DNA of 64,000 nucleotides from Brucella rhizosphaerae (GTDB lineage Bacteria > Pseudomonadota > Alphaproteobacteria > Rhizobiales > Rhizobiaceae), in assembly GCF_002252475.1 (NCBI RefSeq), contig NZ_NNRK01000020.1, positions 62,001 through 126,000 on the forward strand. Direction: 5' to 3'. This document shows positions 1 to 64,000 of the stretch, piece by piece. The notes beneath the pieces were generated by a model. The model made no database searches. It saw only the letters and a list, made by a program, of their open reading frames with translations, and was not told the origin of the DNA. The position numbers were made by a program, and so were the translations under genes. The number at the start of each line of letters is the position of its first letter. Position 1 is the first letter of the stretch.

Positions 1-73
1 ATGTTCGCGTGGTCTTTCGGGGTCGCGCCGGAGCAGCCGGAGACATCTTCGTTCTCGCGGCGATCCCTGCGCC

Positions 74-484
74 TCACGCCGCGATGAGACGTGGCGGCCT
101 CAGGATTCCTTCAGGGGACCGATCGCGCGGGTCAGGGTGCATCAACGTGAAAGCTTCGCCGTTCGCGGCCGGGCCGAGCGTCGGCGGCTCGACGAGAACG
201 GCGGCGGTCAGACAGGTCTGGCAGCAGTCCGCCAGATTTGGACTACCGTCATCACTCACGCAGCCTGCGAATCGATCTGCGCCATGTTCGTCCGGCATGT
301 GATGGCGGGCGCAGTGGCTGGCCGTGGCAGCAGTCTGTTCCTGGTGGATGGCGTGTCCGGCGGGACTGGCGTGTGCCGGGACCTGCAGAACCAGGGCGCT
401 GATGGCAAGCAGCAGGATGCAGATCGCAAACTGGCGCAATCCGCCGCATCTTGCCCTGCCAGCAACTCGCGCGCTCCCGTTCAT
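74..484 (-). CDS. small secreted Cys/His-rich protein of the copper island
   Basis: This 136-residue protein has an N-terminal signal: a basic start, then a hydrophobic stretch around residues 18-36 ending in AHASPA. The mature part is rich in His and Cys (SHCARHH, DCCQTC) and ends with a GILRPPR motif. That pattern resembles the small DUF2946-like proteins often found beside copper-resistance genes; the family call is tentative. It is the last gene of the minus-strand copper cluster. A GGAAGG-type ribosome site lies just before the ATG at 484. A periplasmic metal-binding role is inferred from composition and context only. Confidence 0.55.
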   Translation of the reverse strand: MNGSARVAGRARCGGLRQFAICILLLAISALVLQVPAHASPAGHAIHQEQTAATASHCARHHMPDEHGADRFAGCVSDDGSPNLADCCQTCLTAAVLVEPPTLGPAANGEAFTLMHPDPRDRSPEGILRPPRLIAA

Positions 485-648
485 GCGCCACCTTCCTTCC
501 CGGTGGCACGCGAGGCCCGTGCGATGTCACGTTCACGTCGCGCGCCACCCGACACAGCAAGACCGCCCCGCTGACGGAGGCAAGCCGCCTCGGCCAGGTG
601 CTGTTTCGGATCATTGGCAAGGTGGCCGGTCATGTGGAGACGCCTGAC

Positions 649-1134
649 TCAGATTTCCTGCGCGCCGAGAAAACGCCCGAAGGGTTGGATAGTCGGGCCG
701 AACAGGAACACTTCATACGGCTCGGGATCGACGCCCGGAAAATCCATGCCGGGCGAGCCGGCAGGCATTCCGGGAACGGCCAACCCTGTCGCATCCGGTC
801 GTTCGGCCAGAAGGCGGCGGATCGCCGCGGCAGGCACATGGCCCTCGACCACATAGCCGCCCACCTCGGCGGTGTGGCAGGAGGCCAGTTCGGCTGGCAC
901 GCCGAGCCGCTGCTTGAGGCTGTCCATATCGGTGGATTCCACAACCCGCACCGGGAACCCCGCAGCCTCGATATGCGCGACCCAGCCATCGCAGCAGCCG
1001 CAGGACGGATCCTTGGTGACGTTCACCAGAGGCAGCGCTTCGGCATGCCCCCGGCCGATTGTAGACAACAGCAGGGGAAGTGCGCCGGCAGCGGCCAGAA
1101 TGGCGCGCCGGCTGATGCGGTGATCGTTTCTCAT
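649..1134 (-). CDS. DUF411 family periplasmic metal-binding protein
   Basis: The product is 161 residues from the ATG at 1134, which has a GCGAGG ribosome site; an ATG six codons upstream lacks a well-spaced one. The N-terminus has a twin-arginine type signal (ISRRAIL followed by a hydrophobic run to GRGHA). The mature protein has the DUF411 hallmarks: VTKDPSCGCCDGWV near the start, a later ASCHTA, and a conserved GHVPA segment. DUF411 proteins are periplasmic and occur with copper and silver resistance genes; metal binding by the CGCC cysteines is the usual proposal. It lies about 100 bases downstream of the copper ATPase on the same strand. Confidence 0.85.
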   Translation of the reverse strand: MRNDHRISRRAILAAAGALPLLLSTIGRGHAEALPLVNVTKDPSCGCCDGWVAHIEAAGFPVRVVESTDMDSLKQRLGVPAELASCHTAEVGGYVVEGHVPAAAIRRLLAERPDATGLAVPGMPAGSPGMDFPGVDPEPYEVFLFGPTIQPFGRFLGAQEI

Positions 1135-1231
1135 CGTCAAACCTCGCTTCATGGATTCATTGTCTCCCCGTCACGGTCCATGTGCGGCGCACAATGCGGT
1201 GAGCAGCGAATCGAAGGCCGCGGCACCGCCA

Positions 1232-3619
1232 TCACAGCTTCACCTTCCGCAAACGCGCGGCATTGGCGATGACACTGACCGAGGACAGCGCCATGGCGGC
1301 CGCCGCGATGATCGGCGACAGCAGGATGCCGAAGAACGGGTAGAGCACGCCCGCCGCGACCGGCACGCCTAGGGCGTTGTAGATGAAGGCGAAGAACAGG
1401 TTCTGGCGGATGTTCCCCATGACCGCTTCCGACAGCCGCCTCGCCCGCACGATACCTATAAGATCGCCCTTCAGCAGCGTGACGCCCGCGCTTTCCATCG
1501 CCACGTCGGTGCCGGTGCCCATGGCGATGCCAACATCCGCGGCAGCCAGCGCCGGCGCGTCGTTCACCCCGTCGCCCGCCATCGCCACCACCTCGCCCGC
1601 CGCCTTGTGCCGCTGCACAACCGCGCTTTTCTGATCGGGCAGAACCTCCGCCTCGACCTCGTCGATGCCGAGCTGGCGCGCGACCGCCCTGGCCGTCGTC
1701 CAGTTGTCGCCGGTCAGCATGACCACGCGGATACCTTGCGCCTTCAGCGCGGCCAGCGCCTCGGGCGTTGTGGGCTTGACCGGATCGGCGATGGCGAAGA
1801 TCGCCGCCACCTGCCCGTCCACCCCCATGAAGATCGCCGTTGCCCCGTCCTCGCGCAGCCGGTCGGCCTCATCGGCCAGCGGCGCGACATCGACGCCCTG
1901 CTCGGCGAGGAACTTCGCATTGCCAAGGGGAATGCGCTTGCCCTCGACCACCCCGAGCGCGCCCTTGCCGGTGGGGGAGTCGAAATCCGCGACCGGCGCG
2001 AGTTCGAGCCCTCGCTCCTCTGCCGCCCGCACGATGGCCAGCGCCAGCGGATGCTCGCTCGCCCGCTCCACGCTGGCAGCAAGCCGCAGCGCCTCGTCTT
2101 CGGTGAAGCCAGGGGCGGGAACGATGGCGGTGACGGCGGGCCGGCCCTCGGTCAGCGTCCCGGTCTTGTCGACGATGATGGTGTCGACCTTCTCCATATG
2201 CTCCAGCGCCTCGGCATTCTTGATCAGCACGCCGGCCTGCGCGCCACGTCCGACGCCGACCATGATCGACATCGGCGTGGCCAGCCCGAGCGCGCAGGGG
2301 CAGGCGATGATCAGGACCGAAACCGCCGCAATGAGACCGAAGGAGAAGCGCGGCTCCGGACCCCATATCGACCAGGCGACGAAGGCAAGCACCGCGACCA
2401 GGATCACCGCCGGCACGAACCAGCCCGACACCTGATCGGCGAGGCGCTGGATCGGCGCGCGGCTGCGCTGCGCCTCGGCGACGAGCTGGACGATCTGCGA
2501 CAGCATGGTGTCGCGGCCGACCTTCTTCGCCTCGATCACCAGCGCGCCGGACTGGTTCATGGTGCCGCCGATAGCCTTGGCACCAACCTCCTTGGTCACC
2601 GGCATCGACTCGCCCGTCACCATCGATTCATCGACGGCGCTGCGGCCCTCGATCACCTCGCCATCGACCGGCACCTTCTCGCCGGGCCGCACCCGTAGGC
2701 GGTCGCCGACATGGACGCTGTCGAGCTGTACCTCCTCCTCGGTCCCGTCGTCACGAATGATCCGCGCGGTCTTGGGCGCGAGGTCGAGCAGCGCGCGGAT
2801 CGCGCCGCTGGTGCTCTCTCTCGCACGCAGTTCCAGAACCTGGCCGAGTAGGACAAGGACGGTGATGACCGCCGCCGCCTCGAAATAGACCGCCACCGAC
2901 CCGTCATGCTGCCGGAACTGGTCAGGAAAGATGCCGGGCGCGAGCGTCGCCACCATGCTGTAGATCCAGGCAGCTCCGGTGCCCATCGCGATCAGCGTGA
3001 ACATGTTGAGGCTGCGGTTGACGAGCGATTGCCAGCCACGCTGGAAGAATGGCCAACCGGCCCACAGCACCACAGGCGTCGCCAGCAGCATCTGGATCCA
3101 GTTCGAGGTCCGCTGGCTGATGAGGTGGTCCAGACCAAGAAGATGGCCGCCCATCTCCAGCACGAACACCGGCAGCGTCAGCACCAGGCCGATCCAGAAC
3201 CGGCGCGTCATGTCGATCAGTTCCTCGTTCGGCCCGGCCTCCAGGCTGACCAGCACCGGCTCCAGCGCCATGCCGCAGATCGGGCAGGAGCCGGGGCCGA
3301 CCTGCCGGATCTCGGGATGCATCGGGCAGGTGTAGATCGTCCCCTCGGGCACCGGCTCGGCCCGTTCCGTCGCGGCGGCAGGGTCGAGATAGCGTTCCGG
3401 GTCGGCCAGGAACTTCTCCCGGCACCCGGCCGAGCAGAAGTAATAGGGCCGACCCGCGTGCTCGGCCTTGTGCGCGGTCTTGTGGGGATCGACCATCATG
3501 CCGCAGACCGGGTCCTTGACCTTGTGGGCACTGTCCGCTGCGACAGCCGCGTGCCCCTGCTCATGGCCGTGGGCCGCATGATCGTGGTGCTGATGATCGT
3601 GTTCAGTATTGTTGGTCAT
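1232..3619 (-). CDS. copA: copper-translocating P1B-type ATPase
   Basis: A 795-residue inner-membrane P1B-type ATPase that should export Cu(I) from the cytoplasm using ATP. Domains in order: a His-rich N-terminus, a YHS domain (about residues 32-75, DPVCGM), a heavy-metal-binding motif (YTCPMHPE and CPICGM, about 95-125), membrane segments, the actuator loop, the CPC ion site in [13 protein letters not shown], the phosphorylation site DKTGTLTEG, and the hinge [10 protein letters not shown]. The C-terminal membrane segments carry YNALGVP and MALSS, the Cu(I) signature of P1B-1 pumps. I chose the ATG at 3619 because it has a GAGGAGG ribosome site and begins the His-rich region; the upstream open frame has no family similarity. 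It follows the CDF gene by about 100 bases. Confidence 0.93.
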
Positions 3620-3669
3620 TTTTACGCCTCCTCGGCGTCTCGTCCTCGGCCTTGCGTTCGCCGTTCTGC

Positions 3670-3693
3670 GCTTTCCAATCGCTAGACGGTCAA
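3670..3693 (-). promoter_or_regulatory. CueR-like operator/promoter candidate for copA
   Basis: Upstream of copA the minus strand reads TTGACC (3688-3693) followed by an imperfect dyad with half-sites GACCGTCTAG and TTGGAAAG. This resembles MerR/CueR copper promoters, where the activator binds a dyad between widely spaced -35 and -10 boxes. The -10 box is not convincing and no cueR gene lies in the window. Confidence 0.3.
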
Positions 3694-3725
3694 GAGGTGA
3701 CTGGAAGCTGGAAAAGTATCGCCGT

Positions 3726-4697
3726 TTAGTGATTCCCATGGAAATTTCGAACGTTGGTCTGTTCTGGCGCGGCATGTGACCGCATGATGTCAATGTCGGC
3801 TGCAGTCTCCTCGCCATCGAGGCAGTATTCCTCCACCTGCAACGTCGAGAAGTAGATGTTGAATCGCTCGCGCAGGAGATGGTTCGCCTGCCGCAGCACC
3901 CGCTCGCCGTCTTTCCAGTTCCGAACGCAGATGTGGCTCGAGAAGACATTGCGCCCGGATGTCAGGCTCCAGGCATGGACGTGATGCACATCCGTCACCC
4001 CCTCCAATTGCCGGATGGCCGTGATTGCGGCCTCCAGATCCAGGTCTTCCGGCGTGCCCTGAAGCAGGATGTGCAATGCCTCACGCAGAATGCCCCAGGA
4101 AGCCCAGAGCAGGACGAGCCCGAAGGCCATGCCAAGCAGGGGATCAATGGCGAGGAAGCCCGTAAATCGGATCACCAGCGCCGAGATGATGATGAGGAAG
4201 CTTCCGACGAAGGTCTGGAGGATGTGCCAGTAGGCGCCGCGCATGTTCAGGTTGCCCTTCTGGCGTTCGTACAGCAGCCAGAGCGCGACAAGCTCGGTGG
4301 CGATCCCGCCGGCAGCGGCAAACAGCATCGGTGTCGTGGCCAGTTCGATCGGCTCCATGAGACGCATCGCGCCCATCCACAGCACGAAAAGAGCCATCGC
4401 GACGAGAAACAGGCCGTTGAAAAGGGCGCCGAGGATCTCGGCCCGGACATAACCGAAGGTACGTGCCGGGCTGGATTTCCGTTCAGTCAAGCGAAGCGCG
4501 ACCAGTGCGATGAGCACGCCGCCCACGGCAGAGAAGGTGTGGAAGGCATCGGAGATGACAGCGACGGAGCCCGTCCAGATGCCGATTCCCAGCTCGACTA
4601 CAAAGTAAAGGCCGGTGAGCCAGCCCGAGATGACAAGCGCCTTGCGATCGCCGCCCGCGGGCATGTGACCGGCATGGCCGCCGTGAGACATCGACAT
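3726..4697 (-). CDS. cation diffusion facilitator transporter, non-canonical metal site
   Basis: A 323-residue CDF-family antiporter with six predicted membrane segments, a His-rich N-terminus ([10 protein letters not shown]) and a cytoplasmic C-terminal domain containing the typical [19 protein letters not shown] proteins exchange divalent metal for protons. In TM2 the usual DAGHMLTD appears here as DAFHTFSA, and in TM5 the usual HxxxD appears as HILQT, so the His ligands remain but both Asp ligands of the classical zinc site are replaced. It sits between the multicopper oxidase and copA on the same strand. Substrate is uncertain; the position in a copper cluster and the altered site argue against assuming zinc. 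Confidence 0.85.
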
Positions 4698-4754
4698 GAG
4701 TCCGCCTCCTTGTTGCTGAGGGAGAACGCCGGCATCCGACGTCCTCTGCCTGGC

Positions 4755-6263
4755 CTATGCGCTGACCGCGAATTCGGTCATCATGCCGGTCTCAAGATGC
4801 GGCATGTGGTGGCAATGCAGCATCCAGCGCGCGGCCTCGCCGGCGTCGAGCGCGATATCGACCATCGACATCGGCGGCACATATACCGTGTCGCGCAGCG
4901 CGCCCCGGACTGCACGTCCGTTCAGTCCGACGACCTGGAACACATGCCCGTGCAAATGCATCGGGTGGCCCATCATCGACATGTTGTGGAATGACAGCAC
5001 GATCCGCTCACCGCTCTGCGCGGTCACCGGGCGATGCTGGCCCCAGACGGCGCCGTTGATCGTCCACACATAGGGCTGCATCGAGCCGCCCAGCATCACC
5101 ATGTGGCTGCGGTCCACCGGCCGATCCGGCAAAGCGCCCGCGGCGATCAGACGCGTCTCCTGCGCAAAGTCGCTGTCGAAGGCAGGCGCTTCGGCCTCCG
5201 CCATGGTGTCGATGCGCCGTATTTCGGCGCCCTGCGTGGCAAGGATCAGCCCGGTCCGCTCTCGCGCGCCTTCCCGCAGCGCGAGGATCGGCCAGGCGCC
5301 GCCCTCCTGCGGCAGGTCGATCTCGAGGTCGAGCCGTTGGCCCATGGCCAAGCCGAACCGCGTGCCGGGGACGGGCTGAACGGCATGGCCATCGACCGCG
5401 ACGAGCCGGGCCTGCGCTTCGCCAGTCTCGATCCAGAACACCGTTGCCGCGGCGGCGTTGATCACCCGCAGGCGGATGCGCCCGCCGCGCTCAACCTGCA
5501 CCACCTCGGGATCCGAAAGCGTGCGGTCGTTGGCAAGATAGGCGTCCCAGTCGTAGTCGTTGAGGTCCATCGCCATGCCGTCCATGGCGCCCATTCCCGT
5601 CATGCCACCCATGGCGCCGTGATCCATGCCACCCATCGGCATGTTCCCCATCGCGCCGTGGTCCATGGCCGCCATGCCGCCCATGACCGCGCCGTGGCCG
5701 CCTCCATGACCGCCGGCGGTCCCGTGGCCGCCAAGGATCTCGGCCATCACCTCCTCGGGTGCCTTGAACGAGAAATCATGCAGGAACAGCACCACCTCCT
5801 GCCGGTCGGCGGCGACATCCTCGGCGCTGCGCACGATCAGCGGCGCGGCCAGAAGGCGCATCTCATGCAGCGGCACATGCGCGTGCATCCAGTAGGTGCC
5901 GGGCAGCGGCGCGAAGTCATAGGCGCGAGTCTCGCCGGGGGCGAGCATCGGCAAAGGCATGTCGGGCACGCCATCCTGTGCGTTGGGCGGGATCTGGCCG
6001 TGCCAGTGGATCAGCGTGTCAGTATCGAGATCGTTGCGCAGATCCACCCGGAACCGCGCGCCGGGATCGAGTGTCAGCCCCTGTCCGGCTGGCCCGGCAA
6101 GACCCCAGACGGTGGCGGCGCGACCGTCGATGTCGAGCGTCCGGGTGGCGGCGTGCAGCGACAGCGGGGCGGCGCCCTGCGCTGCCGCGATCCGGGGCAG
6201 ATGCGCATAGGCCAGCATGGCGGCGCCAGCGGCAAGAAAGCCGCGTCGTGAAAGGGTATTCAT
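4755..6263 (-). CDS. periplasmic multicopper oxidase
   Basis: The product has 502 residues from the ATG at 6263, which has a GAGGAG ribosome site. A twin-arginine signal (LSRRGFLAAGAAM) directs it to the periplasm folded. Copper ligands are visible in order: HWHGQ, then WMHAHVPLHEMR, and near the C-terminus HPMHLHGH and HCHHMPHLETGM, giving type 1, 2 and 3 copper sites. A Met/His/Gly-rich insert (about residues 185-235, repeats of GGMDHGAM and GMGAMDGM) is typical of copper-detoxifying oxidases of the CueO/CopA type. The likely role is oxidation of Cu(I) to less toxic Cu(II). It appears to be the first gene of the minus-strand operon with the CDF and copA genes. Confidence 0.92.
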   Translation of the reverse strand: MNTLSRRGFLAAGAAMLAYAHLPRIAAAQGAAPLSLHAATRTLDIDGRAATVWGLAGPAGQGLTLDPGARFRVDLRNDLDTDTLIHWHGQIPPNAQDGVPDMPLPMLAPGETRAYDFAPLPGTYWMHAHVPLHEMRLLAAPLIVRSAEDVAADRQEVVLFLHDFSFKAPEEVMAEILGGHGTAGGHGGGHGAVMGGMAAMDHGAMGNMPMGGMDHGAMGGMTGMGAMDGMAMDLNDYDWDAYLANDRTLSDPEVVQVERGGRIRLRVINAAAATVFWIETGEAQARLVAVDGHAVQPVPGTRFGLAMGQRLDLEIDLPQEGGAWPILALREGARERTGLILATQGAEIRRIDTMAEAEAPAFDSDFAQETRLIAAGALPDRPVDRSHMVMLGGSMQPYVWTINGAVWGQHRPVTAQSGERIVLSFHNMSMMGHPMHLHGHVFQVVGLNGRAVRGALRDTVYVPPMSMVDIALDAGEAARWMLHCHHMPHLETGMMTEFAVSA

Positions 6264-6338
6264 GGTCGTCTCCTCGGGACAGCTCGTCCCGTTCATCAAA
6301 ACCGACAGGACGCCGCGGGCCTCGGCCCGGACGCGCGA

Positions 6339-6695
6339 TCAGAGGAGACGGTGCTTGGGAGGTCGTTCGTTCAGTCCAGGTGCCCGACCGGCAAGCACTG
6401 CACCGGTGGGCAGGTCATGGCTGGCAGGCGCGTAATCGCTGCCAGAGCTGTCGCTCGGGGAGGTCAGGAAGACCGAAAGACCGGCGCAAAGCAGCTCACA
6501 GCTTCCGGTGTCGATCGATCCGCAGTGCTGTTCGCCATCACAGGAATGTTCGCTGCCGGCCGCAACCTGCATCATCTCGCCGACATGCATCGAGTGATCC
6601 GGCTCTGCGCTCAAGCGCGCCGCATGCGCGGAGGTCACCGTCGTCATGACGGCGATCGCGAGTACGGCAAGCATAGTGACGAGGCGCGAGAACAT
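6339..6695 (-). CDS. small secreted Cys/His protein at head of copper cluster
   Basis: About 118 residues from the ATG at 6695; a GTG at 6719 is an alternative and neither has a strong ribosome site. The N-terminus is a clear signal peptide (MFSRLVTMLAVLAIAVM to SAHA). The mature part holds DHSMHVGEMM, EHSCDGEQHC and SCELLC, all possible metal ligands, and ends with RPPKHRLL, reminiscent of the RPPR end of the protein at 74-484. It lies 75 bases upstream of the oxidase on the same strand. Periplasmic copper binding is inferred, not shown. Confidence 0.5.
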   Translation of the reverse strand: MFSRLVTMLAVLAIAVMTTVTSAHAARLSAEPDHSMHVGEMMQVAAGSEHSCDGEQHCGSIDTGSCELLCAGLSVFLTSPSDSSGSDYAPASHDLPTGAVLAGRAPGLNERPPKHRLL

Positions 6696-6804
6696 GCCGG
6701 AAAGATAGGCGCTGGTCACGGGAATGTCAATTGCCTCCGGCGTCGCGCCTCTGGCAGAAATTCATCCTCGGCATGTAGCCAATAGAAATTCCTCGCCACC
6801 AATC

Positions 6805-7272
6805 ATGCAACTCATGCGAAAAGAACTCCGTAATATCTTGTGGCCCGGGTTGCTCGTCGGAGGCCTGGTCATGGCGGTCTTCGCTGGCAGGCACTATGCC
6901 CAGACCGCATCCAACGCCGCGTCATCTGCAGAAGTCATCGAACAGGGCCGGCAGATCTATGCGGACCAATGTGCGTCCTGCCACGGTGCGCAGCTCGAGG
7001 GGCAGCCGGACTGGAAGACGCCCCTTCCGTCCGGGCGTCTCCCGGCGCCACCACACGATGCCGACGACCACACGTGGCACCATCCCGATGACATCCTGTT
7101 CCGGATCGTCAAGGAGGGCACGGCCGCCATCGTCGGGGGCGGCTATAAGAGCGACATGCCGGGCTTTGCCGTCCTCAGCGACGCAGAGATCCAGGCTGCG
7201 CTCGCCTATATCAAGAGCACCTGGCCGGAGCGCGAGCGGACCTACCAGGAGAATGTGTCGCAAGCACGCTGA
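6805..7272 (+). CDS. membrane-anchored mono-haem cytochrome c
   Basis: The product has 155 residues. An N-terminal hydrophobic segment (ILWPGLLVGGLVMAVF) serves as signal or anchor, followed by one CASCH haem-binding motif and a distal Met in DMPGF. The ending ALAYIKSTWPE is typical of class I cytochromes c. A haem-binding subunit passing electrons in the periplasm is the expected role. It is divergent from the copper operon and GC-rich like it. Similar single-haem cytochromes often accompany multicopper oxidases. The start is uncertain: no strong ribosome site precedes the ATG at 6805, and an upstream open frame extends to 6724. Confidence 0.8.
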   Translation: MQLMRKELRNILWPGLLVGGLVMAVFAGRHYAQTASNAASSAEVIEQGRQIYADQCASCHGAQLEGQPDWKTPLPSGRLPAPPHDADDHTWHHPDDILFRIVKEGTAAIVGGGYKSDMPGFAVLSDAEIQAALAYIKSTWPERERTYQENVSQAR

Positions 7273-7504
7273 GCGCTGATGGCACCTTCGGGATGGAGCT
7301 TCGCTGCAGGCCGGAGCTGCCCGTGCGACCGGCTGCTCAGTTTTCCGAGGCCCACCCGGTGACAGTTGTGGCTGCCGGACAGAAGCGGCATATTTGGATC
7401 AACCCGATGGCGACACCTTTGGGTGCGATGTTCGTGGGATTATTCATGGATTACTTGGCCTTTGAAGCGCGCCCGATCATGGCGCAGCGTCGGGTTTTCC
7501 CTCA

Positions 7505-8782
7505 ATGAACAATCCCGGCTCCAGTTCATCGAAGCGGGTTCAAGACCGCACGGAGCGGCTCAACAAGAACTGCTTCTGCGTTACACTGGACCTTCCATCG
7601 CTGCGCGAGGCGCTGGAGCAGGAGGCAGGTGAGCCGGCGTTCTTCGAGACGTTCATCGGCCCCAAGACCCACCTGTTCTCGCACGTGCCGGTGTTCCTTT
7701 CGGCCACCACCGTCAATGAGATGCGCGCGATCGCAGTGGCTGTGGAGACCACCGCCCAACTCGAGGCATACAAGACCGCGGTCCTCTCCTGGGCGCCGGA
7801 AATCGCGTGGGGGGATCACGGCCCGCTCGGGGCATTGATGGGCTACGACTTTCATCTCGGCGAAGACGGCCCCCGGTTGATCGAAATCAACACCAACGCC
7901 GGCGGCGCGTTTCTCAATGCCTTTCTTGCACGAGCGCAGCGCGCGTGCTGCGCCGAAATGGATATCCCCCCGGCGCTGCCATCGTTCGAGGACGCGGCGT
8001 TTCGCATGTTCCAGAACGAATGGATTCGGCAGCGGGGAACGGGCACGCCACAACGCATCGCCATCATCGATGACAATCCGCCGGAACAGTACCTTTATCC
8101 CGAGTTCGTGCTCGCGCGGCAAGTTTTGGCGGCACGAGGGGTAGACGCGGTCATCGCCGACGCCGGTCACCTTAGCTACGACGATGGTCGGCTCAGCGTC
8201 GACGGAAAGACGATCGATCTCGTTTACAATCGGGTCACCGATTTCGCCTTTGATCAGCCCGAGCACAAGGCATTGCAGGAATCCTACCGTGATGGCGCGG
8301 TTGTCGTAACGCCGAATCCGCACAACCACGCGCTCCTTGCCGACAAGCGCAACCTTTCGCTTCTTTCGAATTCCACGACACTTGAGGCATGGGGAGTCGA
8401 CCCGGGGATTCGGGCCGGGCTTGCTGCCGTTCCACGCACCGTTTTGGTCAATCCCGACAACGCTGATGCACTTTGGAAATCCCGCAAGGACCTGTTCTTC
8501 AAGCCGACAGGAGGACATGGTGGCAAGGCGGTATATCGTAGCGACAAGCTGACGAAAGGAGTCTGGGCGGAGATCGCGGGAGGCGGATACGTTGCCCAGA
8601 CGCTGGTCCGCCCCAGCGAGCGCATGATCAAGATCGACGAGACACCCCAGAGGCGCAAAATGGACGTGCGACTGTATACCTATGATGGGCAGGTGCTTCT
8701 GGTGGCCGCGCGCCTTTATCAAGGCCAGACCACAAATTTCAGGACGCTAGGGGGTGGGTTCGCGCCGGTGTTCGTGATCTGA
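7505..8782 (+). CDS. ATP-grasp domain protein
   Basis: A 425-residue protein with ATP-grasp features. LIEINTNAGG resembles the Mg-binding E-x-N motif, FFKPTGGHGGKAVYR resembles the Gly-rich ATP loop with its Lys, and MDVRLYTYDGQVLLVAARLYQG matches the end of an ATP-binding lobe. The E-x-N motif comes before the Gly-rich loop, so the order may be circularly permuted, as in glutathionylspermidine-synthase-like proteins. ATP-grasp enzymes join a carboxylate to an amine or thiol through an acyl-phosphate. The substrate is unknown. The gene follows the cytochrome by about 230 bases and has similar high GC, so it may belong to the same island. Confidence 0.7.
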   Translation: MNNPGSSSSKRVQDRTERLNKNCFCVTLDLPSLREALEQEAGEPAFFETFIGPKTHLFSHVPVFLSATTVNEMRAIAVAVETTAQLEAYKTAVLSWAPEIAWGDHGPLGALMGYDFHLGEDGPRLIEINTNAGGAFLNAFLARAQRACCAEMDIPPALPSFEDAAFRMFQNEWIRQRGTGTPQRIAIIDDNPPEQYLYPEFVLARQVLAARGVDAVIADAGHLSYDDGRLSVDGKTIDLVYNRVTDFAFDQPEHKALQESYRDGAVVVTPNPHNHALLADKRNLSLLSNSTTLEAWGVDPGIRAGLAAVPRTVLVNPDNADALWKSRKDLFFKPTGGHGGKAVYRSDKLTKGVWAEIAGGGYVAQTLVRPSERMIKIDETPQRRKMDVRLYTYDGQVLLVAARLYQGQTTNFRTLGGGFAPVFVI

Positions 8783-9348
8783 AGCGAGAGCTGTTGGGAT
8801 CTTGTATAATGAAATCAATCCCTTAAGGTGGAGAAGGTTGGGCGTCAGACCCATCCCCTCCGCCAAACACCGCCGATTGCCCTCTATAGTGCGATAATGC
8901 CGCCGATCACCGCATTACATCGGATGAGATAGCAAACCGCCGTTTCTACGCCACAGCCCAATATATCTTGACCGCCCATGGCGGCTTGCGGCCCCGACTC
9001 CGTCGTGCATCTCATCCAGAATGAACGGCAGGTTGCGGGTGGGAACGGAGCCCTTCGAAACGACCTCTAGAGGGTCGAAAGCACTCATTCTAAACGTGGT
9101 GAAATTGCAGAATTAGAGAATGTCGCTCGACTTTGGCCGGTCCATGCGTTTTCCGTGACCGTCTAGAGCCTACGTCGATATGCGACAGCGATCTGACCTT
9201 TGAACTTCTCGCTTGTAATTGTGTACCACTATAACTTACCAAGTCACACGCGAGGAAGGATGACATGGCATCATACTCATTCTTATGGGTAAAACTATGC
9301 GGCGTTCTAACTTGTCAATTGACAATTTAATATGGCGGAGTATATATT
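8783..9348 (+). other. intergenic stretch, no supported gene
   Basis: About 570 bases between the ATP-grasp gene and the HicA-like gene. A 57-codon minus-strand frame (8915-9088) has no ribosome site or recognisable domain. GC content drops towards 9.3 kb, which probably marks the edge of the GC-rich copper island. Confidence 0.5.
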
Positions 9349-9618
9349 TTGCCTAGAAAGAGGCACACGTCGAAGGAAATAGAAGGAGTCCTCCAGGAGC
9401 TCGAAAAGCTCGGGTGGAAGCTGATCGAGGGAAAAGGGCATTGTTGGGGTATCCTGCGTTGCCCTGCCAATGATCAGGATTGTCGCTGTGGCGAGTTTTG
9501 CCAGATGTCGGTCTGGTCGACACCCAAAAACCCTCAGCAACACGCTAAGAAGCTCCGCCAGAAAGCCCTTGCTTGCGTGCAACTAAAGAAAAATGACGAA
9601 GGAAATGTCGATGGCTGA
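9349..9618 (+). CDS. HicA-like small protein (putative toxin)
   Basis: An 89-residue protein starting at a TTG with a GGAG ribosome site eight bases upstream. The layout resembles the HicA double-stranded RNA-binding fold: a basic N-terminus, a helix (LQELEKLGWKL), then GKGHCWGILRCP containing the expected Gly-His, and a C-terminal helix rich in Lys. HicA toxins are mRNA interferases. An unusual DQDCRCGEFC segment adds several cysteines. The gene overlaps the next one by eight bases, the coupling usual for toxin-antitoxin pairs. Toxin function is inferred from fold-like features and context. Confidence 0.55.
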   Translation: MPRKRHTSKEIEGVLQELEKLGWKLIEGKGHCWGILRCPANDQDCRCGEFCQMSVWSTPKNPQQHAKKLRQKALACVQLKKNDEGNVDG

Positions 9619-10150
9619 GGAATTCGAATTCGAGTTAGTTTTCGCGCTCCCTGACGGGGAACACGATCCATTTGTGTTGTCCGACGCCATCTTCGAAGCT
9701 GGCTTCGGGGACGCCCTGGTGGGCACTGGTACGCCCGGCTTGCTCGGTGTCGAGTTAGAAGCGGAAGGCGATGACGCTGAGAACGTAATTCTTAATGCAG
9801 CACGGGCGCTGATCAAAGCGCTTCCCGAAGGCACGACCCTTCACGAGGTTCGACCTGACCTGGTAAGCCTGGCTGACGTCGCTGAGAAGCTTGAAGTGCA
9901 GCGGCAGGCGCTCCAGCAACGAAAAATGCCTCTTCCTGTCGCAGGCGGACTCTACCGGATCGATGAGATCGTTAAGGTTGTGACAGAAGCATCTAAGCCC
10001 CAGGAGGGCCGTCGGCGCCCACGCTTCAATATTGACGCAGCATCCAAGTGGTTTCGCGCTGGCGACGCGGCGCGGCGGGTGAATGCCCTCCTGACTATGA
10101 AAGAGATCGACCCTTTAACGATCGAGTTGAGGCCACGTCAGGAACGCTAG
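9611..10150 (+). CDS. HTH-containing partner of the HicA-like protein
   Basis: A 179-residue acidic protein. I use the ATG at 9611 because GAAGGA lies eight bases upstream; an in-frame ATG at 9593 lacks a site. The first ~90 residues (FELVFALPDGEHDPF) look like a small alpha/beta domain. LVSLADVAEKLEVQRQALQQR followed by LPVAGGLYRIDEIV looks like a winged or MerR-like helix-turn-helix (about residues 92-128). The overlap with the HicA-like gene suggests co-translation. The protein may be an autoregulating antitoxin, but I cannot name a family. Confidence 0.55.
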   Translation: MAEEFEFELVFALPDGEHDPFVLSDAIFEAGFGDALVGTGTPGLLGVELEAEGDDAENVILNAARALIKALPEGTTLHEVRPDLVSLADVAEKLEVQRQALQQRKMPLPVAGGLYRIDEIVKVVTEASKPQEGRRRPRFNIDAASKWFRAGDAARRVNALLTMKEIDPLTIELRPRQER

Positions 10151-10384
10151 GGGAGCTCCACAGTCCACCGCCTACAACGGCCGGCTATAGGGTCGGCATT
10201 TATGCATTAGATATATTAAAGACATTGAGTTTTACACTCGGGCATCGGATTCGACTTAGCACGTTTATTCCCGCCCCATAATGTAGTTTGCTCCTGTAAC
10301 TGACCCCAGACCCGCTTAAATCTCAATCCCACTTCAAACATTCCGAGCAGCAAAAGTACCCGTCTGATTAAATATTCTTTGCCG

Positions 10385-10594
10385 TCAAAACGGCAGAAAT
10401 CCTCCAAGGAAACTGATCATATCGGTTATCCACGCGATGGCTGCATTGAACCAGCTTCTTAGGACAGTAGCTACGTACACGATCGCAACCAAACCAAGGA
10501 CGAGCCAGAACAGAACCGCAAAGAATTTTGCAAAAGCATCGTCAGCCTTCGGATCGGGGGGTGAATTATAAATGTAATCGGGTCGCATGGTCAT
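10385..10594 (-). CDS. small membrane protein downstream of the relaxase
   Basis: A 69-residue protein with a polar N-terminus (YIYNSPPDPKADD) and one or two hydrophobic segments (FAVLFWLVLGLVAIVYVATVL and ITDMISFLGGFLPF). Its ATG begins immediately after the relaxase stop codon, so it is probably translated from the same transcript. No family is recognised. A membrane role in mobilization is conceivable but rests only on position. Confidence 0.5.
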   Translation of the reverse strand: MTMRPDYIYNSPPDPKADDAFAKFFAVLFWLVLGLVAIVYVATVLRSWFNAAIAWITDMISFLGGFLPF

Positions 10595-13579
10595 CTAACG
10601 CTCGTGTTCGTCGCGGTCCTTCTTTTCCTGTTGCTCTTGCTCTAGTTCCTGCAATCGTGCAACCTGTTGTTGCGGAGGATCTGTACGGGCAGTCTCTCCG
10701 TCCCGAACGACGGCCTTTGTTTCCATACTAGCCCGATTATCGAGTTGTTTGGAACCTTCAACTTTCTCGTCGGTCCGATCCCGTTCTTCAAGCAAGTTCG
10801 CTTCCCATGCCCGGCGATCGACCATTTGTTCGACGCGATGCTTCTGTCCGTCGATCTCCTGTATGACGGTTTTCATGACGCGTTCCGTACCAGTGGACCG
10901 CAAATGAATTTCATCGCCGATATCGGCGCCGGCGCGATGCAATGCATCTGGTAATCCGACACCCCAGACCGTGCGACTGCCGTTGGCAGTTTCAATAACA
11001 ACGAACGGCGAAGGCTCGTTCTTCTCATCATCCTGATAGGCCTTCTCGCCTGTCTCGACGAGGATGCCCTGAACGCCCTCCTTATAGTCGATTGTCTTGG
11101 AGTGCGGCGCTCCGGAATTATCTGCATTCTGTTGCTCTCTATCGACCTTGATCGACCGATCCGAACCTGCAGATTGCTCCTGATCCCGGTGAGCCGCCTC
11201 CAGCGCCCTGCCCTCGATCGGAACAATTTCATTGCGCAAATAGGACTGCTCGCGACGCGCCAGATCTTGCCAATCCAGTTCCGTCGGCTGATAACCCTTC
11301 ACCGAAATTCCGTGCGCCTGGCCCTCCAGCCAAGTTTCACGGCGGAACTCCTTGCTCCCCGTTATCTCGATGCTCGTCCAGCCTCGATGCGCTGCTGTTT
11401 CGACCATCAAGCGCACGCCCTGAACATCGAACGATTTAGCGCGCAGCTTCTCGCCGTTGTCCTGGAACACTTCGCGCTCACCCATTGAATCGGCAAAGAC
11501 TCGCTGCGTCCCCCCGTGATCCTCACGAATATAATATCGGCTCGTGATTTCATTCGGGAATGAACGATCCATTTCGGTCTGATAAGATGCCGCCGCCGCT
11601 TTCTCCTCGTCATCCATGCTGGAACGAGGTTCGTTGGCATTATCAGCCGATGACCGACCCTGCTCGACGTCCGCAACAACATGCGCGGGCTTTGCAATTT
11701 CGGAATCGGGTTCCCGAGCAATCTGCATCGACGAGCTATCCTGCTCGCTTTCACGCGATGGGGTTTCGACGCTCAATCCACGCTGTTCCGTCAATTCCAT
11801 ATGCTCGCGCATTAGATTGACATGCTCGCGCGTATACTGCGCTACCTGATCCAGATCGGCTTTCTCCTCCGGTCCGAGATTGCGGCCAAGCCGGAACAAA
11901 GCTGTTTCAACTTCTTTCTCATATGCCTCAAAATCGCTTCTCGACATTTCGCGCACTTTGTCACCCTCCAGTATGATGTTTTGCAACTTTACCAAATTGG
12001 TGCGGTAATGTGACCCGAAATCTGCATGAAGGATGTTAGAAGTTTTCGCTTCAGATTGAAGCGAACTGGTTGATATAACTATATCTCTTTGTTGCATGGC
12101 GTACGCCGCAATCTGACGATCGCCGCTCGCCATTGCTACTTTCTCCCATCCCTGTGTTACCTTTACGGTATATTCACGGCTTCGGATGCTTCGAGCCATG
12201 CTACGCCGACCTGAGCGCTTTGCGTCATAGCGCGACTGAGCCGCCTCACTTGTTCCCTCATGTTCCGTTCGTCCATCGCGACTAACCGGCCGCACCTGAT
12301 TGCGCGTGTAGGCTGGAGCACTTGCAAACTCGCGCCTGTCAGTCATTTCCATAGCGATACCGTGCTCGCGCGCCTTTTCAGCCATAAGTTCGCGCCACTG
12401 ACGAAAAACCTGTGGCGAGGTTTCCACCCGATCACCGGCATACGAACGCATAGCGATAATGGCATGAGCATGTATATGCGGTCGCTTTCCGCCCTGCCCC
12501 ATCTCCTTCGGGTCGCTGAACGGATCATGCATCGCAAATATGTAGCGATGCCCTTCGAACTGCGCGGCCAGAAAATCCCGAACAGCACTTTCAAAAGCCT
12601 GAACGTTGGTGCCAGCTTTGGCAGACATGATGACATGCATCACATCCCTGCCCTTGCGGCTGTGCAACTCCCGACGCCACTGCTTTTGCACCAGGTCGCC
12701 GGCGGAACGCGCATCTGAGACAACGCGCCCCTTATCATCACGAACGTCGCCCTTATGATCCTCTACCAGATTTCTCAACTTGGCAGCGCCATATCCCACG
12801 CCATTACCATACCCGGTAAAACGGAACCGCGCCCTCCCGAGCTCGGACGCTGCGCTTTCGTTGTAACGCCTCTGAATAATGTCCGCCGCCTTCGGGTCGC
12901 CGGTCAACCGTTCCCCTTCCATGCTGCGCAACACCACCACACCGTCAACTTTTAAAACGCCATGTGATGGTTGCGAAACGGCATAAGCAAAGCTGCGATT
13001 ACCGAATGCGCTAGTCAAACTATCGCGCACGTGCTGGTGCAAAGCTTCTTCTGTTGCGAACCCGGCAGCTTCGATCGTCACCCGGAAAGTTCCAATATCC
13101 CTGCTCTCGGCCCGATTTTGAAACAATGGCTCCCAATGACCGCGCAACCGTGCCAGCTCCTCGCGACCCTTAAGGCGTTCACCGTTTTCCTTTTCGACGC
13201 AAATTTCCCCGCTGCGCGATACGTAATTGACCATCGCGCCGAACCGCGCACCGCCACCATACGACGCCATTTTGACTACAGCCGGTTGACTACCTGCTGC
13301 CACTGCGGCCAAACGTGTTTCCATCGGCCTCGCGATAGCAACCTGTTTGTTTGACGCACTGCCTGCGCTTGTCAGCGCTCTTGAGGATGGCCTGCGCATT
13401 TTAGGCACTGAACCACCACCTGCTGCAGCGGCGCCACCTGCGATCTGTAATTCACGCAATCTCCGGCGCATTTCTTCCTCGGCGCTGCTTGCAGCACTCG
13501 AACCAAGTGAAAGCTCATGCAGCATCGCCGCACGGCGCTGCTCCCATTCGCTCTCAAAGGCCCCGAGAAAGAATTCCAT
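10595..13579 (-). CDS. MOBP-type conjugative relaxase
   Basis: A 994-residue mobilization nuclease that should nick oriT and pilot the transferred strand. MVNYVSRSG (about residue 116) resembles the relaxase N-terminal motif. Two related segments follow, and the metal-binding His triad appears as HIHAHAII (about residues 366-373) with the preceding HDPFSDPKEMGQGGKRP. The long C-terminal half contains several beta-rich segments of a type seen in large plasmid relaxases. It lies five bases downstream of the MobC-like gene, and both read away from the oriT at 14.05 kb. A weak AAGGAAT ribosome site lies in the end of the upstream gene. The best match is the VirD2/TraI-like P family. Confidence 0.85.
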   Translation of the reverse strand: MEFFLGAFESEWEQRRAAMLHELSLGSSAASSAEEEMRRRLRELQIAGGAAAAGGGSVPKMRRPSSRALTSAGSASNKQVAIARPMETRLAAVAAGSQPAVVKMASYGGGARFGAMVNYVSRSGEICVEKENGERLKGREELARLRGHWEPLFQNRAESRDIGTFRVTIEAAGFATEEALHQHVRDSLTSAFGNRSFAYAVSQPSHGVLKVDGVVVLRSMEGERLTGDPKAADIIQRRYNESAASELGRARFRFTGYGNGVGYGAAKLRNLVEDHKGDVRDDKGRVVSDARSAGDLVQKQWRRELHSRKGRDVMHVIMSAKAGTNVQAFESAVRDFLAAQFEGHRYIFAMHDPFSDPKEMGQGGKRPHIHAHAIIAMRSYAGDRVETSPQVFRQWRELMAEKAREHGIAMEMTDRREFASAPAYTRNQVRPVSRDGRTEHEGTSEAAQSRYDAKRSGRRSMARSIRSREYTVKVTQGWEKVAMASGDRQIAAYAMQQRDIVISTSSLQSEAKTSNILHADFGSHYRTNLVKLQNIILEGDKVREMSRSDFEAYEKEVETALFRLGRNLGPEEKADLDQVAQYTREHVNLMREHMELTEQRGLSVETPSRESEQDSSSMQIAREPDSEIAKPAHVVADVEQGRSSADNANEPRSSMDDEEKAAAASYQTEMDRSFPNEITSRYYIREDHGGTQRVFADSMGEREVFQDNGEKLRAKSFDVQGVRLMVETAAHRGWTSIEITGSKEFRRETWLEGQAHGISVKGYQPTELDWQDLARREQSYLRNEIVPIEGRALEAAHRDQEQSAGSDRSIKVDREQQNADNSGAPHSKTIDYKEGVQGILVETGEKAYQDDEKNEPSPFVVIETANGSRTVWGVGLPDALHRAGADIGDEIHLRSTGTERVMKTVIQEIDGQKHRVEQMVDRRAWEANLLEERDRTDEKVEGSKQLDNRASMETKAVVRDGETARTDPPQQQVARLQELEQEQQEKKDRDEHER

Positions 13580-13584
13580 GGTCG

Positions 13585-13986
13585 CTATTCCTTGCTGCGG
13601 TGTCTGTATCCTGACCGCTTGGTGACGCGCCTCAATTCACTCAGAACCGCAACCTGCATCTTTTGTACGTCACCCACCACCATGCGGATTTCGCCATCTG
13701 AAACCAATTTGCCGCTATTCAGCGCTCGAGCAACCTGATTGAGATTGATGCCAATCATGCGCATATCCTCAAGCATGAGAGACAAAAGCGCCCTGTCTTC
13801 GTCATTGAAGATCGGCTTTGTCCCCGCCCCTTGCAGCAAAACGGCCTTGAAAAATGCACTCATCGTCATGTCAACGGCCTTCGCGGCGTCGTCGATCGCA
13901 TCATATTCGTCCGCCGAAACACGGCTATGAATGGTTTGCGGCTTAGATTTTACAGCCCCCATGTCCTCTGAAATTGCTTCATTCAT
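13585..13986 (-). CDS. MobC-like mobilization accessory protein
   Basis: The product is about 133 residues from the ATG at 13986. The frame is open back to an ATG at 14067, but that start would lie inside the oriT inverted repeat, and an ATG at 13962 is also possible. The N-terminal part (IHSRVSADEYDAIDDAAKAVDMTMSAFF, described in two halves) resembles a ribbon-helix-helix DNA-binding domain, and MIGINLNQVARALNSG is a recognisable MobC signature. Such proteins bind oriT and help open the nic region for the relaxase encoded directly downstream. Confidence 0.8.
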   Translation of the reverse strand: MNEAISEDMGAVKSKPQTIHSRVSADEYDAIDDAAKAVDMTMSAFFKAVLLQGAGTKPIFNDEDRALLSLMLEDMRMIGINLNQVARALNSGKLVSDGEIRMVVGDVQKMQVAVLSELRRVTKRSGYRHRSKE

Positions 13987-14021
13987 AGCCGTTGTTAGCT
14001 CCAGTTCAGCGCAGCAATCGA

Positions 14022-14083
14022 CAATCGCGGACCTGTTTCGCGATTGCTTAGCAAAAATGTAGCACATTTTTCCGTATCCTGCC
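14022..14083 (+). other. oriT: origin of transfer (oriT) with IncP-type nic site
   Basis: The sequence TATCCTGC at 14075-14082 matches the IncP/Ti-family nic consensus YATCCTG/Y, predicting a nick between 14081 and 14082. Just upstream is a perfect 8-bp inverted repeat AAAAATGT-AGC-ACATTTTT (14053-14071), and before that an 8-bp inverted repeat CAATCGCG/CGCGATTG (14022-14046). An inverted repeat ending about ten bases before nic, next to MobC and MOBP relaxase genes, is the normal oriT arrangement. With the nick on the plus strand, DNA from 14082 onward would enter first and the mob genes last. Confidence 0.75.
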
Positions 14084-14365
14084 TAACCATTTACAAGGGG
14101 AGCCATCCAATATTCGTCTAACTTGGCCCCGCTCCGCTTACCTTACGCCGGGGCGCAGCCTCGGCGCTGCAAAGAAATTACACTCACCAAGGTTCACCAC
14201 CAGAACGCTTTATTCGCCTTTGTGTACCCCTCTCGTACTCGTCAGCAAGGGACGCTTCGCTCTTCGCCCTTGCCGGACTGCGAGCGGGCGGCAAGGACGG
14301 CTTTTGCGCGGCTCCGGGGTTCACACTCGATTGGGAGAAACATGTTCCCAAACTCCAGTTATCGA

Positions 14366-14453
14366 GTGATGTGATTATTTGATGTGAACACATGTTGTGT
14401 CACATGCTACAAACTGAGTTGTCACATCATGTGAAACTACCTTATCTTCACAT
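14366..14453. repeat. cluster of TCACAT/ATGTGA hexamers
   Basis: Six copies of the hexamer lie in under 90 bases: 14369, 14382, 14400, 14422, 14429 and 14448. The pair at 14422-14434 forms the palindrome TCACATCATGTGA. They lie between oriT and the ParA/VirC1-like gene and could be an operator, a centromere-like site or an enhancer of transfer bound by the ribbon-helix-helix protein encoded at 15251. Confidence 0.55.
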
Positions 14454-14544
14454 GCATTCTCGCGCCCTGTTGGCAGCATTGTCGGCGCTTCAGGCAATAA
14501 TCGACACCAAGAAAACCAGCATATCCAGGTACAGGAGGGCCATC

Positions 14545-15258
14545 GTGACACTTCGAATATCTTCGGTAAGCGGCAAAGGTGGAGCCGGGAAGACGACCGC
14601 GGTCATTTTGACTGCAGGTGAACTCGCACTCAAAAATCGACGGGTATTGCTCATTGATGCCGATCCACGACAGAACTTAGCCGAGTGGTGGAAGCGGTGC
14701 GAAGCAAAGGACAACGTACCGGCATCGATCTCGCTCGCGACCGCACTTCGTCAGAATAATATAGAGAAATTAATGGCGTCACAGGAGGGCAACTATGACG
14801 CCATACTGATCGACGCGCCGGGCGTCGATAGTGTTGTGATGGATACGATAATCGACCATTCAGATATCGTCATCACACCCATTCAGCCCGCCCAAGACGA
14901 GATTAAAGCAGTTGGTGAGGCCGCGGAGGCGATTGCGACACGAACGGACGTTCTTGATCGTAGTATTCCTCAAGCAGTTCTGCGAACACGTATCACGATC
15001 GTCAATCGGCATCTGGAAGAATACCGGATCATTCGCCCTTTCGTCCAAAATCTGAGCGAACACGGCTATAATTCCGTGTTGCTCGATACAGAGTTGATCG
15101 AGCGCAACTGCTATCGCGAAATCCGCAGCGGTCTTGGCACGCTACAAATGCTCGAACCGAGTGAACCGGTTCTTAAGGCCAGAGCTGAGGTTAATGCGTT
15201 CGTCGAGGAGTTGGAGCAACTTAAAATGGCGCAGCAAAGGGAGACTATCAATGGCTAA
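14545..15258 (+). CDS. ParA/VirC1-like ATPase
   Basis: A 237-residue P-loop ATPase of the ParA/MinD type. It has the deviant Walker A VSGKGGAGKTT at the N-terminus, LLIDADPRQN, and ILIDAPG as Walker B. I use the GTG at 14545 because AGGAGGG precedes it at good spacing and it puts the P-loop at the expected place; the open frame extends upstream without similarity. ParA proteins position plasmid DNA, and VirC1 of Ti plasmids assembles relaxosomes at oriT. The position beside oriT, with a ribbon-helix-helix partner, fits either role. Confidence 0.8.
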   Translation: MTLRISSVSGKGGAGKTTAVILTAGELALKNRRVLLIDADPRQNLAEWWKRCEAKDNVPASISLATALRQNNIEKLMASQEGNYDAILIDAPGVDSVVMDTIIDHSDIVITPIQPAQDEIKAVGEAAEAIATRTDVLDRSIPQAVLRTRITIVNRHLEEYRIIRPFVQNLSEHGYNSVLLDTELIERNCYREIRSGLGTLQMLEPSEPVLKARAEVNAFVEELEQLKMAQQRETING

Positions 15259-15679
15259 GGGAAAAATCTCTCTTTCTGACTTCCCTGTCGCGGAACGTCG
15301 AAAACGTTCTGCAGATATGGATAAGCTCACTGCTTCTTCCCCGCCGATTTCGCACACGCACGACGAAGACGCTGCAAGAATTGGAAATGAATCGGCGCCA
15401 GCGACATCAAGACAGAAAAAGCAGTATACGCCTCTTGAGACAACACCGGAACAGCACCGGGCAAGTGCTATTGAAACTGCGAACCGTCGGGAAGACTCCC
15501 GTAATCGACTGCGTGAGCTTCGCAAGTCTCGTGAGCGTGAAAGCAAGCATTTCGTCAACGTTTCGCTTGATTATGAAACCAAGCGTCGACTTGAGAAAGC
15601 AGCACACGACAACGGTCTCAAGATGACCGTCATACTTCGAGACGCAATTGATCAGTATCTCAAAGATAACGGATACTGA
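15251..15679 (+). CDS. ribbon-helix-helix partner protein of the ATPase
   Basis: A 142-residue protein whose ATG overlaps the ATPase stop by eight bases. The N-terminal ~85 residues are polar and probably disordered, with a basic RRKRSADMDKL. The C-terminal ~45 residues (SKHFVNVSLDYETKRRLEKA and MTVILRDAIDQYLKDNGY) have the strand-helix-helix pattern of CopG/ParG-type DNA-binding domains. It is likely the DNA-binding partner of the ATPase, as ParG is to ParF or VirC2 to VirC1. The TCACAT hexamers upstream of the operon are candidate targets. Confidence 0.6.
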   Translation: MAKGKISLSDFPVAERRKRSADMDKLTASSPPISHTHDEDAARIGNESAPATSRQKKQYTPLETTPEQHRASAIETANRREDSRNRLRELRKSRERESKHFVNVSLDYETKRRLEKAAHDNGLKMTVILRDAIDQYLKDNGY

Positions 15680-15681
15680 TC

Positions 15682-16059
15682 ATGCTTGGTCGAAGTTTTC
15701 TCATCGGCATTGCGGTCGGAATTGCCGTTGGGATCTATATCGCTCCATCGCTGCGCACCAATCTGGATCTTCATACCGACGAACGGAAGGTCGCTAGTCT
15801 GGCAAAGCAAAGCTACGATGCCATTTGGCCTGATGACGAAACAGCCAGGACGGAGTTATTTCGATTGTCGAACTGGAATTACGCCGATTACGGCCGTTCT
15901 TCCAAAGTGTCGGTCCTGCGTTGTATTCCAATCAAAGAGCAGACTGTTGCATGCGAATTGTCTGCATCGCTAAGCTGGTTGAATGAGCCCAAAGCTATCG
16001 AAGCCGTCTTCGAGGGGGTGGCCAATGATTGGCGCCTTGTGGCGGTGAAATCCAGATAA
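15682..16059 (+). CDS. small membrane-anchored or exported protein
   Basis: A 125-residue protein beginning two bases after the previous stop, so third in the same operon. Residues 5-22 (SFLIGIAVGIAVGIYIAP) form a Gly-rich membrane anchor. The rest looks like a small periplasmic domain with two Cys (VLRCIPIKEQTVACEL) that could form a disulphide. No family is recognised. The layout is reminiscent of VirB-associated accessory proteins, but no function is assigned. Confidence 0.55.
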   Translation: MLGRSFLIGIAVGIAVGIYIAPSLRTNLDLHTDERKVASLAKQSYDAIWPDDETARTELFRLSNWNYADYGRSSKVSVLRCIPIKEQTVACELSASLSWLNEPKAIEAVFEGVANDWRLVAVKSR

Positions 16060-16237
16060 CCGATGTGACGACAATCGGCATTGGAATCCCAAACGCTAGC
16101 GCCGAATGCGCCCTCCTCCTTCATTTCAATATAAACGCGCGCTGAAAACAGGCGAACACGAACTCTGAAGTGCTGCTATTTCTGAAAAATATGGTAATGA
16201 TCGCCGTTGTGGCACGGCAGGTAAAAGGGGTTCCAGC

Positions 16238-16735
16238 GTGAGTAGTGAGTCATTGGATTTCGCAAATGAGCATTCTTTGGAAAGGACCAATGATCCTGAG
16301 ATCGATAAGCCAGTCTTTAGGCGTTCAGGTTTTAACGGAATAAGCACGTTTGAAGAAATAGATCAGCGACTTGCAAAATACCTGCGCGAAGCACGAGAAC
16401 AAGCGGGCCTGAAACAAGCTGATTTTGCGCCCTTGATGGGGCTTTCAACACCAGTGTACGGTCGATATGAGCGCGCATTTTCAAAGCTCCATGTCACACG
16501 TATGATCCATATCTGCGAAGTGCTTGGCTTGATGCCAATTGACATGCTCTACGAGGCAGCACCTCATTTGTGGGGGAAAAGCGAGGAAGAAGCCAAGGAT
16601 CGCGTGGAACTTGCGAAACTCGTGGCAAATCTCCCGCATAGCACGACGCGCGACTTGCTTTCGTTGGTTAAAAAAATGGCAGACTTACAAAGCCAGGTCG
16701 ACGCCAAACCGCAAAGCACGGATCCTGTTAAATAG
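16238..16735 (+). CDS. XRE-family transcriptional regulator
   Basis: A 165-residue protein from a GTG start with AAGGGG seven bases upstream. The central region (about residues 48-105) has the Cro/C1 helix-turn-helix: LAKYLREAREQAGLKQADFA, then GLSTPVYGRYERAFSKLHV. The N- and C-terminal parts are polar. It is likely a repressor of plasmid functions, perhaps of itself or the neighbouring operon. It reads in the same direction as the ParA-like operon but is separated by about 180 bases. Confidence 0.7.
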   Translation: MSSESLDFANEHSLERTNDPEIDKPVFRRSGFNGISTFEEIDQRLAKYLREAREQAGLKQADFAPLMGLSTPVYGRYERAFSKLHVTRMIHICEVLGLMPIDMLYEAAPHLWGKSEEEAKDRVELAKLVANLPHSTTRDLLSLVKKMADLQSQVDAKPQSTDPVK

Positions 16736-16763
16736 TCGAAGTTGACATGGCAATTGCGAACAG

Positions 16764-16844
16764 CCGACAATTGCTCGAATTGCGCAATCTGAATTGCAAT
16801 CATGGATTGTCGGGTTCGGTATTGTACTTCCATACTTAATATGG
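16764..16844 (+). promoter_or_regulatory. operator region of the toxin-antitoxin pair
   Basis: Two inverted repeats precede the antitoxin gene: CCGACAAT (16764-16771) with ATTGTCGG (16806-16813), and CCATA-CTTAA-TATGG (16830-16844). Antitoxins of this class repress their own promoter through such palindromes. No protein-binding evidence is available from sequence alone. Confidence 0.4.
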
Positions 16845-16881
16845 TACTATTTATCACACCAAATTGGATACGGAATTTGTT

Positions 16882-17127
16882 ATGCAACGTGTGGAAGCAA
16901 ATATAGCAGTTAGTGTTTCGGACCTCAAAAAAAGTCCGTCCGCGGTAATGGACGAGGCTAAGGGCGAGGCTGTCGCCGTTCTTAATCACAATCGAATTAT
17001 GGCTTATATGGTTCCCGCAGATGTCTACGAAGCCATGCTCGAGCAGCTGGACGATATTCGCCTGACTGAGATAATCCGGAAACGAGCCGACGAAAAAGGC
17101 ATTTCGGTCGATTTCGATGCCTTATAA
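16882..17127 (+). CDS. RelB/Phd-like antitoxin
   Basis: An 81-residue protein from the ATG at 16882; a TTG at 16864 is a less likely start. VEANIAVSVSDLKKSP followed by VLNHNRIMAYMVPADVYE matches the Phd/YefM fold, which binds DNA through the N-terminus. The C-terminal helix would wrap the toxin. The coding region overlaps the toxin gene by eleven bases. The system would act as a post-segregational stabilisation module or stress switch. Confidence 0.8.
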   Translation: MQRVEANIAVSVSDLKKSPSAVMDEAKGEAVAVLNHNRIMAYMVPADVYEAMLEQLDDIRLTEIIRKRADEKGISVDFDAL

Positions 17128-17404
17128 GCTTGAATTCCTGCCCTCAGCACTTAAAGAATGGAATAAACTTGGCTCAACAATCCGAGAGCAATTAAAGAAA
17201 AAATTGCGTGAACGTTTGGAAACGCCGCGGGTCGTTAGCGCCTCACTTCACGGTATGCCTGACCATTACAAGATAAAACTACGTCAATTAGGCTATCGGC
17301 TGGTTTATTCCGTCAACGACGACACCGTGACGGTGTTGGTCGTGGCAGTTGGAAAACGTGAGCGTGGCGATGTTTACAATACCGCTCGCACCAGAACACA
17401 GTAA
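17117..17404 (+). CDS. RelE-like toxin
   Basis: A 95-residue basic protein with the RelE/ParE fold. It starts with the typical YKLEFLPSALKEWNKLG, has the central LHGMPDHYKIKLRQLGYRLVY, and ends with VTVLVVAVGKRERGDVY. The RLVY strand and the C-terminal GKRERGDVY motif fit ribosome-dependent mRNA interferases (RelE) better than ParE. It is translationally coupled to the antitoxin. Confidence 0.85.
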   Translation: MPYKLEFLPSALKEWNKLGSTIREQLKKKLRERLETPRVVSASLHGMPDHYKIKLRQLGYRLVYSVNDDTVTVLVVAVGKRERGDVYNTARTRTQ

Positions 17405-17450
17405 TATCTCATCCGTCAGACCCGATGCAGCGCAAAGAGACCTGCTGGAC

Positions 17451-18496
17451 TGTCAATCGGCGTTTAAACGGAACCCCTTATCGGCGTCCAAAAAGTACCC
17501 CTCCTTTAGGTTGCAACGTTTAGCGTGCGCGGGCCCGGAACTTTCAATTTAGTGCAGGGTTTGCGCGCGCGGATCACTAGCGTTCTTCGGCTTTAGCTTT
17601 GAGAGCGGTTTTTGAAGCGCCACGATTCATTTCCCGTTTCAACGATCTCGCAATGATGGGTAAGCCGGTCGAGCAGAGCGGCGGTCATTTTTGCGTCGCC
17701 GAAGACAGTCGGCCATTCGCCGAACGTCAGGTTTGTGGTGACGATGATTGAAGTTCGCTCGTAGAGCCTGCTGATGAGGTGGAACAGCAACTGTTCGCCC
17801 GCTTGGGCGAACGGAAGATAGCCAAGCTCGTCCATAATGACGAAATCGAGCCTGGAGATAAAGTCGGCAAGACGCCCCTGCTTACCATTACGCGCTTCCG
17901 TTTCAAGACGATTGACGAGATCGACGACGTTGTAGAAGCGCCCGCGCGCGCCGTTGCGGATCAAGGCACGGGCAAGTGCGATGGACAAATGGGATTTTCC
18001 AGTGCCAGTTCCTCCAACGAGAACGACATTGTGCTGCTCGGCAAGGAAAGCTCCGCTCGCGAGCTGGCGCACCAGTCCTTCATTGACCGGCGTGTCGGTA
18101 AAGTCGAAGTCGTCGATGTCCTTGGCCAGCGGCAGCTTTGCGACGGTGATCTGGTATTTAATCGAGCGCGCCTGTTTCTCGGCGATCTCCGACTGCAACA
18201 GGTCGCCGACAATGCGCGGTGGTTCGTGCTGGCGTTTGATGCCAGAGGCCATGATCTCGTCATAGGCGCTGCGCATGCCGTAAAGCTTCAGCGTGCTCAT
18301 CATGTCGAAGATTTGAGATCGTTCCATATCAGCTTGCCCTCCTGAGGCTGTCATAACGTGCGCAGTCTGCCACAGGCTCATGGGTCAGGCGCAGCGCATC
18401 GGGGATGGAAAGAATGGCGGCGGGCTGTGGATCACGCTTGCGAGCCAGAATGTTGATAATCACAGCGGCGGAGAATACGCCTTGATCAAGCGCCTC
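17451..18496 (-). mobile_element. truncated IS21-family element
   Basis: The 3' portion of an IS21-type insertion sequence. The outer end starts at about 17451 with TGTCAATCGGCG and carries two related internal repeats, CGGCGTTTAAACGGAACCCC and the CGGCGTCC...GTACCCC copy. istB is complete. Only the last ~55 codons of istA remain; they are fused to the Fic gene at about 18496. The other end of the element is missing, so it cannot transpose by itself. Confidence 0.75.
17593..18327 (-). CDS. istB: IstB helper ATPase of the IS21 remnant
   Basis: A 244-residue AAA+ ATPase with Walker [11 protein letters not shown], Walker [13 protein letters not shown] and the DnaC-like GEWPTVFGD segment. In IS21 elements IstB stimulates transposition by IstA. 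I chose the ATG at 18327, preceded by AGGAGGG; it begins one base past the stop of the Fic-IstA fusion, which preserves the normal istA-istB junction. It looks intact but has no complete IstA partner of its own. Confidence 0.88.
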
Positions 18497-18994
18497 CTGC
18501 GTCCGTCCGTTTCCTTCTCGAAACGGGTGCACATAATTCAACTCTGCCAACACTTTACCGGCGATCTCGGCGAACCGTTCGACCGACGATCCGCGCAAAA
18601 TTTCGGGATTCCGGATCGGTCTAAAGGCTTCATCCAAGCCCATCTCGATACGCGAGCCGTGTAGGAACGAGGTTCCGCCTTTCGACAGATTGCCAATTGG
18701 TTCCACTCTCTGGCCGTCGACAACGGGGCTTTCATTGCGCGTATGACCGGCCCATTCATAAATATCCTGGAAAATATGACCATGAATGGCCTTCAGATGT
18801 TGCGCGTCGAAAGCGCCTTTTGGTCCGTCACCTTCAGTAATTTCAGCCAATCGGAAAGCTGTCGCGCGATATTCTTCGACGCGCAGTTCCTTATGGGACT
18901 GGATTCCGAGTTTGTTGCGCAGCACGTCCCTGCGGTCGGGATCGTCTGATATATTCGGATAGGTATAGGAGCCTTTGGGTCCCGTTTCAGCCAT
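18329..18994 (-). pseudogene. Fic domain gene truncated and fused in frame to an istA 3' end
   Basis: The first ~170 residues are a Fic (AMP-transferase) domain: the YEWAGHTR segment, then the catalytic motif HPFREGNGRT. Immediately after GNGRTQ the sequence becomes EALDQGVFSAAV and ends with [15 protein letters not shown], which is the C-terminus of IS21-type IstA transposases. The final Arg of the canonical HPFx(D/E)GNGRxxR motif is therefore lost (Glu at that place), along with the rest of the Fic domain. A VbhA-like antitoxin gene lies just upstream. The fused frame is open, so a protein could be made, but AMPylation activity is doubtful. The junction is near 18496. Confidence 0.75.
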
Positions 18995-19062
18995 GACGAA
19001 GATCAACAAAAAGCCGCCAGCCCAAGGCAGGCGGTCTCATGTCCCAAAATGTTGAAGGGGAA

Positions 19063-19263
19063 TTACTGAGGTTTGCGAACAACGCGCGCTTTGTATTCGT
19101 CGCGCGAGATCTCGCCAGCGACATAGGCCTCGGTTGCCGCCTCCAACAATGGATCGTGGACATAACCCTGTCGCATATTTGCGGCGCGCGCCTGATCTGT
19201 AGCCTTTTTACGCTTGGCAACAGCTTCTGCTGATCGATCCGGACGGGGGGCATGAAAGTTCAT
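19063..19263 (-). CDS. VbhA-like antitoxin of the broken Fic system
   Basis: A 66-residue protein from the ATG at 19263 with AGGAG eight bases upstream. Its C-terminal part, EAYVAGEISRDEYKARV, matches the short helical antitoxin VbhA type that partners Fic proteins, although the inhibitory S/TxxxE(G/N) motif is not obvious. It lies about 70 bases upstream of the Fic gene on the same strand. With the toxin truncated it may now be a leftover. Confidence 0.5.
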   Translation of the reverse strand: MNFHAPRPDRSAEAVAKRKKATDQARAANMRQGYVHDPLLEAATEAYVAGEISRDEYKARVVRKPQ

Positions 19264-19383
19264 CTTCAAAACTCCTGTTGTTGTCTACACTAGCATCAAA
19301 AGCGGTGAAAATCCAGAAAACAAAGGGATTTTACGGCACTACTGTGAATTGCGCCCGGCATTTGACCGGGCGCTGTTGGGCTA

Positions 19384-19725
19384 TCAATTGCGCGGTTCCC
19401 ATTCGAGAACGGCCTGAAGGCTTGGGTCGTCCTGTCCGCCGAAGCGGCCCAGATTGGCGTTGTAGTTCAGGCGACGGATCGAGAGATTGCGCTTAAAACC
19501 TTCGCCATCGGCCTTTGCCTTTTTCCAGATGCCGCCAACCTCGATATTAAAGCCACGCGGTGACTTGGCGAAAACGCGATGCGTAGGAGCGTCCGGGTTT
19601 TCCGAGTTGAAGGGCACGACCTCGATGTCGATATCGTCGGTCAGGGTCGAGATGCGGCCTTTGCCGGATGCAGTGTCGAGGTCTTCGCTGTCGAACTGGA
19701 TGAAATTGGTGATTTCGTTGGCCAT
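19384..19725 (-). CDS. DUF736-like plasmid protein
   Basis: A 113-residue protein from the ATG at 19725, with GAGGAG eight bases upstream. It consists of alternating strands (SGKGRISTLTDDIDIEVVPF, DAPTHRVFAKSPRGFNIEVGGIWKKAK, shown as separate parts) and ends in AVLEWEPRN. This matches DUF736, a family of unknown function common on rhizobial and agrobacterial plasmids near conjugation genes. No catalytic motif is visible. Confidence 0.6.
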   Translation of the reverse strand: MANEITNFIQFDSEDLDTASGKGRISTLTDDIDIEVVPFNSENPDAPTHRVFAKSPRGFNIEVGGIWKKAKADGEGFKRNLSIRRLNYNANLGRFGGQDDPSLQAVLEWEPRN

Positions 19726-20340
19726 GGTATTCACTCCTCTATGTGGTTGCGATGATCGTTCACTGGCACGGCGGTAAGCGGTGTTGCACCCTTGGTCCGG
19801 AGCGCAGCGGAGGAAGCCGAGGCCGAAAAATTTGTCGCGCGAGGAGCCGCAGGCGGGGAAATTTTTCAGGCTTCCGGCTTTGCGGCAACCGCGTCGACGT
19901 GCGAACGAGCGTCAAAAGCAACCGGATTAGAGGTGTATTCTATGCGCCAATATGGCAACCCATCTCGTCGGCATAGACCGTTTATACGGTACCGATATTG
20001 CAATGCATGATAGACGGATAGAATGCTTTTTCAACGGTCCTCGTGTAATCTTGGCAAATATGGATAACCGGAACGGTTCTCTGCGCCGGATCACTCGACA
20101 ATGCCAATATGGCTATACAGGCCGGGCTTATCTGGAGGCATGGGGCCGTCGATAGAGATGCGGGCTCTCCACATCCATTGCCCAAATTCCAAGCAAACGT
20201 GCGCGTGCTTCGTTCTCGGCATACCCTTATTCGGCAATGTCGATGCCGTGGTTTTGCGGCAAGTAGCGTGACATCGCTTCGGCCTGCCCTGCGCGCAACC
20301 AGGCCGTATGGCAACCGCGCGGCGAAAACGGAGCGAAAGA
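19726..20340. other. intergenic region with a nested inverted repeat
   Basis: About 600 bases upstream of the DUF736 gene and downstream of repC. It contains nested inverted repeats GGAAGCC (19812-19818)/GGCTTCC (19869-19875) and GAAAAATTT (19825-19833)/AAATTTTTC (19859-19867). A TTGTCGCGC sequence at 19832-19840, also found repeatedly near 24.7-25.0 kb, lies at the inner edge of the left arm. I see no convincing gene. Confidence 0.45.
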
Positions 20341-21621
20341 TCAATGTATCCCCTCCATTCCATGACGGGCAGCAAGCCCGAAAACCGAGCGGGCAAGATG
20401 CAGTTCGCCGGCGGCTGCGCGCGCTGTCATGGCGCGCAAATAGCCGCCCGGCGACTTCACTTCCTGTTGGTCGAACTTCTGCAGTGTAATGGCGATGGCA
20501 ATTGCGGCGGCCTGTTCCCCCATCTGATCCACCGCGCGACGGCGTGCATCTTCGGAAATACCCGCCAAGCGGCAGACTTGTGGGGCGAGCCGGGCTAATT
20601 CAGCCCAGTTGCGGGGGAGCGACATTCCATAAGTGGTTAGCGCCGGTATTGCCCGTAACACATCCTGTAGGGCCACTAACGCTTGTGGCGGGTGGTGCGG
20701 TCGATTGTTTTTACCCGAATTGCGCCCCAGGCTTTTTTCGAAAGCCCTCTTACCGGCGAAGCCGGTCATCAAAAAATTGAGTTGTTCGGCGCTAGCCGAA
20801 CGCATTTCATCACTACTACTTTCAAGGGAATAGGGGTTTGTAATCTGTTTGTGCATGTCGTTTTCGGCATACGGGCATGTCGAATCTTCGTTTCTATCGG
20901 ACGGCTGCTCACGGTGAGGGAGCTGCATTACCCGCTCGACGATCCATTCAATCAAGCCTGTTGCGCGACGCAGAACAGCACTTGATGCCTTGCTCGCGAT
21001 GCCTACTGCATCGAGAACACGCTCGAAACGCTTCTCGATTATTGAGCGCAGCCGAGCGGGGATGTCCTCCATAGTGGCGAGCGCGTTACGTAGATTGCGA
21101 ACGGCGCCGCGATAGCGACGCAGGTTCGCATTGAGTGCTTTCTTTTCCGCCTTTGTCTGTCGGACCATCCCATCGAGTTCCGGGAAGCGGGCGATGAGAA
21201 CGCGCAGATCGATGCCGCAAGCCTCGGCAATACTGCCGTCCCCGCTACGGACCGGATAGCGCTTATAATTACCACTGTCCTGCATGGTGATTAAACCGGC
21301 ATCGAAGAGCTGTGACAACATACGGCTCACACGTCCCTCGGATCGTCCAATCTCGAAGGCAAGCGCCGCATTGGATTTGAACACGATCGGTCGGCCGCCT
21401 TTGTCATAGCTCTCTGCTGGAGCCGTATTGATCAGTGTAACAAGCAAGTGCGCCTCTGTGCCATTAATGAGGCCAAGGCAAGGGAGTGACTGCGCAAGTC
21501 CGATCAGCTGGCCGCGTGTAACAGTTCCCATCTCTGCGAACCGAGCCATTCGACGAAACTCGGTTCGTTGTGGTGTCTGTTTACGGCCGACTCGCCGCAC
21601 AGGTTGTAGGGCTTCCCCCAT
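20341..21621 (-). CDS. repC: RepC-family replication initiator without repAB
   Basis: About 426 residues from the ATG at 21621, which has GAGGAG nine bases upstream; in-frame ATGs at 21630 and 21690 are alternatives. It resembles RepC of repABC plasmids: an N-terminal winged-helix region (LALEIGRSEGRVSRMLSQL-like; here AALAFEIGRSEGRVSRM), a long polar middle, and a C-terminal part with PQALVALQDVLRAIPAL and the typical KSPGGYLRAMTARAAAGEL. RepC binds the origin within its own gene and starts replication. No repA or repB lies beside it, so this may be a second replicon or the remnant of a fused plasmid. Confidence 0.85.
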   Translation of the reverse strand: MGEALQPVRRVGRKQTPQRTEFRRMARFAEMGTVTRGQLIGLAQSLPCLGLINGTEAHLLVTLINTAPAESYDKGGRPIVFKSNAALAFEIGRSEGRVSRMLSQLFDAGLITMQDSGNYKRYPVRSGDGSIAEACGIDLRVLIARFPELDGMVRQTKAEKKALNANLRRYRGAVRNLRNALATMEDIPARLRSIIEKRFERVLDAVGIASKASSAVLRRATGLIEWIVERVMQLPHREQPSDRNEDSTCPYAENDMHKQITNPYSLESSSDEMRSASAEQLNFLMTGFAGKRAFEKSLGRNSGKNNRPHHPPQALVALQDVLRAIPALTTYGMSLPRNWAELARLAPQVCRLAGISEDARRRAVDQMGEQAAAIAIAITLQKFDQQEVKSPGGYLRAMTARAAAGELHLARSVFGLAARHGMEGIH

Positions 21622-22217
21622 ACTCCTCATCTCCTCACTGAGGACCAGGCAAAGATTTCCCGTTCGCCGAAAAGCGTTTCTGTTTGACATTGGAAGATGG
21701 GAGTGCGATTCTACTTTTACTGAAGGTTTGAAATTTGCACCCCGCTTCCGGATTTATTCGGGAGCGGTTTTTCTTTTTTACCCGGTCACATTCTCCTCAA
21801 AGTTTGGTATTCGACGGCAATGAATGTTACCGATTTGGTTCATTCCGACAACCCATAAACAGACGTTCTGCCTGAAAAGTGCGCTTTAGATGCCATTATA
21901 TTTAGAATTTAGGACCATAATTACCCTTATGAGTCATCCAACCGGTATTTCCGTATTACCTTTTCGGTAATCTGCATCAAACTTACCCATTCTATTAACC
22001 GAAGCCATCTCGCCTCTCTTAATGGGCCTCCGGCAACCCTACAGCGCGATATGGGAGCGCGGGTGCCTCCGGCCGGCGGCGTCCGCTACGCTCTCACCGC
22101 AAATGGCGCACTAAAATTGTTTGAAGATCCAAAACGGATTAACCCGAGATCAGGATTCTACTGAAGGGTCTTCGATGTTTTCATATAAGCGACGGGTGTA
22201 GAGCGGCAATCAACGTG
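21622..22217. other. region upstream of solo repC with TTACC motifs
   Basis: About 600 bases without a supported gene. It contains TTACC several times between 21.83 and 21.98 kb and the inverted repeat ATTACC (21954-21959)/GGTAAT (21965-21970). These could be control sites for repC, but the spacing is irregular and the evidence is weak. Confidence 0.3.
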
Positions 22218-22220
22218 GGA

Positions 22221-22329
22221 ACGGCGTCAATCTAGATGAGTTTGTCGCGATGAGCGTCCCGTAGGGAGGGCTTGCCCGACCGCAGGGACGTTCATCGCGA
22301 CGGCGCAAACCCGGTTGGGTTCACGCCGT
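22221..22329. repeat. long imperfect inverted repeat before istA
   Basis: The core arms are GTCGCGATGAGCGTCCC (22244-22260) and GGGACGTTCATCGCGAC (22285-22301), matching at 16 of 17 positions with a 24-base loop that itself holds GGG-CTTG-CCC. Outer arms ACGGCGTCAA and TTCACGCCGT extend the pairing with gaps. It lies about 60 bases before istA and may be the left terminal structure of the insertion sequence or an RNA hairpin limiting read-through. Confidence 0.6.
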
Positions 22330-22384
22330 CTGGTGATCGCGATGTGTTGGGTGCATTTTTCTTTTTCTCACAAAGGAAGAATGC

Positions 22385-23893
22385 ATGCCCGGCAGACACA
22401 TCACAGATCAACAATTGAGGCTTTACATGCAAAATCGCGAGAAGCACAGTGTTCCTGTTGCAGCCGCCAAGTCAGGGTTCAGCGCATCAACGGGTTATCG
22501 GATTGAAACAGATCCTCGCCTGCCGAGCGAGAAGAAGGTCAAACACGAACGCCGTCGACCTGATCCATTGGCCGGGATATTCATAGAAGAAGTTGTTCCT
22601 ATGCTGCAAAGCGCACCAGGACTGCGGCCGGTTGGCATTCTTCGGGAACTTCGCAAACGCCACCCTGAACTCGGAGCTGGCATCCGCCGCACACTTGAAC
22701 GACGGATCAGCGCATGGCGTGCGCTCCATGGAGAAGACCAGGAAGTCATCTTCCGGCAGGTTCATGAGCCGGGACATATGGGGCTTTCGGACTTTACCCA
22801 TGCGCCGGGTCTTAAGGTTACAATCGCAGGGGTAGTTTTGGATTATCTACTCTACCACTTCCGTCTTGCATATAGTGGCTTTGAGCATGCCCAGATTGTT
22901 GAAGGCGGTGAAAGTTTTGCTGCGCTAACTACTGGTTTGCAAAATGCTCTTTGGTCGCTGGGTGGCGCACCGCGTGACCACCGTACAGACAGTCTTTCGG
23001 CTGCATTCCGTAATATCAATGCTGATAGCGCTCGCGATATGACGGATCGCTACGAAGCCCTTTGTGCCCATTACGGTATGAAAGCCAGTCGCAACAATCG
23101 CGGCGTCGCTCATGAGAATGGAGCAGTTGAAGGTTCTCATGGCGATCTGAAGCGGGAACTGGAAGATGCGCTTTTGCTGCGCGGAACGCGCGACTTTCCC
23201 GACGTCACCAGTTTTGCTGCCTTTCTTGATGGCGTTGTCGGTCAGCGAAATGCCCGCCGGATCAAAGAGATTGCCGCTGAGCGCGAAAGCCTGCTACTGC
23301 TACCGCGCGACCGCCAGCCGGAGGGCGTAGATGAGATTGTTCGCGTCACCAGCAGCGGAGGGTTTACCCTTCGCAGGGTGTTTTACACTGTTCCATCACG
23401 GCTGATCGGACACCGCTTGCGCGCACGGCTCTTCAAGCAGCACATCGAACTGTTTCTGGGTGGCACTCATGTGATGACGCTTCCGCGAGTGCGCGGCCAG
23501 CTTGGTCCTCTTCAGCATGTTGTAAACTACCGCCATGTCATTCATTCGCTTCGCCGAAAGCCGGGAGCTTTGCCGCGACTTATCTATCGCGATCAGCTCT
23601 TCCCAAGGGACGCTTATCGCAAACTCTATCACGCCGCCATGGAAGCATTGCCCGAACGCGATGCCTGCCGTCTAACGGTAGAATTGCTCAGCCTCGCTCA
23701 TGAGCGCAATGTCGAGGCTGCATTGGCGGATGCCATTGAGACTACGCTTAATGCCGGGAGTTTGCCCACAATTGATGAAATGCGCGTCAGGTTCGCACCC
23801 AACCCGGCCAGCGTTCCCCAGGTTAATGTCGATCTGGGCAAGCTGGTCGATTACGATCAGCTGATCAGCACGCATAGGCAGGTGATGGCATGA
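22385..23893 (+). CDS. istA: IstA transposase, IS21 family
   Basis: A 502-residue transposase. The N-terminus (LRLYMQNREKHSVPVAAAKSG with a following turn) is a helix-turn-helix. The DDE catalytic core includes MGLSDFTHAPG (first Asp), DHRTDSLSAAFRN (second Asp) and NRGVAHENGAVEGSHGDLK (Glu). IstA cuts and joins the element ends with help from IstB. The stop overlaps the istB start by four bases (ATGA), the usual translational coupling. Confidence 0.92.
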   Translation: MPGRHITDQQLRLYMQNREKHSVPVAAAKSGFSASTGYRIETDPRLPSEKKVKHERRRPDPLAGIFIEEVVPMLQSAPGLRPVGILRELRKRHPELGAGIRRTLERRISAWRALHGEDQEVIFRQVHEPGHMGLSDFTHAPGLKVTIAGVVLDYLLYHFRLAYSGFEHAQIVEGGESFAALTTGLQNALWSLGGAPRDHRTDSLSAAFRNINADSARDMTDRYEALCAHYGMKASRNNRGVAHENGAVEGSHGDLKRELEDALLLRGTRDFPDVTSFAAFLDGVVGQRNARRIKEIAAERESLLLLPRDRQPEGVDEIVRVTSSGGFTLRRVFYTVPSRLIGHRLRARLFKQHIELFLGGTHVMTLPRVRGQLGPLQHVVNYRHVIHSLRRKPGALPRLIYRDQLFPRDAYRKLYHAAMEALPERDACRLTVELLSLAHERNVEAALADAIETTLNAGSLPTIDEMRVRFAPNPASVPQVNVDLGKLVDYDQLISTHRQVMA

Positions 23894-24717
23894 GGTCCAA
23901 CGATCAAATCGATACTGCGCGCCTGTCTTTAATGCTCACTGATCTGCGGCTCCCAGGGATATCATAGGCCTGGCATAGCTTCACTGAACGGGCTGACACC
24001 GAAGGCTGGCCTGCAGCCAGGTTGCTTGCGGCTCTTACCGAGTTCGAGATTGCCGAGCGCGAAACACGGCGCATGCAGCGCCATCTCACCGAAGCACGTC
24101 TTCCTCCGGGGAAAACCCTCGATGCATTCGACTTCACAGCCGTCCCGATGGTCTCAAAAGCCCGTGTAATGGCATTGGTCGCAGGCGATGTCTGGCTGAA
24201 GAATGGGGCTAATCTGATGTTGTTTGGCGGACCGGGCGGCGGCAAGTCGCATCTTGCGGCGGCTATCGGCGTAGGACTGATCGAGAATGGATGGCGGGTG
24301 CTGTTTACCCGCACCACCGATCTCGTTCAAAAGCTGCAGGCCGCGCGACGAAATCTCGATCCTGAAGGTGCAATAGCAAAGCTTGACAAGTATCATCTGC
24401 TCATACTCGATGACATGGCCTATGTGAGCAAGGATCAGGCTGAAACCAGTGTGCTCTTTGAACTCATCAGTGCACGATACGAGCGACGATCAATTCTCAT
24501 CACTGCAAATCAGCCTTTTGGGGAATGGGACAAGGTCTTCCCCGATAAAGCCATGACGCTGGCTGCCATCGACAGACTGGTTCATCACGCGACCATCTTC
24601 GAGATGAATGTGGAAAGCTACAGGCGCAAAACCGCTATCACACGTCTAACACTGGGGGAGAATGAAGCATCCGACGTAGCCGATGCATTACCTCCGGCTC
24701 TCGTTCCAGCTCAGTGA
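23890..24717 (+). pseudogene. istB: istB interrupted by an in-frame amber codon
   Basis: The frame starts at the ATG overlapping the istA stop and codes for a normal IstB N-terminus (LSLMLTDLRLPGIS), then reads TAG at codon 26 (23965-23967), directly followed by AWHSFTERADTEGWPAARLL in the same frame. The rest of the ATPase is intact: Walker A GGPGGGKSHLAAA, Walker B LLILDDMAYV and a GEWDKVFPD segment. A single CAG-to-TAG change would explain it. A restart at the TTG at 24022 could give a 231-residue product. Confidence 0.8.
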
Positions 24718-24721
24718 CGCG

Positions 24722-24986
24722 CCGCGACAAACAAACGCAAATGTAGATTGTCGCGCAATCAAAGTCGGCCTGATTAAAACGGGCCGACTTTTTGCGGACC
24801 TGAGCGACAAATATAAGTCATCCAGATTGTCGCGCAGCGTCAATCTCCAAATCAAACTTATGTCGCTCTGCGTCAAGTAACCAAAAATAGTCCTTGCAAC
24901 ACACAGATACTCGGTACATCTTCATTAAATCGCGAGCACCAAAATCTTCATCCGGTTTGTCGCGCTTCCTATCTAAATTGTCGCGC
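24722..24986. repeat. TTGTCGCGC repeats at the right end of the IS21 element
   Basis: Four direct copies of TTGTCGCGC lie at 24748, 24827, 24957 and 24978, with GCGACAA sequences in inverse orientation at 24724 and 24804. IS21-family ends carry multiple repeats bound by the transposase. The last copy is at 24986, which may be near the terminus. The further ~330 bases to 25.3 kb hold no gene that I can support. Confidence 0.6.
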
Positions 24987-25321
24987 CACAGACGGGTTGG
25001 AATCTGAATTCAAGGCAATTATATTTTCGGCGTTCAAAGCGGAATGAACGTGACCAGATTGTGTTGAACGGCCCCGGTGTCTTTGGGAAGAGCACCGGGA
25101 TTTAATTCCTTCGGTCAACTCCGGGTTTGGCGCGAAAAAACGATTGAGCGCTTAAAAGCCAACTGAAGCCATCAAAAAGCGTCAGGCCTCTTCGAAAGAC
25201 GGGCACCCTATGGCGATGTAGAGAGTATTCATGCTATCTCAGCCGCTACCGCACAGTTAAATTTTGTAAGCACAGCTTTCAATCAAAGGCTTGTTTACAA
25301 TTTTATGCGCAGTATCGACTT

Positions 25322-25531
25322 ATGAACGACAATTACCCTTCGTCAATAATCGATTGGACTGGCCAATCATCTTTCAAACGCCGACAATGCATCCGGCTAT
25401 TGGTCGCCGTTGTTGTCATGTTGATAGCTTTTGTCGGGGTCACGACGCTTGCTTACAGCCTCCTCGCATCAAGCACATCTGAGCGCGCCATCCTTTCAGA
25501 AGACGCGTCGTCGAATGAAATGTTTGGCTGA
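25322..25531 (+). CDS. possible small membrane protein
   Basis: A 69-residue frame with a single strong hydrophobic segment (LLVAVVVMLIAFVGVTTLAY, about residues 26-45) between polar ends. There is no clear ribosome site before the ATG. It could be a single-pass membrane protein or chance coding. No family recognised. Confidence 0.3.
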   Translation: MNDNYPSSIIDWTGQSSFKRRQCIRLLVAVVVMLIAFVGVTTLAYSLLASSTSERAILSEDASSNEMFG

Positions 25532-25559
25532 TCCCAACAAGGTCCCTTCGCTTAGCCTG

Positions 25560-25820
25560 TTACAGGACACTGAATGATATGCCGCCCTGCCGATCAGTAT
25601 CTTCTACATCCAGAGATAAGAGATCATGAGCATCGGAAGGTTTCAGTTCCACTTTCTGGGCATCCATCGCCACAGCAATAGCCTGCTTATTCCCCCAGAG
25701 TTTTCCACGCCTAGTCGTATCCGGACTGTCGGCAGGCTCCGCAATACTAAATTCAATCTGGCCAGCATCAATGCCGTCACAAATCAAACTGCCTGACCCG
25801 TTCAGGAATATAACACTCAA
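25560..25820 (-). CDS. small conserved-looking protein of unknown function
   Basis: An 86-residue acidic protein beginning at a TTG with AGGAGG seven bases upstream, which makes translation likely. SLICDGIDAGQIEFSIAEPA and KLWGNKQAIAVAMDAQKVEL alternate strands and turns, suggesting a small beta-rich domain. No family is recognised. It is divergent from the cold-shock gene, about 165 bases away. Confidence 0.5.
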   Translation of the reverse strand: MSVIFLNGSGSLICDGIDAGQIEFSIAEPADSPDTTRRGKLWGNKQAIAVAMDAQKVELKPSDAHDLLSLDVEDTDRQGGISFSVL

Positions 25821-25984
25821 GTCTGCGCCTCCTCACAAGAACTCATACTGGTCATATGGCCAGCGGGGACTTGGTTCAATGATCAATCGATCGGGTAGCC
25901 GCGATAAGCGGCAGTTGCGCGTCCCCTGCGCATTCAATAGTGTCCATCGGCAAAGCAAACGTCGCTCCATTTAAGAGGATCCAT

Positions 25985-26191
25985 ATGGCAACGGGCACGG
26001 TAAAATTTTTCAATTCTGACAAAGGTTTCGGTTTTATCACGCCAGAAAGTGGCGGCAGTGATGTTTTTGTGCATGTCTCCGGCTTAGCCCAAGCAGGCGG
26101 ATCGCTCGGAGAGGGCCAGAAAGTCAGCTACGAAATCGGCCAGGATCGTAAGACCGGCAAAGCCAAAGCGGAAAACGTTCGACCGATCTGA
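25985..26191 (+). CDS. cspA: cold-shock domain protein
   Basis: A 68-residue single-domain cold-shock protein with RNP1 KGFGFI and RNP2 VFVHVS motifs and the N-terminal [14 protein letters not shown]. These proteins bind single-stranded RNA and DNA and melt RNA structure. The ATG at 25985 has AGAGGA upstream. Plasmid copies are common in alphaproteobacteria. The ending [11 protein letters not shown] is typical. Confidence 0.93.
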
Positions 26192-26290
26192 ATCGGCATC
26201 CCGCAGACTTGTCGCCAGGTCCATCGCTGCAATCTGGCGGCGATGGTCTTCGTACGAGCGGCCTACACTTATATTTCCGATCTCCCTTAA

Positions 26291-26674
26291 TCAGCGGTAT
26301 TCCATGCGCGCTTTGCTGAAAACCGGAGCCGAGACGCCCATCTTCTTTGGTTGCCGTCCGCGATACCGGTTACCCCTAGGAAGCCCCTCGCCTAACGGTT
26401 CGAACGTCGGAAAAAGGGAAAACCAGTGCGATAAGCAAATCAACGCCAGACCGGCCATGAGAATTAACCCGAGCGTGAAAAATCCACTGAGAGCCCAAAA
26501 TATGATCGGGTTATCGCTCATATAAATGTCCGACCCTCGTCTGTTGACGATCCTCCCGTTCTGTATGACCCCAACGAGACCCTGCGCACCGGCCCAGACC
26601 AGCCAACAAAGCAATCCCGCGACTAGGCCCGAGCCCAGAATTTGGCTTATCCGCGATAGACGTTTCCAACTCAT
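26291..26674 (-). CDS. two-segment membrane protein of unknown function
   Basis: A 127-residue protein with two hydrophobic segments, ILGSGLVAGLLCWLVWAGAQ and IIFWALSGFFTLGLILMAGL, and a basic C-terminal tail (GNRYRGRQPKKMG). It lies about 30 bases downstream of repC on the same strand. No family recognised. An inner-membrane location is the only inference made. Confidence 0.45.
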   Translation of the reverse strand: MSWKRLSRISQILGSGLVAGLLCWLVWAGAQGLVGVIQNGRIVNRRGSDIYMSDNPIIFWALSGFFTLGLILMAGLALICLSHWFSLFPTFEPLGEGLPRGNRYRGRQPKKMGVSAPVFSKARMEYR

Positions 26675-26706
26675 GGCTGTGCCTTAAGAAACGGGTCAAA
26701 GCAGTC

Positions 26707-27936
26707 TCATACTGAGACGAGACACCCACTTGCCTTCATTCCCGACAACAGGAGTTGGCGGATTGAGAAGGTCCCTCCCCTCGCCTTCTGTGTCAGAGAC
26801 CGTAGATATCCGCCAGGCGAGTTGATGGCCGACAGTTTCTGCAAAATCCACGCAATAGCGGTTGAAGCGGTTTCTGGCCCCATGAAACGGATAGCTTCCT
26901 GATAGGCTGATTGACTGATGCCGAGAAAGCCCGAGACGATACGCGAGGCATCAAGAAGCTCACGCCATGTGCCAATTCCGTTCACACCATACTCGCAGAT
27001 ATCCGGACAGGATCGAAGCACCTGGTCGAGAGATATGGATGGCGTTAACTCGGCAGAAGTTTCGCTTTCAGCTTTCACGGGAACTGGTATTTCTGCAGAA
27101 GGCGCTTTCAAATCAATCTTTTTGCTATTTTGAGATTCAAAAAGGGATTCTGACAGGGATTCATTATGCTGCCGCTCATATTGAGCGACGCTGCCGCTCA
27201 TTTCCGGAACAATCTCTATTGGTTTCAACACGATAGCCATTTCACCACGAATGGCTTCAAAATTGGCCCTGATCGCGGACAGTTCATCAAGAGATGCGCG
27301 GCGAGGAATAGCGTCGACAATGGCGCGGAAGCAAATGAACAACGCTTCGAGACGCGCGCCACGCTCACCTGTTTCTTCGGCCTTATCCGCAAAAGCTGCC
27401 GCCATATCTCGGCGCATGACGGACACTTCGTCGCGAAGACGCTTCAGTTCTTTCTGATCGGCGAGAATCTTATCTGCGATAGCAGCAATTTCAGACGCGC
27501 GATCGAGCAAGGGCGCAAAGGAAAAGCCGAAAGCAAGCTCGACGCCGCCTTCCCTATCCTTATGAGCATAGCGTTTGCGGGTCGGGCTATCGTTGCGCGC
27601 AATGATCCCAGCGTCAATCAGGGACGCCAGATGACGGCGCAGTGTCGATTCCGGCATGCCATGGGCGCGCAGCGAAAGCTGTCGATTGGATGGGAAAACG
27701 ACAAGACCGCTTTTCTCATGCAATTCATCATCAGGCAAAAATGACAGAAGTGAGCTCAGCACGGCAAGACAACGATCGTTCAGACCGAATTCAGCCTTAG
27801 TGAGGCAAAGCTGTTTGTAGAGCGCCCATCTGTTTACGCCTCTCCCCTGCTCAGGCTTTTCCTGCGGGTCAGCATTTTGGGCAAAAGCCTTCATTCGTCC
27901 ACGAAATGCGGACGTGTTAGTCTTCAGAATTTGCAT
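26707..27936 (-). CDS. repC: RepC replication initiator of the repABC operon
   Basis: A 409-residue initiator protein. It begins with a short Lys/Arg-rich leader and RGVNRWALYKQLCLTKAEFG, followed by the winged-helix region VVFPSNRQLSLRAHGMPEST with LRRHLASLIDAGII. It ends with the C-terminal motif NSPGGYLRSLTQKARGG. RepC binds and opens the origin, usually inside its own coding sequence. An AGAGGG ribosome site precedes the ATG at 27936. Its synthesis is normally limited by an antisense RNA in the repB-repC gap, which is also visible here. Confidence 0.93.
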   Translation of the reverse strand: MQILKTNTSAFRGRMKAFAQNADPQEKPEQGRGVNRWALYKQLCLTKAEFGLNDRCLAVLSSLLSFLPDDELHEKSGLVVFPSNRQLSLRAHGMPESTLRRHLASLIDAGIIARNDSPTRKRYAHKDREGGVELAFGFSFAPLLDRASEIAAIADKILADQKELKRLRDEVSVMRRDMAAAFADKAEETGERGARLEALFICFRAIVDAIPRRASLDELSAIRANFEAIRGEMAIVLKPIEIVPEMSGSVAQYERQHNESLSESLFESQNSKKIDLKAPSAEIPVPVKAESETSAELTPSISLDQVLRSCPDICEYGVNGIGTWRELLDASRIVSGFLGISQSAYQEAIRFMGPETASTAIAWILQKLSAINSPGGYLRSLTQKARGGTFSIRQLLLSGMKASGCLVSV

Positions 27937-28026
27937 TCCCTCTCACCTTTCAAAAGGCAAAAGAAATCCACCCGCCAAAATGACGTTAAAAACATTGACA
28001 AAGATTCTGAGAAATGCGATTCGTAA

Positions 28027-28083
28027 TTTGCTAGGATTACAGATCGGCTCTCACAGACTTTGTTTGTGGGGGCTTTTCTTTTG
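28027..28083 (+). ncRNA. repABC counter-transcribed RNA (ctRNA)
   Basis: The 150-base gap between repB and repC carries, on the strand opposite to the rep genes, a -35 box TTGACA at 27995-28000, a weak downstream -10 region, and a terminator-like hairpin: CTCACAGAC, a TTT loop, GTTTGTGGG, then a T-rich tail at about 28071-28083. This is the place and orientation of the small antisense RNA that represses repC in repABC plasmids. Exact ends are estimated. Confidence 0.65.
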
Positions 28084-28087
28084 CGGT

Positions 28088-29065
28088 TTAATCTCCAGTT
28101 TGTGTCTTTTTTGATTGCTCAAACTCATCATAAAGAGAGTCTAACCGAGCAGATATCCAGTCACCAAAATCACCAGCATTAGCGTCAGTGAGTTCGATTG
28201 ATGTCTTTTTAGGCATCCGATTTATTGAGAACGTAACTGAGGAATCTTTGGATCTCCAGGACTTAACCGGCACCATTTTTTTATTTTTGGTAAGTGGCTT
28301 TAGAAGCTGGAAAACACGAACGAACCGTTCATCCGATGAGAGTGCTTTAAGTTCACCGTCTAAGAGTTCACGTACGTAGGATATATTGCCTGCCTCTGCA
28401 AGATAAGCGGCGACCTTCACCCATCGATCTCTGCCTGCTTTTGGCGCGGATCCGATACCGCGAATGATGTCGTCTGGAATACGTTCAGCTGTAGAAATAA
28501 GGTGTGAAAGCGCGGCTTTATCGATCGCAAGCGCAGACATGATAACATCACGCTTGAAGCCCCTGCCCTCCAATTGGAGCGCATAGAGAGCCTTCTCAAT
28601 ATATGAAAGGTCTTGCCTGGCGTTGTTTTCCTGTCCCTGAGCAACTACGAGTTCGTTATCGGAAAGAGGCTTAACGGTCGCCTTTACGAGCTTTCCAGCT
28701 TCCTTCACTGCGCGAAGTCGTCTGCGACCGTAGGCTACCTGATAACGACCTTCTTTATCTGGATGGGGGCGAACGAGAATGGGGACCTGTTGTCCATGTT
28801 CCCTTATTTGAGCTGCAAACTCTGCGAAGCTCTCATCGCTCTCTTCAAGACGATCTGAGACAAATGGCTCATCAATAAGATCAGGTTCGATCTCAGAAAC
28901 TGAGCTAGATTTCAGTTGCTGAATGGAACGGGAAACAGCGCCGATTGCGCCCTTGTGTGAGAACGCAGCAGATGCGCGTTCAGGAGTTTGAACTTCATCG
29001 GGAGCAGAGTTGTCGGACGACAACTTTTGAGGAAGCAAGCCTTCAAGCAGGTTTTTGCGAGCCAT
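28088..29065 (-). CDS. repB: RepB partition protein (ParB family)
   Basis: A 325-residue centromere-binding protein. The start MARKNLLEGLL overlaps the repA stop (TAATG), the usual junction. ParB motifs follow: FAAQIREHGQQVPILVRPHP, YQVAYGRRRLRAVKE and then a helix-turn-helix region (KRDVIMSALAIDKAALSHLI). It binds parS and loads the RepA ATPase for segregation. A parS-like palindrome lies inside its own 5' end. Confidence 0.93.
   Translation of the reverse strand: MARKNLLEGLLPQKLSSDNSAPDEVQTPERASAAFSHKGAIGAVSRSIQQLKSSSVSEIEPDLIDEPFVSDRLEESDESFAEFAAQIREHGQQVPILVRPHPDKEGRYQVAYGRRRLRAVKEAGKLVKATVKPLSDNELVVAQGQENNARQDLSYIEKALYALQLEGRGFKRDVIMSALAIDKAALSHLISTAERIPDDIIRGIGSAPKAGRDRWVKVAAYLAEAGNISYVRELLDGELKALSSDERFVRVFQLLKPLTKNKKMVPVKSWRSKDSSVTFSINRMPKKTSIELTDANAGDFGDWISARLDSLYDEFEQSKKTQTGD
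29009..29024. promoter_or_regulatory. parS: parS-like centromere site inside repB
   Basis: The 16-base palindrome GTTGTCGGACGACAAC has the GTT...AAC frame and length of repABC parS sites. It differs only in the two central bases from the palindrome upstream of repA at 30397-30412, which supports recognition of both by the same RepB. Confidence 0.7.
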
Positions 29066-30348
29066 TACGATCTCCCCCAAGCTGTGTGAATTAACTGTTC
29101 GATCTCCGAATTAACATTGTCCAGAGCCTCATGGGCACGGTCATAAGTGGCTCTTGTGAACTGTTCTCTTGGGACTTCGTAAAGGGTTTGCTTAGTGATG
29201 CCAGCGTCAGAAATTGCAGTAGATTTCAACATTGGGTGATTAAGAACGTGATCGCCGAACATGGTTCTCATGAAAGACATCATCTGGTTCTGCGGACCAT
29301 CACCAGGTTCGTAGCGGGTGACTAGATATCGCATCCAATCGTAGTCCATCGAGCCACCAGCTTCAGCGACAACCGACAGCAGTTCCGATGTCATGAGCAG
29401 GAACTGACACATCGACATGACATCGAGCATCTGCGGATGGACAGTCACCAATACTGCAGTTGCTGCACAAAGAGCTGACATCGTCAGAAAGCCGAGCTGG
29501 GGTGGGCAGTCTACAACAACGACATCGTAGTTATCCGCAACGGATGAAATGGCTTCATCCATTCTCGTGAAAAACATGGATTGATGATCGTTGCGTGCAA
29601 GAACACGAGCGGTGTCATGCTCGAATTCGACGAGTTCCAGATTACCCGGAACAAGATCGAGGTTCTGCATGTAAGTCTTCTTTATGATCTCCGAGAGAGG
29701 TCGTCTCTCGCCATCGTATCTGACAGCGCCATACAGAGTTTCATTGTCGCCTACATCGAACTCTGGTTGAAAACCGTGAAGAGCGGATAGAGATGCCTGC
29801 GGGTCAAGATCGATAGCAAGAACGCGATGGCCATGGAGAGCCAGGTACTGTGCAAGATGTGCAGCGGTGGTTGTCTTGCCGGAGCCGCCCTTAAAATTTA
29901 CGACAGCTATTACCTGGAGATGTTCGTGTTTCGACCGGATAGGAAGATATCTGCGGTCGTGCTTGCCGTTCTCATCGAGATATTTACGTAGCTCGTGGAT
30001 TGCTTCAGCACTGTAAGATCGGCGACCATTCGCGCTAACTTCGGGCTGGACCCCTTTGCCTTCTAAAGAGAGGTGGCGTAGGTATCCGTCGTTCACGCCG
30101 ATGAGTTTTGCAGCTTCAGTGGAACTAAATGAACGCAAACTTTTACGAGCTTCCGGGGGGTATAACTGAATGCGATGCTTCTGTAGCTGCGCAGACAAGT
30201 CTTTCGCATGAGTAGCGATTAGTTTGTGAATAGCTTTGTTAAGTTTTGCGTTCGACTCCAAGTCACGCTCCAATGTAGACACGCTTTTTTGCGTAAACAC
30301 AGATAATTTCCGTCTATGAATACCCCGATTCCCAGCGAGGCTCAACAT
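29065..30348 (-). CDS. repA: RepA partition ATPase (ParA family)
   Basis: A 427-residue ATPase from the ATG at 30348; the frame is open further, but upstream codons overlap a palindrome. The N-terminal helical region (KLIATHAKDLSAQLQKHRIQ) and a DNA-binding segment with TEAAKLIGVNDGYLRHL precede the deviant Walker A FKGGSGKTTTAAHL, the LAIDLDPQASL motif and VVVDCPPQLGFLT. RepA represses the operon and moves plasmid copies apart with RepB. No good ribosome site was seen, so the start is not certain. Confidence 0.9.
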   Translation of the reverse strand: MLSLAGNRGIHRRKLSVFTQKSVSTLERDLESNAKLNKAIHKLIATHAKDLSAQLQKHRIQLYPPEARKSLRSFSSTEAAKLIGVNDGYLRHLSLEGKGVQPEVSANGRRSYSAEAIHELRKYLDENGKHDRRYLPIRSKHEHLQVIAVVNFKGGSGKTTTAAHLAQYLALHGHRVLAIDLDPQASLSALHGFQPEFDVGDNETLYGAVRYDGERRPLSEIIKKTYMQNLDLVPGNLELVEFEHDTARVLARNDHQSMFFTRMDEAISSVADNYDVVVVDCPPQLGFLTMSALCAATAVLVTVHPQMLDVMSMCQFLLMTSELLSVVAEAGGSMDYDWMRYLVTRYEPGDGPQNQMMSFMRTMFGDHVLNHPMLKSTAISDAGITKQTLYEVPREQFTRATYDRAHEALDNVNSEIEQLIHTAWGRS

Positions 30349-30392
30349 ATTTAAAGTTAATGATCGGTTAATGAGAGTTGGACGCAGATTAA

Positions 30393-30416
30393 AGGAGTTG
30401 TCGCCCGACAACTCCT
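30393..30416. promoter_or_regulatory. parS: parS-like palindrome upstream of repA
   Basis: Two perfect 11-base arms, AGGAGTTGTCG and CGACAACTCCT, are separated by CC. The core 16 bases match the site in repB except for the two central bases. Position just upstream of repA fits a centromere or an operator through which RepA/RepB autoregulate the operon. Confidence 0.7.
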
Positions 30417-30498
30417 AGCTATGAGGACGGATTTAAGTTGAAAATTTAGCGGAGAGGGGAGGGGGCTTTTGTTTTTGGATTAAAATCGTAATGGAGAA

Positions 30499-30720
30499 AT
30501 GGGCATAAATACACTACATGGCGCGTGTGATGGCATAGCTGTTCGTATTGGCTATCAGAAACAAATTTATCTAAACAAAGTGCTTGTTTATCACGGCGAT
30601 TATGGTGCCGATTATTCACTTGTTGATGCAAACAGGAAAAGCAGGCAAGAGGATAAAGTTTTTGAAAACCAGCATTTTCGTGCGCAGGCTTCTTACTTTC
30701 ATGAACTCTTTAAATTGTGA
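30499..30720 (+). CDS. possible small protein, unknown
   Basis: A 73-residue frame in an AT-rich stretch upstream of repA, with GGAG very close to the ATG. It includes IAVRIGYQKQIYLNKVLVYH and a polar C-terminus. No family is recognised. It may be real, but coding evidence is weak. Confidence 0.25.
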   Translation: MGINTLHGACDGIAVRIGYQKQIYLNKVLVYHGDYGADYSLVDANRKSRQEDKVFENQHFRAQASYFHELFKL

Positions 30721-30870
30721 TCGAGCTTTAGCAGGTCAACTTATCTTAGTCGGATAGTCAACGACAGCAGTCGCTTCGAAGCATGCTGGGGTCGATGTGG
30801 ACGGGTAGACCAGGTGTGGCGGGCCTCAGTCATCCCGAGACATCTCAGATGACCTGCGGTGGTTTGCCGA

Positions 30871-31527
30871 TCAATTCTGTTCCAACAATATTCGACTTAA
30901 GGCCTTCGGCTCCAGGCGTGCTACGTTGTGTCCGCAATTGAGCGAAAAGGTTGTCCAGTCCGGCTGGTGGCTCAGGCGTCGATAAAGCTCAAGGAAAGGA
31001 CTTCCTTCCCAGCCATGTGCGCCTACGAATGTCTTGCGCGGAACATCTCGCCAGCGTCCAGTGAGTGTAATTGATTGGAGAAACGTTCCGATCGGATGTG
31101 GGCGGCATCTCGAGTCGAGACTGGGTGGTGGCGCGCAATTCAACCCGTCAGCCGCTGCACCTGCGACAAACATGTCCCGAAAACGGGGTGTTGTCAGCGA
31201 CCACACAGAGTCTCCTGAATCGGGTACGTAGGCATCGACGTAGATCAGGGCCCGGATTGGCGTCGGATTGATGTCTGCGACGCCGCTCATGACCATCCCG
31301 CCATAGGATTGCCCGACAAGAACTAGGTCATCGCAGGTTTGCGACTGCACGAGTTCGGCGACTTCACCTATGTGGCTTTCAAGGTTGGTCATGGGAGCAG
31401 GAACATTGCCCAGTCCCGAAAGCGTTACCGGCACGACGTTGTGCCCGTGCCTTGTCAATATGTCTGCTAAGTTCCGGTAGACCCACCCGCCCTGCCATCC
31501 CCCGGGTATCAGAATAAAAGTGGCCAT
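30871..31527 (-). CDS. alpha/beta hydrolase (esterase type)
   Basis: A 218-residue alpha/beta hydrolase from the ATG at 31527. It has ILIPGGWQGGW near the N-terminus (oxyanion region), the nucleophile elbow GQSYGG (Ser), YVDAYVPDSGDS after it, and a late His in LNCGHNVARLEP. This matches small plant-salicylate-esterase-like or PHB-like hydrolases of bacteria. The substrate is unknown, and the gene appears isolated. Confidence 0.85.
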   Translation of the reverse strand: MATFILIPGGWQGGWVYRNLADILTRHGHNVVPVTLSGLGNVPAPMTNLESHIGEVAELVQSQTCDDLVLVGQSYGGMVMSGVADINPTPIRALIYVDAYVPDSGDSVWSLTTPRFRDMFVAGAAADGLNCAPPPSLDSRCRPHPIGTFLQSITLTGRWRDVPRKTFVGAHGWEGSPFLELYRRLSHQPDWTTFSLNCGHNVARLEPKALSRILLEQN

Positions 31528-31824
31528 AATATTTGTTCCATTCGTTGGTGTCGCAACGCGCTCTAGATGTAGCCTTATTTTTGTGCTTTGTTGCCGAAAT
31601 GGTCGGCAGCTTTGCGCCAAATTCCTATCGCTCTCTTGTGCGTTCGACACTGTCGGCTTTTGGACCTCATTGCGACCCTTGTCGTTATGAATGACTTTCC
31701 TTGCAATGGACACTAGGATGGCTGGAGTTGGCGCAGTTTTTTAGGTTGACTCGTCAAGAGAGACAGGAAATTGACAGCAAAACCAAAAACTTTATACGGC
31801 CCTCAAGCACAGACGAAACGCGAA

Positions 31825-32241
31825 ATGATACGGAAGTTGGCGGTTATCCTCAGTGCCATTATCTTGGCGTATTCGATCCCCGCAAAGGCTGATCGACTAG
31901 TTTGTTCTCAATCAGAACATCTGCGCTACATGAAAATGGTCGGTGAGGTTGGCGAGATGGGGATCGACCGTGACCCTGTGGGGGAAGATGTTGCGGCTTT
32001 CGAGAGGTTAACAGCCGCATATGAAACCCTCAACCCGAAAGGACCGAAGACCTCGCTTTTCGTGGCGTATGTTCCCACCGGTCAGATTTATAGTAAGGTA
32101 TGTGCGCAAGAGCGCTGCACGATGGAAGAAATGGCAACGCCGGAGCAAGCCTGTTTGATCGATCATATGAACCAATGCAGCTATGTTGCACTTCGCTTCC
32201 GGGGCGAAGAGTTCTGCCTCCTCCGTTCGCCGCAAAATTAG
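31825..32241 (+). CDS. secreted Cys-rich protein, unknown function
   Basis: A 138-residue protein from the ATG at 31825, giving a standard signal peptide (MIRKLAVILSAIILAYSIP, cleavage near AKA). The mature domain has six Cys (RLVCSQ, SKVCAQERCTM, QACLIDHMNQCSY, EEFCLL), suggesting disulphides in the periplasm. No family recognised. Confidence 0.6.
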   Translation: MIRKLAVILSAIILAYSIPAKADRLVCSQSEHLRYMKMVGEVGEMGIDRDPVGEDVAAFERLTAAYETLNPKGPKTSLFVAYVPTGQIYSKVCAQERCTMEEMATPEQACLIDHMNQCSYVALRFRGEEFCLLRSPQN

Positions 32242-32392
32242 TTGTTTGATTCTGCCATCTGATGGATTTCTCACCGGCATGATCGCCGAACTCCGTGCGG
32301 TATGCGGCTAACTTGTCTCGGAAATCCTGAACTTTGCATCGGGACGCGCTAACTTTGAATTCTCACGGGAACCTTTGTCGCGATAGTCGGAC

Positions 32393-32506
32393 GTGAAAGT
32401 CCGACTTGCACGGCAGATTTTTGCGGCACTACTTGCCGCTTCTACCCTCCCTGCCTGCAAGCCGACTGACCGTTTCCCACCTCAACCCGGCCGTTTTAGT
32501 TCGTAA
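32393..32506 (+). CDS. very small lipoprotein candidate
   Basis: A 37-codon frame from a GTG: a basic start (MKVRLARQ), a hydrophobic core (IFAALLAAS), then a lipobox LPAC with Cys at residue 22 and a short Pro-rich tail (KPTDRFPPQPGRFSS). The pattern matches entericidin-like or lysis-type small lipoproteins. The ribosome site is weak, so this is a candidate only. Confidence 0.4.
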   Translation: MKVRLARQIFAALLAASTLPACKPTDRFPPQPGRFSS

Positions 32507-32533
32507 TAGCTAAACTGGCTGGTTGTCTTTCGA

Positions 32534-32971
32534 TCAGACACTCTCCTTTCCGATGACAGGAAACTTGCAGAGAATGGCATCGCATGAACGGATAAGTCCG
32601 GGCAGGTAGGACTGGTCTCCCTCCACGATGAAACGATGATATTGATTGATGTGATCAGCAGTAATTTCAATCACCGCTTCAACATGACCCAACTTCTGCA
32701 TTCTCAGAACGACATTGATTTCCGGTTCCAAGCCCTTGAGTGTGGCTTCGCCTGCCAAAGAGGTCGCCAATACATCTAGTTGACCGCGGAATTTCCTGAT
32801 GTCCGTAGTCATCAGGATTGGCCCTGCACATTCGACATGTGCGCCGTTAGCCTCCATGCGCGCGCGAACCATCAGCCAATTCCCATCCCAGAAGTCCAAC
32901 ACATCCGGGAACTGGCGTCCATCTATCCAAAGCGAAAAGCCGCTAAAGTGCAAACTGGGTTCATCTGTCAT
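32534..32971 (-). CDS. WapI-like immunity protein candidate
   Basis: A 145-residue protein with FSLWIDGRQFPDVLDFWDGNWLMVRARM, given here as two parts (FSLWIDGRQFPD and FWDGNWLMVRARM), a pattern seen in WapI-type immunity proteins. The rest alternates strands and ends with a short Cys-containing tail. Immunity proteins of this type neutralise contact-dependent toxins. The start overlaps the upstream frame by four bases (ATGA). The assignment is tentative; no toxin gene is adjacent. Confidence 0.45.
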   Translation of the reverse strand: MTDEPSLHFSGFSLWIDGRQFPDVLDFWDGNWLMVRARMEANGAHVECAGPILMTTDIRKFRGQLDVLATSLAGEATLKGLEPEINVVLRMQKLGHVEAVIEITADHINQYHRFIVEGDQSYLPGLIRSCDAILCKFPVIGKESV

Positions 32972-33219
32972 AGCCGCGACAATGCCATGGCGTCCGTCCG
33001 TTTTCTACTCGCCAACGAAAAGACCACCGCTCCTCTTGCCATACTTTCCCTGTACCTGAAATTCTCAAGAAGGCTTTCTTCGATTATTGCTTCGAGAGCA
33101 TAGGTAAGGGCCTGCGTTTTGGCCGCACCCTGATGAATGCCATCTCCGCGTTGGGGGTGTTTCAGAAACTCAACGGCTTTTCTTTTGTCAACAAGGGGAG
33201 GGGTCACTGTTGTGAGCAC
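32968..33219 (-). CDS. small protein coupled to the immunity-like gene
   Basis: An 83-residue frame from a GTG, whose stop overlaps the start of the WapI-like gene and which begins about 30 bases after the PH-like gene. It contains a helical segment (TYALEAIIEESLLENF) and is otherwise polar and basic. No family recognised. Coupling to neighbours supports expression. Confidence 0.4.
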   Translation of the reverse strand: MLTTVTPPLVDKRKAVEFLKHPQRGDGIHQGAAKTQALTYALEAIIEESLLENFRYRESMARGAVVFSLASRKRTDAMALSRL

Positions 33220-33249
33220 CCTTCCGGTCTGGTCTTCCTGATCGTGTCT

Positions 33250-33621
33250 CTATCGATTGGGCTGTCCCTGCTCCGTTTTGACGGCCTGTTCATGCATGGC
33301 CAGTCGCGCAGCCTCGATTGCCGCAGTAAAGGATTTGGCCCTAAAGCATCGGATTTTCAGTACTCCGGTAGCAAATTTGACGGTTATGGCGTCTGTAATC
33401 AGTCTGCGGTGAACTGAAATCCCGACGATGTCCTCCAAATGTATTTCAACACTCAATTCGTCAGGATGAGGATGCAATGCCCGGTTCATGTCGTTTAGGC
33501 GGAAACTCAGAGTGGCGGCTGTCAGTTCGCACTTGCCCCCTACCCACAATCCACCTTGCCTACGACGACGCTCATCAATCTGACCAGAGATTGTATCCGG
33601 CAAAAGATCGGTTTCCGACAA
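33250..33621 (-). CDS. small beta-rich (PH/GRAM-like) protein
   Basis: A 123-residue protein with alternating strands (GGKCELTAATLSFRLND, SVEIHLEDIVGISVHRRL, ITVKFATGVLKIRCFRAK) followed by a C-terminal helix (FTAAIEAARLAMHEQA). This order resembles the pleckstrin-like fold of bacterial GRAM/bPH domains. It is first in a three-gene minus-strand operon with the immunity-like gene. Function unknown. Confidence 0.5.
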   Translation of the reverse strand: MSETDLLPDTISGQIDERRRRQGGLWVGGKCELTAATLSFRLNDMNRALHPHPDELSVEIHLEDIVGISVHRRLITDAITVKFATGVLKIRCFRAKSFTAAIEAARLAMHEQAVKTEQGQPNR

Positions 33622-34045
33622 GCTTGCATTATCAAGGAAAGCGTTGACGAGACGGCTATCGATAACGTTTGGCGTGGCATCCTCCCGATAAAAGTCTGTT
33701 GCAACAGGTATCCAGATACTAGCGCATGGGAGAAGCTTTAGACAAATGCACCAGATTGCCTGACTTCAAAGCAGCCTTGAAAAACTGTGCCGACTGGCAT
33801 TGTTGTATAGTCAAGATCGGCTGCCACTGCGCGGATCGGCACCACACTTGGTCGGCACGGCGGGGACGTAGGCTCCATCGGTGGAGCGACCATTCTCGAT
33901 GTTGATCTCGGCCGTTCGTGGTCATCTTCAGCACTCTGGAACGCGGACCTTGCTCATGACCGGTGCCGTGAGGAGTATTAGTCACATAAACCGATGCAGA
34001 TTTGTCGCTTGATTGGAAATTCTTGCAGAACGTTTGGAGGAAGCT
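33622..34045. other. intergenic region without supported genes
   Basis: About 420 bases. Open frames present lack ribosome sites and domain patterns. Between 33.79 and 34.0 kb the sequence is GC-richer and gene-like in texture, possibly the decayed remnant of a coding region. Confidence 0.4.
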
Positions 34046-34588
34046 ATGACGGCAATATTGGAAGGAAGAAACCTTCGGCTCCGGCAAGCGTCCGTTGAGG
34101 ATGTGGAAGCTCGCCTTTCCCTGGGTAATCACGCAGAAATAATAGAGATGTTTGGAGTGAGTCGGGGCCTCCAACTTCCGTTGACAAGAGACGGTGCGAC
34201 GCGATGGGTCCAGAGGCTCATCGATCATCCGCATGCCTGGGTGATCGAGATTCACGGCAGACTGATCGGCGAAATCAGGCTGGATAATGTTGATTTACAC
34301 GACCGGCGTGCGTCGATGGCGGTTGGAATTCTCGATCCGCAATTGCTGGGCAAAGGCTTGGGCAGCGAAGCTATTTTATTGCTTCTGCGACACGCCTTTG
34401 CTGACTTGCAGCTTCATCGAATAGGAATCCGGGTGCTTGCTTACAATCAACGTGCAATCCCAGCTTATAAAAAATGCGGATTCGTCATTGAAGGCAGGGA
34501 ACGAGAGGCGGCGTTTGTAAATGGTACCTGGCACGACGACGTAATGATGGGGCTGCTTGAACACGAGTTTTTTACGCGGAACTCCTGA
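34046..34588 (+). CDS. GNAT acetyltransferase (RimJ/RimL type)
   Basis: A 180-residue protein from the ATG at 34046 with GGAGG five to six bases upstream. It has the GNAT pattern: LRLRQASVEDVEARL, then the acetyl-CoA loop GILDPQLLGKGLGSEAILLL and the late VLAYNQRAIPAYKKCGFVIEG. These enzymes transfer acetyl from acetyl-CoA to amines such as protein N-termini or small molecules. The substrate is unknown. Confidence 0.88.
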   Translation: MTAILEGRNLRLRQASVEDVEARLSLGNHAEIIEMFGVSRGLQLPLTRDGATRWVQRLIDHPHAWVIEIHGRLIGEIRLDNVDLHDRRASMAVGILDPQLLGKGLGSEAILLLLRHAFADLQLHRIGIRVLAYNQRAIPAYKKCGFVIEGREREAAFVNGTWHDDVMMGLLEHEFFTRNS

Positions 34589-34682
34589 TATTCGCGACAA
34601 GCCAGCTGTCTTTTTGGAAACCAATTCAAACGTTGCTCTTCCGCGTCCCTGCGTAGATGATCGTAGGCCGCGCATCTTGGGG

Positions 34683-35405
34683 CTATTTGAAGCCGAACTG
34701 GTCGATAACTTCCGTCAAATCGACATGGCCTCGGCAAGCTCCATTGCCTGGCGATATCTCACCGTTCTCCAGCGATGTCGCATAAACGACGGCCGGATCG
34801 GCTTCGATGCGTCCTCTAAGGGCAGCAAGTTTTGGCCAGCGCGCCATGTCGGCCACTTGATGGAAGTCGAGCCAACGGGCGACCCCGATCAGAATGCCGT
34901 CAGCTAGTGTCGGATTATCGGCGATCAGAAATCGAGAGTCTGCAATCATCTCCTCAAGCCGGTCGTGGCGTTCGATGACGCCTTCGCTGCCCCATTCTTT
35001 CAAGGCCGATTGCATCGCCGGGTTGGGGGGCTGCATTTCCATCGCAGCCCAAAGGGGGCCAAACACTCCGGTGAATCCGGTGTTGATGAACGCCATCAAC
35101 TGATGCATCCGGTCGGCTTCGTGCGACAGTGGATCGAAGCTAATGCGCCGCTCGGTGTCTCGGGCCTCCAGCCACGCAGCGATAGCCATGGTTTCGGTGA
35201 GTACGTCACCTTGATCTGCTACCAACGCGGGTGTCTCAACGCGCGGATTGATCCGCTTGTAGGATGGATCACGCATCTCGCCGAGCATGTCGACGCGGCA
35301 GAGCTTATAGGGCCTGCCCATCCATTCGAGAGCGGCGACGAGTCCCATAGAGCTTCCCGCCGGAAAGCCGTATAAGAGTATGGGTTCCATGTTCTTGTTC
35401 TCCAT
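34683..35405 (-). CDS. glutathione S-transferase family protein
   Basis: A 240-residue two-domain protein. The N-terminal thioredoxin-like domain (PILLYGFPAGSSMGLVAALE, with NPRVETPALVADQGDVLTET) carries the glutathione-site cis-Pro and a Ser-rich catalytic loop. The C-terminal domain is helical, with LADGILIGVARWLDF. It conjugates glutathione to electrophiles or reduces peroxides. It is divergent from the HxlR regulator at 35499, which probably controls it. An in-frame ATG at 35390 is an alternative start. Confidence 0.88.
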   Translation of the reverse strand: MENKNMEPILLYGFPAGSSMGLVAALEWMGRPYKLCRVDMLGEMRDPSYKRINPRVETPALVADQGDVLTETMAIAAWLEARDTERRISFDPLSHEADRMHQLMAFINTGFTGVFGPLWAAMEMQPPNPAMQSALKEWGSEGVIERHDRLEEMIADSRFLIADNPTLADGILIGVARWLDFHQVADMARWPKLAALRGRIEADPAVVYATSLENGEISPGNGACRGHVDLTEVIDQFGFK

Positions 35406-35498
35406 GATTTCTTCTGATCACGCTGCGCAGCGAAGCCGAACCTTAGCAGGCGGTTTCGCCAAGTAAATTACGCACTTTTTTGTTACCATGAGCTGCTG

Positions 35499-35870
35499 AT
35501 GAAAGACGTTATTTCCCGCTGCCCTATCGAAGAGGTCATGCTGATTCTCAGCGGTCGTTGGCCGACGTTGCTGATCTATTATCTGCAGGAAGGTACGAAG
35601 CGGTTCAGTGATCTTCGCCGGGACAATCCGACAATCTCTCACAAGATGTTGACGCTCGAACTGCGGAAGCTCGAGGATGCTGGTATTGTACGCCGTACCG
35701 AATTCGGGGGCTATCCACTTCGCGTCGAGTACGACCTGACAACTGCCGGAGAGCGACTGGTGCCGCTCATCGATGCGTTAGGCGATTGGTGGGAAGCTAC
35801 CGATGGCAATATTGGAGAGCAGGGCGCGGATAACTTGGACATTCCAGATTCACAGCCCGACCTCGTTTGA
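35499..35870 (+). CDS. HxlR-family transcriptional regulator
   Basis: A 123-residue winged-helix regulator: RCPIEEVMLILSGRWPTLLI, then RFSDLRRDNPTISHKMLT and DAGIVRRTEFGGYPLRVEY. The conserved Cys at position 8 is the redox sensor residue of this family. HxlR proteins often sense quinones, aldehydes or oxidants and regulate a divergent detoxification gene, here the GST 93 bases away. Confidence 0.9.
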   Translation: MKDVISRCPIEEVMLILSGRWPTLLIYYLQEGTKRFSDLRRDNPTISHKMLTLELRKLEDAGIVRRTEFGGYPLRVEYDLTTAGERLVPLIDALGDWWEATDGNIGEQGADNLDIPDSQPDLV

Positions 35871-36061
35871 TCGCAAATTGAGCATCCGGCTGAGTGTTGC
35901 CACGTTCGTACGATTCTCCTTTTTCGATCGCAAAGCGGCCAGTCAGCTTTCCACCCCCGTTGCAGACATACGCAAATCAATCTTGCAATGACAGGTTGGG
36001 CCTTATTGCGGACCTTTTACAAGCCGGACGAAAATGACCTATGTCGCCCGAGGTACTCGCG

Positions 36062-36478
36062 CTAATCGTCTCTCCCGGGTTCGTTTGGATCGTTGGAAAA
36101 CAGGGCGATCTTATTGCCCTGAGGGTCGCGTAGGTAACCGACATAAAATTTAGGACCGTATGAGTTACGGAAGCCCGGTTGGCCCTCGTCAACGCCCCCT
36201 GCGGCAAGCGCGGCGGCGTGAAGGTCACGAACCTGTTTTTGACTGCGAGCCTGGAATGCGATCATTGTACCGTTGCCAGCTGAAGCCAGGCGCCCGTTGA
36301 AGGGAGGCTTGACGTAGAAATCCGGCAGAGCGGCTGACGGGCCCGGCTGTTCGGGTAGCACGTAGCTCAGGCCTTCGGTCCCCTCAGTCAGCTCGTAATC
36401 AAGCGCTGGCAGGAACGCAGAGTAAAACCTTCTCGCGCGAGCGATATCGTCAGCGCCAACGGTTACGTAGCCTATCAT
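36062..36478 (-). CDS. VOC (glyoxalase/bleomycin-resistance) family protein
   Basis: A 138-residue vicinal-oxygen-chelate protein. I use the ATG at 36478, ten bases after GAGGAG; an ATG at 36487 is too close to that site. It has IGYVTVGADDIARARRFYSA at the start and FYVGYLRDPQGNKIALFS at the end, typical of the paired beta-alpha-beta-beta-beta units. Members bind metal and act on varied small molecules. The substrate is unknown. Confidence 0.87.
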   Translation of the reverse strand: MIGYVTVGADDIARARRFYSAFLPALDYELTEGTEGLSYVLPEQPGPSAALPDFYVKPPFNGRLASAGNGTMIAFQARSQKQVRDLHAAALAAGGVDEGQPGFRNSYGPKFYVGYLRDPQGNKIALFSNDPNEPGRDD

Positions 36479-37083
36479 GCTGCCCATTCTCCTCAGAAGA
36501 TTTGGTTATTGTAACGAAATCCCTGCGCGACCGTAGCACCAACTTACAGGTCCGTTCAACGTCCGCTTCGTCGGCAATGCAGCCCTTCTATGGTGACCAT
36601 CGCAACGACCGCTTCCAACACTATTCAGACATGCAGATCGTCCGCAATAATTGGAGGCAGGCGAAAGGAATGATTGTTGTTATAGCGTTGCTTTGAAGCC
36701 ATTCGACCATACGATCAGCATAACATTGCTCAATATCGACGGAGTCTGCATGCGTAGGAATTGGAATCTGATAAGGAGCATGATGAATGCGGCAATTGAT
36801 GTTTGCGAGTACGTCGACTTCTCCGGAAAATATTTGATATCAAATCATACGCGCGCGCCATGAAGCCGGGGAAGAATTGCATTACGTGCCGGAGACCGCC
36901 CGTTCTGTAGTTTCCATGGCTCATATCAGCGCTGAGTTGATTGTTGCAGATGCTTCCCACCCTGCAAATGAGAATATTGGTCATATGATCTCGTGGTATG
37001 ATGAATTCCTGTCCAACGGTCTTAACGCAGCAGTCGCTGGCCATCGCGCTCCTCAAGGTCGATCATTGATTAAGCATCGGACA
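36479..37083. other. intergenic region, no supported gene
   Basis: About 600 bases between the VOC gene and the recombinase end. Several short frames exist, but none has both a ribosome site and a protein-like pattern. No attachment site could be identified by eye. Confidence 0.4.
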
Positions 37084-38310
37084 TCATAGCAGCCGTGACG
37101 CCCGTCCGCTGCGCCGTTTGGCATTGTTGTAATAGTCGGATGCTTGTTGCACGGAGCGATGACGTGATTGTTCCATGGCTTCAGGCAGCGGAATGCCACG
37201 ATTGGCGGCTTCGGTGAGATAGCCGGAGCGAAGACCGTGGGCGGAGAACTCTGTGGCATCCAGCCCTGCCATTTGCGCGCGCTGTTTGACGATCCGGTTG
37301 ACGGCGCTGGGTTCGAGCGCTCGCGCGGACACATTGCCCCAGCGATCGACTTTTCGAAACACACAGCCCTTGTCGATCCTGGCTGCTTCCAGCCAGATGG
37401 TAAGAGCTTCAACGGGCCGACCGGTCAGATAGACGATTTCATCGTGATCGGCACCACTGGTTTTGGTGCGACCGAGATGAATGCCGAGTGAGGGTAGGGG
37501 AGAACCGTCCTCATCGGTGACGGGCGTCTGTTTGACGAGCTGTTCTATACGCAAACCGGCGATTTCACTGCGCCTTCGCCCGCCTGACGCAAAGGCCACC
37601 ATCAGGATGGCCCGGTCACGCAAGGCGGTGAGATCCTCGCCGGAACAGGTTGCCAGCAGCTTGCCCAGAATATCGCCGGTAATCGCATTGGCACTCTTGC
37701 GGCTGCGTGGCCGGTTCACGGCACGCACCGCAAGCCGGATGGCCGATTTGACGGACGGCGATGAAAACGCACCCTCCAGGCCGCGCCAACGGGTGAGTGT
37801 CGACCAGTTGGCCAGACGACGGCGGACGGTGGCAGGCGCATGCGGTCCAGATACCCGCAGAAAGCCACCTCGGCGCAGGTCTGTTTCCACGTTGGCCGGC
37901 ATGCCATGATCGGGTTCGATCTCGCGTTGCTGCGGACGCCAAAGATGATGCGCGATGAATTTGAGCAACAGGGCTTCGGGTGCGGGGAAGGGGACGGGGC
38001 TGCCGGTTGCAGCGAGTGACCAGGCTTCAAGATAGGCCAGGTCTGAAGTCAGTGCGCGCAGGGTGTTTTCGCCCATGCCCTCATTGACGAGATGCCGGAG
38101 CGTTGCGACATCTTCATCGCTCAGAATACCTGCCAGCATATCGCGCCGGTGCATCGGCAACACGGCGGCAATCGTGTCGAGTGTTTCGGCGCGGCGTTCG
38201 ACAGCTGAGTTGGATGTTGCGCTCAAAAACCTGTCCTCTAAAGGGTCGAAAGCGCTTGGTTCGTGCGCTGCTTTTGCTCCGATTCTCACTGATTTGCGGC
38301 CTGAAATCAA
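37084..38310 (-). CDS. tyrosine recombinase/integrase
   Basis: A 408-residue site-specific recombinase. The N-terminal half is a SAM-like DNA-binding region. Catalytic motifs are visible: GGRRRSEIAGL (first Arg), SAHGLRSGYLTEAA (HxLR), SRHRSVQQASDYY (His and the nucleophilic Tyr). It starts at a TTG with GGAGGTG just upstream. It could resolve plasmid multimers or integrate an element; no attachment site or neighbouring cargo identifies the target. Confidence 0.9.
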   Translation of the reverse strand: MISGRKSVRIGAKAAHEPSAFDPLEDRFLSATSNSAVERRAETLDTIAAVLPMHRRDMLAGILSDEDVATLRHLVNEGMGENTLRALTSDLAYLEAWSLAATGSPVPFPAPEALLLKFIAHHLWRPQQREIEPDHGMPANVETDLRRGGFLRVSGPHAPATVRRRLANWSTLTRWRGLEGAFSSPSVKSAIRLAVRAVNRPRSRKSANAITGDILGKLLATCSGEDLTALRDRAILMVAFASGGRRRSEIAGLRIEQLVKQTPVTDEDGSPLPSLGIHLGRTKTSGADHDEIVYLTGRPVEALTIWLEAARIDKGCVFRKVDRWGNVSARALEPSAVNRIVKQRAQMAGLDATEFSAHGLRSGYLTEAANRGIPLPEAMEQSRHRSVQQASDYYNNAKRRSGRASRLL

Positions 38311-38577
38311 TCACCTCCGATAAGAGGTACTTATCGGATGTTAGAGGGACAGAAAGATAGCGTCTATGTAACGAAAGTAGGGCATTTATTCGGTTTCATA
38401 TCGGAGAATTTATCCAATATATTGACTATGTTAGTCTATGGAGTGCGGGTAATGTTCAGGGGTTAAGCGGGGTAAGCGGGGCATATCCGTTGGCGGTGCC
38501 ATTTTGTTGTGCAGTTGCACGGTGAGTTGCAATCTACCATAATTCCTTTTGCCCAAGAAGGTCGTATAGATTGCACG

Positions 38578-38934
38578 ATGAAGAAGACGCCGATTACCGA
38601 GCTCGATATTGATAGTCTTGATGAAGCCACGCTGATGGAATTGAACCGGCACATCGTTGAACGATTGCAGTTTCTCCATCAACAAAAGACAGCCGCTGTG
38701 CTGCAGGAGATCAAGATCGGCAGTGGCGTGATGTTTGAAGGGCCAGATGGTACGATGGTTCGAGGCTTTGTTATTCGTCGCAATCGCAAGACGGTGACGG
38801 TGCACACGGATGACGACAAACAGTGGAATGTTTCACCATCATTACTGAGCGTGACAGGTGGTCATATTATGGATGAAGCACCAGCAAGAGCAGGTCGGGT
38901 GGTGCCTTTCTCAAAGCCTGGCCGTCGTAAGTAA
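38578..38934 (+). CDS. passenger protein of the IS66 element
   Basis: A 118-residue protein. An N-terminal helical region (LDIDSLDEATLMELNRHIVE, and LQFLHQQKTAAVLQEI) is followed by a small beta domain (GSGVMFEGPDGTMVRGFVIRR and TVTVHTDDDKQWNVSP) and a basic tail (FSKPGRRK). The second part looks like an SH3-like or KOW-like barrel. It converges on the transposase with a six-base gap and lies inside the terminal repeats. Function unknown; it may support transposition in place of TnpA/TnpB. Confidence 0.55.
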   Translation: MKKTPITELDIDSLDEATLMELNRHIVERLQFLHQQKTAAVLQEIKIGSGVMFEGPDGTMVRGFVIRRNRKTVTVHTDDDKQWNVSPSLLSVTGGHIMDEAPARAGRVVPFSKPGRRK

Positions 38935-38940
38935 GTGGGA

Positions 38941-40620
38941 TCAGGCCTTGGCGATAATGAGGCCTGCAAGCTCCGGAATGGCTGTTTGTTGACTGGATAT
39001 ACCAAGCCGGTCGCCGAGATAATGCCAGAAGGAAAGCCGAAGCTTTTTGCAGGTCTTCATAAGGCCCAGCATGGTATCGCGGGCAATGCGCCCCTCTTTG
39101 CTCATTGTGCCACCCGAGATCTTGCGTTTGGTGACGCAGCTGCGCAGATCGCTCTCGGACGCGTTGGTGTGCAACGGAATTTCCGGGCGTTCGAGAACCT
39201 TGAGCAGTTCTTCCTTGCGGCGTAGCAGGCGTGCCAACAGCTTGTCCAGCTCCACACAACCCGTCCGGATAGAGAAGATGCGGTCAAACCGTTGCCGGAA
39301 AGCGCTGATTGATCCTGGTGAGGGGCTCTTCTGCCTGAATGCCTTGAGCGCCTTGTAGAAGCTCCAAATGAGATCGCGTATATTTTCCACCCACCGGACG
39401 TGCTGTGGCGTCGCCGGCATCAGCTTTTGCAGCAGTCGCTCCGCATGCACCCAGCACAGCGCATGATTGCCAACCCGGAACTGGCCGGCATCGTCGGAGA
39501 TAATGACGGCATTGCCCAGCAGGCCGTGGTGGCGAACAGAACCCCAGATGCCCGCTTCCGCGACGGCCCGAACCATGTCCTTATCGAAGATGTCGACACC
39601 TTTTTGCGCCAGGTGTTCCAGAAAGGGGACCTGGTTGCAAAAGCGTTGAGGTGTGCGTGTTTGCAGCCTGGCGATGACTGTCGGATCCACGCCATGTCGC
39701 GTCTTCAGATAATCAGAAGCAGCATCGTTAAGCACATAATCCTGGTAATTGCCGCGCAAGAGCGACAGGAAGTTCAGGCGGGATTTTGTTTTCGTGGTGC
39801 GAAAGACGGTAAAATGCTCGCCGCCAATATGGGTGGTATAGAAGTTATCACGCGCATGACGGGCCCCGGTGTCATCGACCGTTACATAGGCTTCCGACAC
39901 CAGGCCAGCATGCAGAACGGCAGCATCCTCAGCAACAAAGCCATCCAGCCCCCTAGTGAGCAAACGCACAACCTGGCGTTTGGAGATGTCCATGCCGATG
40001 TCATTAAGCAGGGTCGACAACCGTTGCGCTGTGACCTGACCTTGCGCATGCAGCATCAGGCAGAGCCGCCTGAGGTTTGGGCCATAACCACCGACGATTC
40101 CGGCAGGTAGCGGCGCAAGAATAGTCTTACCGTTCGGAGCAACCCAGCATTCGCGCCGGTAGTGAATAACCTCAGCGCGCAAAACTATATCGCGCACGTA
40201 ATAGCTCTTGTAGCCCTTGAAGCGTGAACCGTCCGGAACACGGGCATGAAAAACCACATCCCGATCAACGCGCTCGACATCCAGTTTCGGTCCACGCGGC
40301 TTCTTCTTGCCCGCCTGCTTGTCCTGAGCTTTCGCGTCCGTTGCCTTATCCATGCCCGACGGTTTGAACGGCGGCCGTGGCGGCAGGTTTTTCAGCCGCG
40401 CAATTTCATCGCGAAGGAGTTGGTTCTCAACTTTAAGCCGGGTGTTTTCCAGACGGAGCTCGGCATTCTCCTTACGGAGTGCTGTATTCTCAGCTTCCAG
40501 TTTTTCAAGCCGAGCCTCTGCACGTTCGGTTTTCTCAACCAAACCCGTGACCAGACTGCGCAACGCGTTCAGTGAAAGCGTGTCAGCATGCTTGGGCGAG
40601 GGAAGCATTCTCTTCGGCAT
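38941..40620 (-). CDS. tnpC: IS66-family transposase (TnpC)
   Basis: A 559-residue transposase with an N-terminal coiled coil (LEKLEAENTALRKENAELRL, continuing with regular Leu/Glu repeats), a basic linker, a zinc-finger-like or helix-turn-helix region (LAGIVGGYGPNLRRLCLMLH-type; here PAGIVGGYGPNLRRLCLML), and the DDE domain: YVTVDDTGARH (Asp), VIISDDAGQFRVG (Asp), and HTNASESDLRSCVTKRKISG with the final Glu. The C-terminus is the usual IS66 tail. Confidence 0.92.
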   Translation of the reverse strand: MPKRMLPSPKHADTLSLNALRSLVTGLVEKTERAEARLEKLEAENTALRKENAELRLENTRLKVENQLLRDEIARLKNLPPRPPFKPSGMDKATDAKAQDKQAGKKKPRGPKLDVERVDRDVVFHARVPDGSRFKGYKSYYVRDIVLRAEVIHYRRECWVAPNGKTILAPLPAGIVGGYGPNLRRLCLMLHAQGQVTAQRLSTLLNDIGMDISKRQVVRLLTRGLDGFVAEDAAVLHAGLVSEAYVTVDDTGARHARDNFYTTHIGGEHFTVFRTTKTKSRLNFLSLLRGNYQDYVLNDAASDYLKTRHGVDPTVIARLQTRTPQRFCNQVPFLEHLAQKGVDIFDKDMVRAVAEAGIWGSVRHHGLLGNAVIISDDAGQFRVGNHALCWVHAERLLQKLMPATPQHVRWVENIRDLIWSFYKALKAFRQKSPSPGSISAFRQRFDRIFSIRTGCVELDKLLARLLRRKEELLKVLERPEIPLHTNASESDLRSCVTKRKISGGTMSKEGRIARDTMLGLMKTCKKLRLSFWHYLGDRLGISSQQTAIPELAGLIIAKA

Positions 40621-40897
40621 CGCAAAAGAGAATCATGATTTGCCAAAATCAGGAATCCCATAGCCATGAAATATCGATGCGGAACTTACGATATGCACAG
40701 TGTTTAATATTTCTGACTTGGAATCAGAAACAGGGTCTTGGCCACCAAATTTGCTCCGCTTACGCGAAGGGCACCCGAGCTTCACAAATCGTGGTGCAAA
40801 CACTTGCAGAAATACGATGTTACAAAAGGATTCATATATTGCACTACGAATGCAACCCCATTCTCATCGCGGGTGCGCGTACAGTGCTGACGATTGC

Positions 40898-43546
40898 TCA
40901 AGCTGGTGGACGTATCGATTTTTCGAGCTTCTTTATCGCCTCACGCAGAGAACGTTGCTCGTCAAAATAGTCCTCCCAGACCATTTTCTTTCCGAGCAGC
41001 GCGGGAACGGTCCGGATTGTAAATCGCTTGGGGTCGAGGCCCCTTCTGACCTGGGTCCAGTTGAGCGGCATCGACACCGTTGCCCCCTCGCGCATTCGGG
41101 GTGAGAGCGGTGCAACGGCTGTCGACATGCGGTCATTGCGTAGGTAGTCCAGGAAAATACGGCCTTTGCGCTGGCTTTTGGCCATTTTGATCAGGTAGCG
41201 GTCGGGCAAGTCGCCGGCCATTTGCTGGCAAACATCGTGTGCGAAACCCTTGGCTTCTGCCCAGCTGAGTTTTTTGCGTTTGCCGCGGCCAAGCGGCGTG
41301 ACCACATGCAGTCCCTTGCCGCCCGTGGTTTTGCAGAAGCTGACCAGACCAAGCTGATCAAGGCGATCGCGCATTTCCAGCGCCGCTTCGATAACGCTCG
41401 AAAAAGCCACGTCAGGGCCAGGATCGAGATCAAACACCAGCCGACCAGGGATTTCGGGTTCATAGGATAAACAATTCCACGGATGCAGTTCGACGCCACC
41501 CATTTGAGCGACTGCTGCGAGCCCTTCCACCCGATCGATCTGGAGATAGGGCTTCCTGTCACCAAACACCTTTACAAGTTCGATCAGGTTCGAGGTACCT
41601 GGGAGCGCGTGACGCTGGAAGAACTGCTCGCCCTGCAAACCATCGGGCGCGCGAACCACCGAGCAGGGCCGGCCTTTGACATGGTTGATCAACCACGGTC
41701 CCACCGCCTCGTAATAGCGGGCGAGATCGAGTTTTGTGACCGGCTTTCCATCCCCGGCATCCGGCCAGAGTGTCTTATCAGTGCTCGAAATCAATACGCC
41801 CATGATATTGGGTTTGCCGCCTGCTTGAGAGGCGAGAATAAGTCCAGGCTTTGCGGTGTCGTTTTCAGGGACATCGACGTCGCTCGGCGCTGCCGGCTTT
41901 TCGGCAACCACCTCTTTCGCTGGCTTGTCCTCGCGCAACCCTTTGAACGCCGCTTGGCGAACGAGGCCGTCTGCCGTCCACCCGGCGAATTGTATCTCTG
42001 CGACCAATTGCGGTTTCATCCATTTGATATCGGTGCCTCCCTTGGGCGCACCGATACCAGTAAAAGGCGATTTCTTGGCCTCAAGCGCACGAAGTTTCGG
42101 TAGAATGCCCGCAACGGTTTTTGCGCCATAGCCGGTGCCGACACGACCAACATATACGAAATGTCTGCCGCGATTGACGCCGACGAGCAAAGAACGGAAT
42201 TTGCCCTTGGTCGCGGCATAGCCGCCAATCACCACTTCATGGCCTGAACGGCATTTGGACTTGACCCAGCTGTCGGAACGACTTGAGACATAGCGGGCGT
42301 CCGCCTGTTTGGAAACGATGCCTTCCAGCGAAAGACGACAGGCGGAACGCAGAACCGCTTCCCCGCCTGTTTCAAAATGTGTCACATAGCGGATCAGCGG
42401 ATCCTCACTGACGCTTTCTACCATCTGATCGAGTCGTTGCTTGCGGTGGGTGAGCGGAAGTTGCCGCAGGTCCTCGCTGCCGTCAAAAAGCAGATCAAAC
42501 GCGAAATAAACCAGGGCATCGGTTTTGCCCTCGGACAAAGCTGCCTGCAACGCTGCAAAATCAGGTGCTCCACTTTCGTCCAGGGCGCAGATTTCCCCAT
42601 CGATGATGCCGTCGGGGAGTGCTGCCGCGCTTTTTACAATGGCTGGAAATCTTTCTGTCCAGTCGAGACCCTTTCGGGTTCTCAAGGTGACTATGCCAGA
42701 ATTGACGTGCATCTGGATGCGGTAGCCGTCGAATTTGATTTCGTGAATCCAGTTTTTCGAAGCCGGCGGCCTCTCGCGGGTTTCGCATAATTGGGGTGGG
42801 ATGAAGTCCGGCATGGTGGCGGGCTTTGACTTGGCGGTCTCCGACATCCTTTTGTTCTTTTCGCGCTTTTTAGCAGCAAGGCCATGACCGCTTTCCCAAA
42901 CGGCGTCTGCCGCGATAGCGTCAGTTTCAACCATGAAGGGGCGCGGCTTTCTGCCTTTGCCGGTTGCTATCATCTGCATGGAACGAGCGGATGCGACAGA
43001 GGTGTCATTGTCGTCCAAAACGGCAGCACCGTCGCCGGACACGGAAAACGCGTCTTGATGCTTGATCAGCAACCAGTTGGTGCGCTTGGAGCCGTTGTGA
43101 TCCGCTTTCATGCGCACCAGCACAAAGCTGCCATGCAGTCGCTTACCTTCCAGCGTGAATTTCAGATCGCCTTTGGCAAGCGCCTCGCCGGCGGTCAGTT
43201 CTCCTTCTAGTGTCCAGTAACCACGGTCCCAGAGCATCACAGTGCCGCCGCCATATTGACCTTTGGGGATCGTTCCCTCGAAATCCCCGTAATCAAGCGG
43301 ATGGTCTTCGACCTCGACCGCCAGGCGCTTGTCGCCGGGATCAAGAGAGGGTCCTCTGGTTACGGCCCAGGATTTGAAAACACCGTCAAGTTCGAGACGC
43401 AGATCGTAATGCAGTCGCGTCGCAGCATGTTTCTGAATAACGAAGCGCAGCTTCTTCGAGGCCTTTGGCCGGTTCGCGCCTTTTGGCTCCTGCGTCTTTT
43501 CAAAGTCGCGCTTTTTTTTGTAGGTTGCGAGTTTATCGCGGGCCAT
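40898..43546 (-). CDS. ligD: ATP-dependent DNA ligase D
   Basis: An 882-residue multifunctional repair enzyme. Order: a 3'-phosphoesterase domain ([20 protein letters not shown] and [20 protein letters not shown]), the ligase domain with the adenylated Lys in [13 protein letters not shown], an OB-fold end, then the primase-polymerase domain ([21 protein letters not shown] with [14 protein letters not shown]). LigD works with Ku in non-homologous end joining. Start: the ATG at 43546 has GAGG seven bases upstream. No Ku gene is in the window. A GGAAC-N16-GGTT stress promoter lies about 170 bases upstream. Confidence 0.95.
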
Positions 43547-43557
43547 GACTGTCCTCA

Positions 43558-44160
43558 TCAAGCTGTCAGTGCCACATCGAGACGTCCACTATAAAGCGGT
43601 GATGCCAGACTGCTCAATTCTGACCCGCAGCGTCTTGCTGCCGCGAGACGAGAGAAGGAAGAACTTGACCGTCGCTGGCCCCGCGGTCTCCTCGGCACCT
43701 GATCACTGAGACAACAACCGCGAAAGATGGTTTTTGTTCCTGCCGTGCTCTGCGCACTCAAAAAACCCTGCAAAAGCGTGGAGCTTTGCACGGGGGACAT
43801 CCGCAACAAACAGCGAATGCGCCTTAATGTCTGAAGCGCTTTTTTTTTGCCTTCAATGCGATATTCAAAACCGTAATCCACGCCAGGACGCAGTCTGCTG
43901 TCGCCAAAGGGCTGGCGCAGAGGACCGGCAAGCACCGATCTGAATGCGCGCACAGCACTTGACGGGCGATACTGAAACAATCGCATGGCAGCGAAAGACA
44001 GAACTGTGACGAGCAGCACTGCGAATGTCCACCACCTTTTATGGAAGAGGAACAGCGGCAGGACAAAAATGCAATGCGCGTCGAGCAGGAAAAACGAGGG
44101 AGTGCGCATGGTTTCCCGCCACATGATGGTCCGGCCGTAAAGATCCTCGTCCCTATTCAT
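43558..44160 (-). CDS. IcmT/TraK-like membrane protein with suspect C-terminus
   Basis: The first ~95 residues match the IcmT/TraK family of type IVB secretion and IncI-type conjugation: [20 protein letters not shown], then [21 protein letters not shown] and [13 protein letters not shown]. Family members are about 90 residues. Here the frame runs on to 200 residues through a nine-base A run (43840-43848 on the minus strand) and loses protein-like character. A one-base shift at that run gives an alternative tail ending near 43.7 kb. The ATG overlaps the upstream stop (ATGA). The gene is lone; no other secretion genes were recognised. Confidence 0.6.
43716..43740 (-). promoter_or_regulatory. 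EcfG-type promoter for ligD
   Basis: On the minus strand GGAAC (43740-43736), sixteen bases, then GGTT. It lies about 170 bases upstream of ligD in the same orientation, inside the doubtful 3' part of the IcmT-like frame. Confidence 0.6.
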
Positions 44161-44396
44161 GGCATTGCTTCGTTCCGTGATGCTAGGCCAGACGAGGGTT
44201 GCAGCACGCTCTCAAGAAACAACACGCCGATCAGACTTCCGGCTTCCAGTTTGACAAGGGGACCCTTGGGCACAACCCCTTCGATATCCTGCGCCATGCG
44301 TTGACCGGCCTTGCCCGCCATCTGAAAATAGCAAACACCGGAACTGGCGCCATTGGTGCCAATCAACGTCGTCTCGACCGGCCGATCAAGGGGCAC
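44157..44396 (-). CDS. small protein coupled to the IcmT-like gene
   Basis: A 79-residue frame overlapping the IcmT-like start by four bases. It has VCYFQMAGKAGQRMAQDIEG and a hydrophobic patch (LVKLEAGSLIGVLFLESVL). No family recognised. Coupling suggests that it belongs to the same, possibly decayed, transfer-related unit. Confidence 0.4.
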   Translation of the reverse strand: MPLDRPVETTLIGTNGASSGVCYFQMAGKAGQRMAQDIEGVVPKGPLVKLEAGSLIGVLFLESVLQPSSGLASRNEAMP

Positions 44397-44751
44397 GGAG
44401 ATTGATGTAATTATGACTTTTCCAGCTAATTAAATGGAAGAAAGCACTTCTTAATCCATCTCCAGAGTAGAAACATAGTGGGAGTGACCAGAAACATCCC
44501 CAATCTAAGCCAGATTGTTTTCCCGGTTTCATCCAACAGGATTTTTAAAGGACCTAAGCCACATGAAACTCCAGCCATGCAGACCTGGCGTGAAATAGCA
44601 TGCTTGAAATCCGCATGATATCAGTATCATAGATACAGCTGTGTTCGCGCATAGGTTAAAGTTACACTGCCCCCGTCACGATGTCGTTTCCATCCATCGC
44701 ACCATTGTTGCTATAAGCAACTGATTGCAAAATAACGCATCCGGATTTCAG
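44397..44751. other. intergenic region, no supported gene
   Basis: About 355 AT-rich bases between divergent units. No stress-type promoter, terminator or gene could be supported. Confidence 0.4.
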
Positions 44752-45174
44752 ATGGTTCCTCGCTTCTTCAGACGCTACTTTGCCAGTTTCGCCGCTTGTC
44801 TATGCGGTTTGCTGCTGTTGCCGTAGATTCTGGGCGTACCGGGCAATCCAACGCTTGGGCAGGATTTTGCATGGACCTCGGGTCTTCTGGCAATGGTTGC
44901 TTATCTGGTGATGTTTCAATGTGTTAAAATGATCCAGAGCCGAGACAGATTTGGCAAGCCAAAGCTTTCCACGCGGCTTGATAGCGGCCTTCATGCAGCT
45001 TCCATAGTGCTGTCTGCAGTGCTCGGGGTCGCAGTCATCCTTCTCGTTTGGTTAAATGTTGAGGTGAGCGGAGGAAGGCAAAGCGAAAAACATCATGAGG
45101 CTCTGTTCTCTGCCAATGATTTTTTTGTCGCAACCATTGTCCGCAGAAGGCTTCAACCCACGCGTTGTCGATAA
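44752..45174 (+). pseudogene. membrane protein gene with an in-frame amber codon
   Basis: From the ATG at 44752 the frame codes a membrane segment (FASFAACLCGLLLLP), then TAG at codon 25 (44824-44826), and continues in frame with SGLLAMVAYLVMFQCVKM and AASIVLSAVLGVAVILLVWL, two further segments. The last ~20 residues lose protein character, so a frameshift near the end is also possible. A 93-residue product could start from the ATG at 44893. No family recognised. Confidence 0.5.
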
Positions 45175-45248
45175 GGAGAACGATCAATCCATCGACGCTG
45201 GAGGTCTTGGGCTATACCCAAAATGATTATCGTTGCCAGAAGCGGCGC

Positions 45249-45273
45249 GGAACATTCTAACCGCTGGGATGTT
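45249..45273 (+). promoter_or_regulatory. EcfG-type promoter for the 45.3 kb gene
   Basis: GGAAC, sixteen bases, then TGTT, ending 49 bases before the ATG at 45323, same strand. Confidence 0.65.
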
Positions 45274-45322
45274 AGATGGGGAGCAAGCGCAGTCAAGGCT
45301 AGCCCAGCCTAAGGAGTGAACC

Positions 45323-45622
45323 ATGAAACCTGCCACCATTGCTGCGGTCCTCTTCACCATGGCACTGTGTCATCTGCCGAGTGCCGTATCGGCTGAAGAA
45401 TCCGGCCTTCCCAATCAATCAAGTGGACAAGAACCCGAGGTCCCTGGCAACAATTCCACTACGGGCGCTAAACCTGTTCCACCCAACAGCAAATCGGCGC
45501 CGAAATCTCCGCAGGAGCAGCAGGAAGATGCGCAACGCAAGGCAGAAAAGCTAAGGAAATGCGCGCCGGGACAGGATGCCAAAGCATGTCGTGAATATAA
45601 TGTGAAACACAGCAAGAAATGA
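45323..45622 (+). CDS. small secreted stress protein, unknown function
   Basis: A 99-residue protein with a clear signal peptide (TIAAVLFTMALCHLPSAVSA) and ribosome site AAGGAGTG. The mature part is polar and Pro/Ser/Gln-rich, with a charged helix (QEQQEDAQRKAEKLRKC) and two Cys near the C-terminus (KCAPGQDAKACREY). A periplasmic location is likely. It is preceded by a stress promoter. No family recognised. Confidence 0.65.
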   Translation: MKPATIAAVLFTMALCHLPSAVSAEESGLPNQSSGQEPEVPGNNSTTGAKPVPPNSKSAPKSPQEQQEDAQRKAEKLRKCAPGQDAKACREYNVKHSKK

Positions 45623-45817
45623 ACCCGCTTTACAGCAGGACATAGATTAGCATTTCGATAAATCACACGCCATGCGTCCTACAACGAAAGGCGGGCGACG
45701 GCCTATGGCAATTTAAGCGTGGCGAACTTCAACGAATGCGTAGGAGCGCGAACCACACTGATCGATAATTGATCCCTAGGCCATAATTTGAACTGGATGC
45801 CTTCAGACTGTTCCCGA

Positions 45818-46009
45818 TCAGGATTGCTTTTTCTTATGCGAAGGCTTGCCCTTGTGTTTGGTTGAAGCGAGTTCCTCGAGCTCTTTTTTACTCATCGTGT
45901 TTTCCATTTGTTTCGAGGCTCCCCGAAGCTCTGCTTTGGGTTTGTCTCCGCGTTTTGCGGCAAGGTCCGCACCCGCTGCTTGTTGTTGCGCAGGCTTGTT
46001 GGACGCGAT
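45818..46009 (-). CDS. DUF3008-like small protein lacking a normal start codon
   Basis: The minus strand codes AGADLAAKRGDKPKAELRGA, then MSKKELEELASTKHKGKPSHKK, matching the DUF3008 family of ~60-residue stress-associated proteins. The family's initial Met aligns with an ATC (Ile) codon at 46009. Between this point and the stop of the upstream DUF892 gene there is no ATG, GTG or TTG in frame. The frame is continuous with the DUF892 stop (TGA at 46054-46052) fourteen codons upstream. It may use a rare AUC start, arise by read-through, or be start-defective. Confidence 0.6.
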   Translation of the reverse strand: MASNKPAQQQAAGADLAAKRGDKPKAELRGASKQMENTMSKKELEELASTKHKGKPSHKKKQS

Positions 46010-46051
46010 GCGGTTGCACGACCTGCAACCGCACTTTCGCAGAGCCAGGGG

Positions 46052-46561
46052 TCATCGCTTTTCGGAAACGCCTTCGTGTAGGCTGCGGTTGAGGAACATC
46101 TGCGTCGTCTCATCGAGATGATCTTCAAGCCATTTCGCCATTTGCTGTTCTTCTCGAAGGCTTTCCTCACAAAGCCGCGCGATGTCGGATTCACCGAGAA
46201 AGGTGGCTGCCGAAATCAGAATACGGTAGGAGGCGATCTCCATGTTCTCGAACGAATAGCTGGCAAGAGAACCTTTCAATATTTCGTCGCCTGCAAATAC
46301 CCCGCTCAGCGATTGTGCCATCGCCATCATCTTACCACCCGCATCCTTAAGCGCCGAGGAATCCTCGCCGAGAATCTTAAGGCATTGATCAAGACGCGAA
46401 GCTTGTCTTTTGGTCTCCTCGACATGCTGTTGAATGCGTTCGGCCAGCACCGGATAGTTCTCAATCCGGGACAAGAGGCCATTCATCATTGTCTCCGCCT
46501 GTTCCTCCATGGCATGGGCGTCACGCAGCCACTGCACGAGCCATTCTTTTGCTTCTGTCAT
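46052..46561 (-). CDS. DUF892 ferritin-like protein (YciE/YciF type)
   Basis: A 169-residue all-helical protein from the ATG at 46561, which has GAGGAG eight bases upstream. EWLVQWLRDAHAMEEQAETM, then ERIQQHVEETKRQASRLDQC, YSFENMEIASYRILI and LREEQQMAKWLEDHL carry the Glu/His ligands of a ferritin-like di-iron bundle. YciE/YciF-type proteins are stress-induced. A stress promoter lies at 46593-46617. The DUF3008-like frame follows directly. Confidence 0.88.
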   Translation of the reverse strand: MTEAKEWLVQWLRDAHAMEEQAETMMNGLLSRIENYPVLAERIQQHVEETKRQASRLDQCLKILGEDSSALKDAGGKMMAMAQSLSGVFAGDEILKGSLASYSFENMEIASYRILISAATFLGESDIARLCEESLREEQQMAKWLEDHLDETTQMFLNRSLHEGVSEKR

Positions 46562-46592
46562 GTCTAAATCTCCTCTTGTGGAACATGCCCCC

Positions 46593-46617
46593 AACCACTG
46601 TGAAACAGCTTTGTTCC
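46593..46617 (-). promoter_or_regulatory. EcfG-type promoter for the DUF892 gene
   Basis: On the minus strand GGAAC, sixteen bases, then GGTT, ending 31 bases before the ATG at 46561. Confidence 0.7.
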
Positions 46618-46917
46618 CCGACATGAACCCGCGATGCGCATGACATCGGCAATGAGCGACCTTGGTCGCGTGGCTTACGATCTGGATCGTGCGCGGGCTG
46701 CGGAAGCGCGAAGATAAACCCTTGGCTTTTGGGAGAGTTTTCATTGCGCATATTCACAATTGCCGCGCTTCCGCTTTGGCGTTCAAAAACTTTCCTGCAG
46801 CGAATTGGCGCGCAAGCCCGTTTGACTACCGCTCCAATTGACAGGCAAATTTCTCGACCGATGAGAAAATGTGCGCCATTGCGGTTCGGCAGAGGGGGCG
46901 ATAGGGTCAGCAGCCAG

Positions 46918-46942
46918 GGAACAAGGAAGCGTCGGAACAGTT
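46918..46942 (+). promoter_or_regulatory. EcfG-type promoter for the 3-methyladenine glycosylase gene
   Basis: GGAAC, sixteen bases, then AGTT, about 78 bases before the start at 47021. Confidence 0.6.
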
Positions 46943-47020
46943 GATGTTTTGCCGGGAACGTGCAATCCCGTCGCGCCAACTTAAGACGGAACGCCGCCGG
47001 CTTTAGGGAGATGTTCCCAA

Positions 47021-47590
47021 TTGAAAAATAATGATCTTCAATCTTTCTTTGCCCGCGATGCGAGTGTAGTGGCACCGCAGCTCATCGGCTGGGGGCTAAC
47101 GCTTGAGGGAGTTGGGGGCATGATTGTGGAGACCGAAGCCTATAACCGGATGGATCCCGCCTCCCACAGCTTCAAAGGCCCGTCCCGAAGAAATCGTTCG
47201 ATGTTCGGACCTCCTGGCCATGCTTATGTCTACCGAATATACGGTCTGCATTGGTGTTTGAACTTTGTCTGCCTGGATGGTTCTGCTGTCTTGTTGCGAG
47301 CGCTAGCACCCGCCAAGGGTCTTGCTTTCATGCAACAAAGAAGAGGGACCAGCAATGAGTTGGCTTTGGGCTCAGGACCTGCGAAACTTGCCCAGGCGAT
47401 GGGGGTTACCGCTGAGCTTGACGGCGCGCCACTTTTTGATCAGCCGTTCGAACTGATCGCTTCACAGGCGGATCCACGCATTGAAACAGGCCCTCGCATC
47501 GGGATCAGCCGCGCGCAGGACGTTGCCTGGCGGTTTTGGCTTTCAGGAAGTCCTTATGTCAGCCGCCCGCCTGCCCGCAGACTGACGTGA
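47021..47590 (+). CDS. DNA-3-methyladenine glycosylase (AAG/MPG type)
   Basis: A 189-residue base-excision repair enzyme that removes alkylated purines. Family motifs: IVETEAYNRMDPASHSFKGP with the catalytic Glu, RNRSMFGPPGHAYVYRIYG, and LGSGPAKLAQAMGV, ending with RIGISRAQD. It starts at a TTG with GGGAG upstream. The stress promoter upstream would link alkylation repair to the general stress response. Confidence 0.93.
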   Translation: MKNNDLQSFFARDASVVAPQLIGWGLTLEGVGGMIVETEAYNRMDPASHSFKGPSRRNRSMFGPPGHAYVYRIYGLHWCLNFVCLDGSAVLLRALAPAKGLAFMQQRRGTSNELALGSGPAKLAQAMGVTAELDGAPLFDQPFELIASQADPRIETGPRIGISRAQDVAWRFWLSGSPYVSRPPARRLT

Positions 47591-47655
47591 TGGTTACGGC
47601 CATCCCAACATCGCGTTCCGGCTAAGAAAGCGGCTATCGGAGTTTCGCCCCTGTA

Positions 47656-48282
47656 TCACGTGAAGCCCGGGTAGGGCTCGTCTCGCAAACATGCAGCCAG
47701 GTGAACACAATTGGCTGCCAGCAGCCTAGTGGCGGTCACAACGGCTTCGGGGATCTCGTCGAGATCGATAAAGTTGGTGGACTGCATGGCCTCGCCCACC
47801 CAGTAGGTGACGGCGTTGGCAGGCAATGTGAAGCCAACATCATTGAGCGCCTGAAAAAGCTCGGCCGAAACATGATGCGCTCCGTCCTCGTTTCCTACCA
47901 CAACGACAGCCGCGACGCGTCCGTAGGAGGGCATGCGGTTTCTGTCATCGGCTTCCGATAAAAACGCGTCCATACGTTCCAAAGCGCGTTTGCAGACGCT
48001 GGATGGTTGGCCGAGCCAGATCGGCGTGCCGATCAGAATAATATCGGCTTCGACGATTTTCTGTCGCAGCTCGGGCCATTGATCATCCCCACCTTCATCC
48101 GAGCTGACGCCAGACGCAATGGTAAAATCTGTCAGAAGCACATGCTCGGTTTCCACACCAAACGGATGAAGCTCAGTTTCGACATAGGATAACAGCTTTT
48201 TTGTCGAGGACTGCTTGTCAGACGTTTTCAATGTCGCGTTGAGAGCGAGAGCTTTCAACGGCTTCTGTGATCGGCTGCTCAT
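47656..48282 (-). CDS. NAD(P)H-dependent FMN reductase / flavodoxin-like protein
   Basis: A 208-residue flavodoxin-fold protein from the ATG at 48282 with AAGGAA upstream. LKALALNATLKTSDKQSSTK is the FMN phosphate-binding region, ADIILIGTPIWLGQPSSVCK and VVVVGNEDGAHHVSAELFQA are further flavin-fold strands. Such proteins reduce FMN or quinones. It converges with the glycosylase gene. No stress-type promoter was seen. Confidence 0.85.
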   Translation of the reverse strand: MSSRSQKPLKALALNATLKTSDKQSSTKKLLSYVETELHPFGVETEHVLLTDFTIASGVSSDEGGDDQWPELRQKIVEADIILIGTPIWLGQPSSVCKRALERMDAFLSEADDRNRMPSYGRVAAVVVVGNEDGAHHVSAELFQALNDVGFTLPANAVTYWVGEAMQSTNFIDLDEIPEAVVTATRLLAANCVHLAACLRDEPYPGFT

Positions 48283-48528
48283 TATTATTCCTTTATTGTC
48301 TACACCAGCACCGGGCGCACCGGACTGTTTCTTGGTGTCGGGGGGCGGCCATACCCCAGCTATTGACCGGTTATGGATCGGCATTGTCGCGGTTGACCTA
48401 ACCACAGCAACTGCAAAATGTTTCGCGCTCCCTCCACTGCATTGGTCGCAATTTGGGATGAGATGTCCGCTGAACCTCCTGGCTCGGTAGGATATGACAA
48501 CGAAAAGCAGCTTTGGCTTGAAGGTTAG

Positions 48529-48553
48529 GGAACCTTGAACCAATCGGCGGGTT
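48529..48553 (+). promoter_or_regulatory. EcfG-type promoter for katE
   Basis: GGAAC, sixteen bases, then GGTT, ending 30 bases before the katE ATG. Confidence 0.7.
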
Positions 48554-48583
48554 AGGAGCGCAGTTCTTGAAGGGAGAAAGCGA

Positions 48584-50689
48584 ATGCCAGCCAGGAAAAG
48601 CCAGCCAGCAACCGCCACGATTCACGACCAGAAGCTTGAAAGAGGGGCGGGAGGAGAGCTTCATCAGACTGTCGAGGAGGGCAAGACGCGGCTGACCACC
48701 GCCCAGGGCGTACCGATAGCCGACGATCAGAACAGTCTCAAGATCGGGTCGCGCGGCCCGGCTCTCATGGAGGATTTTCATTTTCGGGAGAAAATTTTTC
48801 ATTTCGATCATGAGCGCATTCCCGAACGCGTGGTTCATGCACGTGGATATGGCGCGCATGGCTATTTCGAGAATTATGCGTCGCTGGCCGCCTATACACG
48901 GGCAGATCTTTTTCAGCGTGCTGGCGAGAAAACGCCGGTTTTTGTCCGCTTTTCCACGGTGGCGGGCTCAAAAGGATCGTTTGATCTGGCGCGGGACGTG
49001 CGCGGTTTCGCCGTCAAATTCTACACCCAGGAAGGAAACTGGGATCTTGTCGGCAACAATATACCGGTCTTCTTCATTCAGGACGCGATAAAATTCCCGG
49101 ACATCATTCACGCGGTGAAGCCGGAGCCGGATCGCGGTTTCCCGCAAGCGCAATCCGCGCATGACAATTTTTGGGATTTCATCAGCCTCACGCCGGAATC
49201 CATGCATATGATCATGTGGGTGATGTCTGACCGCGCCTTACCGCGCTCTTTCCGGTTCATGGAAGGATTTGGGGTCCACACGTTCCGTCTGGTCAATGCC
49301 AGTGGCGAACCCACATTCGTGAAATTCATCTGGAAGCCAATGCTCGGATTGCAATCGGTGCTGTGGAACGAGGCCGTCAAGATCAATGGGGCGGATCCGG
49401 ACTTTCATCGCCGCGATCTGTGGAACGCCATTCAAGCCGGAGATTTCCCGGAATGGGAACTCAATCTGCAGGTCTTCGACCAGGAATTTGCCGACAGTTT
49501 TGATTTTGATGTGCTGGATCCCACCAAGATTATTCCTGAAGAGGTTCTCGCCCCGATACCGGTCGGCCGATTGGTTCTGGATCGCATGCCGGATAACTTC
49601 TTTGCCGAGACGGAACAGGTTGCCTTCATGACGCAAAACGTGCCCCCGGGTATCGATTTTTCAGACGATCCCCTGCTTCAGGGGCGCAATTTCTCCTATC
49701 TCGACACGCAACTTAAACGACTTGGCAGCACCAATTTCACACATCTGCCGATCAACGCTCCCAAATGTCCGTTTCATCATTTTCAGCAGGATGGGCACAT
49801 GGCGATGCGAAATCCCGTGGGACGGGTGAATTATCAGCCCAATTCATGGCAGGAGGAGCCGCGAGAAGATCCTCAAGCAGGTTTCACGACCTATCCGACC
49901 GAGGAACGGGGTGAAAAGCTCCGGCTCCGCCCCGAAAGCTTCGCGGATCACTACAGTCAGGCACGACAGTTTTTTATCAGTCAGACAGAAGTGGAACAGC
50001 ATCATATCGCCGCCGCGCTGACGTTTGAATTAAGTCGATGCGAGAACGTGAAGATCCGGGAGAGAATGGTTTCACACCTGCTCAACATTGATGAGGGGCT
50101 GGCAACCAACGTCGCTGATAAGCTTGGTATTCAGGCGCTGCCCGCTGCTGCGGACACCGCGCTTATGCCGCGACAGGACCTAGAGCCCTCGCCAGCGCTC
50201 AGTATTATCAAAAACGGCCCCGAGAGCTTCGCGGGACGGAAACTCGGCGTTCTGGTGAGCGCAGGCTTTGATGCCGGAATCTTCAACACGCTTAAAGATC
50301 GGTTTGCAGGTGGCCATGCCATGGTCGAGGTCGTCGCCCCGCAGGTGGGTGGTGTCGAGGCAGAGGATGGCAGCTTGATTGCTGCGGATTATATGGTTGA
50401 TGGCGGTCCATCTGTTTTGTTTGACGCAGTTGCACTCGTGCTTTCGGAACAGGCTGCGGAGCGCTTATGCGGTGAAGCGACAGCGCGGGATTTCGTGTCG
50501 GATGCCTTTGCACATTGCAAATACATCGCTTTCACGCAAGGTGGCCTGCCGCTGCTGCAACGTGCCGGAATTGATCCAGATATGGATGAAGGGCTGATTC
50601 TGCTTGAAGACGAGAAGGCGATCCAGAATTTCTACACGGCCTGCGCAAAATTGCGCGTCTGGGCGCGGGAAACCGCGGTCAAACTGTGA
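48584..50689 (+). CDS. katE: large-subunit catalase (HPII type)
   Basis: A 701-residue clade 2 catalase that splits hydrogen peroxide to water and oxygen. The catalytic His lies in [16 protein letters not shown], the distal Asn in [14 protein letters not shown], and the haem-ligand Tyr in [15 protein letters not shown]. Residues ~550-700 ([20 protein letters not shown], and [18 protein letters not shown]) form the extra flavodoxin/DJ-1-like domain of large catalases. A strong hairpin terminator follows. The stress promoter is at the right distance. Confidence 0.96.
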
Positions 50690-50699
50690 CAAGCAAAGG

Positions 50700-50733
50700 G
50701 CCTCCCGCCCGCGCGTTGACGATGGCGGGAGGC
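50700..50733 (+). terminator. hairpin terminator after katE
   Basis: Arms GCCTCCCGCC and GGCGGGAGGC pair perfectly around a 14-base loop, starting eleven bases after the katE stop. The T run after it is short. Confidence 0.6.
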
Positions 50734-50984
50734 GCAAATTTTGGTGCCGTCACCACTCAACCCCTATATTGAACCCTCCTTAAGGTGGGAGCGGTTTATG
50801 CATTGCGCAATCCAAGTCGTGGTTTACTAAACGATGACCATATGAGCATCCTGGATGGGTGCGCACTTATAGGGCTGGTTTGGTCGTCAAAGCCACCAAA
50901 CACATTGCGAAGCAAGGATAGGTCCGCGCTCCTTAAATAGGCGGTAGCGCGAATAATCGCAACCGCGTGTGGGTTTTTTCGCAG

Positions 50985-51377
50985 CTAACGACGCAGGTTG
51001 GGCAGCGAGAGAAATGAATGGCATTGCTCATCAAACTCGGTTGCGATCAGACCGCGAGCCGCTTCGACGGGGCGTTGGTCGATTTGCTCGACACGGTAGA
51101 GCTTTTCGTCGTGAAACGCTGAACTATGGTTCAAGCCCGGCTTTGGCTGCTGATCTGTTTCCTGCATGAACTCTGTTGCGGCGGCGACCAGTCTAGCATC
51201 GGCGGCAGAGGCAGCCGCGACCAGCCGCCCGCCTGAAATCGGGGCTCGATCCTGTGCTTCGGCTCCTTGCTGGGGAAGCAGGGCAAATAGGTACATTTCG
51301 GTCGAGGGTGTGACGGCAATGCCTTGATCTGGTGCTTCGCCCCACTCATTGGGTGGGTTGATATCTCGATATCGCAT
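50985..51377 (-). CDS. small stress-promoter-linked protein, unknown function
   Basis: A 130-residue protein from the ATG at 51377 with AAGGAG upstream. MRYRDINPPNEWGEAPDQGI begins it; the middle is Ala-rich (GGRLVAAASAADARLVAAAT). No membrane segment or known domain is recognised. It is divergent from the alcohol dehydrogenase, and each side of the shared gap has its own stress promoter. The name of the family is unknown to me. Confidence 0.6.
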   Translation of the reverse strand: MRYRDINPPNEWGEAPDQGIAVTPSTEMYLFALLPQQGAEAQDRAPISGGRLVAAASAADARLVAAATEFMQETDQQPKPGLNHSSAFHDEKLYRVEQIDQRPVEAARGLIATEFDEQCHSFLSLPNLRR

Positions 51378-51413
51378 GGGACACTCCTTTTTGGCGTGAT
51401 GCCTTGATGGCCG

Positions 51414-51438
51414 AACCCGGCTGGCAAGCACTTGTTCC
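51414..51438 (-). promoter_or_regulatory. EcfG-type promoter, minus strand
   Basis: GGAAC, sixteen bases, then GGTT, ending 36 bases before the ATG at 51377. Confidence 0.65.
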
Positions 51439-51479
51439 CTTTGCTTTGCGAAACCACCCAACGAAAAACCTGTGCAAAT

Positions 51480-51504
51480 GGAACAGTTCCCGCGCGGACG
51501 AGTT
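51480..51504 (+). promoter_or_regulatory. EcfG-type promoter for the alcohol dehydrogenase gene
   Basis: GGAAC, sixteen bases, then AGTT, about 106 bases before the ATG at 51611. Confidence 0.6.
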
Positions 51505-51610
51505 CGGGGGATGAAAATGAGAACAATGACAACAATGGGAACGGAAACCCGGCGTCCAGTCAGCCATCTCGTTGGCGGGCATGCTCGCAGTTGCAAACAG
51601 GGAGAAGACA

Positions 51611-52774
51611 ATGAAGGCGTTAACGTGGCACGGTACTGGCGACATACGTTGTGAGGAAGTCGACGATCCAATCATCCAGGATGAGCGCGATGCGATCATC
51701 AAGGTGACAAGCTGTGCCATCTGCGGCTCTGATCTGCATCTTTATGGTGGCTTTGTGCCAGGGATGCATGCCGGCGATATTATGGGCCATGAGACCATGG
51801 GCGAGGTGGTGGAGGTCGGCAAAGGAAGCCGCAAGTTGAAGGTGGGCGACCGCATTGTTGTGCCTTTTACGATTTCGTGCGGTGGGTGCCGAATGTGCAG
51901 CCGTGGTCTTTTTTCGCTCTGTGAGCGCTCGAATCCAAAAGCTGCCTTGCAGGCTGAGCAGATCGGTTATCCAACGGCGGGTCTCTTTGGTTATTCCGAG
52001 CTTTACGGACGTTTCCCAGGTGGGCAGGCGCAGTATCTCAGGGTGCCTTTCGCCGATGTCGGCTCGGTCGTGATACCGGACGGGTTCAGGGATGACCAGG
52101 TCCTCTTTTTGTCAGATATTTTTCCAACCGGATATATGGCGGCGGAGAATTGCGACATTCGGCCCGGACAGAGCGTGGTGGTTTTTGGTTGTGGTCCAGT
52201 CGGCCTCTTTGCAATCAAGTCGGCCTTTTTATTGGGTGCGGAGAAAGTCATAGCGATTGATACCATTCCAGAACGTCTCGCTTTGGCTCGGCAGGCAGGA
52301 GCAGACGTGTTGGATTACACAGATGAGGAGCTTCAGCAGCAGATTATCGATCTGACCAACGGTCAGGGACCGGATGCGGTGATCGAAGCAGTGGGCATGG
52401 AAAGTCATGGAGCGGGCGGGGTGATCGAAGCCCTGCAATCAAGCCTTACTGCCAGTGAACGGCCCTATGCCCTTAACCAGGCAATTCTCGCTTGTCGTCC
52501 GGGTGGCGTTGTGTCGATCCCCGGCGTATTCGTGGGGTCTGCAGTTCCGACGGCGCTGGGGGCAGTGGTGGGCAAGGGTCTTACCTTGAAGACCGGACAA
52601 ACCCATGTGCAGCGCTATCTTGAGCCATTGTTGCAATTGATCATAGAGGGGAAGATCGACCCATCCTTTTTGATCACCGACCGCCTGGGCCTTGAAGACG
52701 GTCCTGAGGCCTATAAAAGGTTTCGCGACAAACAGGATGGCTGCATCAAGGTTGTGATGAGACCCAATGGCTGA
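51611..52774 (+). CDS. zinc-dependent alcohol dehydrogenase
   Basis: A 387-residue medium-chain dehydrogenase with NAD(P) and zinc. Zinc ligands: CAICGSDLHLYGG (catalytic Cys), GHETMGEVVEVGKG (His-Glu), and the structural site CGGCRMCSRGLFSLC. The cofactor domain has VVVFGCGPVGLFAI. The insertion NPKAALQAEQIGYPTAGLFG is typical of glutathione-independent formaldehyde-dehydrogenase-like proteins. GGGAGAAG precedes the ATG. Confidence 0.93.
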   Translation: MKALTWHGTGDIRCEEVDDPIIQDERDAIIKVTSCAICGSDLHLYGGFVPGMHAGDIMGHETMGEVVEVGKGSRKLKVGDRIVVPFTISCGGCRMCSRGLFSLCERSNPKAALQAEQIGYPTAGLFGYSELYGRFPGGQAQYLRVPFADVGSVVIPDGFRDDQVLFLSDIFPTGYMAAENCDIRPGQSVVVFGCGPVGLFAIKSAFLLGAEKVIAIDTIPERLALARQAGADVLDYTDEELQQQIIDLTNGQGPDAVIEAVGMESHGAGGVIEALQSSLTASERPYALNQAILACRPGGVVSIPGVFVGSAVPTALGAVVGKGLTLKTGQTHVQRYLEPLLQLIIEGKIDPSFLITDRLGLEDGPEAYKRFRDKQDGCIKVVMRPNG

Positions 52775-53064
52775 GGGTTGACGGCGAACAAGGCCCACAA
52801 TGGAGCGGTGATCAGCGCTTTGCATGATGCTTGCGGTGAGCCCACAGCCTTCGGAGACAACGCCAATCGGGGCCAGCGCGATCGGGCCAGCGAATGAGCC
52901 AGAGAGTGGGTTGTGCATCGACTGTTGTTCGCTATCCGCTGTCGCCAGGTAGAAGAGGGCGCCATTTCTGCTTTGCAGAACTTGCCTGCTTGCAAAGTCA
53001 TGACGGACGGCAACGGCGGATATAACTATTGGTTCCCGCCATGCCGTTGACTGGTTGGACATAC

Positions 53065-53093
53065 CGGGAAAAAGGGTGCCGACCGGCACCCTT
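53065..53093 (-). terminator. terminator of the SDR gene
   Basis: Arms AAGGGTGCC and GGCACCCTT with a four-base loop; on the minus strand the hairpin is followed by a five-base T run. It lies 44 bases past the SDR stop. Confidence 0.65.
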
Positions 53094-53136
53094 GTTGTGA
53101 TAGTGGATAGTCATCTGAAAACCCGGGAGGCAGAAT

Positions 53137-54030
53137 TTAGCCGATGCCCTTGCCGCCCGTGGCGCCATAGACTTCTCCATTGATGAAGCTTGCTTCATTG
53201 GAAGCAAGCAATACATAGATGGGGGCCAGTTCGACGGGTTGACCCGGTCGACCGAAATCGCTGTTCTCACCAAAATGAACGACCTTCTCATCGGGTTGCC
53301 CGCCAGAAGGCTGCAGCACCGTCCAGACGGGTCCGGGAGCCACCGCATTCACACGAATGCCCTTTTTGATGAATTGTTTGGCCAGGGCTTTGGTATAAGC
53401 AACGATACCGGCCTTGGTCGTGGCATAATCCAGCAGGATTTCCGAAGGCTGGTATGCCTGTATGGAGGCGGTTGTGATCACCGCTGCACCGGCCGGCAGC
53501 AATGGTTCTGCCGTTTGAGCGATCCAATGCAGCGCGTAAAGATTGGTCTTCATGGTTCTGTCGAAATCCGCGCTGGTGAGCTCGAAAATCTCTTCACGGA
53601 ACTGCTGCCGGCCGGCGTTGATAACCAGTATGTCGAGCCCGTCGAGTTGATGCGCCGCCTGTGCGACCATTTCGCGGCACCAGACTTCGTCACTGATGTC
53701 ACCGGGCAGGGCAACCGCTTTGCGGCCTTCAGCGCGGATCAAAGCGATGACCGACTGCGCATCCTCTTCTTCCTCCGGCAAGTAGGAAATTGCCACATCG
53801 GCTCCTTCGCGGGCAAAAGCGATCGCTGCAGCTCGCCCGATGCCGGAATCGCCGCCGGTGATCAGTGCGCGCCGCCCCTCCAATCGATTGTGACCCTGAT
53901 AGGATTGTTCACCGTGATCGGGTTCGGGCAACATCTTTTCAGCAATGCCGGGTCTTGCCTGGCGTTGCTGGGGAAACGGTGGGGCCGGATAAAGGCTACG
54001 TGGATCCTGGAGTGTCGGATTATCAGACAT
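53137..54030 (-). CDS. short-chain dehydrogenase/reductase (YghA type)
   Basis: A 297-residue SDR. A ~45-residue N-terminal extension (DPRSLYPAPPFPQQRQ) precedes the cofactor motif TGGDSGIGRAAAIAFA, then VINAGRQQF (the NNAG-type motif), the catalytic Ser in TTASIQAY and YATTK with Tyr and Lys. Such proteins reduce or oxidise small carbonyls using NADP(H). They recur in general stress regulons of Hyphomicrobiales, but I found no stress promoter directly before this gene. Confidence 0.9.
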   Translation of the reverse strand: MSDNPTLQDPRSLYPAPPFPQQRQARPGIAEKMLPEPDHGEQSYQGHNRLEGRRALITGGDSGIGRAAAIAFAREGADVAISYLPEEEEDAQSVIALIRAEGRKAVALPGDISDEVWCREMVAQAAHQLDGLDILVINAGRQQFREEIFELTSADFDRTMKTNLYALHWIAQTAEPLLPAGAAVITTASIQAYQPSEILLDYATTKAGIVAYTKALAKQFIKKGIRVNAVAPGPVWTVLQPSGGQPDEKVVHFGENSDFGRPGQPVELAPIYVLLASNEASFINGEVYGATGGKGIG

Positions 54031-54085
54031 TTTCTCTTCCTTTGCGAATGAGGAAGAAATGGAAATTCAATTCGTTTCTTCCAAA

Positions 54086-54116
54086 TAGCAAAAAAGCGGG
54101 CTTTCGCCCGCTTTCT
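54086..54116 (-). terminator. terminator after the 54.1 kb stress protein gene
   Basis: AAAGCGGGC, a GAAA loop on the minus strand, and GCCCGCTTT with a six-base T run. It sits between the stop at 54120 and the SDR start at 54030. Confidence 0.75.
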
Positions 54117-54119
54117 CAT

Positions 54120-54698
54120 TTACAGGTAACGACGGCGTTCGCGCTCGACTTCCTCGGGCGTGTAAGGATCAGCATCGGCGTCAAAACGCTGCCAGCCTTC
54201 CTCGGTATAAAGCTTGCGACGCGTCGCGACATCCACTCTGTTGGTCCCGGCCAGGATGGCGTCAGCTTCCGCATAGCGCTCGTCGGCGACACGCGCAGTC
54301 ACAAGCGAGCCACCACGACGCACACTTTCAGCATAAACATGCGCATCCTCTTCCGACACGCCGCTTTCGGTGAGGGCACCAATCAGTCCACCCGCCACAC
54401 CGCCAACCACGGCGCCGCCAACGGCACCGGTCAGGGTAGCTGCGAGCCAACCGGCAGCAACCACGGGCCCGACGCCAGGAATAGCCATGATGCCTAAGCC
54501 AGCGAGAAGCCCGCCCGCACCGCCCACAGCGGCACCGATGCCAGCACCCACACCCGCTCCGGAGCCGGCATTGCTTTCTCTGTCATCGTGGTGGGAGACA
54601 ATCGAGATATCGTCTGAAGGGAAGCCCGCGCTTTCCAGGCGTGCAACCGCGTCCTGAGCTGCGGAATAGCTATCAAAAAGTCCAGTAACAGTTCGCAT
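54120..54698 (-). CDS. general-stress-protein-17M-like (YflT-type) protein
   Basis: A 192-residue protein. The N-terminal domain VTGLFDSYSAAQDAVARLES with FPSDDISIVS matches the YflT/GSP17M fold. It is followed by a long Gly/Ala-rich hydrophobic region (GAGIGAAVGGAGGLLAGLG, and LTGAVGGAVVGGVAGGLIGA), likely membrane-inserting, and a charged tail ending in EEVERERRRYL. Function unknown; linked to stress by family. GGGAG precedes the ATG. Confidence 0.8.
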   Translation of the reverse strand: MRTVTGLFDSYSAAQDAVARLESAGFPSDDISIVSHHDDRESNAGSGAGVGAGIGAAVGGAGGLLAGLGIMAIPGVGPVVAAGWLAATLTGAVGGAVVGGVAGGLIGALTESGVSEEDAHVYAESVRRGGSLVTARVADERYAEADAILAGTNRVDVATRRKLYTEEGWQRFDADADPYTPEEVERERRRYL

Positions 54699-54746
54699 AT
54701 TCTTCTCCCTGGTTCATGAAGGTGTTATTACGACGGGGGGTGGGGA

Positions 54747-55067
54747 TTACATCGCCTTCTTGGTGACGTTACCTTGGTAATCAAGCTGCACTTCCATCTT
54801 TTCAGTGCCCTTCATTGCCGAGGCTTCCCAGATACCATCGTCCCGCAGTTTCAAAGCGGTGACATCCTTGTACCCTGCTTCTTCAATGCGGCTCTTGGCC
54901 TGATCTTCGGTGAAGCTATTGGCGCCCTTCACCGGTGCATCTGGATTTTTGCTGTCCGGGGCCGAGACTGCCGGGGTTTCCGGTGAAGTGGCACCACTAT
55001 CCTGTGCAAAGGCAAAAGACGGCGCGACAAGGAACGCGCCAGCAAGCGCTAAAACGCTGATTTTCAT
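54747..55067 (-). CDS. secreted PepSY-like domain protein
   Basis: A 106-residue protein with a standard signal peptide (LALAGAFLVAPSFAFAQ) and a linker rich in Pro/Ser. The C-terminal ~55 residues (FTEDQAKSRIEEAGYKDVTA with IWEASAMKGTEKMEVQLDYQ) look like a PepSY domain, an extracytoplasmic module of regulatory or protease-inhibitor type. GGAG precedes the ATG. A stress promoter lies 36 bases upstream. Confidence 0.8.
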   Translation of the reverse strand: MKISVLALAGAFLVAPSFAFAQDSGATSPETPAVSAPDSKNPDAPVKGANSFTEDQAKSRIEEAGYKDVTALKLRDDGIWEASAMKGTEKMEVQLDYQGNVTKKAM

Positions 55068-55103
55068 GGTTTTTCTCCACTGATGTAATGTCTACACCTA
55101 CCG

Positions 55104-55128
55104 AACTCACGCCCGGAGGTTAAGTTCC
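55104..55128 (-). promoter_or_regulatory. EcfG-type promoter for the PepSY gene
   Basis: On the minus strand GGAAC, sixteen bases, then AGTT, ending 36 bases before the ATG at 55067. Confidence 0.7.
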
Positions 55129-55186
55129 AAAAAACTTCCACAGAGCCCAAGAATTCCTGATGGGCGGCATATGAAGGGAACAACTG

Positions 55187-55211
55187 GGAACATGTTGCAG
55201 GCGTGGAAGTT
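55187..55211 (+). promoter_or_regulatory. EcfG-type promoter for the TIGR02587/TIGR02588 pair
   Basis: GGAAC, sixteen bases, then AGTT, ending 36 bases before the GTG at 55248. This promoter decides the start: an upstream in-frame GTG at 55203 would lie inside it. Confidence 0.65.
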
Positions 55212-55247
55212 TCAGATCTGTCTGGTCGCGATGATGAGGTATTAATT

Positions 55248-56102
55248 GTGCGTTCCACGTCAACCATTCCTTCTGCCAATATCCACCCTGACTTTTTTAC
55301 AGGCATTGCGCGTGGCCTAGGGGGTGCTCTGTTATTTGCGCTGCCGATGCTGATGACGATGGAAATGTGGGAGCTTGGTCTTTACGCCAACCCGATGCGG
55401 TTGCTGCTGCTTTGCCTGTTGAACATTCCGTTGCTGATCGGGCTTGCTTACCGTATCGGGTTTGAGCGCATGTCGACCTGGTCACAAACGCTGCGTGACG
55501 CGGCTATCGCCTTCGCTCTTGGTATTGTGTTGAGCGGAATGATCCTTTGGCTGTTTGGCCTGTTGAGCCGTGAATTGCCGCTGCACCACATGATAGCGAT
55601 GATTGCCCTGCAAGCCGTTCCAGCCAGTATCGGCGCCTTGCTGGGACGCAGCCAACTCGGCATGCGGTCGGAAGAGGATGACGAAGAGGATGGAGAATAT
55701 GATGGAGAGAGCGGCTATTTCAATGAGTTGTTTATGATGATCGTTGGAGCGCTTTTTCTGGGGTTGAATGTGGCCCCCACCGAGGAAATGATCCTGATTG
55801 CCTACAAGATTGTGCCTGGCCAGGCCGTGCTGATCCTGCTTGTGTCGATCATCATCATGCATGGCTTTGTCTATAGCGTTCATTTCAAAGGCGAGCATCG
55901 CGTGCAGGAAGGCGCGCCGTGGTGGAGCTCTTTGGTCCGGTTCACGCTGCCGGGCTATGTGCTGGCATTTGCCACCAGTGCATACACATTATGGACATTT
56001 GAACGGCTGGATGACACCTCATTCGCCCAGATGGTGACAACGATTATTGTGCTGTCGTTTCCCACAGCGATTGGGGCGGCATCCGCCCGCCTGGTTTTGT
56101 GA
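55248..56102 (+). CDS. TIGR02587-family integral membrane protein
   Basis: A 284-residue protein from the GTG at 55248, which has GAGG eight bases upstream. Around seven hydrophobic segments follow (GALLFALPMLMTMEMWELG, LLLLCLLNIPLLIGLAY and so on), with an acidic loop EEDDEEDGEYDGESGYFNE in the middle and APTEEMILIA after it. This matches TIGR02587 (DUF2391), which is paired with a TIGR02588 protein, here the next gene. Role unknown. Confidence 0.85.
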   Translation: MRSTSTIPSANIHPDFFTGIARGLGGALLFALPMLMTMEMWELGLYANPMRLLLLCLLNIPLLIGLAYRIGFERMSTWSQTLRDAAIAFALGIVLSGMILWLFGLLSRELPLHHMIAMIALQAVPASIGALLGRSQLGMRSEEDDEEDGEYDGESGYFNELFMMIVGALFLGLNVAPTEEMILIAYKIVPGQAVLILLVSIIIMHGFVYSVHFKGEHRVQEGAPWWSSLVRFTLPGYVLAFATSAYTLWTFERLDDTSFAQMVTTIIVLSFPTAIGAASARLVL

Positions 56103-56111
56103 GGCAGCGAC

Positions 56112-56528
56112 ATGAACAAGCAAATTAACAGGAAGAACAATGAAGCAGCGACCGTTGAAGTCCATTGGAGCGAGTGGCTCGCGGGTGGCCTATCCGCTTT
56201 GCTTATCGCCTCGCTGCTTTGCTGGTTGGGGTATCATAGTTATCAATATCAGCCAGACAAAGCCGATTTCCGTGTCGAAGTGACCGGCTATACTGCGGTC
56301 GAAAATGGGTATCGGGTCGCTTTTGCAGTTTTCAACTCGTCGCGATCAAGCGCCGCCCAGGTTCGTGTTGTAGGAACCATTGACGAACCGCAAGGGGGCG
56401 CGGAACAGGCGACCGCAATCTTCGATTATGTGGCATCACAAGCTCGGTCCTCGGGCGCACTGTTTTTCTTGAACGATCCGCGCAATCGCGCGCCGAAGCT
56501 GCGCGTGGTAAGCTATATTGAACCTTGA
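56112..56528 (+). CDS. TIGR02588-family membrane-anchored protein
   Basis: A 138-residue protein with a single N-terminal anchor (LAGGLSALLIASLLCWLGYH) and a periplasmic beta domain (DFRVEVTGYTAVENGYRVAF, with APKLRVVSYIEP at the end). It begins nine bases after the TIGR02587 stop. The two families occur as a pair, so they probably form a membrane complex. Function unknown. Confidence 0.85.
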   Translation: MNKQINRKNNEAATVEVHWSEWLAGGLSALLIASLLCWLGYHSYQYQPDKADFRVEVTGYTAVENGYRVAFAVFNSSRSSAAQVRVVGTIDEPQGGAEQATAIFDYVASQARSSGALFFLNDPRNRAPKLRVVSYIEP

Positions 56529-56646
56529 ATTGTTGAGGGTTTCGTCGCAGCGAGGCTTTGCTGAGTGACTGTCCGCTCTCCTCCATGGGGTTGGCGGGTC
56601 GCCATGCAAGAAGGATTCAAAAATTTCGGTGGTTCTCAAAATTGAG

Positions 56647-56671
56647 GGAACAGTGTCTTCGCCTTCTTGTT
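56647..56671 (+). promoter_or_regulatory. EcfG-type promoter for the glutaredoxin-like gene
   Basis: GGAAC, sixteen bases, then TGTT, ending 31 bases before the ATG at 56703. Confidence 0.7.
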
Positions 56672-56702
56672 GGGGTGTTTCCAATGACAGGAGTATGAGA
56701 GG

Positions 56703-57215
56703 ATGAAGAACCCAGCAAGCCAGAATAGTAACAGGACATCCGACAGGGCAGCGACACTGCCTACAGCCGACGAAGAAACCGGCGGTGCCACTGGGGCTTT
56801 GGCAGTGCAACAGCCGCCGCCTTCGCTTCAGGATTCGTCCGGGCAGAGTGATGTTCCGCACCCGGGAACTTGCGGATTCAAGCCGGTCATCTATCTGAAA
56901 GCGGGCTGTCCCTATTGCTTTAAGCTGCGTCTTGCATTGCTCGAAGCCGGGTTGATGGACCGCGTTGCGTTTCAGGAATTCGACGCCGACACGCAGGAAG
57001 AGAGACACATCCGGACAGAACTCTCCCGGCATTTTTTTGCCCTGAGCTTCCCCACTGCAGAAATCGCACCAGGTCGGTTCGAGAAAGGATCAGACGCGCT
57101 CATCCAGCACTTTCTAAGGGATTCAGGCAGATCTGCGAGCCAACTTACAACTTTGCAGGCCTATCTCAAGGGTCCCTTCGTGCAACTCACTGGCCTTTCC
57201 CCCGTCACCCATTAG
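56703..57215 (+). CDS. glutaredoxin-like thioredoxin-fold protein
   Basis: A 170-residue protein. The first ~60 residues are polar and low-complexity. Then VIYLKAGCPYCFKLRLALLE carries the CPYC redox motif, and FALSFPTAEI holds the cis-Pro position. The domain ends near residue 140. It probably reduces disulphides or glutathione adducts under stress. The long N-terminal extension is unusual for a glutaredoxin. Confidence 0.8.
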   Translation: MKNPASQNSNRTSDRAATLPTADEETGGATGALAVQQPPPSLQDSSGQSDVPHPGTCGFKPVIYLKAGCPYCFKLRLALLEAGLMDRVAFQEFDADTQEERHIRTELSRHFFALSFPTAEIAPGRFEKGSDALIQHFLRDSGRSASQLTTLQAYLKGPFVQLTGLSPVTH

Positions 57216-57295
57216 GTCGCTGTTGATGAAGCCACCTCTCGATAGATTGGCCGAGGGGCAAAGAAGGGGAGCGGAAGGCAATCAGCGAAACATCT

Positions 57296-57320
57296 GGAAC
57301 AAGCTTCGACCCGGCGAGTT
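57296..57320 (+). promoter_or_regulatory. EcfG-type promoter for the DUF6766 gene
   Basis: GGAAC, sixteen bases, then AGTT, ending 22 bases before the ATG at 57343. Confidence 0.7.
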
Positions 57321-57342
57321 CGGAATGCGGAGGAAGTGACCG

Positions 57343-58176
57343 ATGATTGCAAAAATGACCAGGAAAACAAGATCGAACTTGCCGTCATCCATTGCTGACG
57401 GTCTCGCTGAGGCGAGGGACCAGATAGAGCCAGGCGCCGTTCGAGCAGATGGCGGAGACCAAATCCCGACAGAAGAAAATCTGGCGCAGGTTCAATGTCT
57501 GAAGAGCCGCAACGACAGTAAGCGGCCGCAGCCGATGCGCCGCTTTCTCAAAGATAATGGGCTAACGATCGCTCTTATCGCGCTGTTTCTTCTGTCGCTG
57601 GTGGGTATGGTTGTTGCGGGACTTTCCCATGTAAACGAAACGCTCATGCGTCATCACCGGGCACCGCTTGGGCTGTTCGAGTACCTTAAGAGCGGGGAAT
57701 TTCTTTCGGCTCTGTTTGAAAACTGGGAGAGTGAATTCCTGCAGATGGGGGTCTATGTCGTCCTGACCGCGATGCTGTTTCAGCGTGGTTCAGCGGAGTC
57801 AAGAGATCCCGATCAGGATCGGGCGCCCTCATCGCAAAGACCATCGCCCGCAGCCAGCCGATTCCACCCTGCTATAGAGTTTCTCTATGCCCATTCGCTG
57901 GGCATTGCTCTCTTTGCATTGTTTGCTAGCAGTTTTGTTTTCCACGTAATAGCCAGTTTTCGCGCAGCGCGTGAAGAAGCGGTACAGCATGGCGCAGCTC
58001 TGGCGGCATTCTGGCCTTACTTGCTGGATTCGGGCCTATGGTTTGAATCTTTCCAAAACTGGCAGTCTGAATTTATGTCGACGGCCGCGCTGGTTCTCTT
58101 ATCGATTTATTTGCGTCAGAAGGGTTCGCCCGAATCCAAGCCAGTGCAGGCCAGCAATCACCAAACCGGTGATTGA
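57343..58176 (+). CDS. DUF6766-family membrane protein
   Basis: A 277-residue protein with GGAGG upstream. After ~65 polar residues come two related halves: MRRFLKDNGLTIALIALFLL with SALFENWESEFLQMGVYVVL and LFQRGSAESRDPD, then FLYAHSLGIALFALFASSFV with FESFQNWQSEFMSTAALVLL and YLRQKGSPES. The (N)WxSEF motif and RGSxES end are typical of DUF6766, and its internal duplication is visible here. Four membrane segments expected. Role unknown. Confidence 0.8.
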   Translation: MIAKMTRKTRSNLPSSIADGLAEARDQIEPGAVRADGGDQIPTEENLAQVQCLKSRNDSKRPQPMRRFLKDNGLTIALIALFLLSLVGMVVAGLSHVNETLMRHHRAPLGLFEYLKSGEFLSALFENWESEFLQMGVYVVLTAMLFQRGSAESRDPDQDRAPSSQRPSPAASRFHPAIEFLYAHSLGIALFALFASSFVFHVIASFRAAREEAVQHGAALAAFWPYLLDSGLWFESFQNWQSEFMSTAALVLLSIYLRQKGSPESKPVQASNHQTGD

Positions 58177-58217
58177 TCGAACCGCCAGAATGGGTGACGC
58201 TGTGGAAATTTCGCTTT

Positions 58218-58242
58218 GGAACAAAGCAACCGGCAAAGGGTT
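58218..58242 (+). promoter_or_regulatory. EcfG-type promoter for the Pro-rich protein gene
   Basis: GGAAC, sixteen bases, then GGTT, ending 29 bases before the ATG at 58272. Confidence 0.7.
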
Positions 58243-58271
58243 GGTGTTTTGAGAGCTTTGAGGAGAAAACC

Positions 58272-58634
58272 ATGACGACACAACCGCTTCCGCAGGACAA
58301 TAGCAATCCGTCCAATTTACCGCAGCCCGGACAGTCGCCAGAAATCCCGGACATTCCTCCGGCTACCGTGCCCGAGCAGCAGCCAGATAGTCTTCCCGAA
58401 CCGCTGGGACCTGACATTCCTGACCGGCCCGAGCCCACGCCTGATGTTCCAGTGCCGGAGCATTCGCCGGAAATCCCGGATATCCCTCCGGCTACCGTGC
58501 CCGAGCAGCAGCCAGACAGTCTACCCGAACCGCTGGGACCTGATATTCCTGATCGTCCCGATCCAGCACCCGAGGTTCCGATGCCAGAGGAGGTACCCCC
58601 GCCCCCTTTCAATCCAGAAAAACTTGCGCTGTAG
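58272..58634 (+). CDS. Pro-rich repeat protein
   Basis: A 120-residue protein from the ATG at 58272, which has GAGGAG upstream; an earlier in-frame ATG at 58173 precedes the promoter. It is almost entirely Pro/Glu/Asp, built of two 43-residue repeats (SPEIPDIPPATVPEQQPDSL, then PEPLGPDIPDRP). No signal peptide and no fold expected. It may be a hydrophilic, disordered protein of the stress-protective kind, which is inference. Confidence 0.7.
   Translation: MTTQPLPQDNSNPSNLPQPGQSPEIPDIPPATVPEQQPDSLPEPLGPDIPDRPEPTPDVPVPEHSPEIPDIPPATVPEQQPDSLPEPLGPDIPDRPDPAPEVPMPEEVPPPPFNPEKLAL
58335..58593 (+). repeat. two tandem copies of a 129-base coding repeat
   Basis: The unit starts TCGCC(A/G)GAAATCCCGGA at 58335 and again at 58464, a period of 129 bases (43 codons). 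The copies differ mainly at silent third positions, which suggests selection on the protein. Confidence 0.8.
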
Positions 58635-58880
58635 TCGCACATGCGAAATCGCTTTTATCGCGGCTCTCGTGAACGTCGCGCTGCGCCCGCTGGAGCCGCG
58701 GTGCCGTTTCATGCATGAGCGGTTACGATAAGCGATAGCCATATCGGGGAAGAGCTTTGACCAACGCGGGCCGGCGCCAGCTCCACTTCTTCACAGGAGG
58801 TGAGCAAAAGCTTGTGGGCGCCCCGGCTGATGACAGACACGGACACCATTGCAGGGGCCGTGATCCTTTTCTTGGGGTTG

Positions 58881-59489
58881 TTACCATGCATCGGCCAGCT
58901 CCTGCGTTGTCGCAAGCTCCAATTGTTCCGCCAGCCTATGATGGCAGAGTGCGAGGATTGCGTCGTGACTTGCATCGGAGCTACTGCAGACCGCATCCGT
59001 CACCAGAATGACGCGATAGCCGCGATCCACGGCTCCAAGAAGGGTCGCAAGTACGCAGAGATCGGTTTCCGCACCACTGACGATCAAGGTGTGGACACGT
59101 TTTTTATAGAGGAATTTCTGGAGCAGACCTTGCGTCCAGGGAGAGTAGACGCCCTTGTCCAGAAGAGTGGCCGGCGGGACAAAGCGTTGTAAGGGATCAA
59201 CAAGATTGAGCAGATCACGGTCCAGAAATTCGAGCGTCACGCTCTGCCATTTGCGGTAATAGCGTTTCCAGGCGCCGACGGCGTCGTCTGGAGAGTGTGG
59301 CGGAATAAAGCGCGTGAAGACGGTCCGCTCGGCGCAGATCCCGCAAAGACTGACAATGTTGGGAAGAACCGCCTCCGCCCAGGGCACATGCCACGGCGCT
59401 CCGGGGCCGAACAATTTTTGCATGTCGACGCAAAGATGCATGCTCCCAGCACGGAGGTTCCCTTTGGTGATCCCGGTTTCAGGCAGCAT
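58881..59489 (-). CDS. isochorismatase-family cysteine hydrolase
   Basis: A 202-residue hydrolase from the ATG at 59489. The catalytic triad is visible: Asp in LCVDMQKLF, Lys in LLDKGVYSPW, and Cys in VSGAETDLCVLAT, with the cis-peptide region preceding the Cys. Members split isochorismate, nicotinamide or N-carbamoyl compounds; the substrate is unknown here. A stress promoter lies about 87 bases upstream. Confidence 0.9.
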   Translation of the reverse strand: MLPETGITKGNLRAGSMHLCVDMQKLFGPGAPWHVPWAEAVLPNIVSLCGICAERTVFTRFIPPHSPDDAVGAWKRYYRKWQSVTLEFLDRDLLNLVDPLQRFVPPATLLDKGVYSPWTQGLLQKFLYKKRVHTLIVSGAETDLCVLATLLGAVDRGYRVILVTDAVCSSSDASHDAILALCHHRLAEQLELATTQELADAW

Positions 59490-59576
59490 TTTGATCTCGC
59501 GCTTTCTTTTCAATTGTGCGGCCGGCTCCAATCATCCGCCATTTTCGCGCGGAGTTGGTTGCCGGTTTACCCACCA

Positions 59577-59601
59577 AACTCCGCCATTCTGTTTTCGTTC
59601 C
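59577..59601 (-). promoter_or_regulatory. EcfG-type promoter for the isochorismatase-family gene
   Basis: On the minus strand GGAAC, sixteen bases, then AGTT, ending 87 bases before the ATG at 59489. Confidence 0.6.
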
Positions 59602-59755
59602 CGCTTTTTACGGCCAGCAGCCGTTCCCGGTCGTGAACCCAACAGCCACAGAGCAACCGCAGCTGAGATCTTCCCTGTACGATATCGTACGGTTGGACCG
59701 TCTCTCGGAACCAAAGCCCCGGTCGGGCCTTAAATCAATGGCGGACAGGAGAGAG

Positions 59756-60241
59756 ATGATGTTATCGCAGCCAAATTTCGAAGATGAGTTGATGCAGCTG
59801 CTACCGGCACTGACGCAGTTCGCGCGGTCCTTATGCCGCCAATCTGCCGATGCAGAAGATCTTGTTCAGGAGACTTTGGTCAAGGCCCTGAAAAACCGGG
59901 AAAAATACCAGCCCTATGGCTCGCTGAAATCCTGGTTGTTCACGATCATGAAAAATAGCTTTTGCAGCCGGTTCAAGCGCGCGCGTCGGGAAACAGCTTT
60001 GGGCGATGAAGGGGGGCCGGTCATCAACGCGCCGCAGGAAATGGCGATTGAACTCCAGGACGTTGGGCGCGCTTACACCAAACTCTCGGAGAGCCACCGC
60101 AACGTCATCGAAATGGTTGTCTTCAATGGTCTGAGCTATCAACATGCCGCCACCCAGAGCGGCTGTACTATTGGCACGATAAAAAGCAGGCTGTGTCGCG
60201 CCCGCATGCAATTGGAGTTGGATCTGAATTCAACGTCGTAA
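59756..60241 (+). CDS. ECF sigma factor, EcfG-like
   Basis: A 161-residue sigma factor with region 2 (LPALTQFARSLCRQSADAED, then LVQETLVKALKNREKY and LKSWLFTIMKNSF) and region 4 (LSESHRNVIEMVVFNGLSYQ, then GCTIGTIKSRLCRARMQLE). The sequence around LVQETLVKA and the absence of C-terminal extensions fit the EcfG group of general stress sigma factors. Starts at 59756 or 59759 follow AGGAG; a farther ATG at 59738 is possible. No anti-sigma gene adjoins it. A poor GGAAC-N16-CCTT lies just upstream. Confidence 0.88.
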   Translation: MMLSQPNFEDELMQLLPALTQFARSLCRQSADAEDLVQETLVKALKNREKYQPYGSLKSWLFTIMKNSFCSRFKRARRETALGDEGGPVINAPQEMAIELQDVGRAYTKLSESHRNVIEMVVFNGLSYQHAATQSGCTIGTIKSRLCRARMQLELDLNSTS

Positions 60242-60248
60242 CGGGTGT

Positions 60249-60590
60249 TTATTCGGGAAGCATGTCTGGTTCCTGCGCAGCATTGCCATTGGCGGCGAAA
60301 ACGTCTTGAGACTGTTGCGCTGGACTGATCAAGCGGATCGCCAGATCGCAGACTACTGATGAATCCCGCAGGCCACTTTCGTAAAGCCGCAACACCTGCT
60401 CGGCCAGAACGGCTTCGTCGAGTTGCGGACCGGATAGTTTGAGGGAAGCAAGTGCAACGCAGTTTCGCATGAAGTCGATTTCATCGGGCGCGTAGATTCT
60501 GCTCGCTTCGTTAAAAAGGGGCACGGCAAATTCCTCGCTGTTATCAGCCACCCGTTGGTGGGCAGAAATCCAGTATAGCGGATAAAGCAC
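60249..60590 (-). CDS. small protein beside the sigma factor, unknown
   Basis: A 113-residue acidic protein converging on the sigma factor gene with a seven-base gap. It starts at a GTG without a strong ribosome site, so the N-terminus is uncertain. Helical segments (EEFAVPLFNEASRIYAPDEI, and LDEAVLAEQVLRLYESGLRD) suggest an all-alpha domain. No family recognised. An anti-sigma role cannot be excluded but is not supported. Confidence 0.45.
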   Translation of the reverse strand: MLYPLYWISAHQRVADNSEEFAVPLFNEASRIYAPDEIDFMRNCVALASLKLSGPQLDEAVLAEQVLRLYESGLRDSSVVCDLAIRLISPAQQSQDVFAANGNAAQEPDMLPE

Positions 60591-60657
60591 CCCGTTTTTT
60601 TTGTCCGATAGCGTACAAAGGCCTTGCTTACCGCTCTAAGCGATGAGGTTGCCAGGC

Positions 60658-60682
60658 GGAACAAAAGCCTGCCTGGCTTGTT
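60658..60682 (+). promoter_or_regulatory. EcfG-type promoter for the first Crp/Fnr gene
   Basis: GGAAC, sixteen bases, then TGTT, ending 34 bases before the ATG at 60717. Confidence 0.7.
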
Positions 60683-60716
60683 TTGGGTTGAGGGCGGCAA
60701 AACAAGGCAAGTTGAA

Positions 60717-61457
60717 ATGACATTCCCGCAGCTGCAGAATATGGAAAACCAGCTTCTTTCGCTCCTTTCGCAAGCTGATTACGACGCGATTGCCGGTCAT
60801 GCGCGCTTTCTTGAACTTCCGCGCGGGCACATTTTGGCGCAGGCCGGCAAGGAGATAGAGGCTGTTTATTTTTTAACGGCTGGAATTGGCTCGGTGATCG
60901 TCACCACGCGCGAAGGGCACCGGGCGGAAGCCGGGCTGTTTGGATTTGATGGATATGTGCCGACCTCAGCGGTGGCCGGTGTTGAGACCAGCTCCTATGA
61001 TGTCATCATGCAGGTAGCGGGACAGGGCTATGCGGTGACCTATGATCGGTTTCGTGAACGCATGGAGACGAGCCGCAGCTTTTCTCGGGTGATGATCCGG
61101 GCGATTGAAGCCTTTTCGGTGCAACTCGCTTCGACAGCGGTGACCAACGCCGTCCACGAGATCAATCAGCGCCTGGCGCGCTGGTTGTTGATGTGTGATG
61201 ACCGCATTTCAGGCTCGGAAATCGCGTTGACCCATGAGTTTCTCTCCATCATGCTTGCCGTGCGCCGGCCAAGCGTCACGACTTCGCTTCATGTGCTTGA
61301 GGGACTGGGATTGATCCGCTCCTTGCGCAACAATATCGTGATCTGGGACCGCAAAGCGCTCGAGGCCTATGCCGGCGGAGCCTATGGTTGGGCGGAACAG
61401 GAATATCGCCGGCTGATGCAGGATCTGAATACGAAAGCCAGCGTCCAACCCGCATAA
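60717..61457 (+). CDS. Crp/Fnr-family regulator 1
   Basis: A 246-residue regulator from the ATG at 60717 with AAGG upstream. The N-terminal half is a cyclic-nucleotide-like beta barrel (LPRGHILAQAGKEIEAVYFL, then GSVIVTTREGHRAEAGLFGF). The C-terminal half is a winged helix with LTHEFLSIMLAVRRPSVTTS. No Fe-S Cys cluster is visible, so it is not a classical Fnr. Its stress promoter makes it a second tier of the response. It converges with a related regulator. Confidence 0.88.
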   Translation: MTFPQLQNMENQLLSLLSQADYDAIAGHARFLELPRGHILAQAGKEIEAVYFLTAGIGSVIVTTREGHRAEAGLFGFDGYVPTSAVAGVETSSYDVIMQVAGQGYAVTYDRFRERMETSRSFSRVMIRAIEAFSVQLASTAVTNAVHEINQRLARWLLMCDDRISGSEIALTHEFLSIMLAVRRPSVTTSLHVLEGLGLIRSLRNNIVIWDRKALEAYAGGAYGWAEQEYRRLMQDLNTKASVQPA

Positions 61458-61796
61458 GCACGCTGCGGATCCACGCGGGATCGGTTATTCTTCGCAGGCG
61501 ACGGCCGATAAGGCATGGAGATGGAAAGCACGCCAATCATTGCCCGGCTTAAGATTTCTCGGCCTCAGCTCTGCGTGGATGGAAATGACGCCGATGAAGG
61601 GCTGTGCGTTTTTTCAGCCGTCAGGCTGGCCTGGGCGAAGACAAACCGCGTTCCTCAGGCAACGCCGTAGGTTTGGCGGAGCCCTGGGGAAACGATGTCA
61701 CTTCTCTTTTGGAGCAACGAAGGCTTGCACAAGCGGAATGTGTTTCCGGTTCCATTTGTTCGTGCGCCCCGAAATGGAAAAGCTTTGTTTGGGATG
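61458..61796. other. intergenic region between convergent regulators
   Basis: About 340 bases between the ends of the two Crp/Fnr genes. No gene, clear terminator or repeat could be supported. Confidence 0.4.
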
Positions 61797-62507
61797 TCAG
61801 AGCTTTGTGCCGAAGAGTTCATGATATTCCTCCTCCGGCTTGCCATAGGCTTCACCGGCAAATTCCTCCAATCCTTTTCTGTCACGAATGGTGATCCGTC
61901 CTCGCTCGGAGCGAACCAGTTTCTTTCCCTCAAGCATATGCAGGCTGGTGGTGATGCTGGGTCGCCTGACGCCGAGCATCAAGGCGATAAAATCATGGGT
62001 GAGGATAATCTCGTCACCGTCAGTGCGGTCGTGGGTCATCAGAAGCCAGCGGGCAAGGCGCTCATGAATATTTAAATTGACATTGGCCCAGACGGTGTAG
62101 GAGACCTGCGAGGAAAAACTCTGAAGGTAACGCGCCAGCAGATTGGCAAACAGGCTATGGCGTTTAATGTGGCTGCGAGCGGCGCGCGCATCGATCCGGT
62201 GGCCGTGTCCTCCGACCTGCATCACAATCTGATGGATGCTTTTCTGAGTCCCGACTGCAAGCGAGGTTGGGCCAAACCCTTCGCGACCGAGCATGCCGGC
62301 TTCAGCAAGTTTTCCGCTTGCGGGCACTATAATGACAGAACCAATGCCACTACAAAGAAAATAGAGATAATCGATCGGTTGGTCTGCTGCGACGATGACC
62401 TGGCCGCGCTCCAGGGTCACTGGCTCAAGGGACGTAAAAATCTCGCAAAATATATCGGGGGGCAGGCTGTTGAGTATTCGGTTCTGCAATTGTCTGACGC
62501 CGTCCAT
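61797..62507 (-). CDS. Crp/Fnr-family regulator 2
   Basis: A 236-residue regulator related to the one at 60717: ERGQVIVAADQPIDYLYFLC, GSVIIVPASGKLAEAGMLGR, and the DNA-binding LTHDFIALMLGVRRPSITTS. The two are paralogues by their shared HDF/EF-(I/L)xx-ML(A/G)VRRPS helix. No stress promoter was found before it. The effector is unknown. Confidence 0.88.
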   Translation of the reverse strand: MDGVRQLQNRILNSLPPDIFCEIFTSLEPVTLERGQVIVAADQPIDYLYFLCSGIGSVIIVPASGKLAEAGMLGREGFGPTSLAVGTQKSIHQIVMQVGGHGHRIDARAARSHIKRHSLFANLLARYLQSFSSQVSYTVWANVNLNIHERLARWLLMTHDRTDGDEIILTHDFIALMLGVRRPSITTSLHMLEGKKLVRSERGRITIRDRKGLEEFAGEAYGKPEEEYHELFGTKL

Positions 62508-62749
62508 GTATCCTACTTTTGGGCATGGAACGCGCTCCGCACCGCATTGCCCCCACGAGTCTGTTTGACGGGGAACAATCTATAACACCCTGATCCGGCG
62601 TGGTTTTTCTGTACGATAGCAGACAAACTGGTCCCTGCGCCGTAGCATCGTGGTGATGTTTTTAGAAATTAAAGACAAGCGCTCGAGCAAGCCGCAGATT
62701 CACAGAGGCCATGTAGCAATGCATGGTTGCACCCTGCTGATCGCATTGG

Positions 62750-63142
62750 TCAGTGGACCAGGTCGGATTGACCGAACAATGCGGTGGCGATGGTCGCAAG
62801 ATCGTCATCCGTGGCACTGAGCACAAAACCTGCGAAGCGCTGCCCATCAAGGCCTGGATGGGCAGCGAGCGCGAAGATGAAGGGAATGCAATAGGTTTCC
62901 AGCGCCGCTATAACCGGCAGAACTGCTTCGGGTTCGATTGCAACATCCAGTATGACCGCATCGACTGTTTCGCTTGCTAGCACAGTGAGGCTGGTTTCCG
63001 GGGTGCTGACGGGTCCGAGGATTGAGGCTCCAAGCCCCACAAGCTTGGTTTTCGCGTCCTCGGTCAGGAGGAAGCCATCCTCAAAAATTAGTATTTTCTT
63101 GCCGCGAAACAAATGCGGCGTGCCAAGCTTTGAATGAACCAT
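62750..63142 (-). CDS. stand-alone receiver domain protein
   Basis: A 130-residue response-regulator receiver: KKILIFEDGFLLTEDAKTKL with the acidic pair, AVILDVAIEPEAVLPVIAAL with the phospho-acceptor Asp, and a degenerate C-terminal part (GLDGQRFAGFVLSATDDDLA). The usual Lys is not clear. No output domain. Single receiver proteins modulate the general stress response of some alphaproteobacteria; here it lies between a Crp-like regulator and a sigma factor. Confidence 0.75.
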   Translation of the reverse strand: MVHSKLGTPHLFRGKKILIFEDGFLLTEDAKTKLVGLGASILGPVSTPETSLTVLASETVDAVILDVAIEPEAVLPVIAALETYCIPFIFALAAHPGLDGQRFAGFVLSATDDDLATIATALFGQSDLVH

Positions 63143-63216
63143 TACAGCGAGTTCGCCATGATTGGATGAAAATTACAAGTCATGCGCGTGAACAGATTTT
63201 ACTCGGTGGATGTTTT

Positions 63217-63735
63217 TTAGCGGTGACCGTCGACGATCGTGTGAAGTTTGTAGCGGGCACGATGCAGGCGGCTTTTCACGGTACCGACCGAGCAGTCACA
63301 GAGTTCGGCTGCCCGTTGATAGGACTTGCCTTCAAAGACCACCAGGGCAAGCACCCGTTTATATTTAACCGGCAAGGTTTCAAGCGCCAGTTGAACCTCA
63401 TGCGCTTCGAGCGCGTATTCCTGGGACGCTTTGACCACCATATCCTGGGAAACACAATCCAGGATCCCGGGCGCTTCGCGGGTTTGGATCCGAATACGGG
63501 TACAGAATGTATTGCGCATGATGGTAAACAACCATGATTTGAGCGGCGCATAGGGTACGTATTTCGCGCGGTTGGCGATCGCCTTGACGAGCGTTTCCTG
63601 AACGAGATCGTCGACGTCTTCTCTTTGATTGTAGAATTTGCGCGCGAATGTCCTCAATGCGGGGATCATGGCAACGAGTTGGTCGGGTTCAAGCACACAG
63701 TCGGTTGTGCTCTTTTCGGGGGTTCTGCAAGACAT
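63217..63735 (-). CDS. second ECF sigma factor, EcfG-like
   Basis: A 172-residue sigma factor from the ATG at 63735; an earlier ATG at 63756 is in frame. Region 2: LVAMIPALRTFARKFYNQRE, DLVQETLVKAIANRAKYVPY, LKSWLFTIMRNTFC. Region 4: LPVKYKRVLALVVFEGKSYQ, CDCSVGTIKSR-type (here CSVGTVKSRLHRARYKL). It is a paralogue of the one at 59756, with the same LVQETLVKA core. No stress promoter was found directly before it. Confidence 0.9.
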   Translation of the reverse strand: MSCRTPEKSTTDCVLEPDQLVAMIPALRTFARKFYNQREDVDDLVQETLVKAIANRAKYVPYAPLKSWLFTIMRNTFCTRIRIQTREAPGILDCVSQDMVVKASQEYALEAHEVQLALETLPVKYKRVLALVVFEGKSYQRAAELCDCSVGTVKSRLHRARYKLHTIVDGHR

Positions 63736-63792
63736 TGCTCCAGCCTTTCCGGGCACAGCCCGGTGCGGGCAGCCGAAGCTGCCCTTTCGAGT

Positions 63793-63978
63793 CTATGAAT
63801 TTTTATGGCTTTGTTGCCCGGCCTTCACATGCTGCTCATGTGTGCCGCCACGCGAGGACGATGGGTTCTCTTTATTATCGTCACGGTTGCTGGCCTGCTT
63901 GCCGGTGTTTTTGTGGCTCTGCTGGCCGGCCTTGACGTGCTGTTCGTGGCTGCCGCCCTGGCTATGATTCTGTGCCAT
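63793..63978 (-). CDS. small repeat-containing hydrophilic stress protein
   Basis: A 61-residue hydrophilic protein with two copies of GG(S/T)HEQHVKAGQQSHKN separated by ASNRDDNKENPSSS. Gly/His/Lys/Gln-rich repeats of this kind recall GsiB/KGG-type stress proteins, though the consensus is not identical. It lies near the window edge, upstream of the second sigma factor on the same strand. It is probably disordered and protective; this is inference. Confidence 0.55.
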   Translation of the reverse strand: MAQNHSQGGSHEQHVKAGQQSHKNTGKQASNRDDNKENPSSSRGGTHEQHVKAGQQSHKNS

Positions 63979-64000
63979 TGTTTTTTCCTTCCCAATTTCA

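Follow-up and report, generated by a model that had tools for sequence, protein, structure and literature searches.

A stress island in plasmid DNA of Brucella rhizosphaerae is probably controlled by EcfG-like sigma factors encoded within it; sigmas of this type have been named non-canonical EcfG or EcfG2 in Rhizobium etli. A promoter-like element, GGAAC(A)-N16-[A/G/T]GTT-N-G, is clustered before the stress genes of this island. The canonical EcfG box is GGAAC-N16-CGTT (PMC3892343; papers are cited here by accession). C is the first -10 base of 3 of 24 island sites, and one of these three is probably a chance match; CGTT is not the -10 box of the island. The plain label 'EcfG-type' used in the original prediction conceals this main finding. 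Judged from sequence, the one-letter difference from the host stress signal recurs on plasmids of related bacteria.

Clustering and conservation of the promoter-like element

The window is the whole 64,000-nucleotide stretch analysed, and positions refer to it unless prefixed with C11, the contig that contains it. Two repC genes on this contig indicate a plasmid-type replicon, in agreement with the plasmid location first proposed. An exact search of both strands for GGAAC-N17-GTT, equivalent to GGAAC-N16-NGTT, gave 17 matches in the window, versus 1.67 expected (sd 1.30; maximum 6 over 100 shuffles). Fifteen sites lay within 43.7-60.7 kb, for which shuffles gave about 0.4, close to the chance expectation of about 0.5 initially estimated. 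When the gap between GGAAC and GTT was varied from 12 to 21 bases in the region 43.5-61 kb, the counts were 1, 0, 1, 0, 2, 15, 1, 0, 3, and 0, indicating that a single spacing is over-represented. The -35 GGAAC and the 16-base spacer to the -10 box that characterize ECF15/EcfG promoters thus appear to be present in the cluster. Genome-wide, an excess was absent, as 179 matches were found versus 194 for the reversed pattern. On C11, 24 of 27 matches fell inside 105.0-147.5 kb and the remaining 114.7 kb held 3, so the density inside the cluster is not matched elsewhere on the contig. The cluster therefore continues about 21 kb past the window, and the island, first described as ending near 61 kb, goes on to about C11:147 kb.

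All fourteen sites originally listed were found at their positions and strands. Those with GGTT precede ligD (43716..43740, -), a DUF892 gene (46593..46617, -), katE (48529..48553, +), a gene for a 130-aa protein (51414..51438, -), and a proline-rich 120-aa gene (58218..58242, +). AGTT is found before AAG, encoding methylpurine-DNA glycosylase (46918..46942, +), a zinc alcohol dehydrogenase (ADH) gene (51480..51504, +), a PepSY gene followed by a YflT gene (55104..55128, -), the TIGR02587/TIGR02588 pair (55187..55211, +), a DUF6766 gene (57296..57320, +), and an isochorismatase-type gene (59577..59601, -). TGTT precedes a small gene whose start resembles a signal peptide by eye (45249..45273, +), a glutaredoxin-like gene whose match is weak (22.6 bits versus a cut-off of 22.9; 56647..56671, +), and a Crp/Fnr regulator gene (60658..60682, +). 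A fifteenth match, GGAAC-N16-CGTT at 53012..53036 (-), had been overlooked; it was rejected as a promoter and is probably due to chance, since no gene follows it and it falls in a gap of the single aligned ortholog. The matches at 17537 and 22218 were also rejected, as the density there equals the background; the latter had been suspected of being a chance match from the outset.

Ten of the fourteen listed sites end 22-49 bases upstream of a start codon, consistent with the 22-50 bases previously given for most of them. Longer gaps were observed for AAG (78), ADH (106), and ligD (a leader of about 154 nt), and by coordinates the isochorismatase site lies 45 bases from a TTG start and 87 from an ATG. 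A start codon was located downstream of 17/24 island sites versus 19/38 off-spacing matches, which is weak evidence and counts against our explanation; this measure does not discriminate inside the island, the likely reason being that true -35 boxes also occur in the off-spacing matches.

The island of Brucella pseudogrignonensis (L075) was the single ortholog aligned, with 9 alignable sites. Eight of these had an unchanged core of eight bases beside a drifting spacer: summed over the nine, 71/72 core bases and 114/153 spacer bases were kept. The katE site is identical in the ortholog, the core is 7/8 at 51414 and 8/8 at 51480, 55104, 55187, 59577, and 60658, and the spacer of the last differs by -2 and +2 bases with its length unchanged. 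The island site C11:130406(-) reads CGTT in both, so C is tolerated, which counts against our explanation. It is scarcely credible that the sites are chance matches or a repeat-derived element rather than promoters, considering the shuffles and off-spacing counts, the conserved core beside a diverged spacer, and the recurrence on other plasmids.

Sigma factors and cargo of the island

The plasmid carries about two dozen stress-protection genes and two sigma factors that probably switch them on. ECF1, a satellite EcfG-like sigma factor, is encoded at 59756..60241 (+), where the start follows AGGAGAG (59738 is possible too). It matched Sigma70_r2, Sigma70_r4_2, and PhyR_sigma2 of Pfam, and its closest solved relative was 5uxx_A (E 2e-29), which we take to be EcfG-NepR. 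ECF2, the second such factor (63217..63735, -), was assigned by Pfam and the tree. In both, PhyR_sigma2 was above the cut-off and sigma-70 regions 2 and 4 were closest to EcfG, as in the ECF15/EcfG family. ECF2 comes after a small gene at 63793..63978 (-), the first of its unit, which has no Pfam match and whose product is presumably a KGG-repeat small stress protein. The region also encodes a second Crp/Fnr-type regulator (61797..62507, -; Pfam) and a small protein with a receiver-like single domain by eye (62750..63142, -), which had no Pfam or NCBIfam match and has relatives in 6/35 satellite loci and 0/30 PhyR-linked loci.

The stress island with two EcfG-like sigma factors was supported, its promoter-like sites being well placed and conserved in a relative. 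Its genes encode LigD, two Ku, AAG, and topoisomerase IB for DNA repair, as well as catalase, DUF892, YflT, and further stress proteins. In a comparison of 35 satellite with 30 PhyR-linked loci, from which the ortholog was excluded, the counts were 18 vs 0 for DUF892, 11 vs 0 for Ku, 11 vs 0 for topoisomerase IB, and 10 vs 0 for LigD. Many other cargo genes showed no enrichment between these loci, and the HWE kinase was unspecific (11/35 vs 8/30).

The island is not an EcfG regulon as usually understood: the canonical PhyR-NepR-EcfG locus lies on contig C26, apart from the island, and the island sigmas belong to a PhyR-less group. No NepR or PhyR was found in the island, the only NepR match in the genome being on C26, and neither ECF1 nor ECF2 adjoins nepR/phyR. 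In a tree of the best 80 of 575 relatives, ECF1 and ECF2 clustered with all 11 examined plasmid copies as 'satellite' EcfG-like sigmas, a separate group whose 49 rows, without a detected PhyR neighbour, stood opposite the side with all 31 PhyR-linked rows (support 85/90). PhyR linkage was defined by a tblastn match of at least 150 residues, disregarding matches at L073, L127, and L146, which were 25-29% and covered the sigma gene itself. As in the EcfG2 group of Jans 2013, the island sigmas form a separate clade and are plasmid-borne orphans of NepR/PhyR.

The same spacing peak was observed around satellite sigmas at 11 plasmid loci hand-picked among 40 of 1272 records, and was weakest at L069, L072, and L073. 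Motif density was 2.29 per 10 kb at canonical loci vs 2.49 at satellite loci; thus, density alone does not mark the satellites, and the -10 base discriminates. Over whole plasmid records, matches exceeded the reversed pattern little or not at all in most of 10, and barely did so in the WSM4643 record (D-GTT 17 vs 14; D, A/G/T), both of which count against our explanation; the inside-versus-outside motif count on whole plasmid records covered CP061774.1.

First base of the -10 box and proposed control of the island

C occupied the first -10 position in 38/40 sites at canonical loci of Rhizobiales and 45/56 of Rhodobacterales; at Brucellaceae satellites it did so in 10/87, below the 28% background (p 2e-4). 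Within the same genus, the proportions were 14/17 for canonical loci vs 9/102 for satellite islands. For loci with at least three sites, the median C fraction was 0.91 (25 on the canonical side, SigU-like loci included) vs 0.26 (42 satellite; p 2e-9), nine diverged loci being excluded; the loci are akin to each other, so that the p-values overstate independence. Another hand-picked sample took 12 satellite loci and 7 canonical ones from other genomes, together with the genome's own canonical locus. As canonical and satellite sites differ at this base, the N in the NGTT of the original prediction is informative.

Several counts run against our explanation. C was found in 16/39 N16 sites of a Neorhizobium subclade, where an N17 spacer is frequent, and in 11/24 sites on the canonical side in Sphingomonadales and others. 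Canonical loci also carried AGTT (8; 2.9 expected) and TGTT (11; 3.7 expected), and two same-genus genomes (L190, L191) had AGTT in an apparent phyR promoter. The enrichment counts for AGTT, TGTT, CATT, and CCTT excluded L113, L118, and L151.

It is also conceivable, though unlikely, that the island is part of the host general stress regulon, with the chromosomal EcfG reading its promoters directly and ECF1/ECF2 acting as minor amplifiers. The -35 box and spacing are identical, canonical loci show a mild enrichment of AGTT and TGTT, TGTT and GGTT boxes are transcribed in vitro by both EcfGs of Sphingopyxis (PMC7083833), and some targets are common to the R. etli sigmas (PMC3892343). However, C strongly predominates at the first -10 base of canonical loci in Rhizobiales and in the same genus but not in the island, and two further positions differ, the +6 base (A) and the G at the second base past GTT. 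In addition, D-GTT matches outside the island were rarely intergenic-like: on contigs C2-C10, 1/21 DGTT vs 4/9 CGTT matches were so placed, with a gene downstream of 4/21 and 3/9, respectively.

We prefer the reading in which ECF1 and ECF2 would transcribe the island genes, while the canonical host EcfG, preferring C at the first -10 position, would read the island poorly. C-first boxes were found upstream of satellite sigma genes at 33/46 loci, suggesting that the host EcfG switches the satellite on. A candidate ECF1 promoter, GGAAC-N16-CCTT, was read from the sequence at 59707..59731 (+), and GGAAC-N16-YCTT lies 6-28 nt upstream of ECF1 at 12/13 same-genus loci; the enrichment of CCTT at canonical loci was not clear (8 vs 5.4), which counts against our explanation. 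CATT was enriched at canonical loci (19 vs 4.7) and at satellite sigma genes (17) but not among other island sites (11 vs 7.5). The RpoE2-dependent promoter of Sinorhizobium meliloti rpoE5, an ECF15 sigma gene, reads GGAAC-N16-CATT as printed (PMC6180224). Coupling of the host EcfG to the island would thus run mainly via the C-first box of the satellite sigma genes, CGTT/CATT, or YCTT before ECF1 in this genus. A D-GTT site was found upstream of ECF2 at 9/9 loci tested, here at C11:126040(-), 304 nt upstream and just past the window end; ECF2 itself may be transcribed from it, providing feedback. A stress signal would then pass from PhyR-NepR-EcfG to ECF1, and from ECF1 to the island and ECF2.

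A different sigma factor, such as an ECF on contig C17 with an adjacent candidate anti-sigma gene or an ECF26-type sigma, is very unlikely to read the island. The C17 ECF gene is present in the genome, its anti-sigma neighbour being read by eye, and the S. meliloti RpoE6 motif resembles the ECF15 motif (PMC6180224); however, this gene lies on another contig and has a very long branch in the tree, and clusters of the motif are found near satellite EcfG genes in many genomes.

As a broader and tentative proposal, plausible to us at somewhat less than even chances, non-canonical EcfG sigmas across Alphaproteobacteria may represent stress regulons that are portable and whose promoter code is asymmetric, in that the host demands C and the satellite tolerates any base. 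Cargo promoters may have lost C by drift or by selection, giving insulation, and the C-first satellite promoter may plug a new plasmid into any host's PhyR-NepR-EcfG switch. If true, the whole island couples to any host's stress switch by one promoter, the physical logic being that the sigma travels together with its own regulon. The comparison gives a concrete pattern for non-canonical EcfG, D-GTT vs CGTT, and a possible reason why a few-gene search in R. etli missed the motif.

Comparison with known systems

According to a 2013 study, half of the alphaproteobacterial genomes completed by then carried extra EcfG genes, a presence that 'has not satisfactorily been explained' (PMC3892343); in a 2021 review, the pattern of promoters for non-canonical EcfG is 'yet to be determined' (PMC8103513). 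Our literature search, mostly without full texts, found neither a promoter motif for plasmid-type non-canonical EcfG nor a comparable plasmid stress island, and neither was met in the accessible parts of PMC3892343, PMC7083833, PMC6180224, PMC3616915, PMC8103513, and PMC4814048. A partial precedent exists in Sphingopyxis, in which two EcfGs share a -10 box of flexible sequence (PMC7083833).

Canonical EcfG/ECF15 sigmas with PhyR-NepR (SigT, RpoE2, R. etli RpoE4) share with the island the -35 GGAAC, the 16-base spacer, and the stress role, but prefer CGTT, are linked to nepR/phyR, and lie on the opposite tree side. The six Caulobacterales loci that we take to be SigU-like differ from the island by C in 11/15 sites and also fall on the canonical tree side. 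Caulobacter SigU itself is similarly an EcfG paralog, located downstream of the main EcfG (PMC8103513). S. meliloti RpoE5 is likewise an ECF15 paralog, on pSymB and raised by RpoE2, but its overexpression affected a single target, which counts against our explanation, and a NepR-like ORF is reported to adjoin it (PMC6180224). Ochrobactrum sp. MT180101 (CP061774.1) and Rhizobium sp. ACO-34A (CP021375.1) possess regions with a satellite sigma, Ku or LigD, other stress genes, and a dense motif; the gene order differs from that of the island, and 16- and 17-base spacers are mixed in ACO-34A.

R. etli EcfG2 (PF00052, on p42f) was compared with the island sigmas by identity and residues, outside the tree. 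Its identity was 43% to ECF1 and 42% to the canonical EcfG of this genome, leaving its group undecided by this measure. Unlike the island pair, it is a single sigma, and its gene has no GGAAC box upstream and is partly EcfG1-dependent, which counts against our explanation, as does its ability to activate, in E. coli, the promoters of phyR and of ReC64, the latter carrying the EcfG1 consensus (PMC3892343). That study did not find a promoter pattern for EcfG2. EcfG2 resembles the island sigmas in being plasmid-borne, with no NepR/PhyR reported nearby (PMC3892343), and has satellite-type residues at ECF1 positions 38, 51, 62, and 65 (five diverged PhyR-linked rows were excluded from the residue comparison). 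Around ecfG2 on p42f, 14 N16 matches were found versus 0-3 at other spacings, and 12 of these 14 had A, G, or T at the first -10 position.

Motif cluster and extent of the island

An exact search for GGAAC-N17-GTT, which is equivalent to GGAAC-N16-NGTT, returned 17 matches in the window against 1.67 expected, a count unreached in 100 shuffles. A spacing scan indicated enrichment at the N16-NGTT spacing only. Fifteen of the 17 matches lay within 43.7–60.7 kb: all fourteen sites named by the original prediction were present, together with an additional match at 53012(−) that it had not listed. Divergent pairs, in which one intergenic region serves two genes, were seen at window 46593/46918, 51414/51480 and 55104/55187 and at C11:137487/137529 and 143331/143398. 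The leader of ligD is long, with about 154 nt after its site (window 43562–43715).

The genome comprises 4.9 Mb in 36 contigs, and the window is positions 62001–126000 of contig C11 (157,221 bases). The whole genome held no global excess of the motif (179 GGAAC-N16-NGTT versus 194 reversed-pattern matches). On C11, 24 of the 27 matches were concentrated in 105.0–147.5 kb, and the island therefore runs on past the end of the window. The continuation of the island includes the site at C11:126040(−), with ECF2 and a KGG-repeat gene behind it, a YflT-like gene with no Pfam match, a DUF892 gene, a PAS-HWE histidine kinase, a topoisomerase IB, a DUF3175 gene and two Ku genes.

The nearest named island among the best 80 of 575 relatives was that of Brucella pseudogrignonensis CCUG 30717 (DNA identity 81–88%), a species formerly placed in Ochrobactrum; this makes the window's genome an Ochrobactrum-type representative of the Brucellaceae. 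Among the 14 sites of C11 110–131 kb compared with this ortholog, nine were alignable, one (window 53012) fell in a gap, and four had no alignment. All eight core bases were kept in eight of the nine alignable sites and seven in the other, with 10–17 of 17 spacer bases kept; in total, 71/72 core bases were kept versus 114/153 spacer bases. In the spacer of the window 60658 site, two bases were lost and two gained, so that its length was unchanged. A kept core with a drifting spacer is the pattern expected of promoters. Taking all the results together, we consider it very likely that both the promoters and their sigma factors are genuine.

Satellite and canonical EcfG-like sigma factors

The island's two EcfG-like sigma factors, ECF1 (window 59756..60241(+)) and ECF2 (63217..63735(−)), both matched the sigma-70 region 2, region 4 and PhyR_sigma2 models. 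The best solved relative of ECF1 was 5uxx_A, a structure of EcfG with NepR from Bartonella. Five places in the genome matched PhyR_sigma2, one being PhyR itself on contig C26, where it adjoins nepR and a third EcfG; the single NepR match was also on C26. A midpoint-rooted tree was built from 95 sequences. In it, a group of 49 rows that lack a PhyR neighbour (satellites), including ECF1, ECF2 and the 11 plasmid copies, split from a 46-row side holding all 31 PhyR-linked rows, with support of 85/90 and the bootstrap not yet settled. Another ECF sigma of this genome (C17:133942–134409(−)), followed by a candidate anti-sigma gene recognized by eye, had a very long branch.

With five diverged PhyR-linked rows left out, ECF1 position 51 was L/I in 49/49 satellites and W in the 26/26 canonical rows used, and position 62 was N in 23/26 canonical rows and R/S/K/P in 39/49 satellites. 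Both positions fall in sigma region 2, near the −10 specificity loop; that they are tied to the choice of −10 base is a guess.

Satellite sigmas (at least 43% identity to ECF1) were present in 23 of the 35 genomes of the genus. A full-length canonical-type match (36–38%, by identity alone) was found in 34 of 35, the incomplete G009 having a fragment only. ECF1-like and ECF2-like genes lay 3–5 kb apart in nine of these genomes, including this one, and a tenth was fragmentary. This patchy presence fits an accessory island.

The first −10 base and boxes upstream of sigma genes

The first −10 base was counted in the best 80 of 575 relatives. C occupied it at 96/124 N16 sites of the 30 loci with PhyR nearby (off-spacing control 29/98) and at 62/235 such sites of the 50 loci without PhyR nearby (control 41/138). 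By clade, again for N16 sites, C was found at 38/40 canonical sites in Rhizobiales, 45/56 in Rhodobacterales and 11/24 in Sphingomonadales and others, and at 11/15 SigU-like sites. The satellite counts were 10/87 in Brucellaceae, 16/83 in Rhizobium group A, 16/39 in Neorhizobium, 11/35 in Mesorhizobium, 12/72 in Stappia/Sinorhizobium, 8/23 in Rhodobacterales and 7/21 in others. Brucellaceae, the only group so tested, fell under the 28% background (p 2e-4); satellites overall look unconstrained at this base rather than averse to C. Canonical loci held 109 CGTT versus 5.1 expected, with a mild excess of AGTT (8 versus 2.9) and TGTT (11 versus 3.7).

Within the genus, C was found at 9/102 distinct sites of 12 satellite loci plus the island versus 14/17 in eight canonical loci, which are poor in sites (17 at N16, up to 11 at other spacings); the apparent phyR promoter was AGTT in two canonical genomes. 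At gene-associated sites of the genus, A followed GGAAC in 49/77 satellite versus 0/9 canonical cases, and G stood two bases after GTT in 51/77 versus 0/9. Among 30 sites on contigs C2–C10 of this genome, 4/9 CGTT and 1/21 DGTT (A/G/T first) sites lay in intergenic-like DNA, and 3/9 and 4/21 had a start downstream. At the level of sequence, the contrast between D-GTT and CGTT has strong support, and a role for it as a functional code is plausible; it addresses a gap pointed out in the literature.

Upstream of 46 satellite sigma genes (this genome's own, the B. pseudogrignonensis ortholog and R. etli left out), a C-first box was found in 33 (CATT 17, CGTT 15, CCTT 1); the others had a D-GTT box (6), a distal D-GTT box (4), another box (2) or none (1). 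The distal boxes, 339–360 nt upstream, correspond to the ECF2 arrangement. For NGTT sites only, C was found in 15/24 before satellite sigma genes versus 96/423 other island sites (p 6e-5, the loci being related). Canonical loci had an excess of CATT; the other island sites did not. In the genus, GGAAC-N16-YCTT lay immediately upstream of ECF1 in 12/13 loci (9 CCTT, 3 TCTT; some near-copies), and a D-GTT box lay upstream of ECF2 in 9/9. The S. meliloti rpoE5 promoter, as printed, is GGAAC-N16-CATT and RpoE2-dependent (PMC6180224). We infer that the sigma factors may form a regulatory cascade.

Replicon context and comparison with R. etli EcfG2

Two repC genes were found on C11, at window 21070–21585(−) and 27388–27891(−), separated by about 6 kb, and an Rfam S-element lies at 27934–28000(−). 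The two repC genes on this open contig fit a repABC plasmid, and two repABC replicons may have fused into one. The plasmid stress region of Rhizobium sp. ACO-34A is flanked by identical 1.5-kb direct copies (L064:4309–5824 and 37139–38654), and an 87% relative, an IS by its ORFs as read by eye, lies to the right of our island at C11:153567–155084; composite-transposon movement is possible. The island of Ochrobactrum sp. MT180101 contains an inverted 78–82% repeat (L063:10989–12624 and 35050–36189) overlapping annotated Ku genes and motif sites.

The spacing peak was seen at 11 plasmid loci hand-picked from the 40 records listed, most weakly in L069, L072 and L073. The MT180101 record CP061774.1 (255 kb) had 19/22 matches inside 31.5–71.1 kb; most other plasmid records, taken whole, had little excess. 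The record of Rhizobium sp. WSM4643 had 17 D-GTT matches versus 14 in the control. Among the matches listed, which covered the forward strand and part of the reverse, the Rhizobium megaplasmid NZ_CP023000.1 (L066) had dense GGAAC-N16-NGTT over tens of kb, in a stretch that starts near 1.45 Mb, crosses the origin and ends at 70 kb.

R. etli EcfG2, encoded on p42f, was compared by identity and residues, outside the tree. It shares 82% identity with the WSM4643 satellite (satellite group, long branch), 43% with ECF1 and 42% with the canonical EcfG of our genome, and has satellite residues at positions 38, 51, 62, 65 and 88 and a canonical-like L at 71. The DNA upstream of ecfG2 had no GGAAC box, and the dependence of ecfG2 on EcfG1 is partial only. 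According to Jans et al., the EcfG1 motif is GGAAC-N16-CGTT and precedes one of 19 EcfG2-dependent units, and none was found for EcfG2 (PMC3892343). The 48 kb of p42f around ecfG2 contained 14 matches versus 0–3 at other spacings, with C in 2/14, and the whole record held 28 D-GTT sites versus a control of 13, 12 of the 28 in 45–75 kb.
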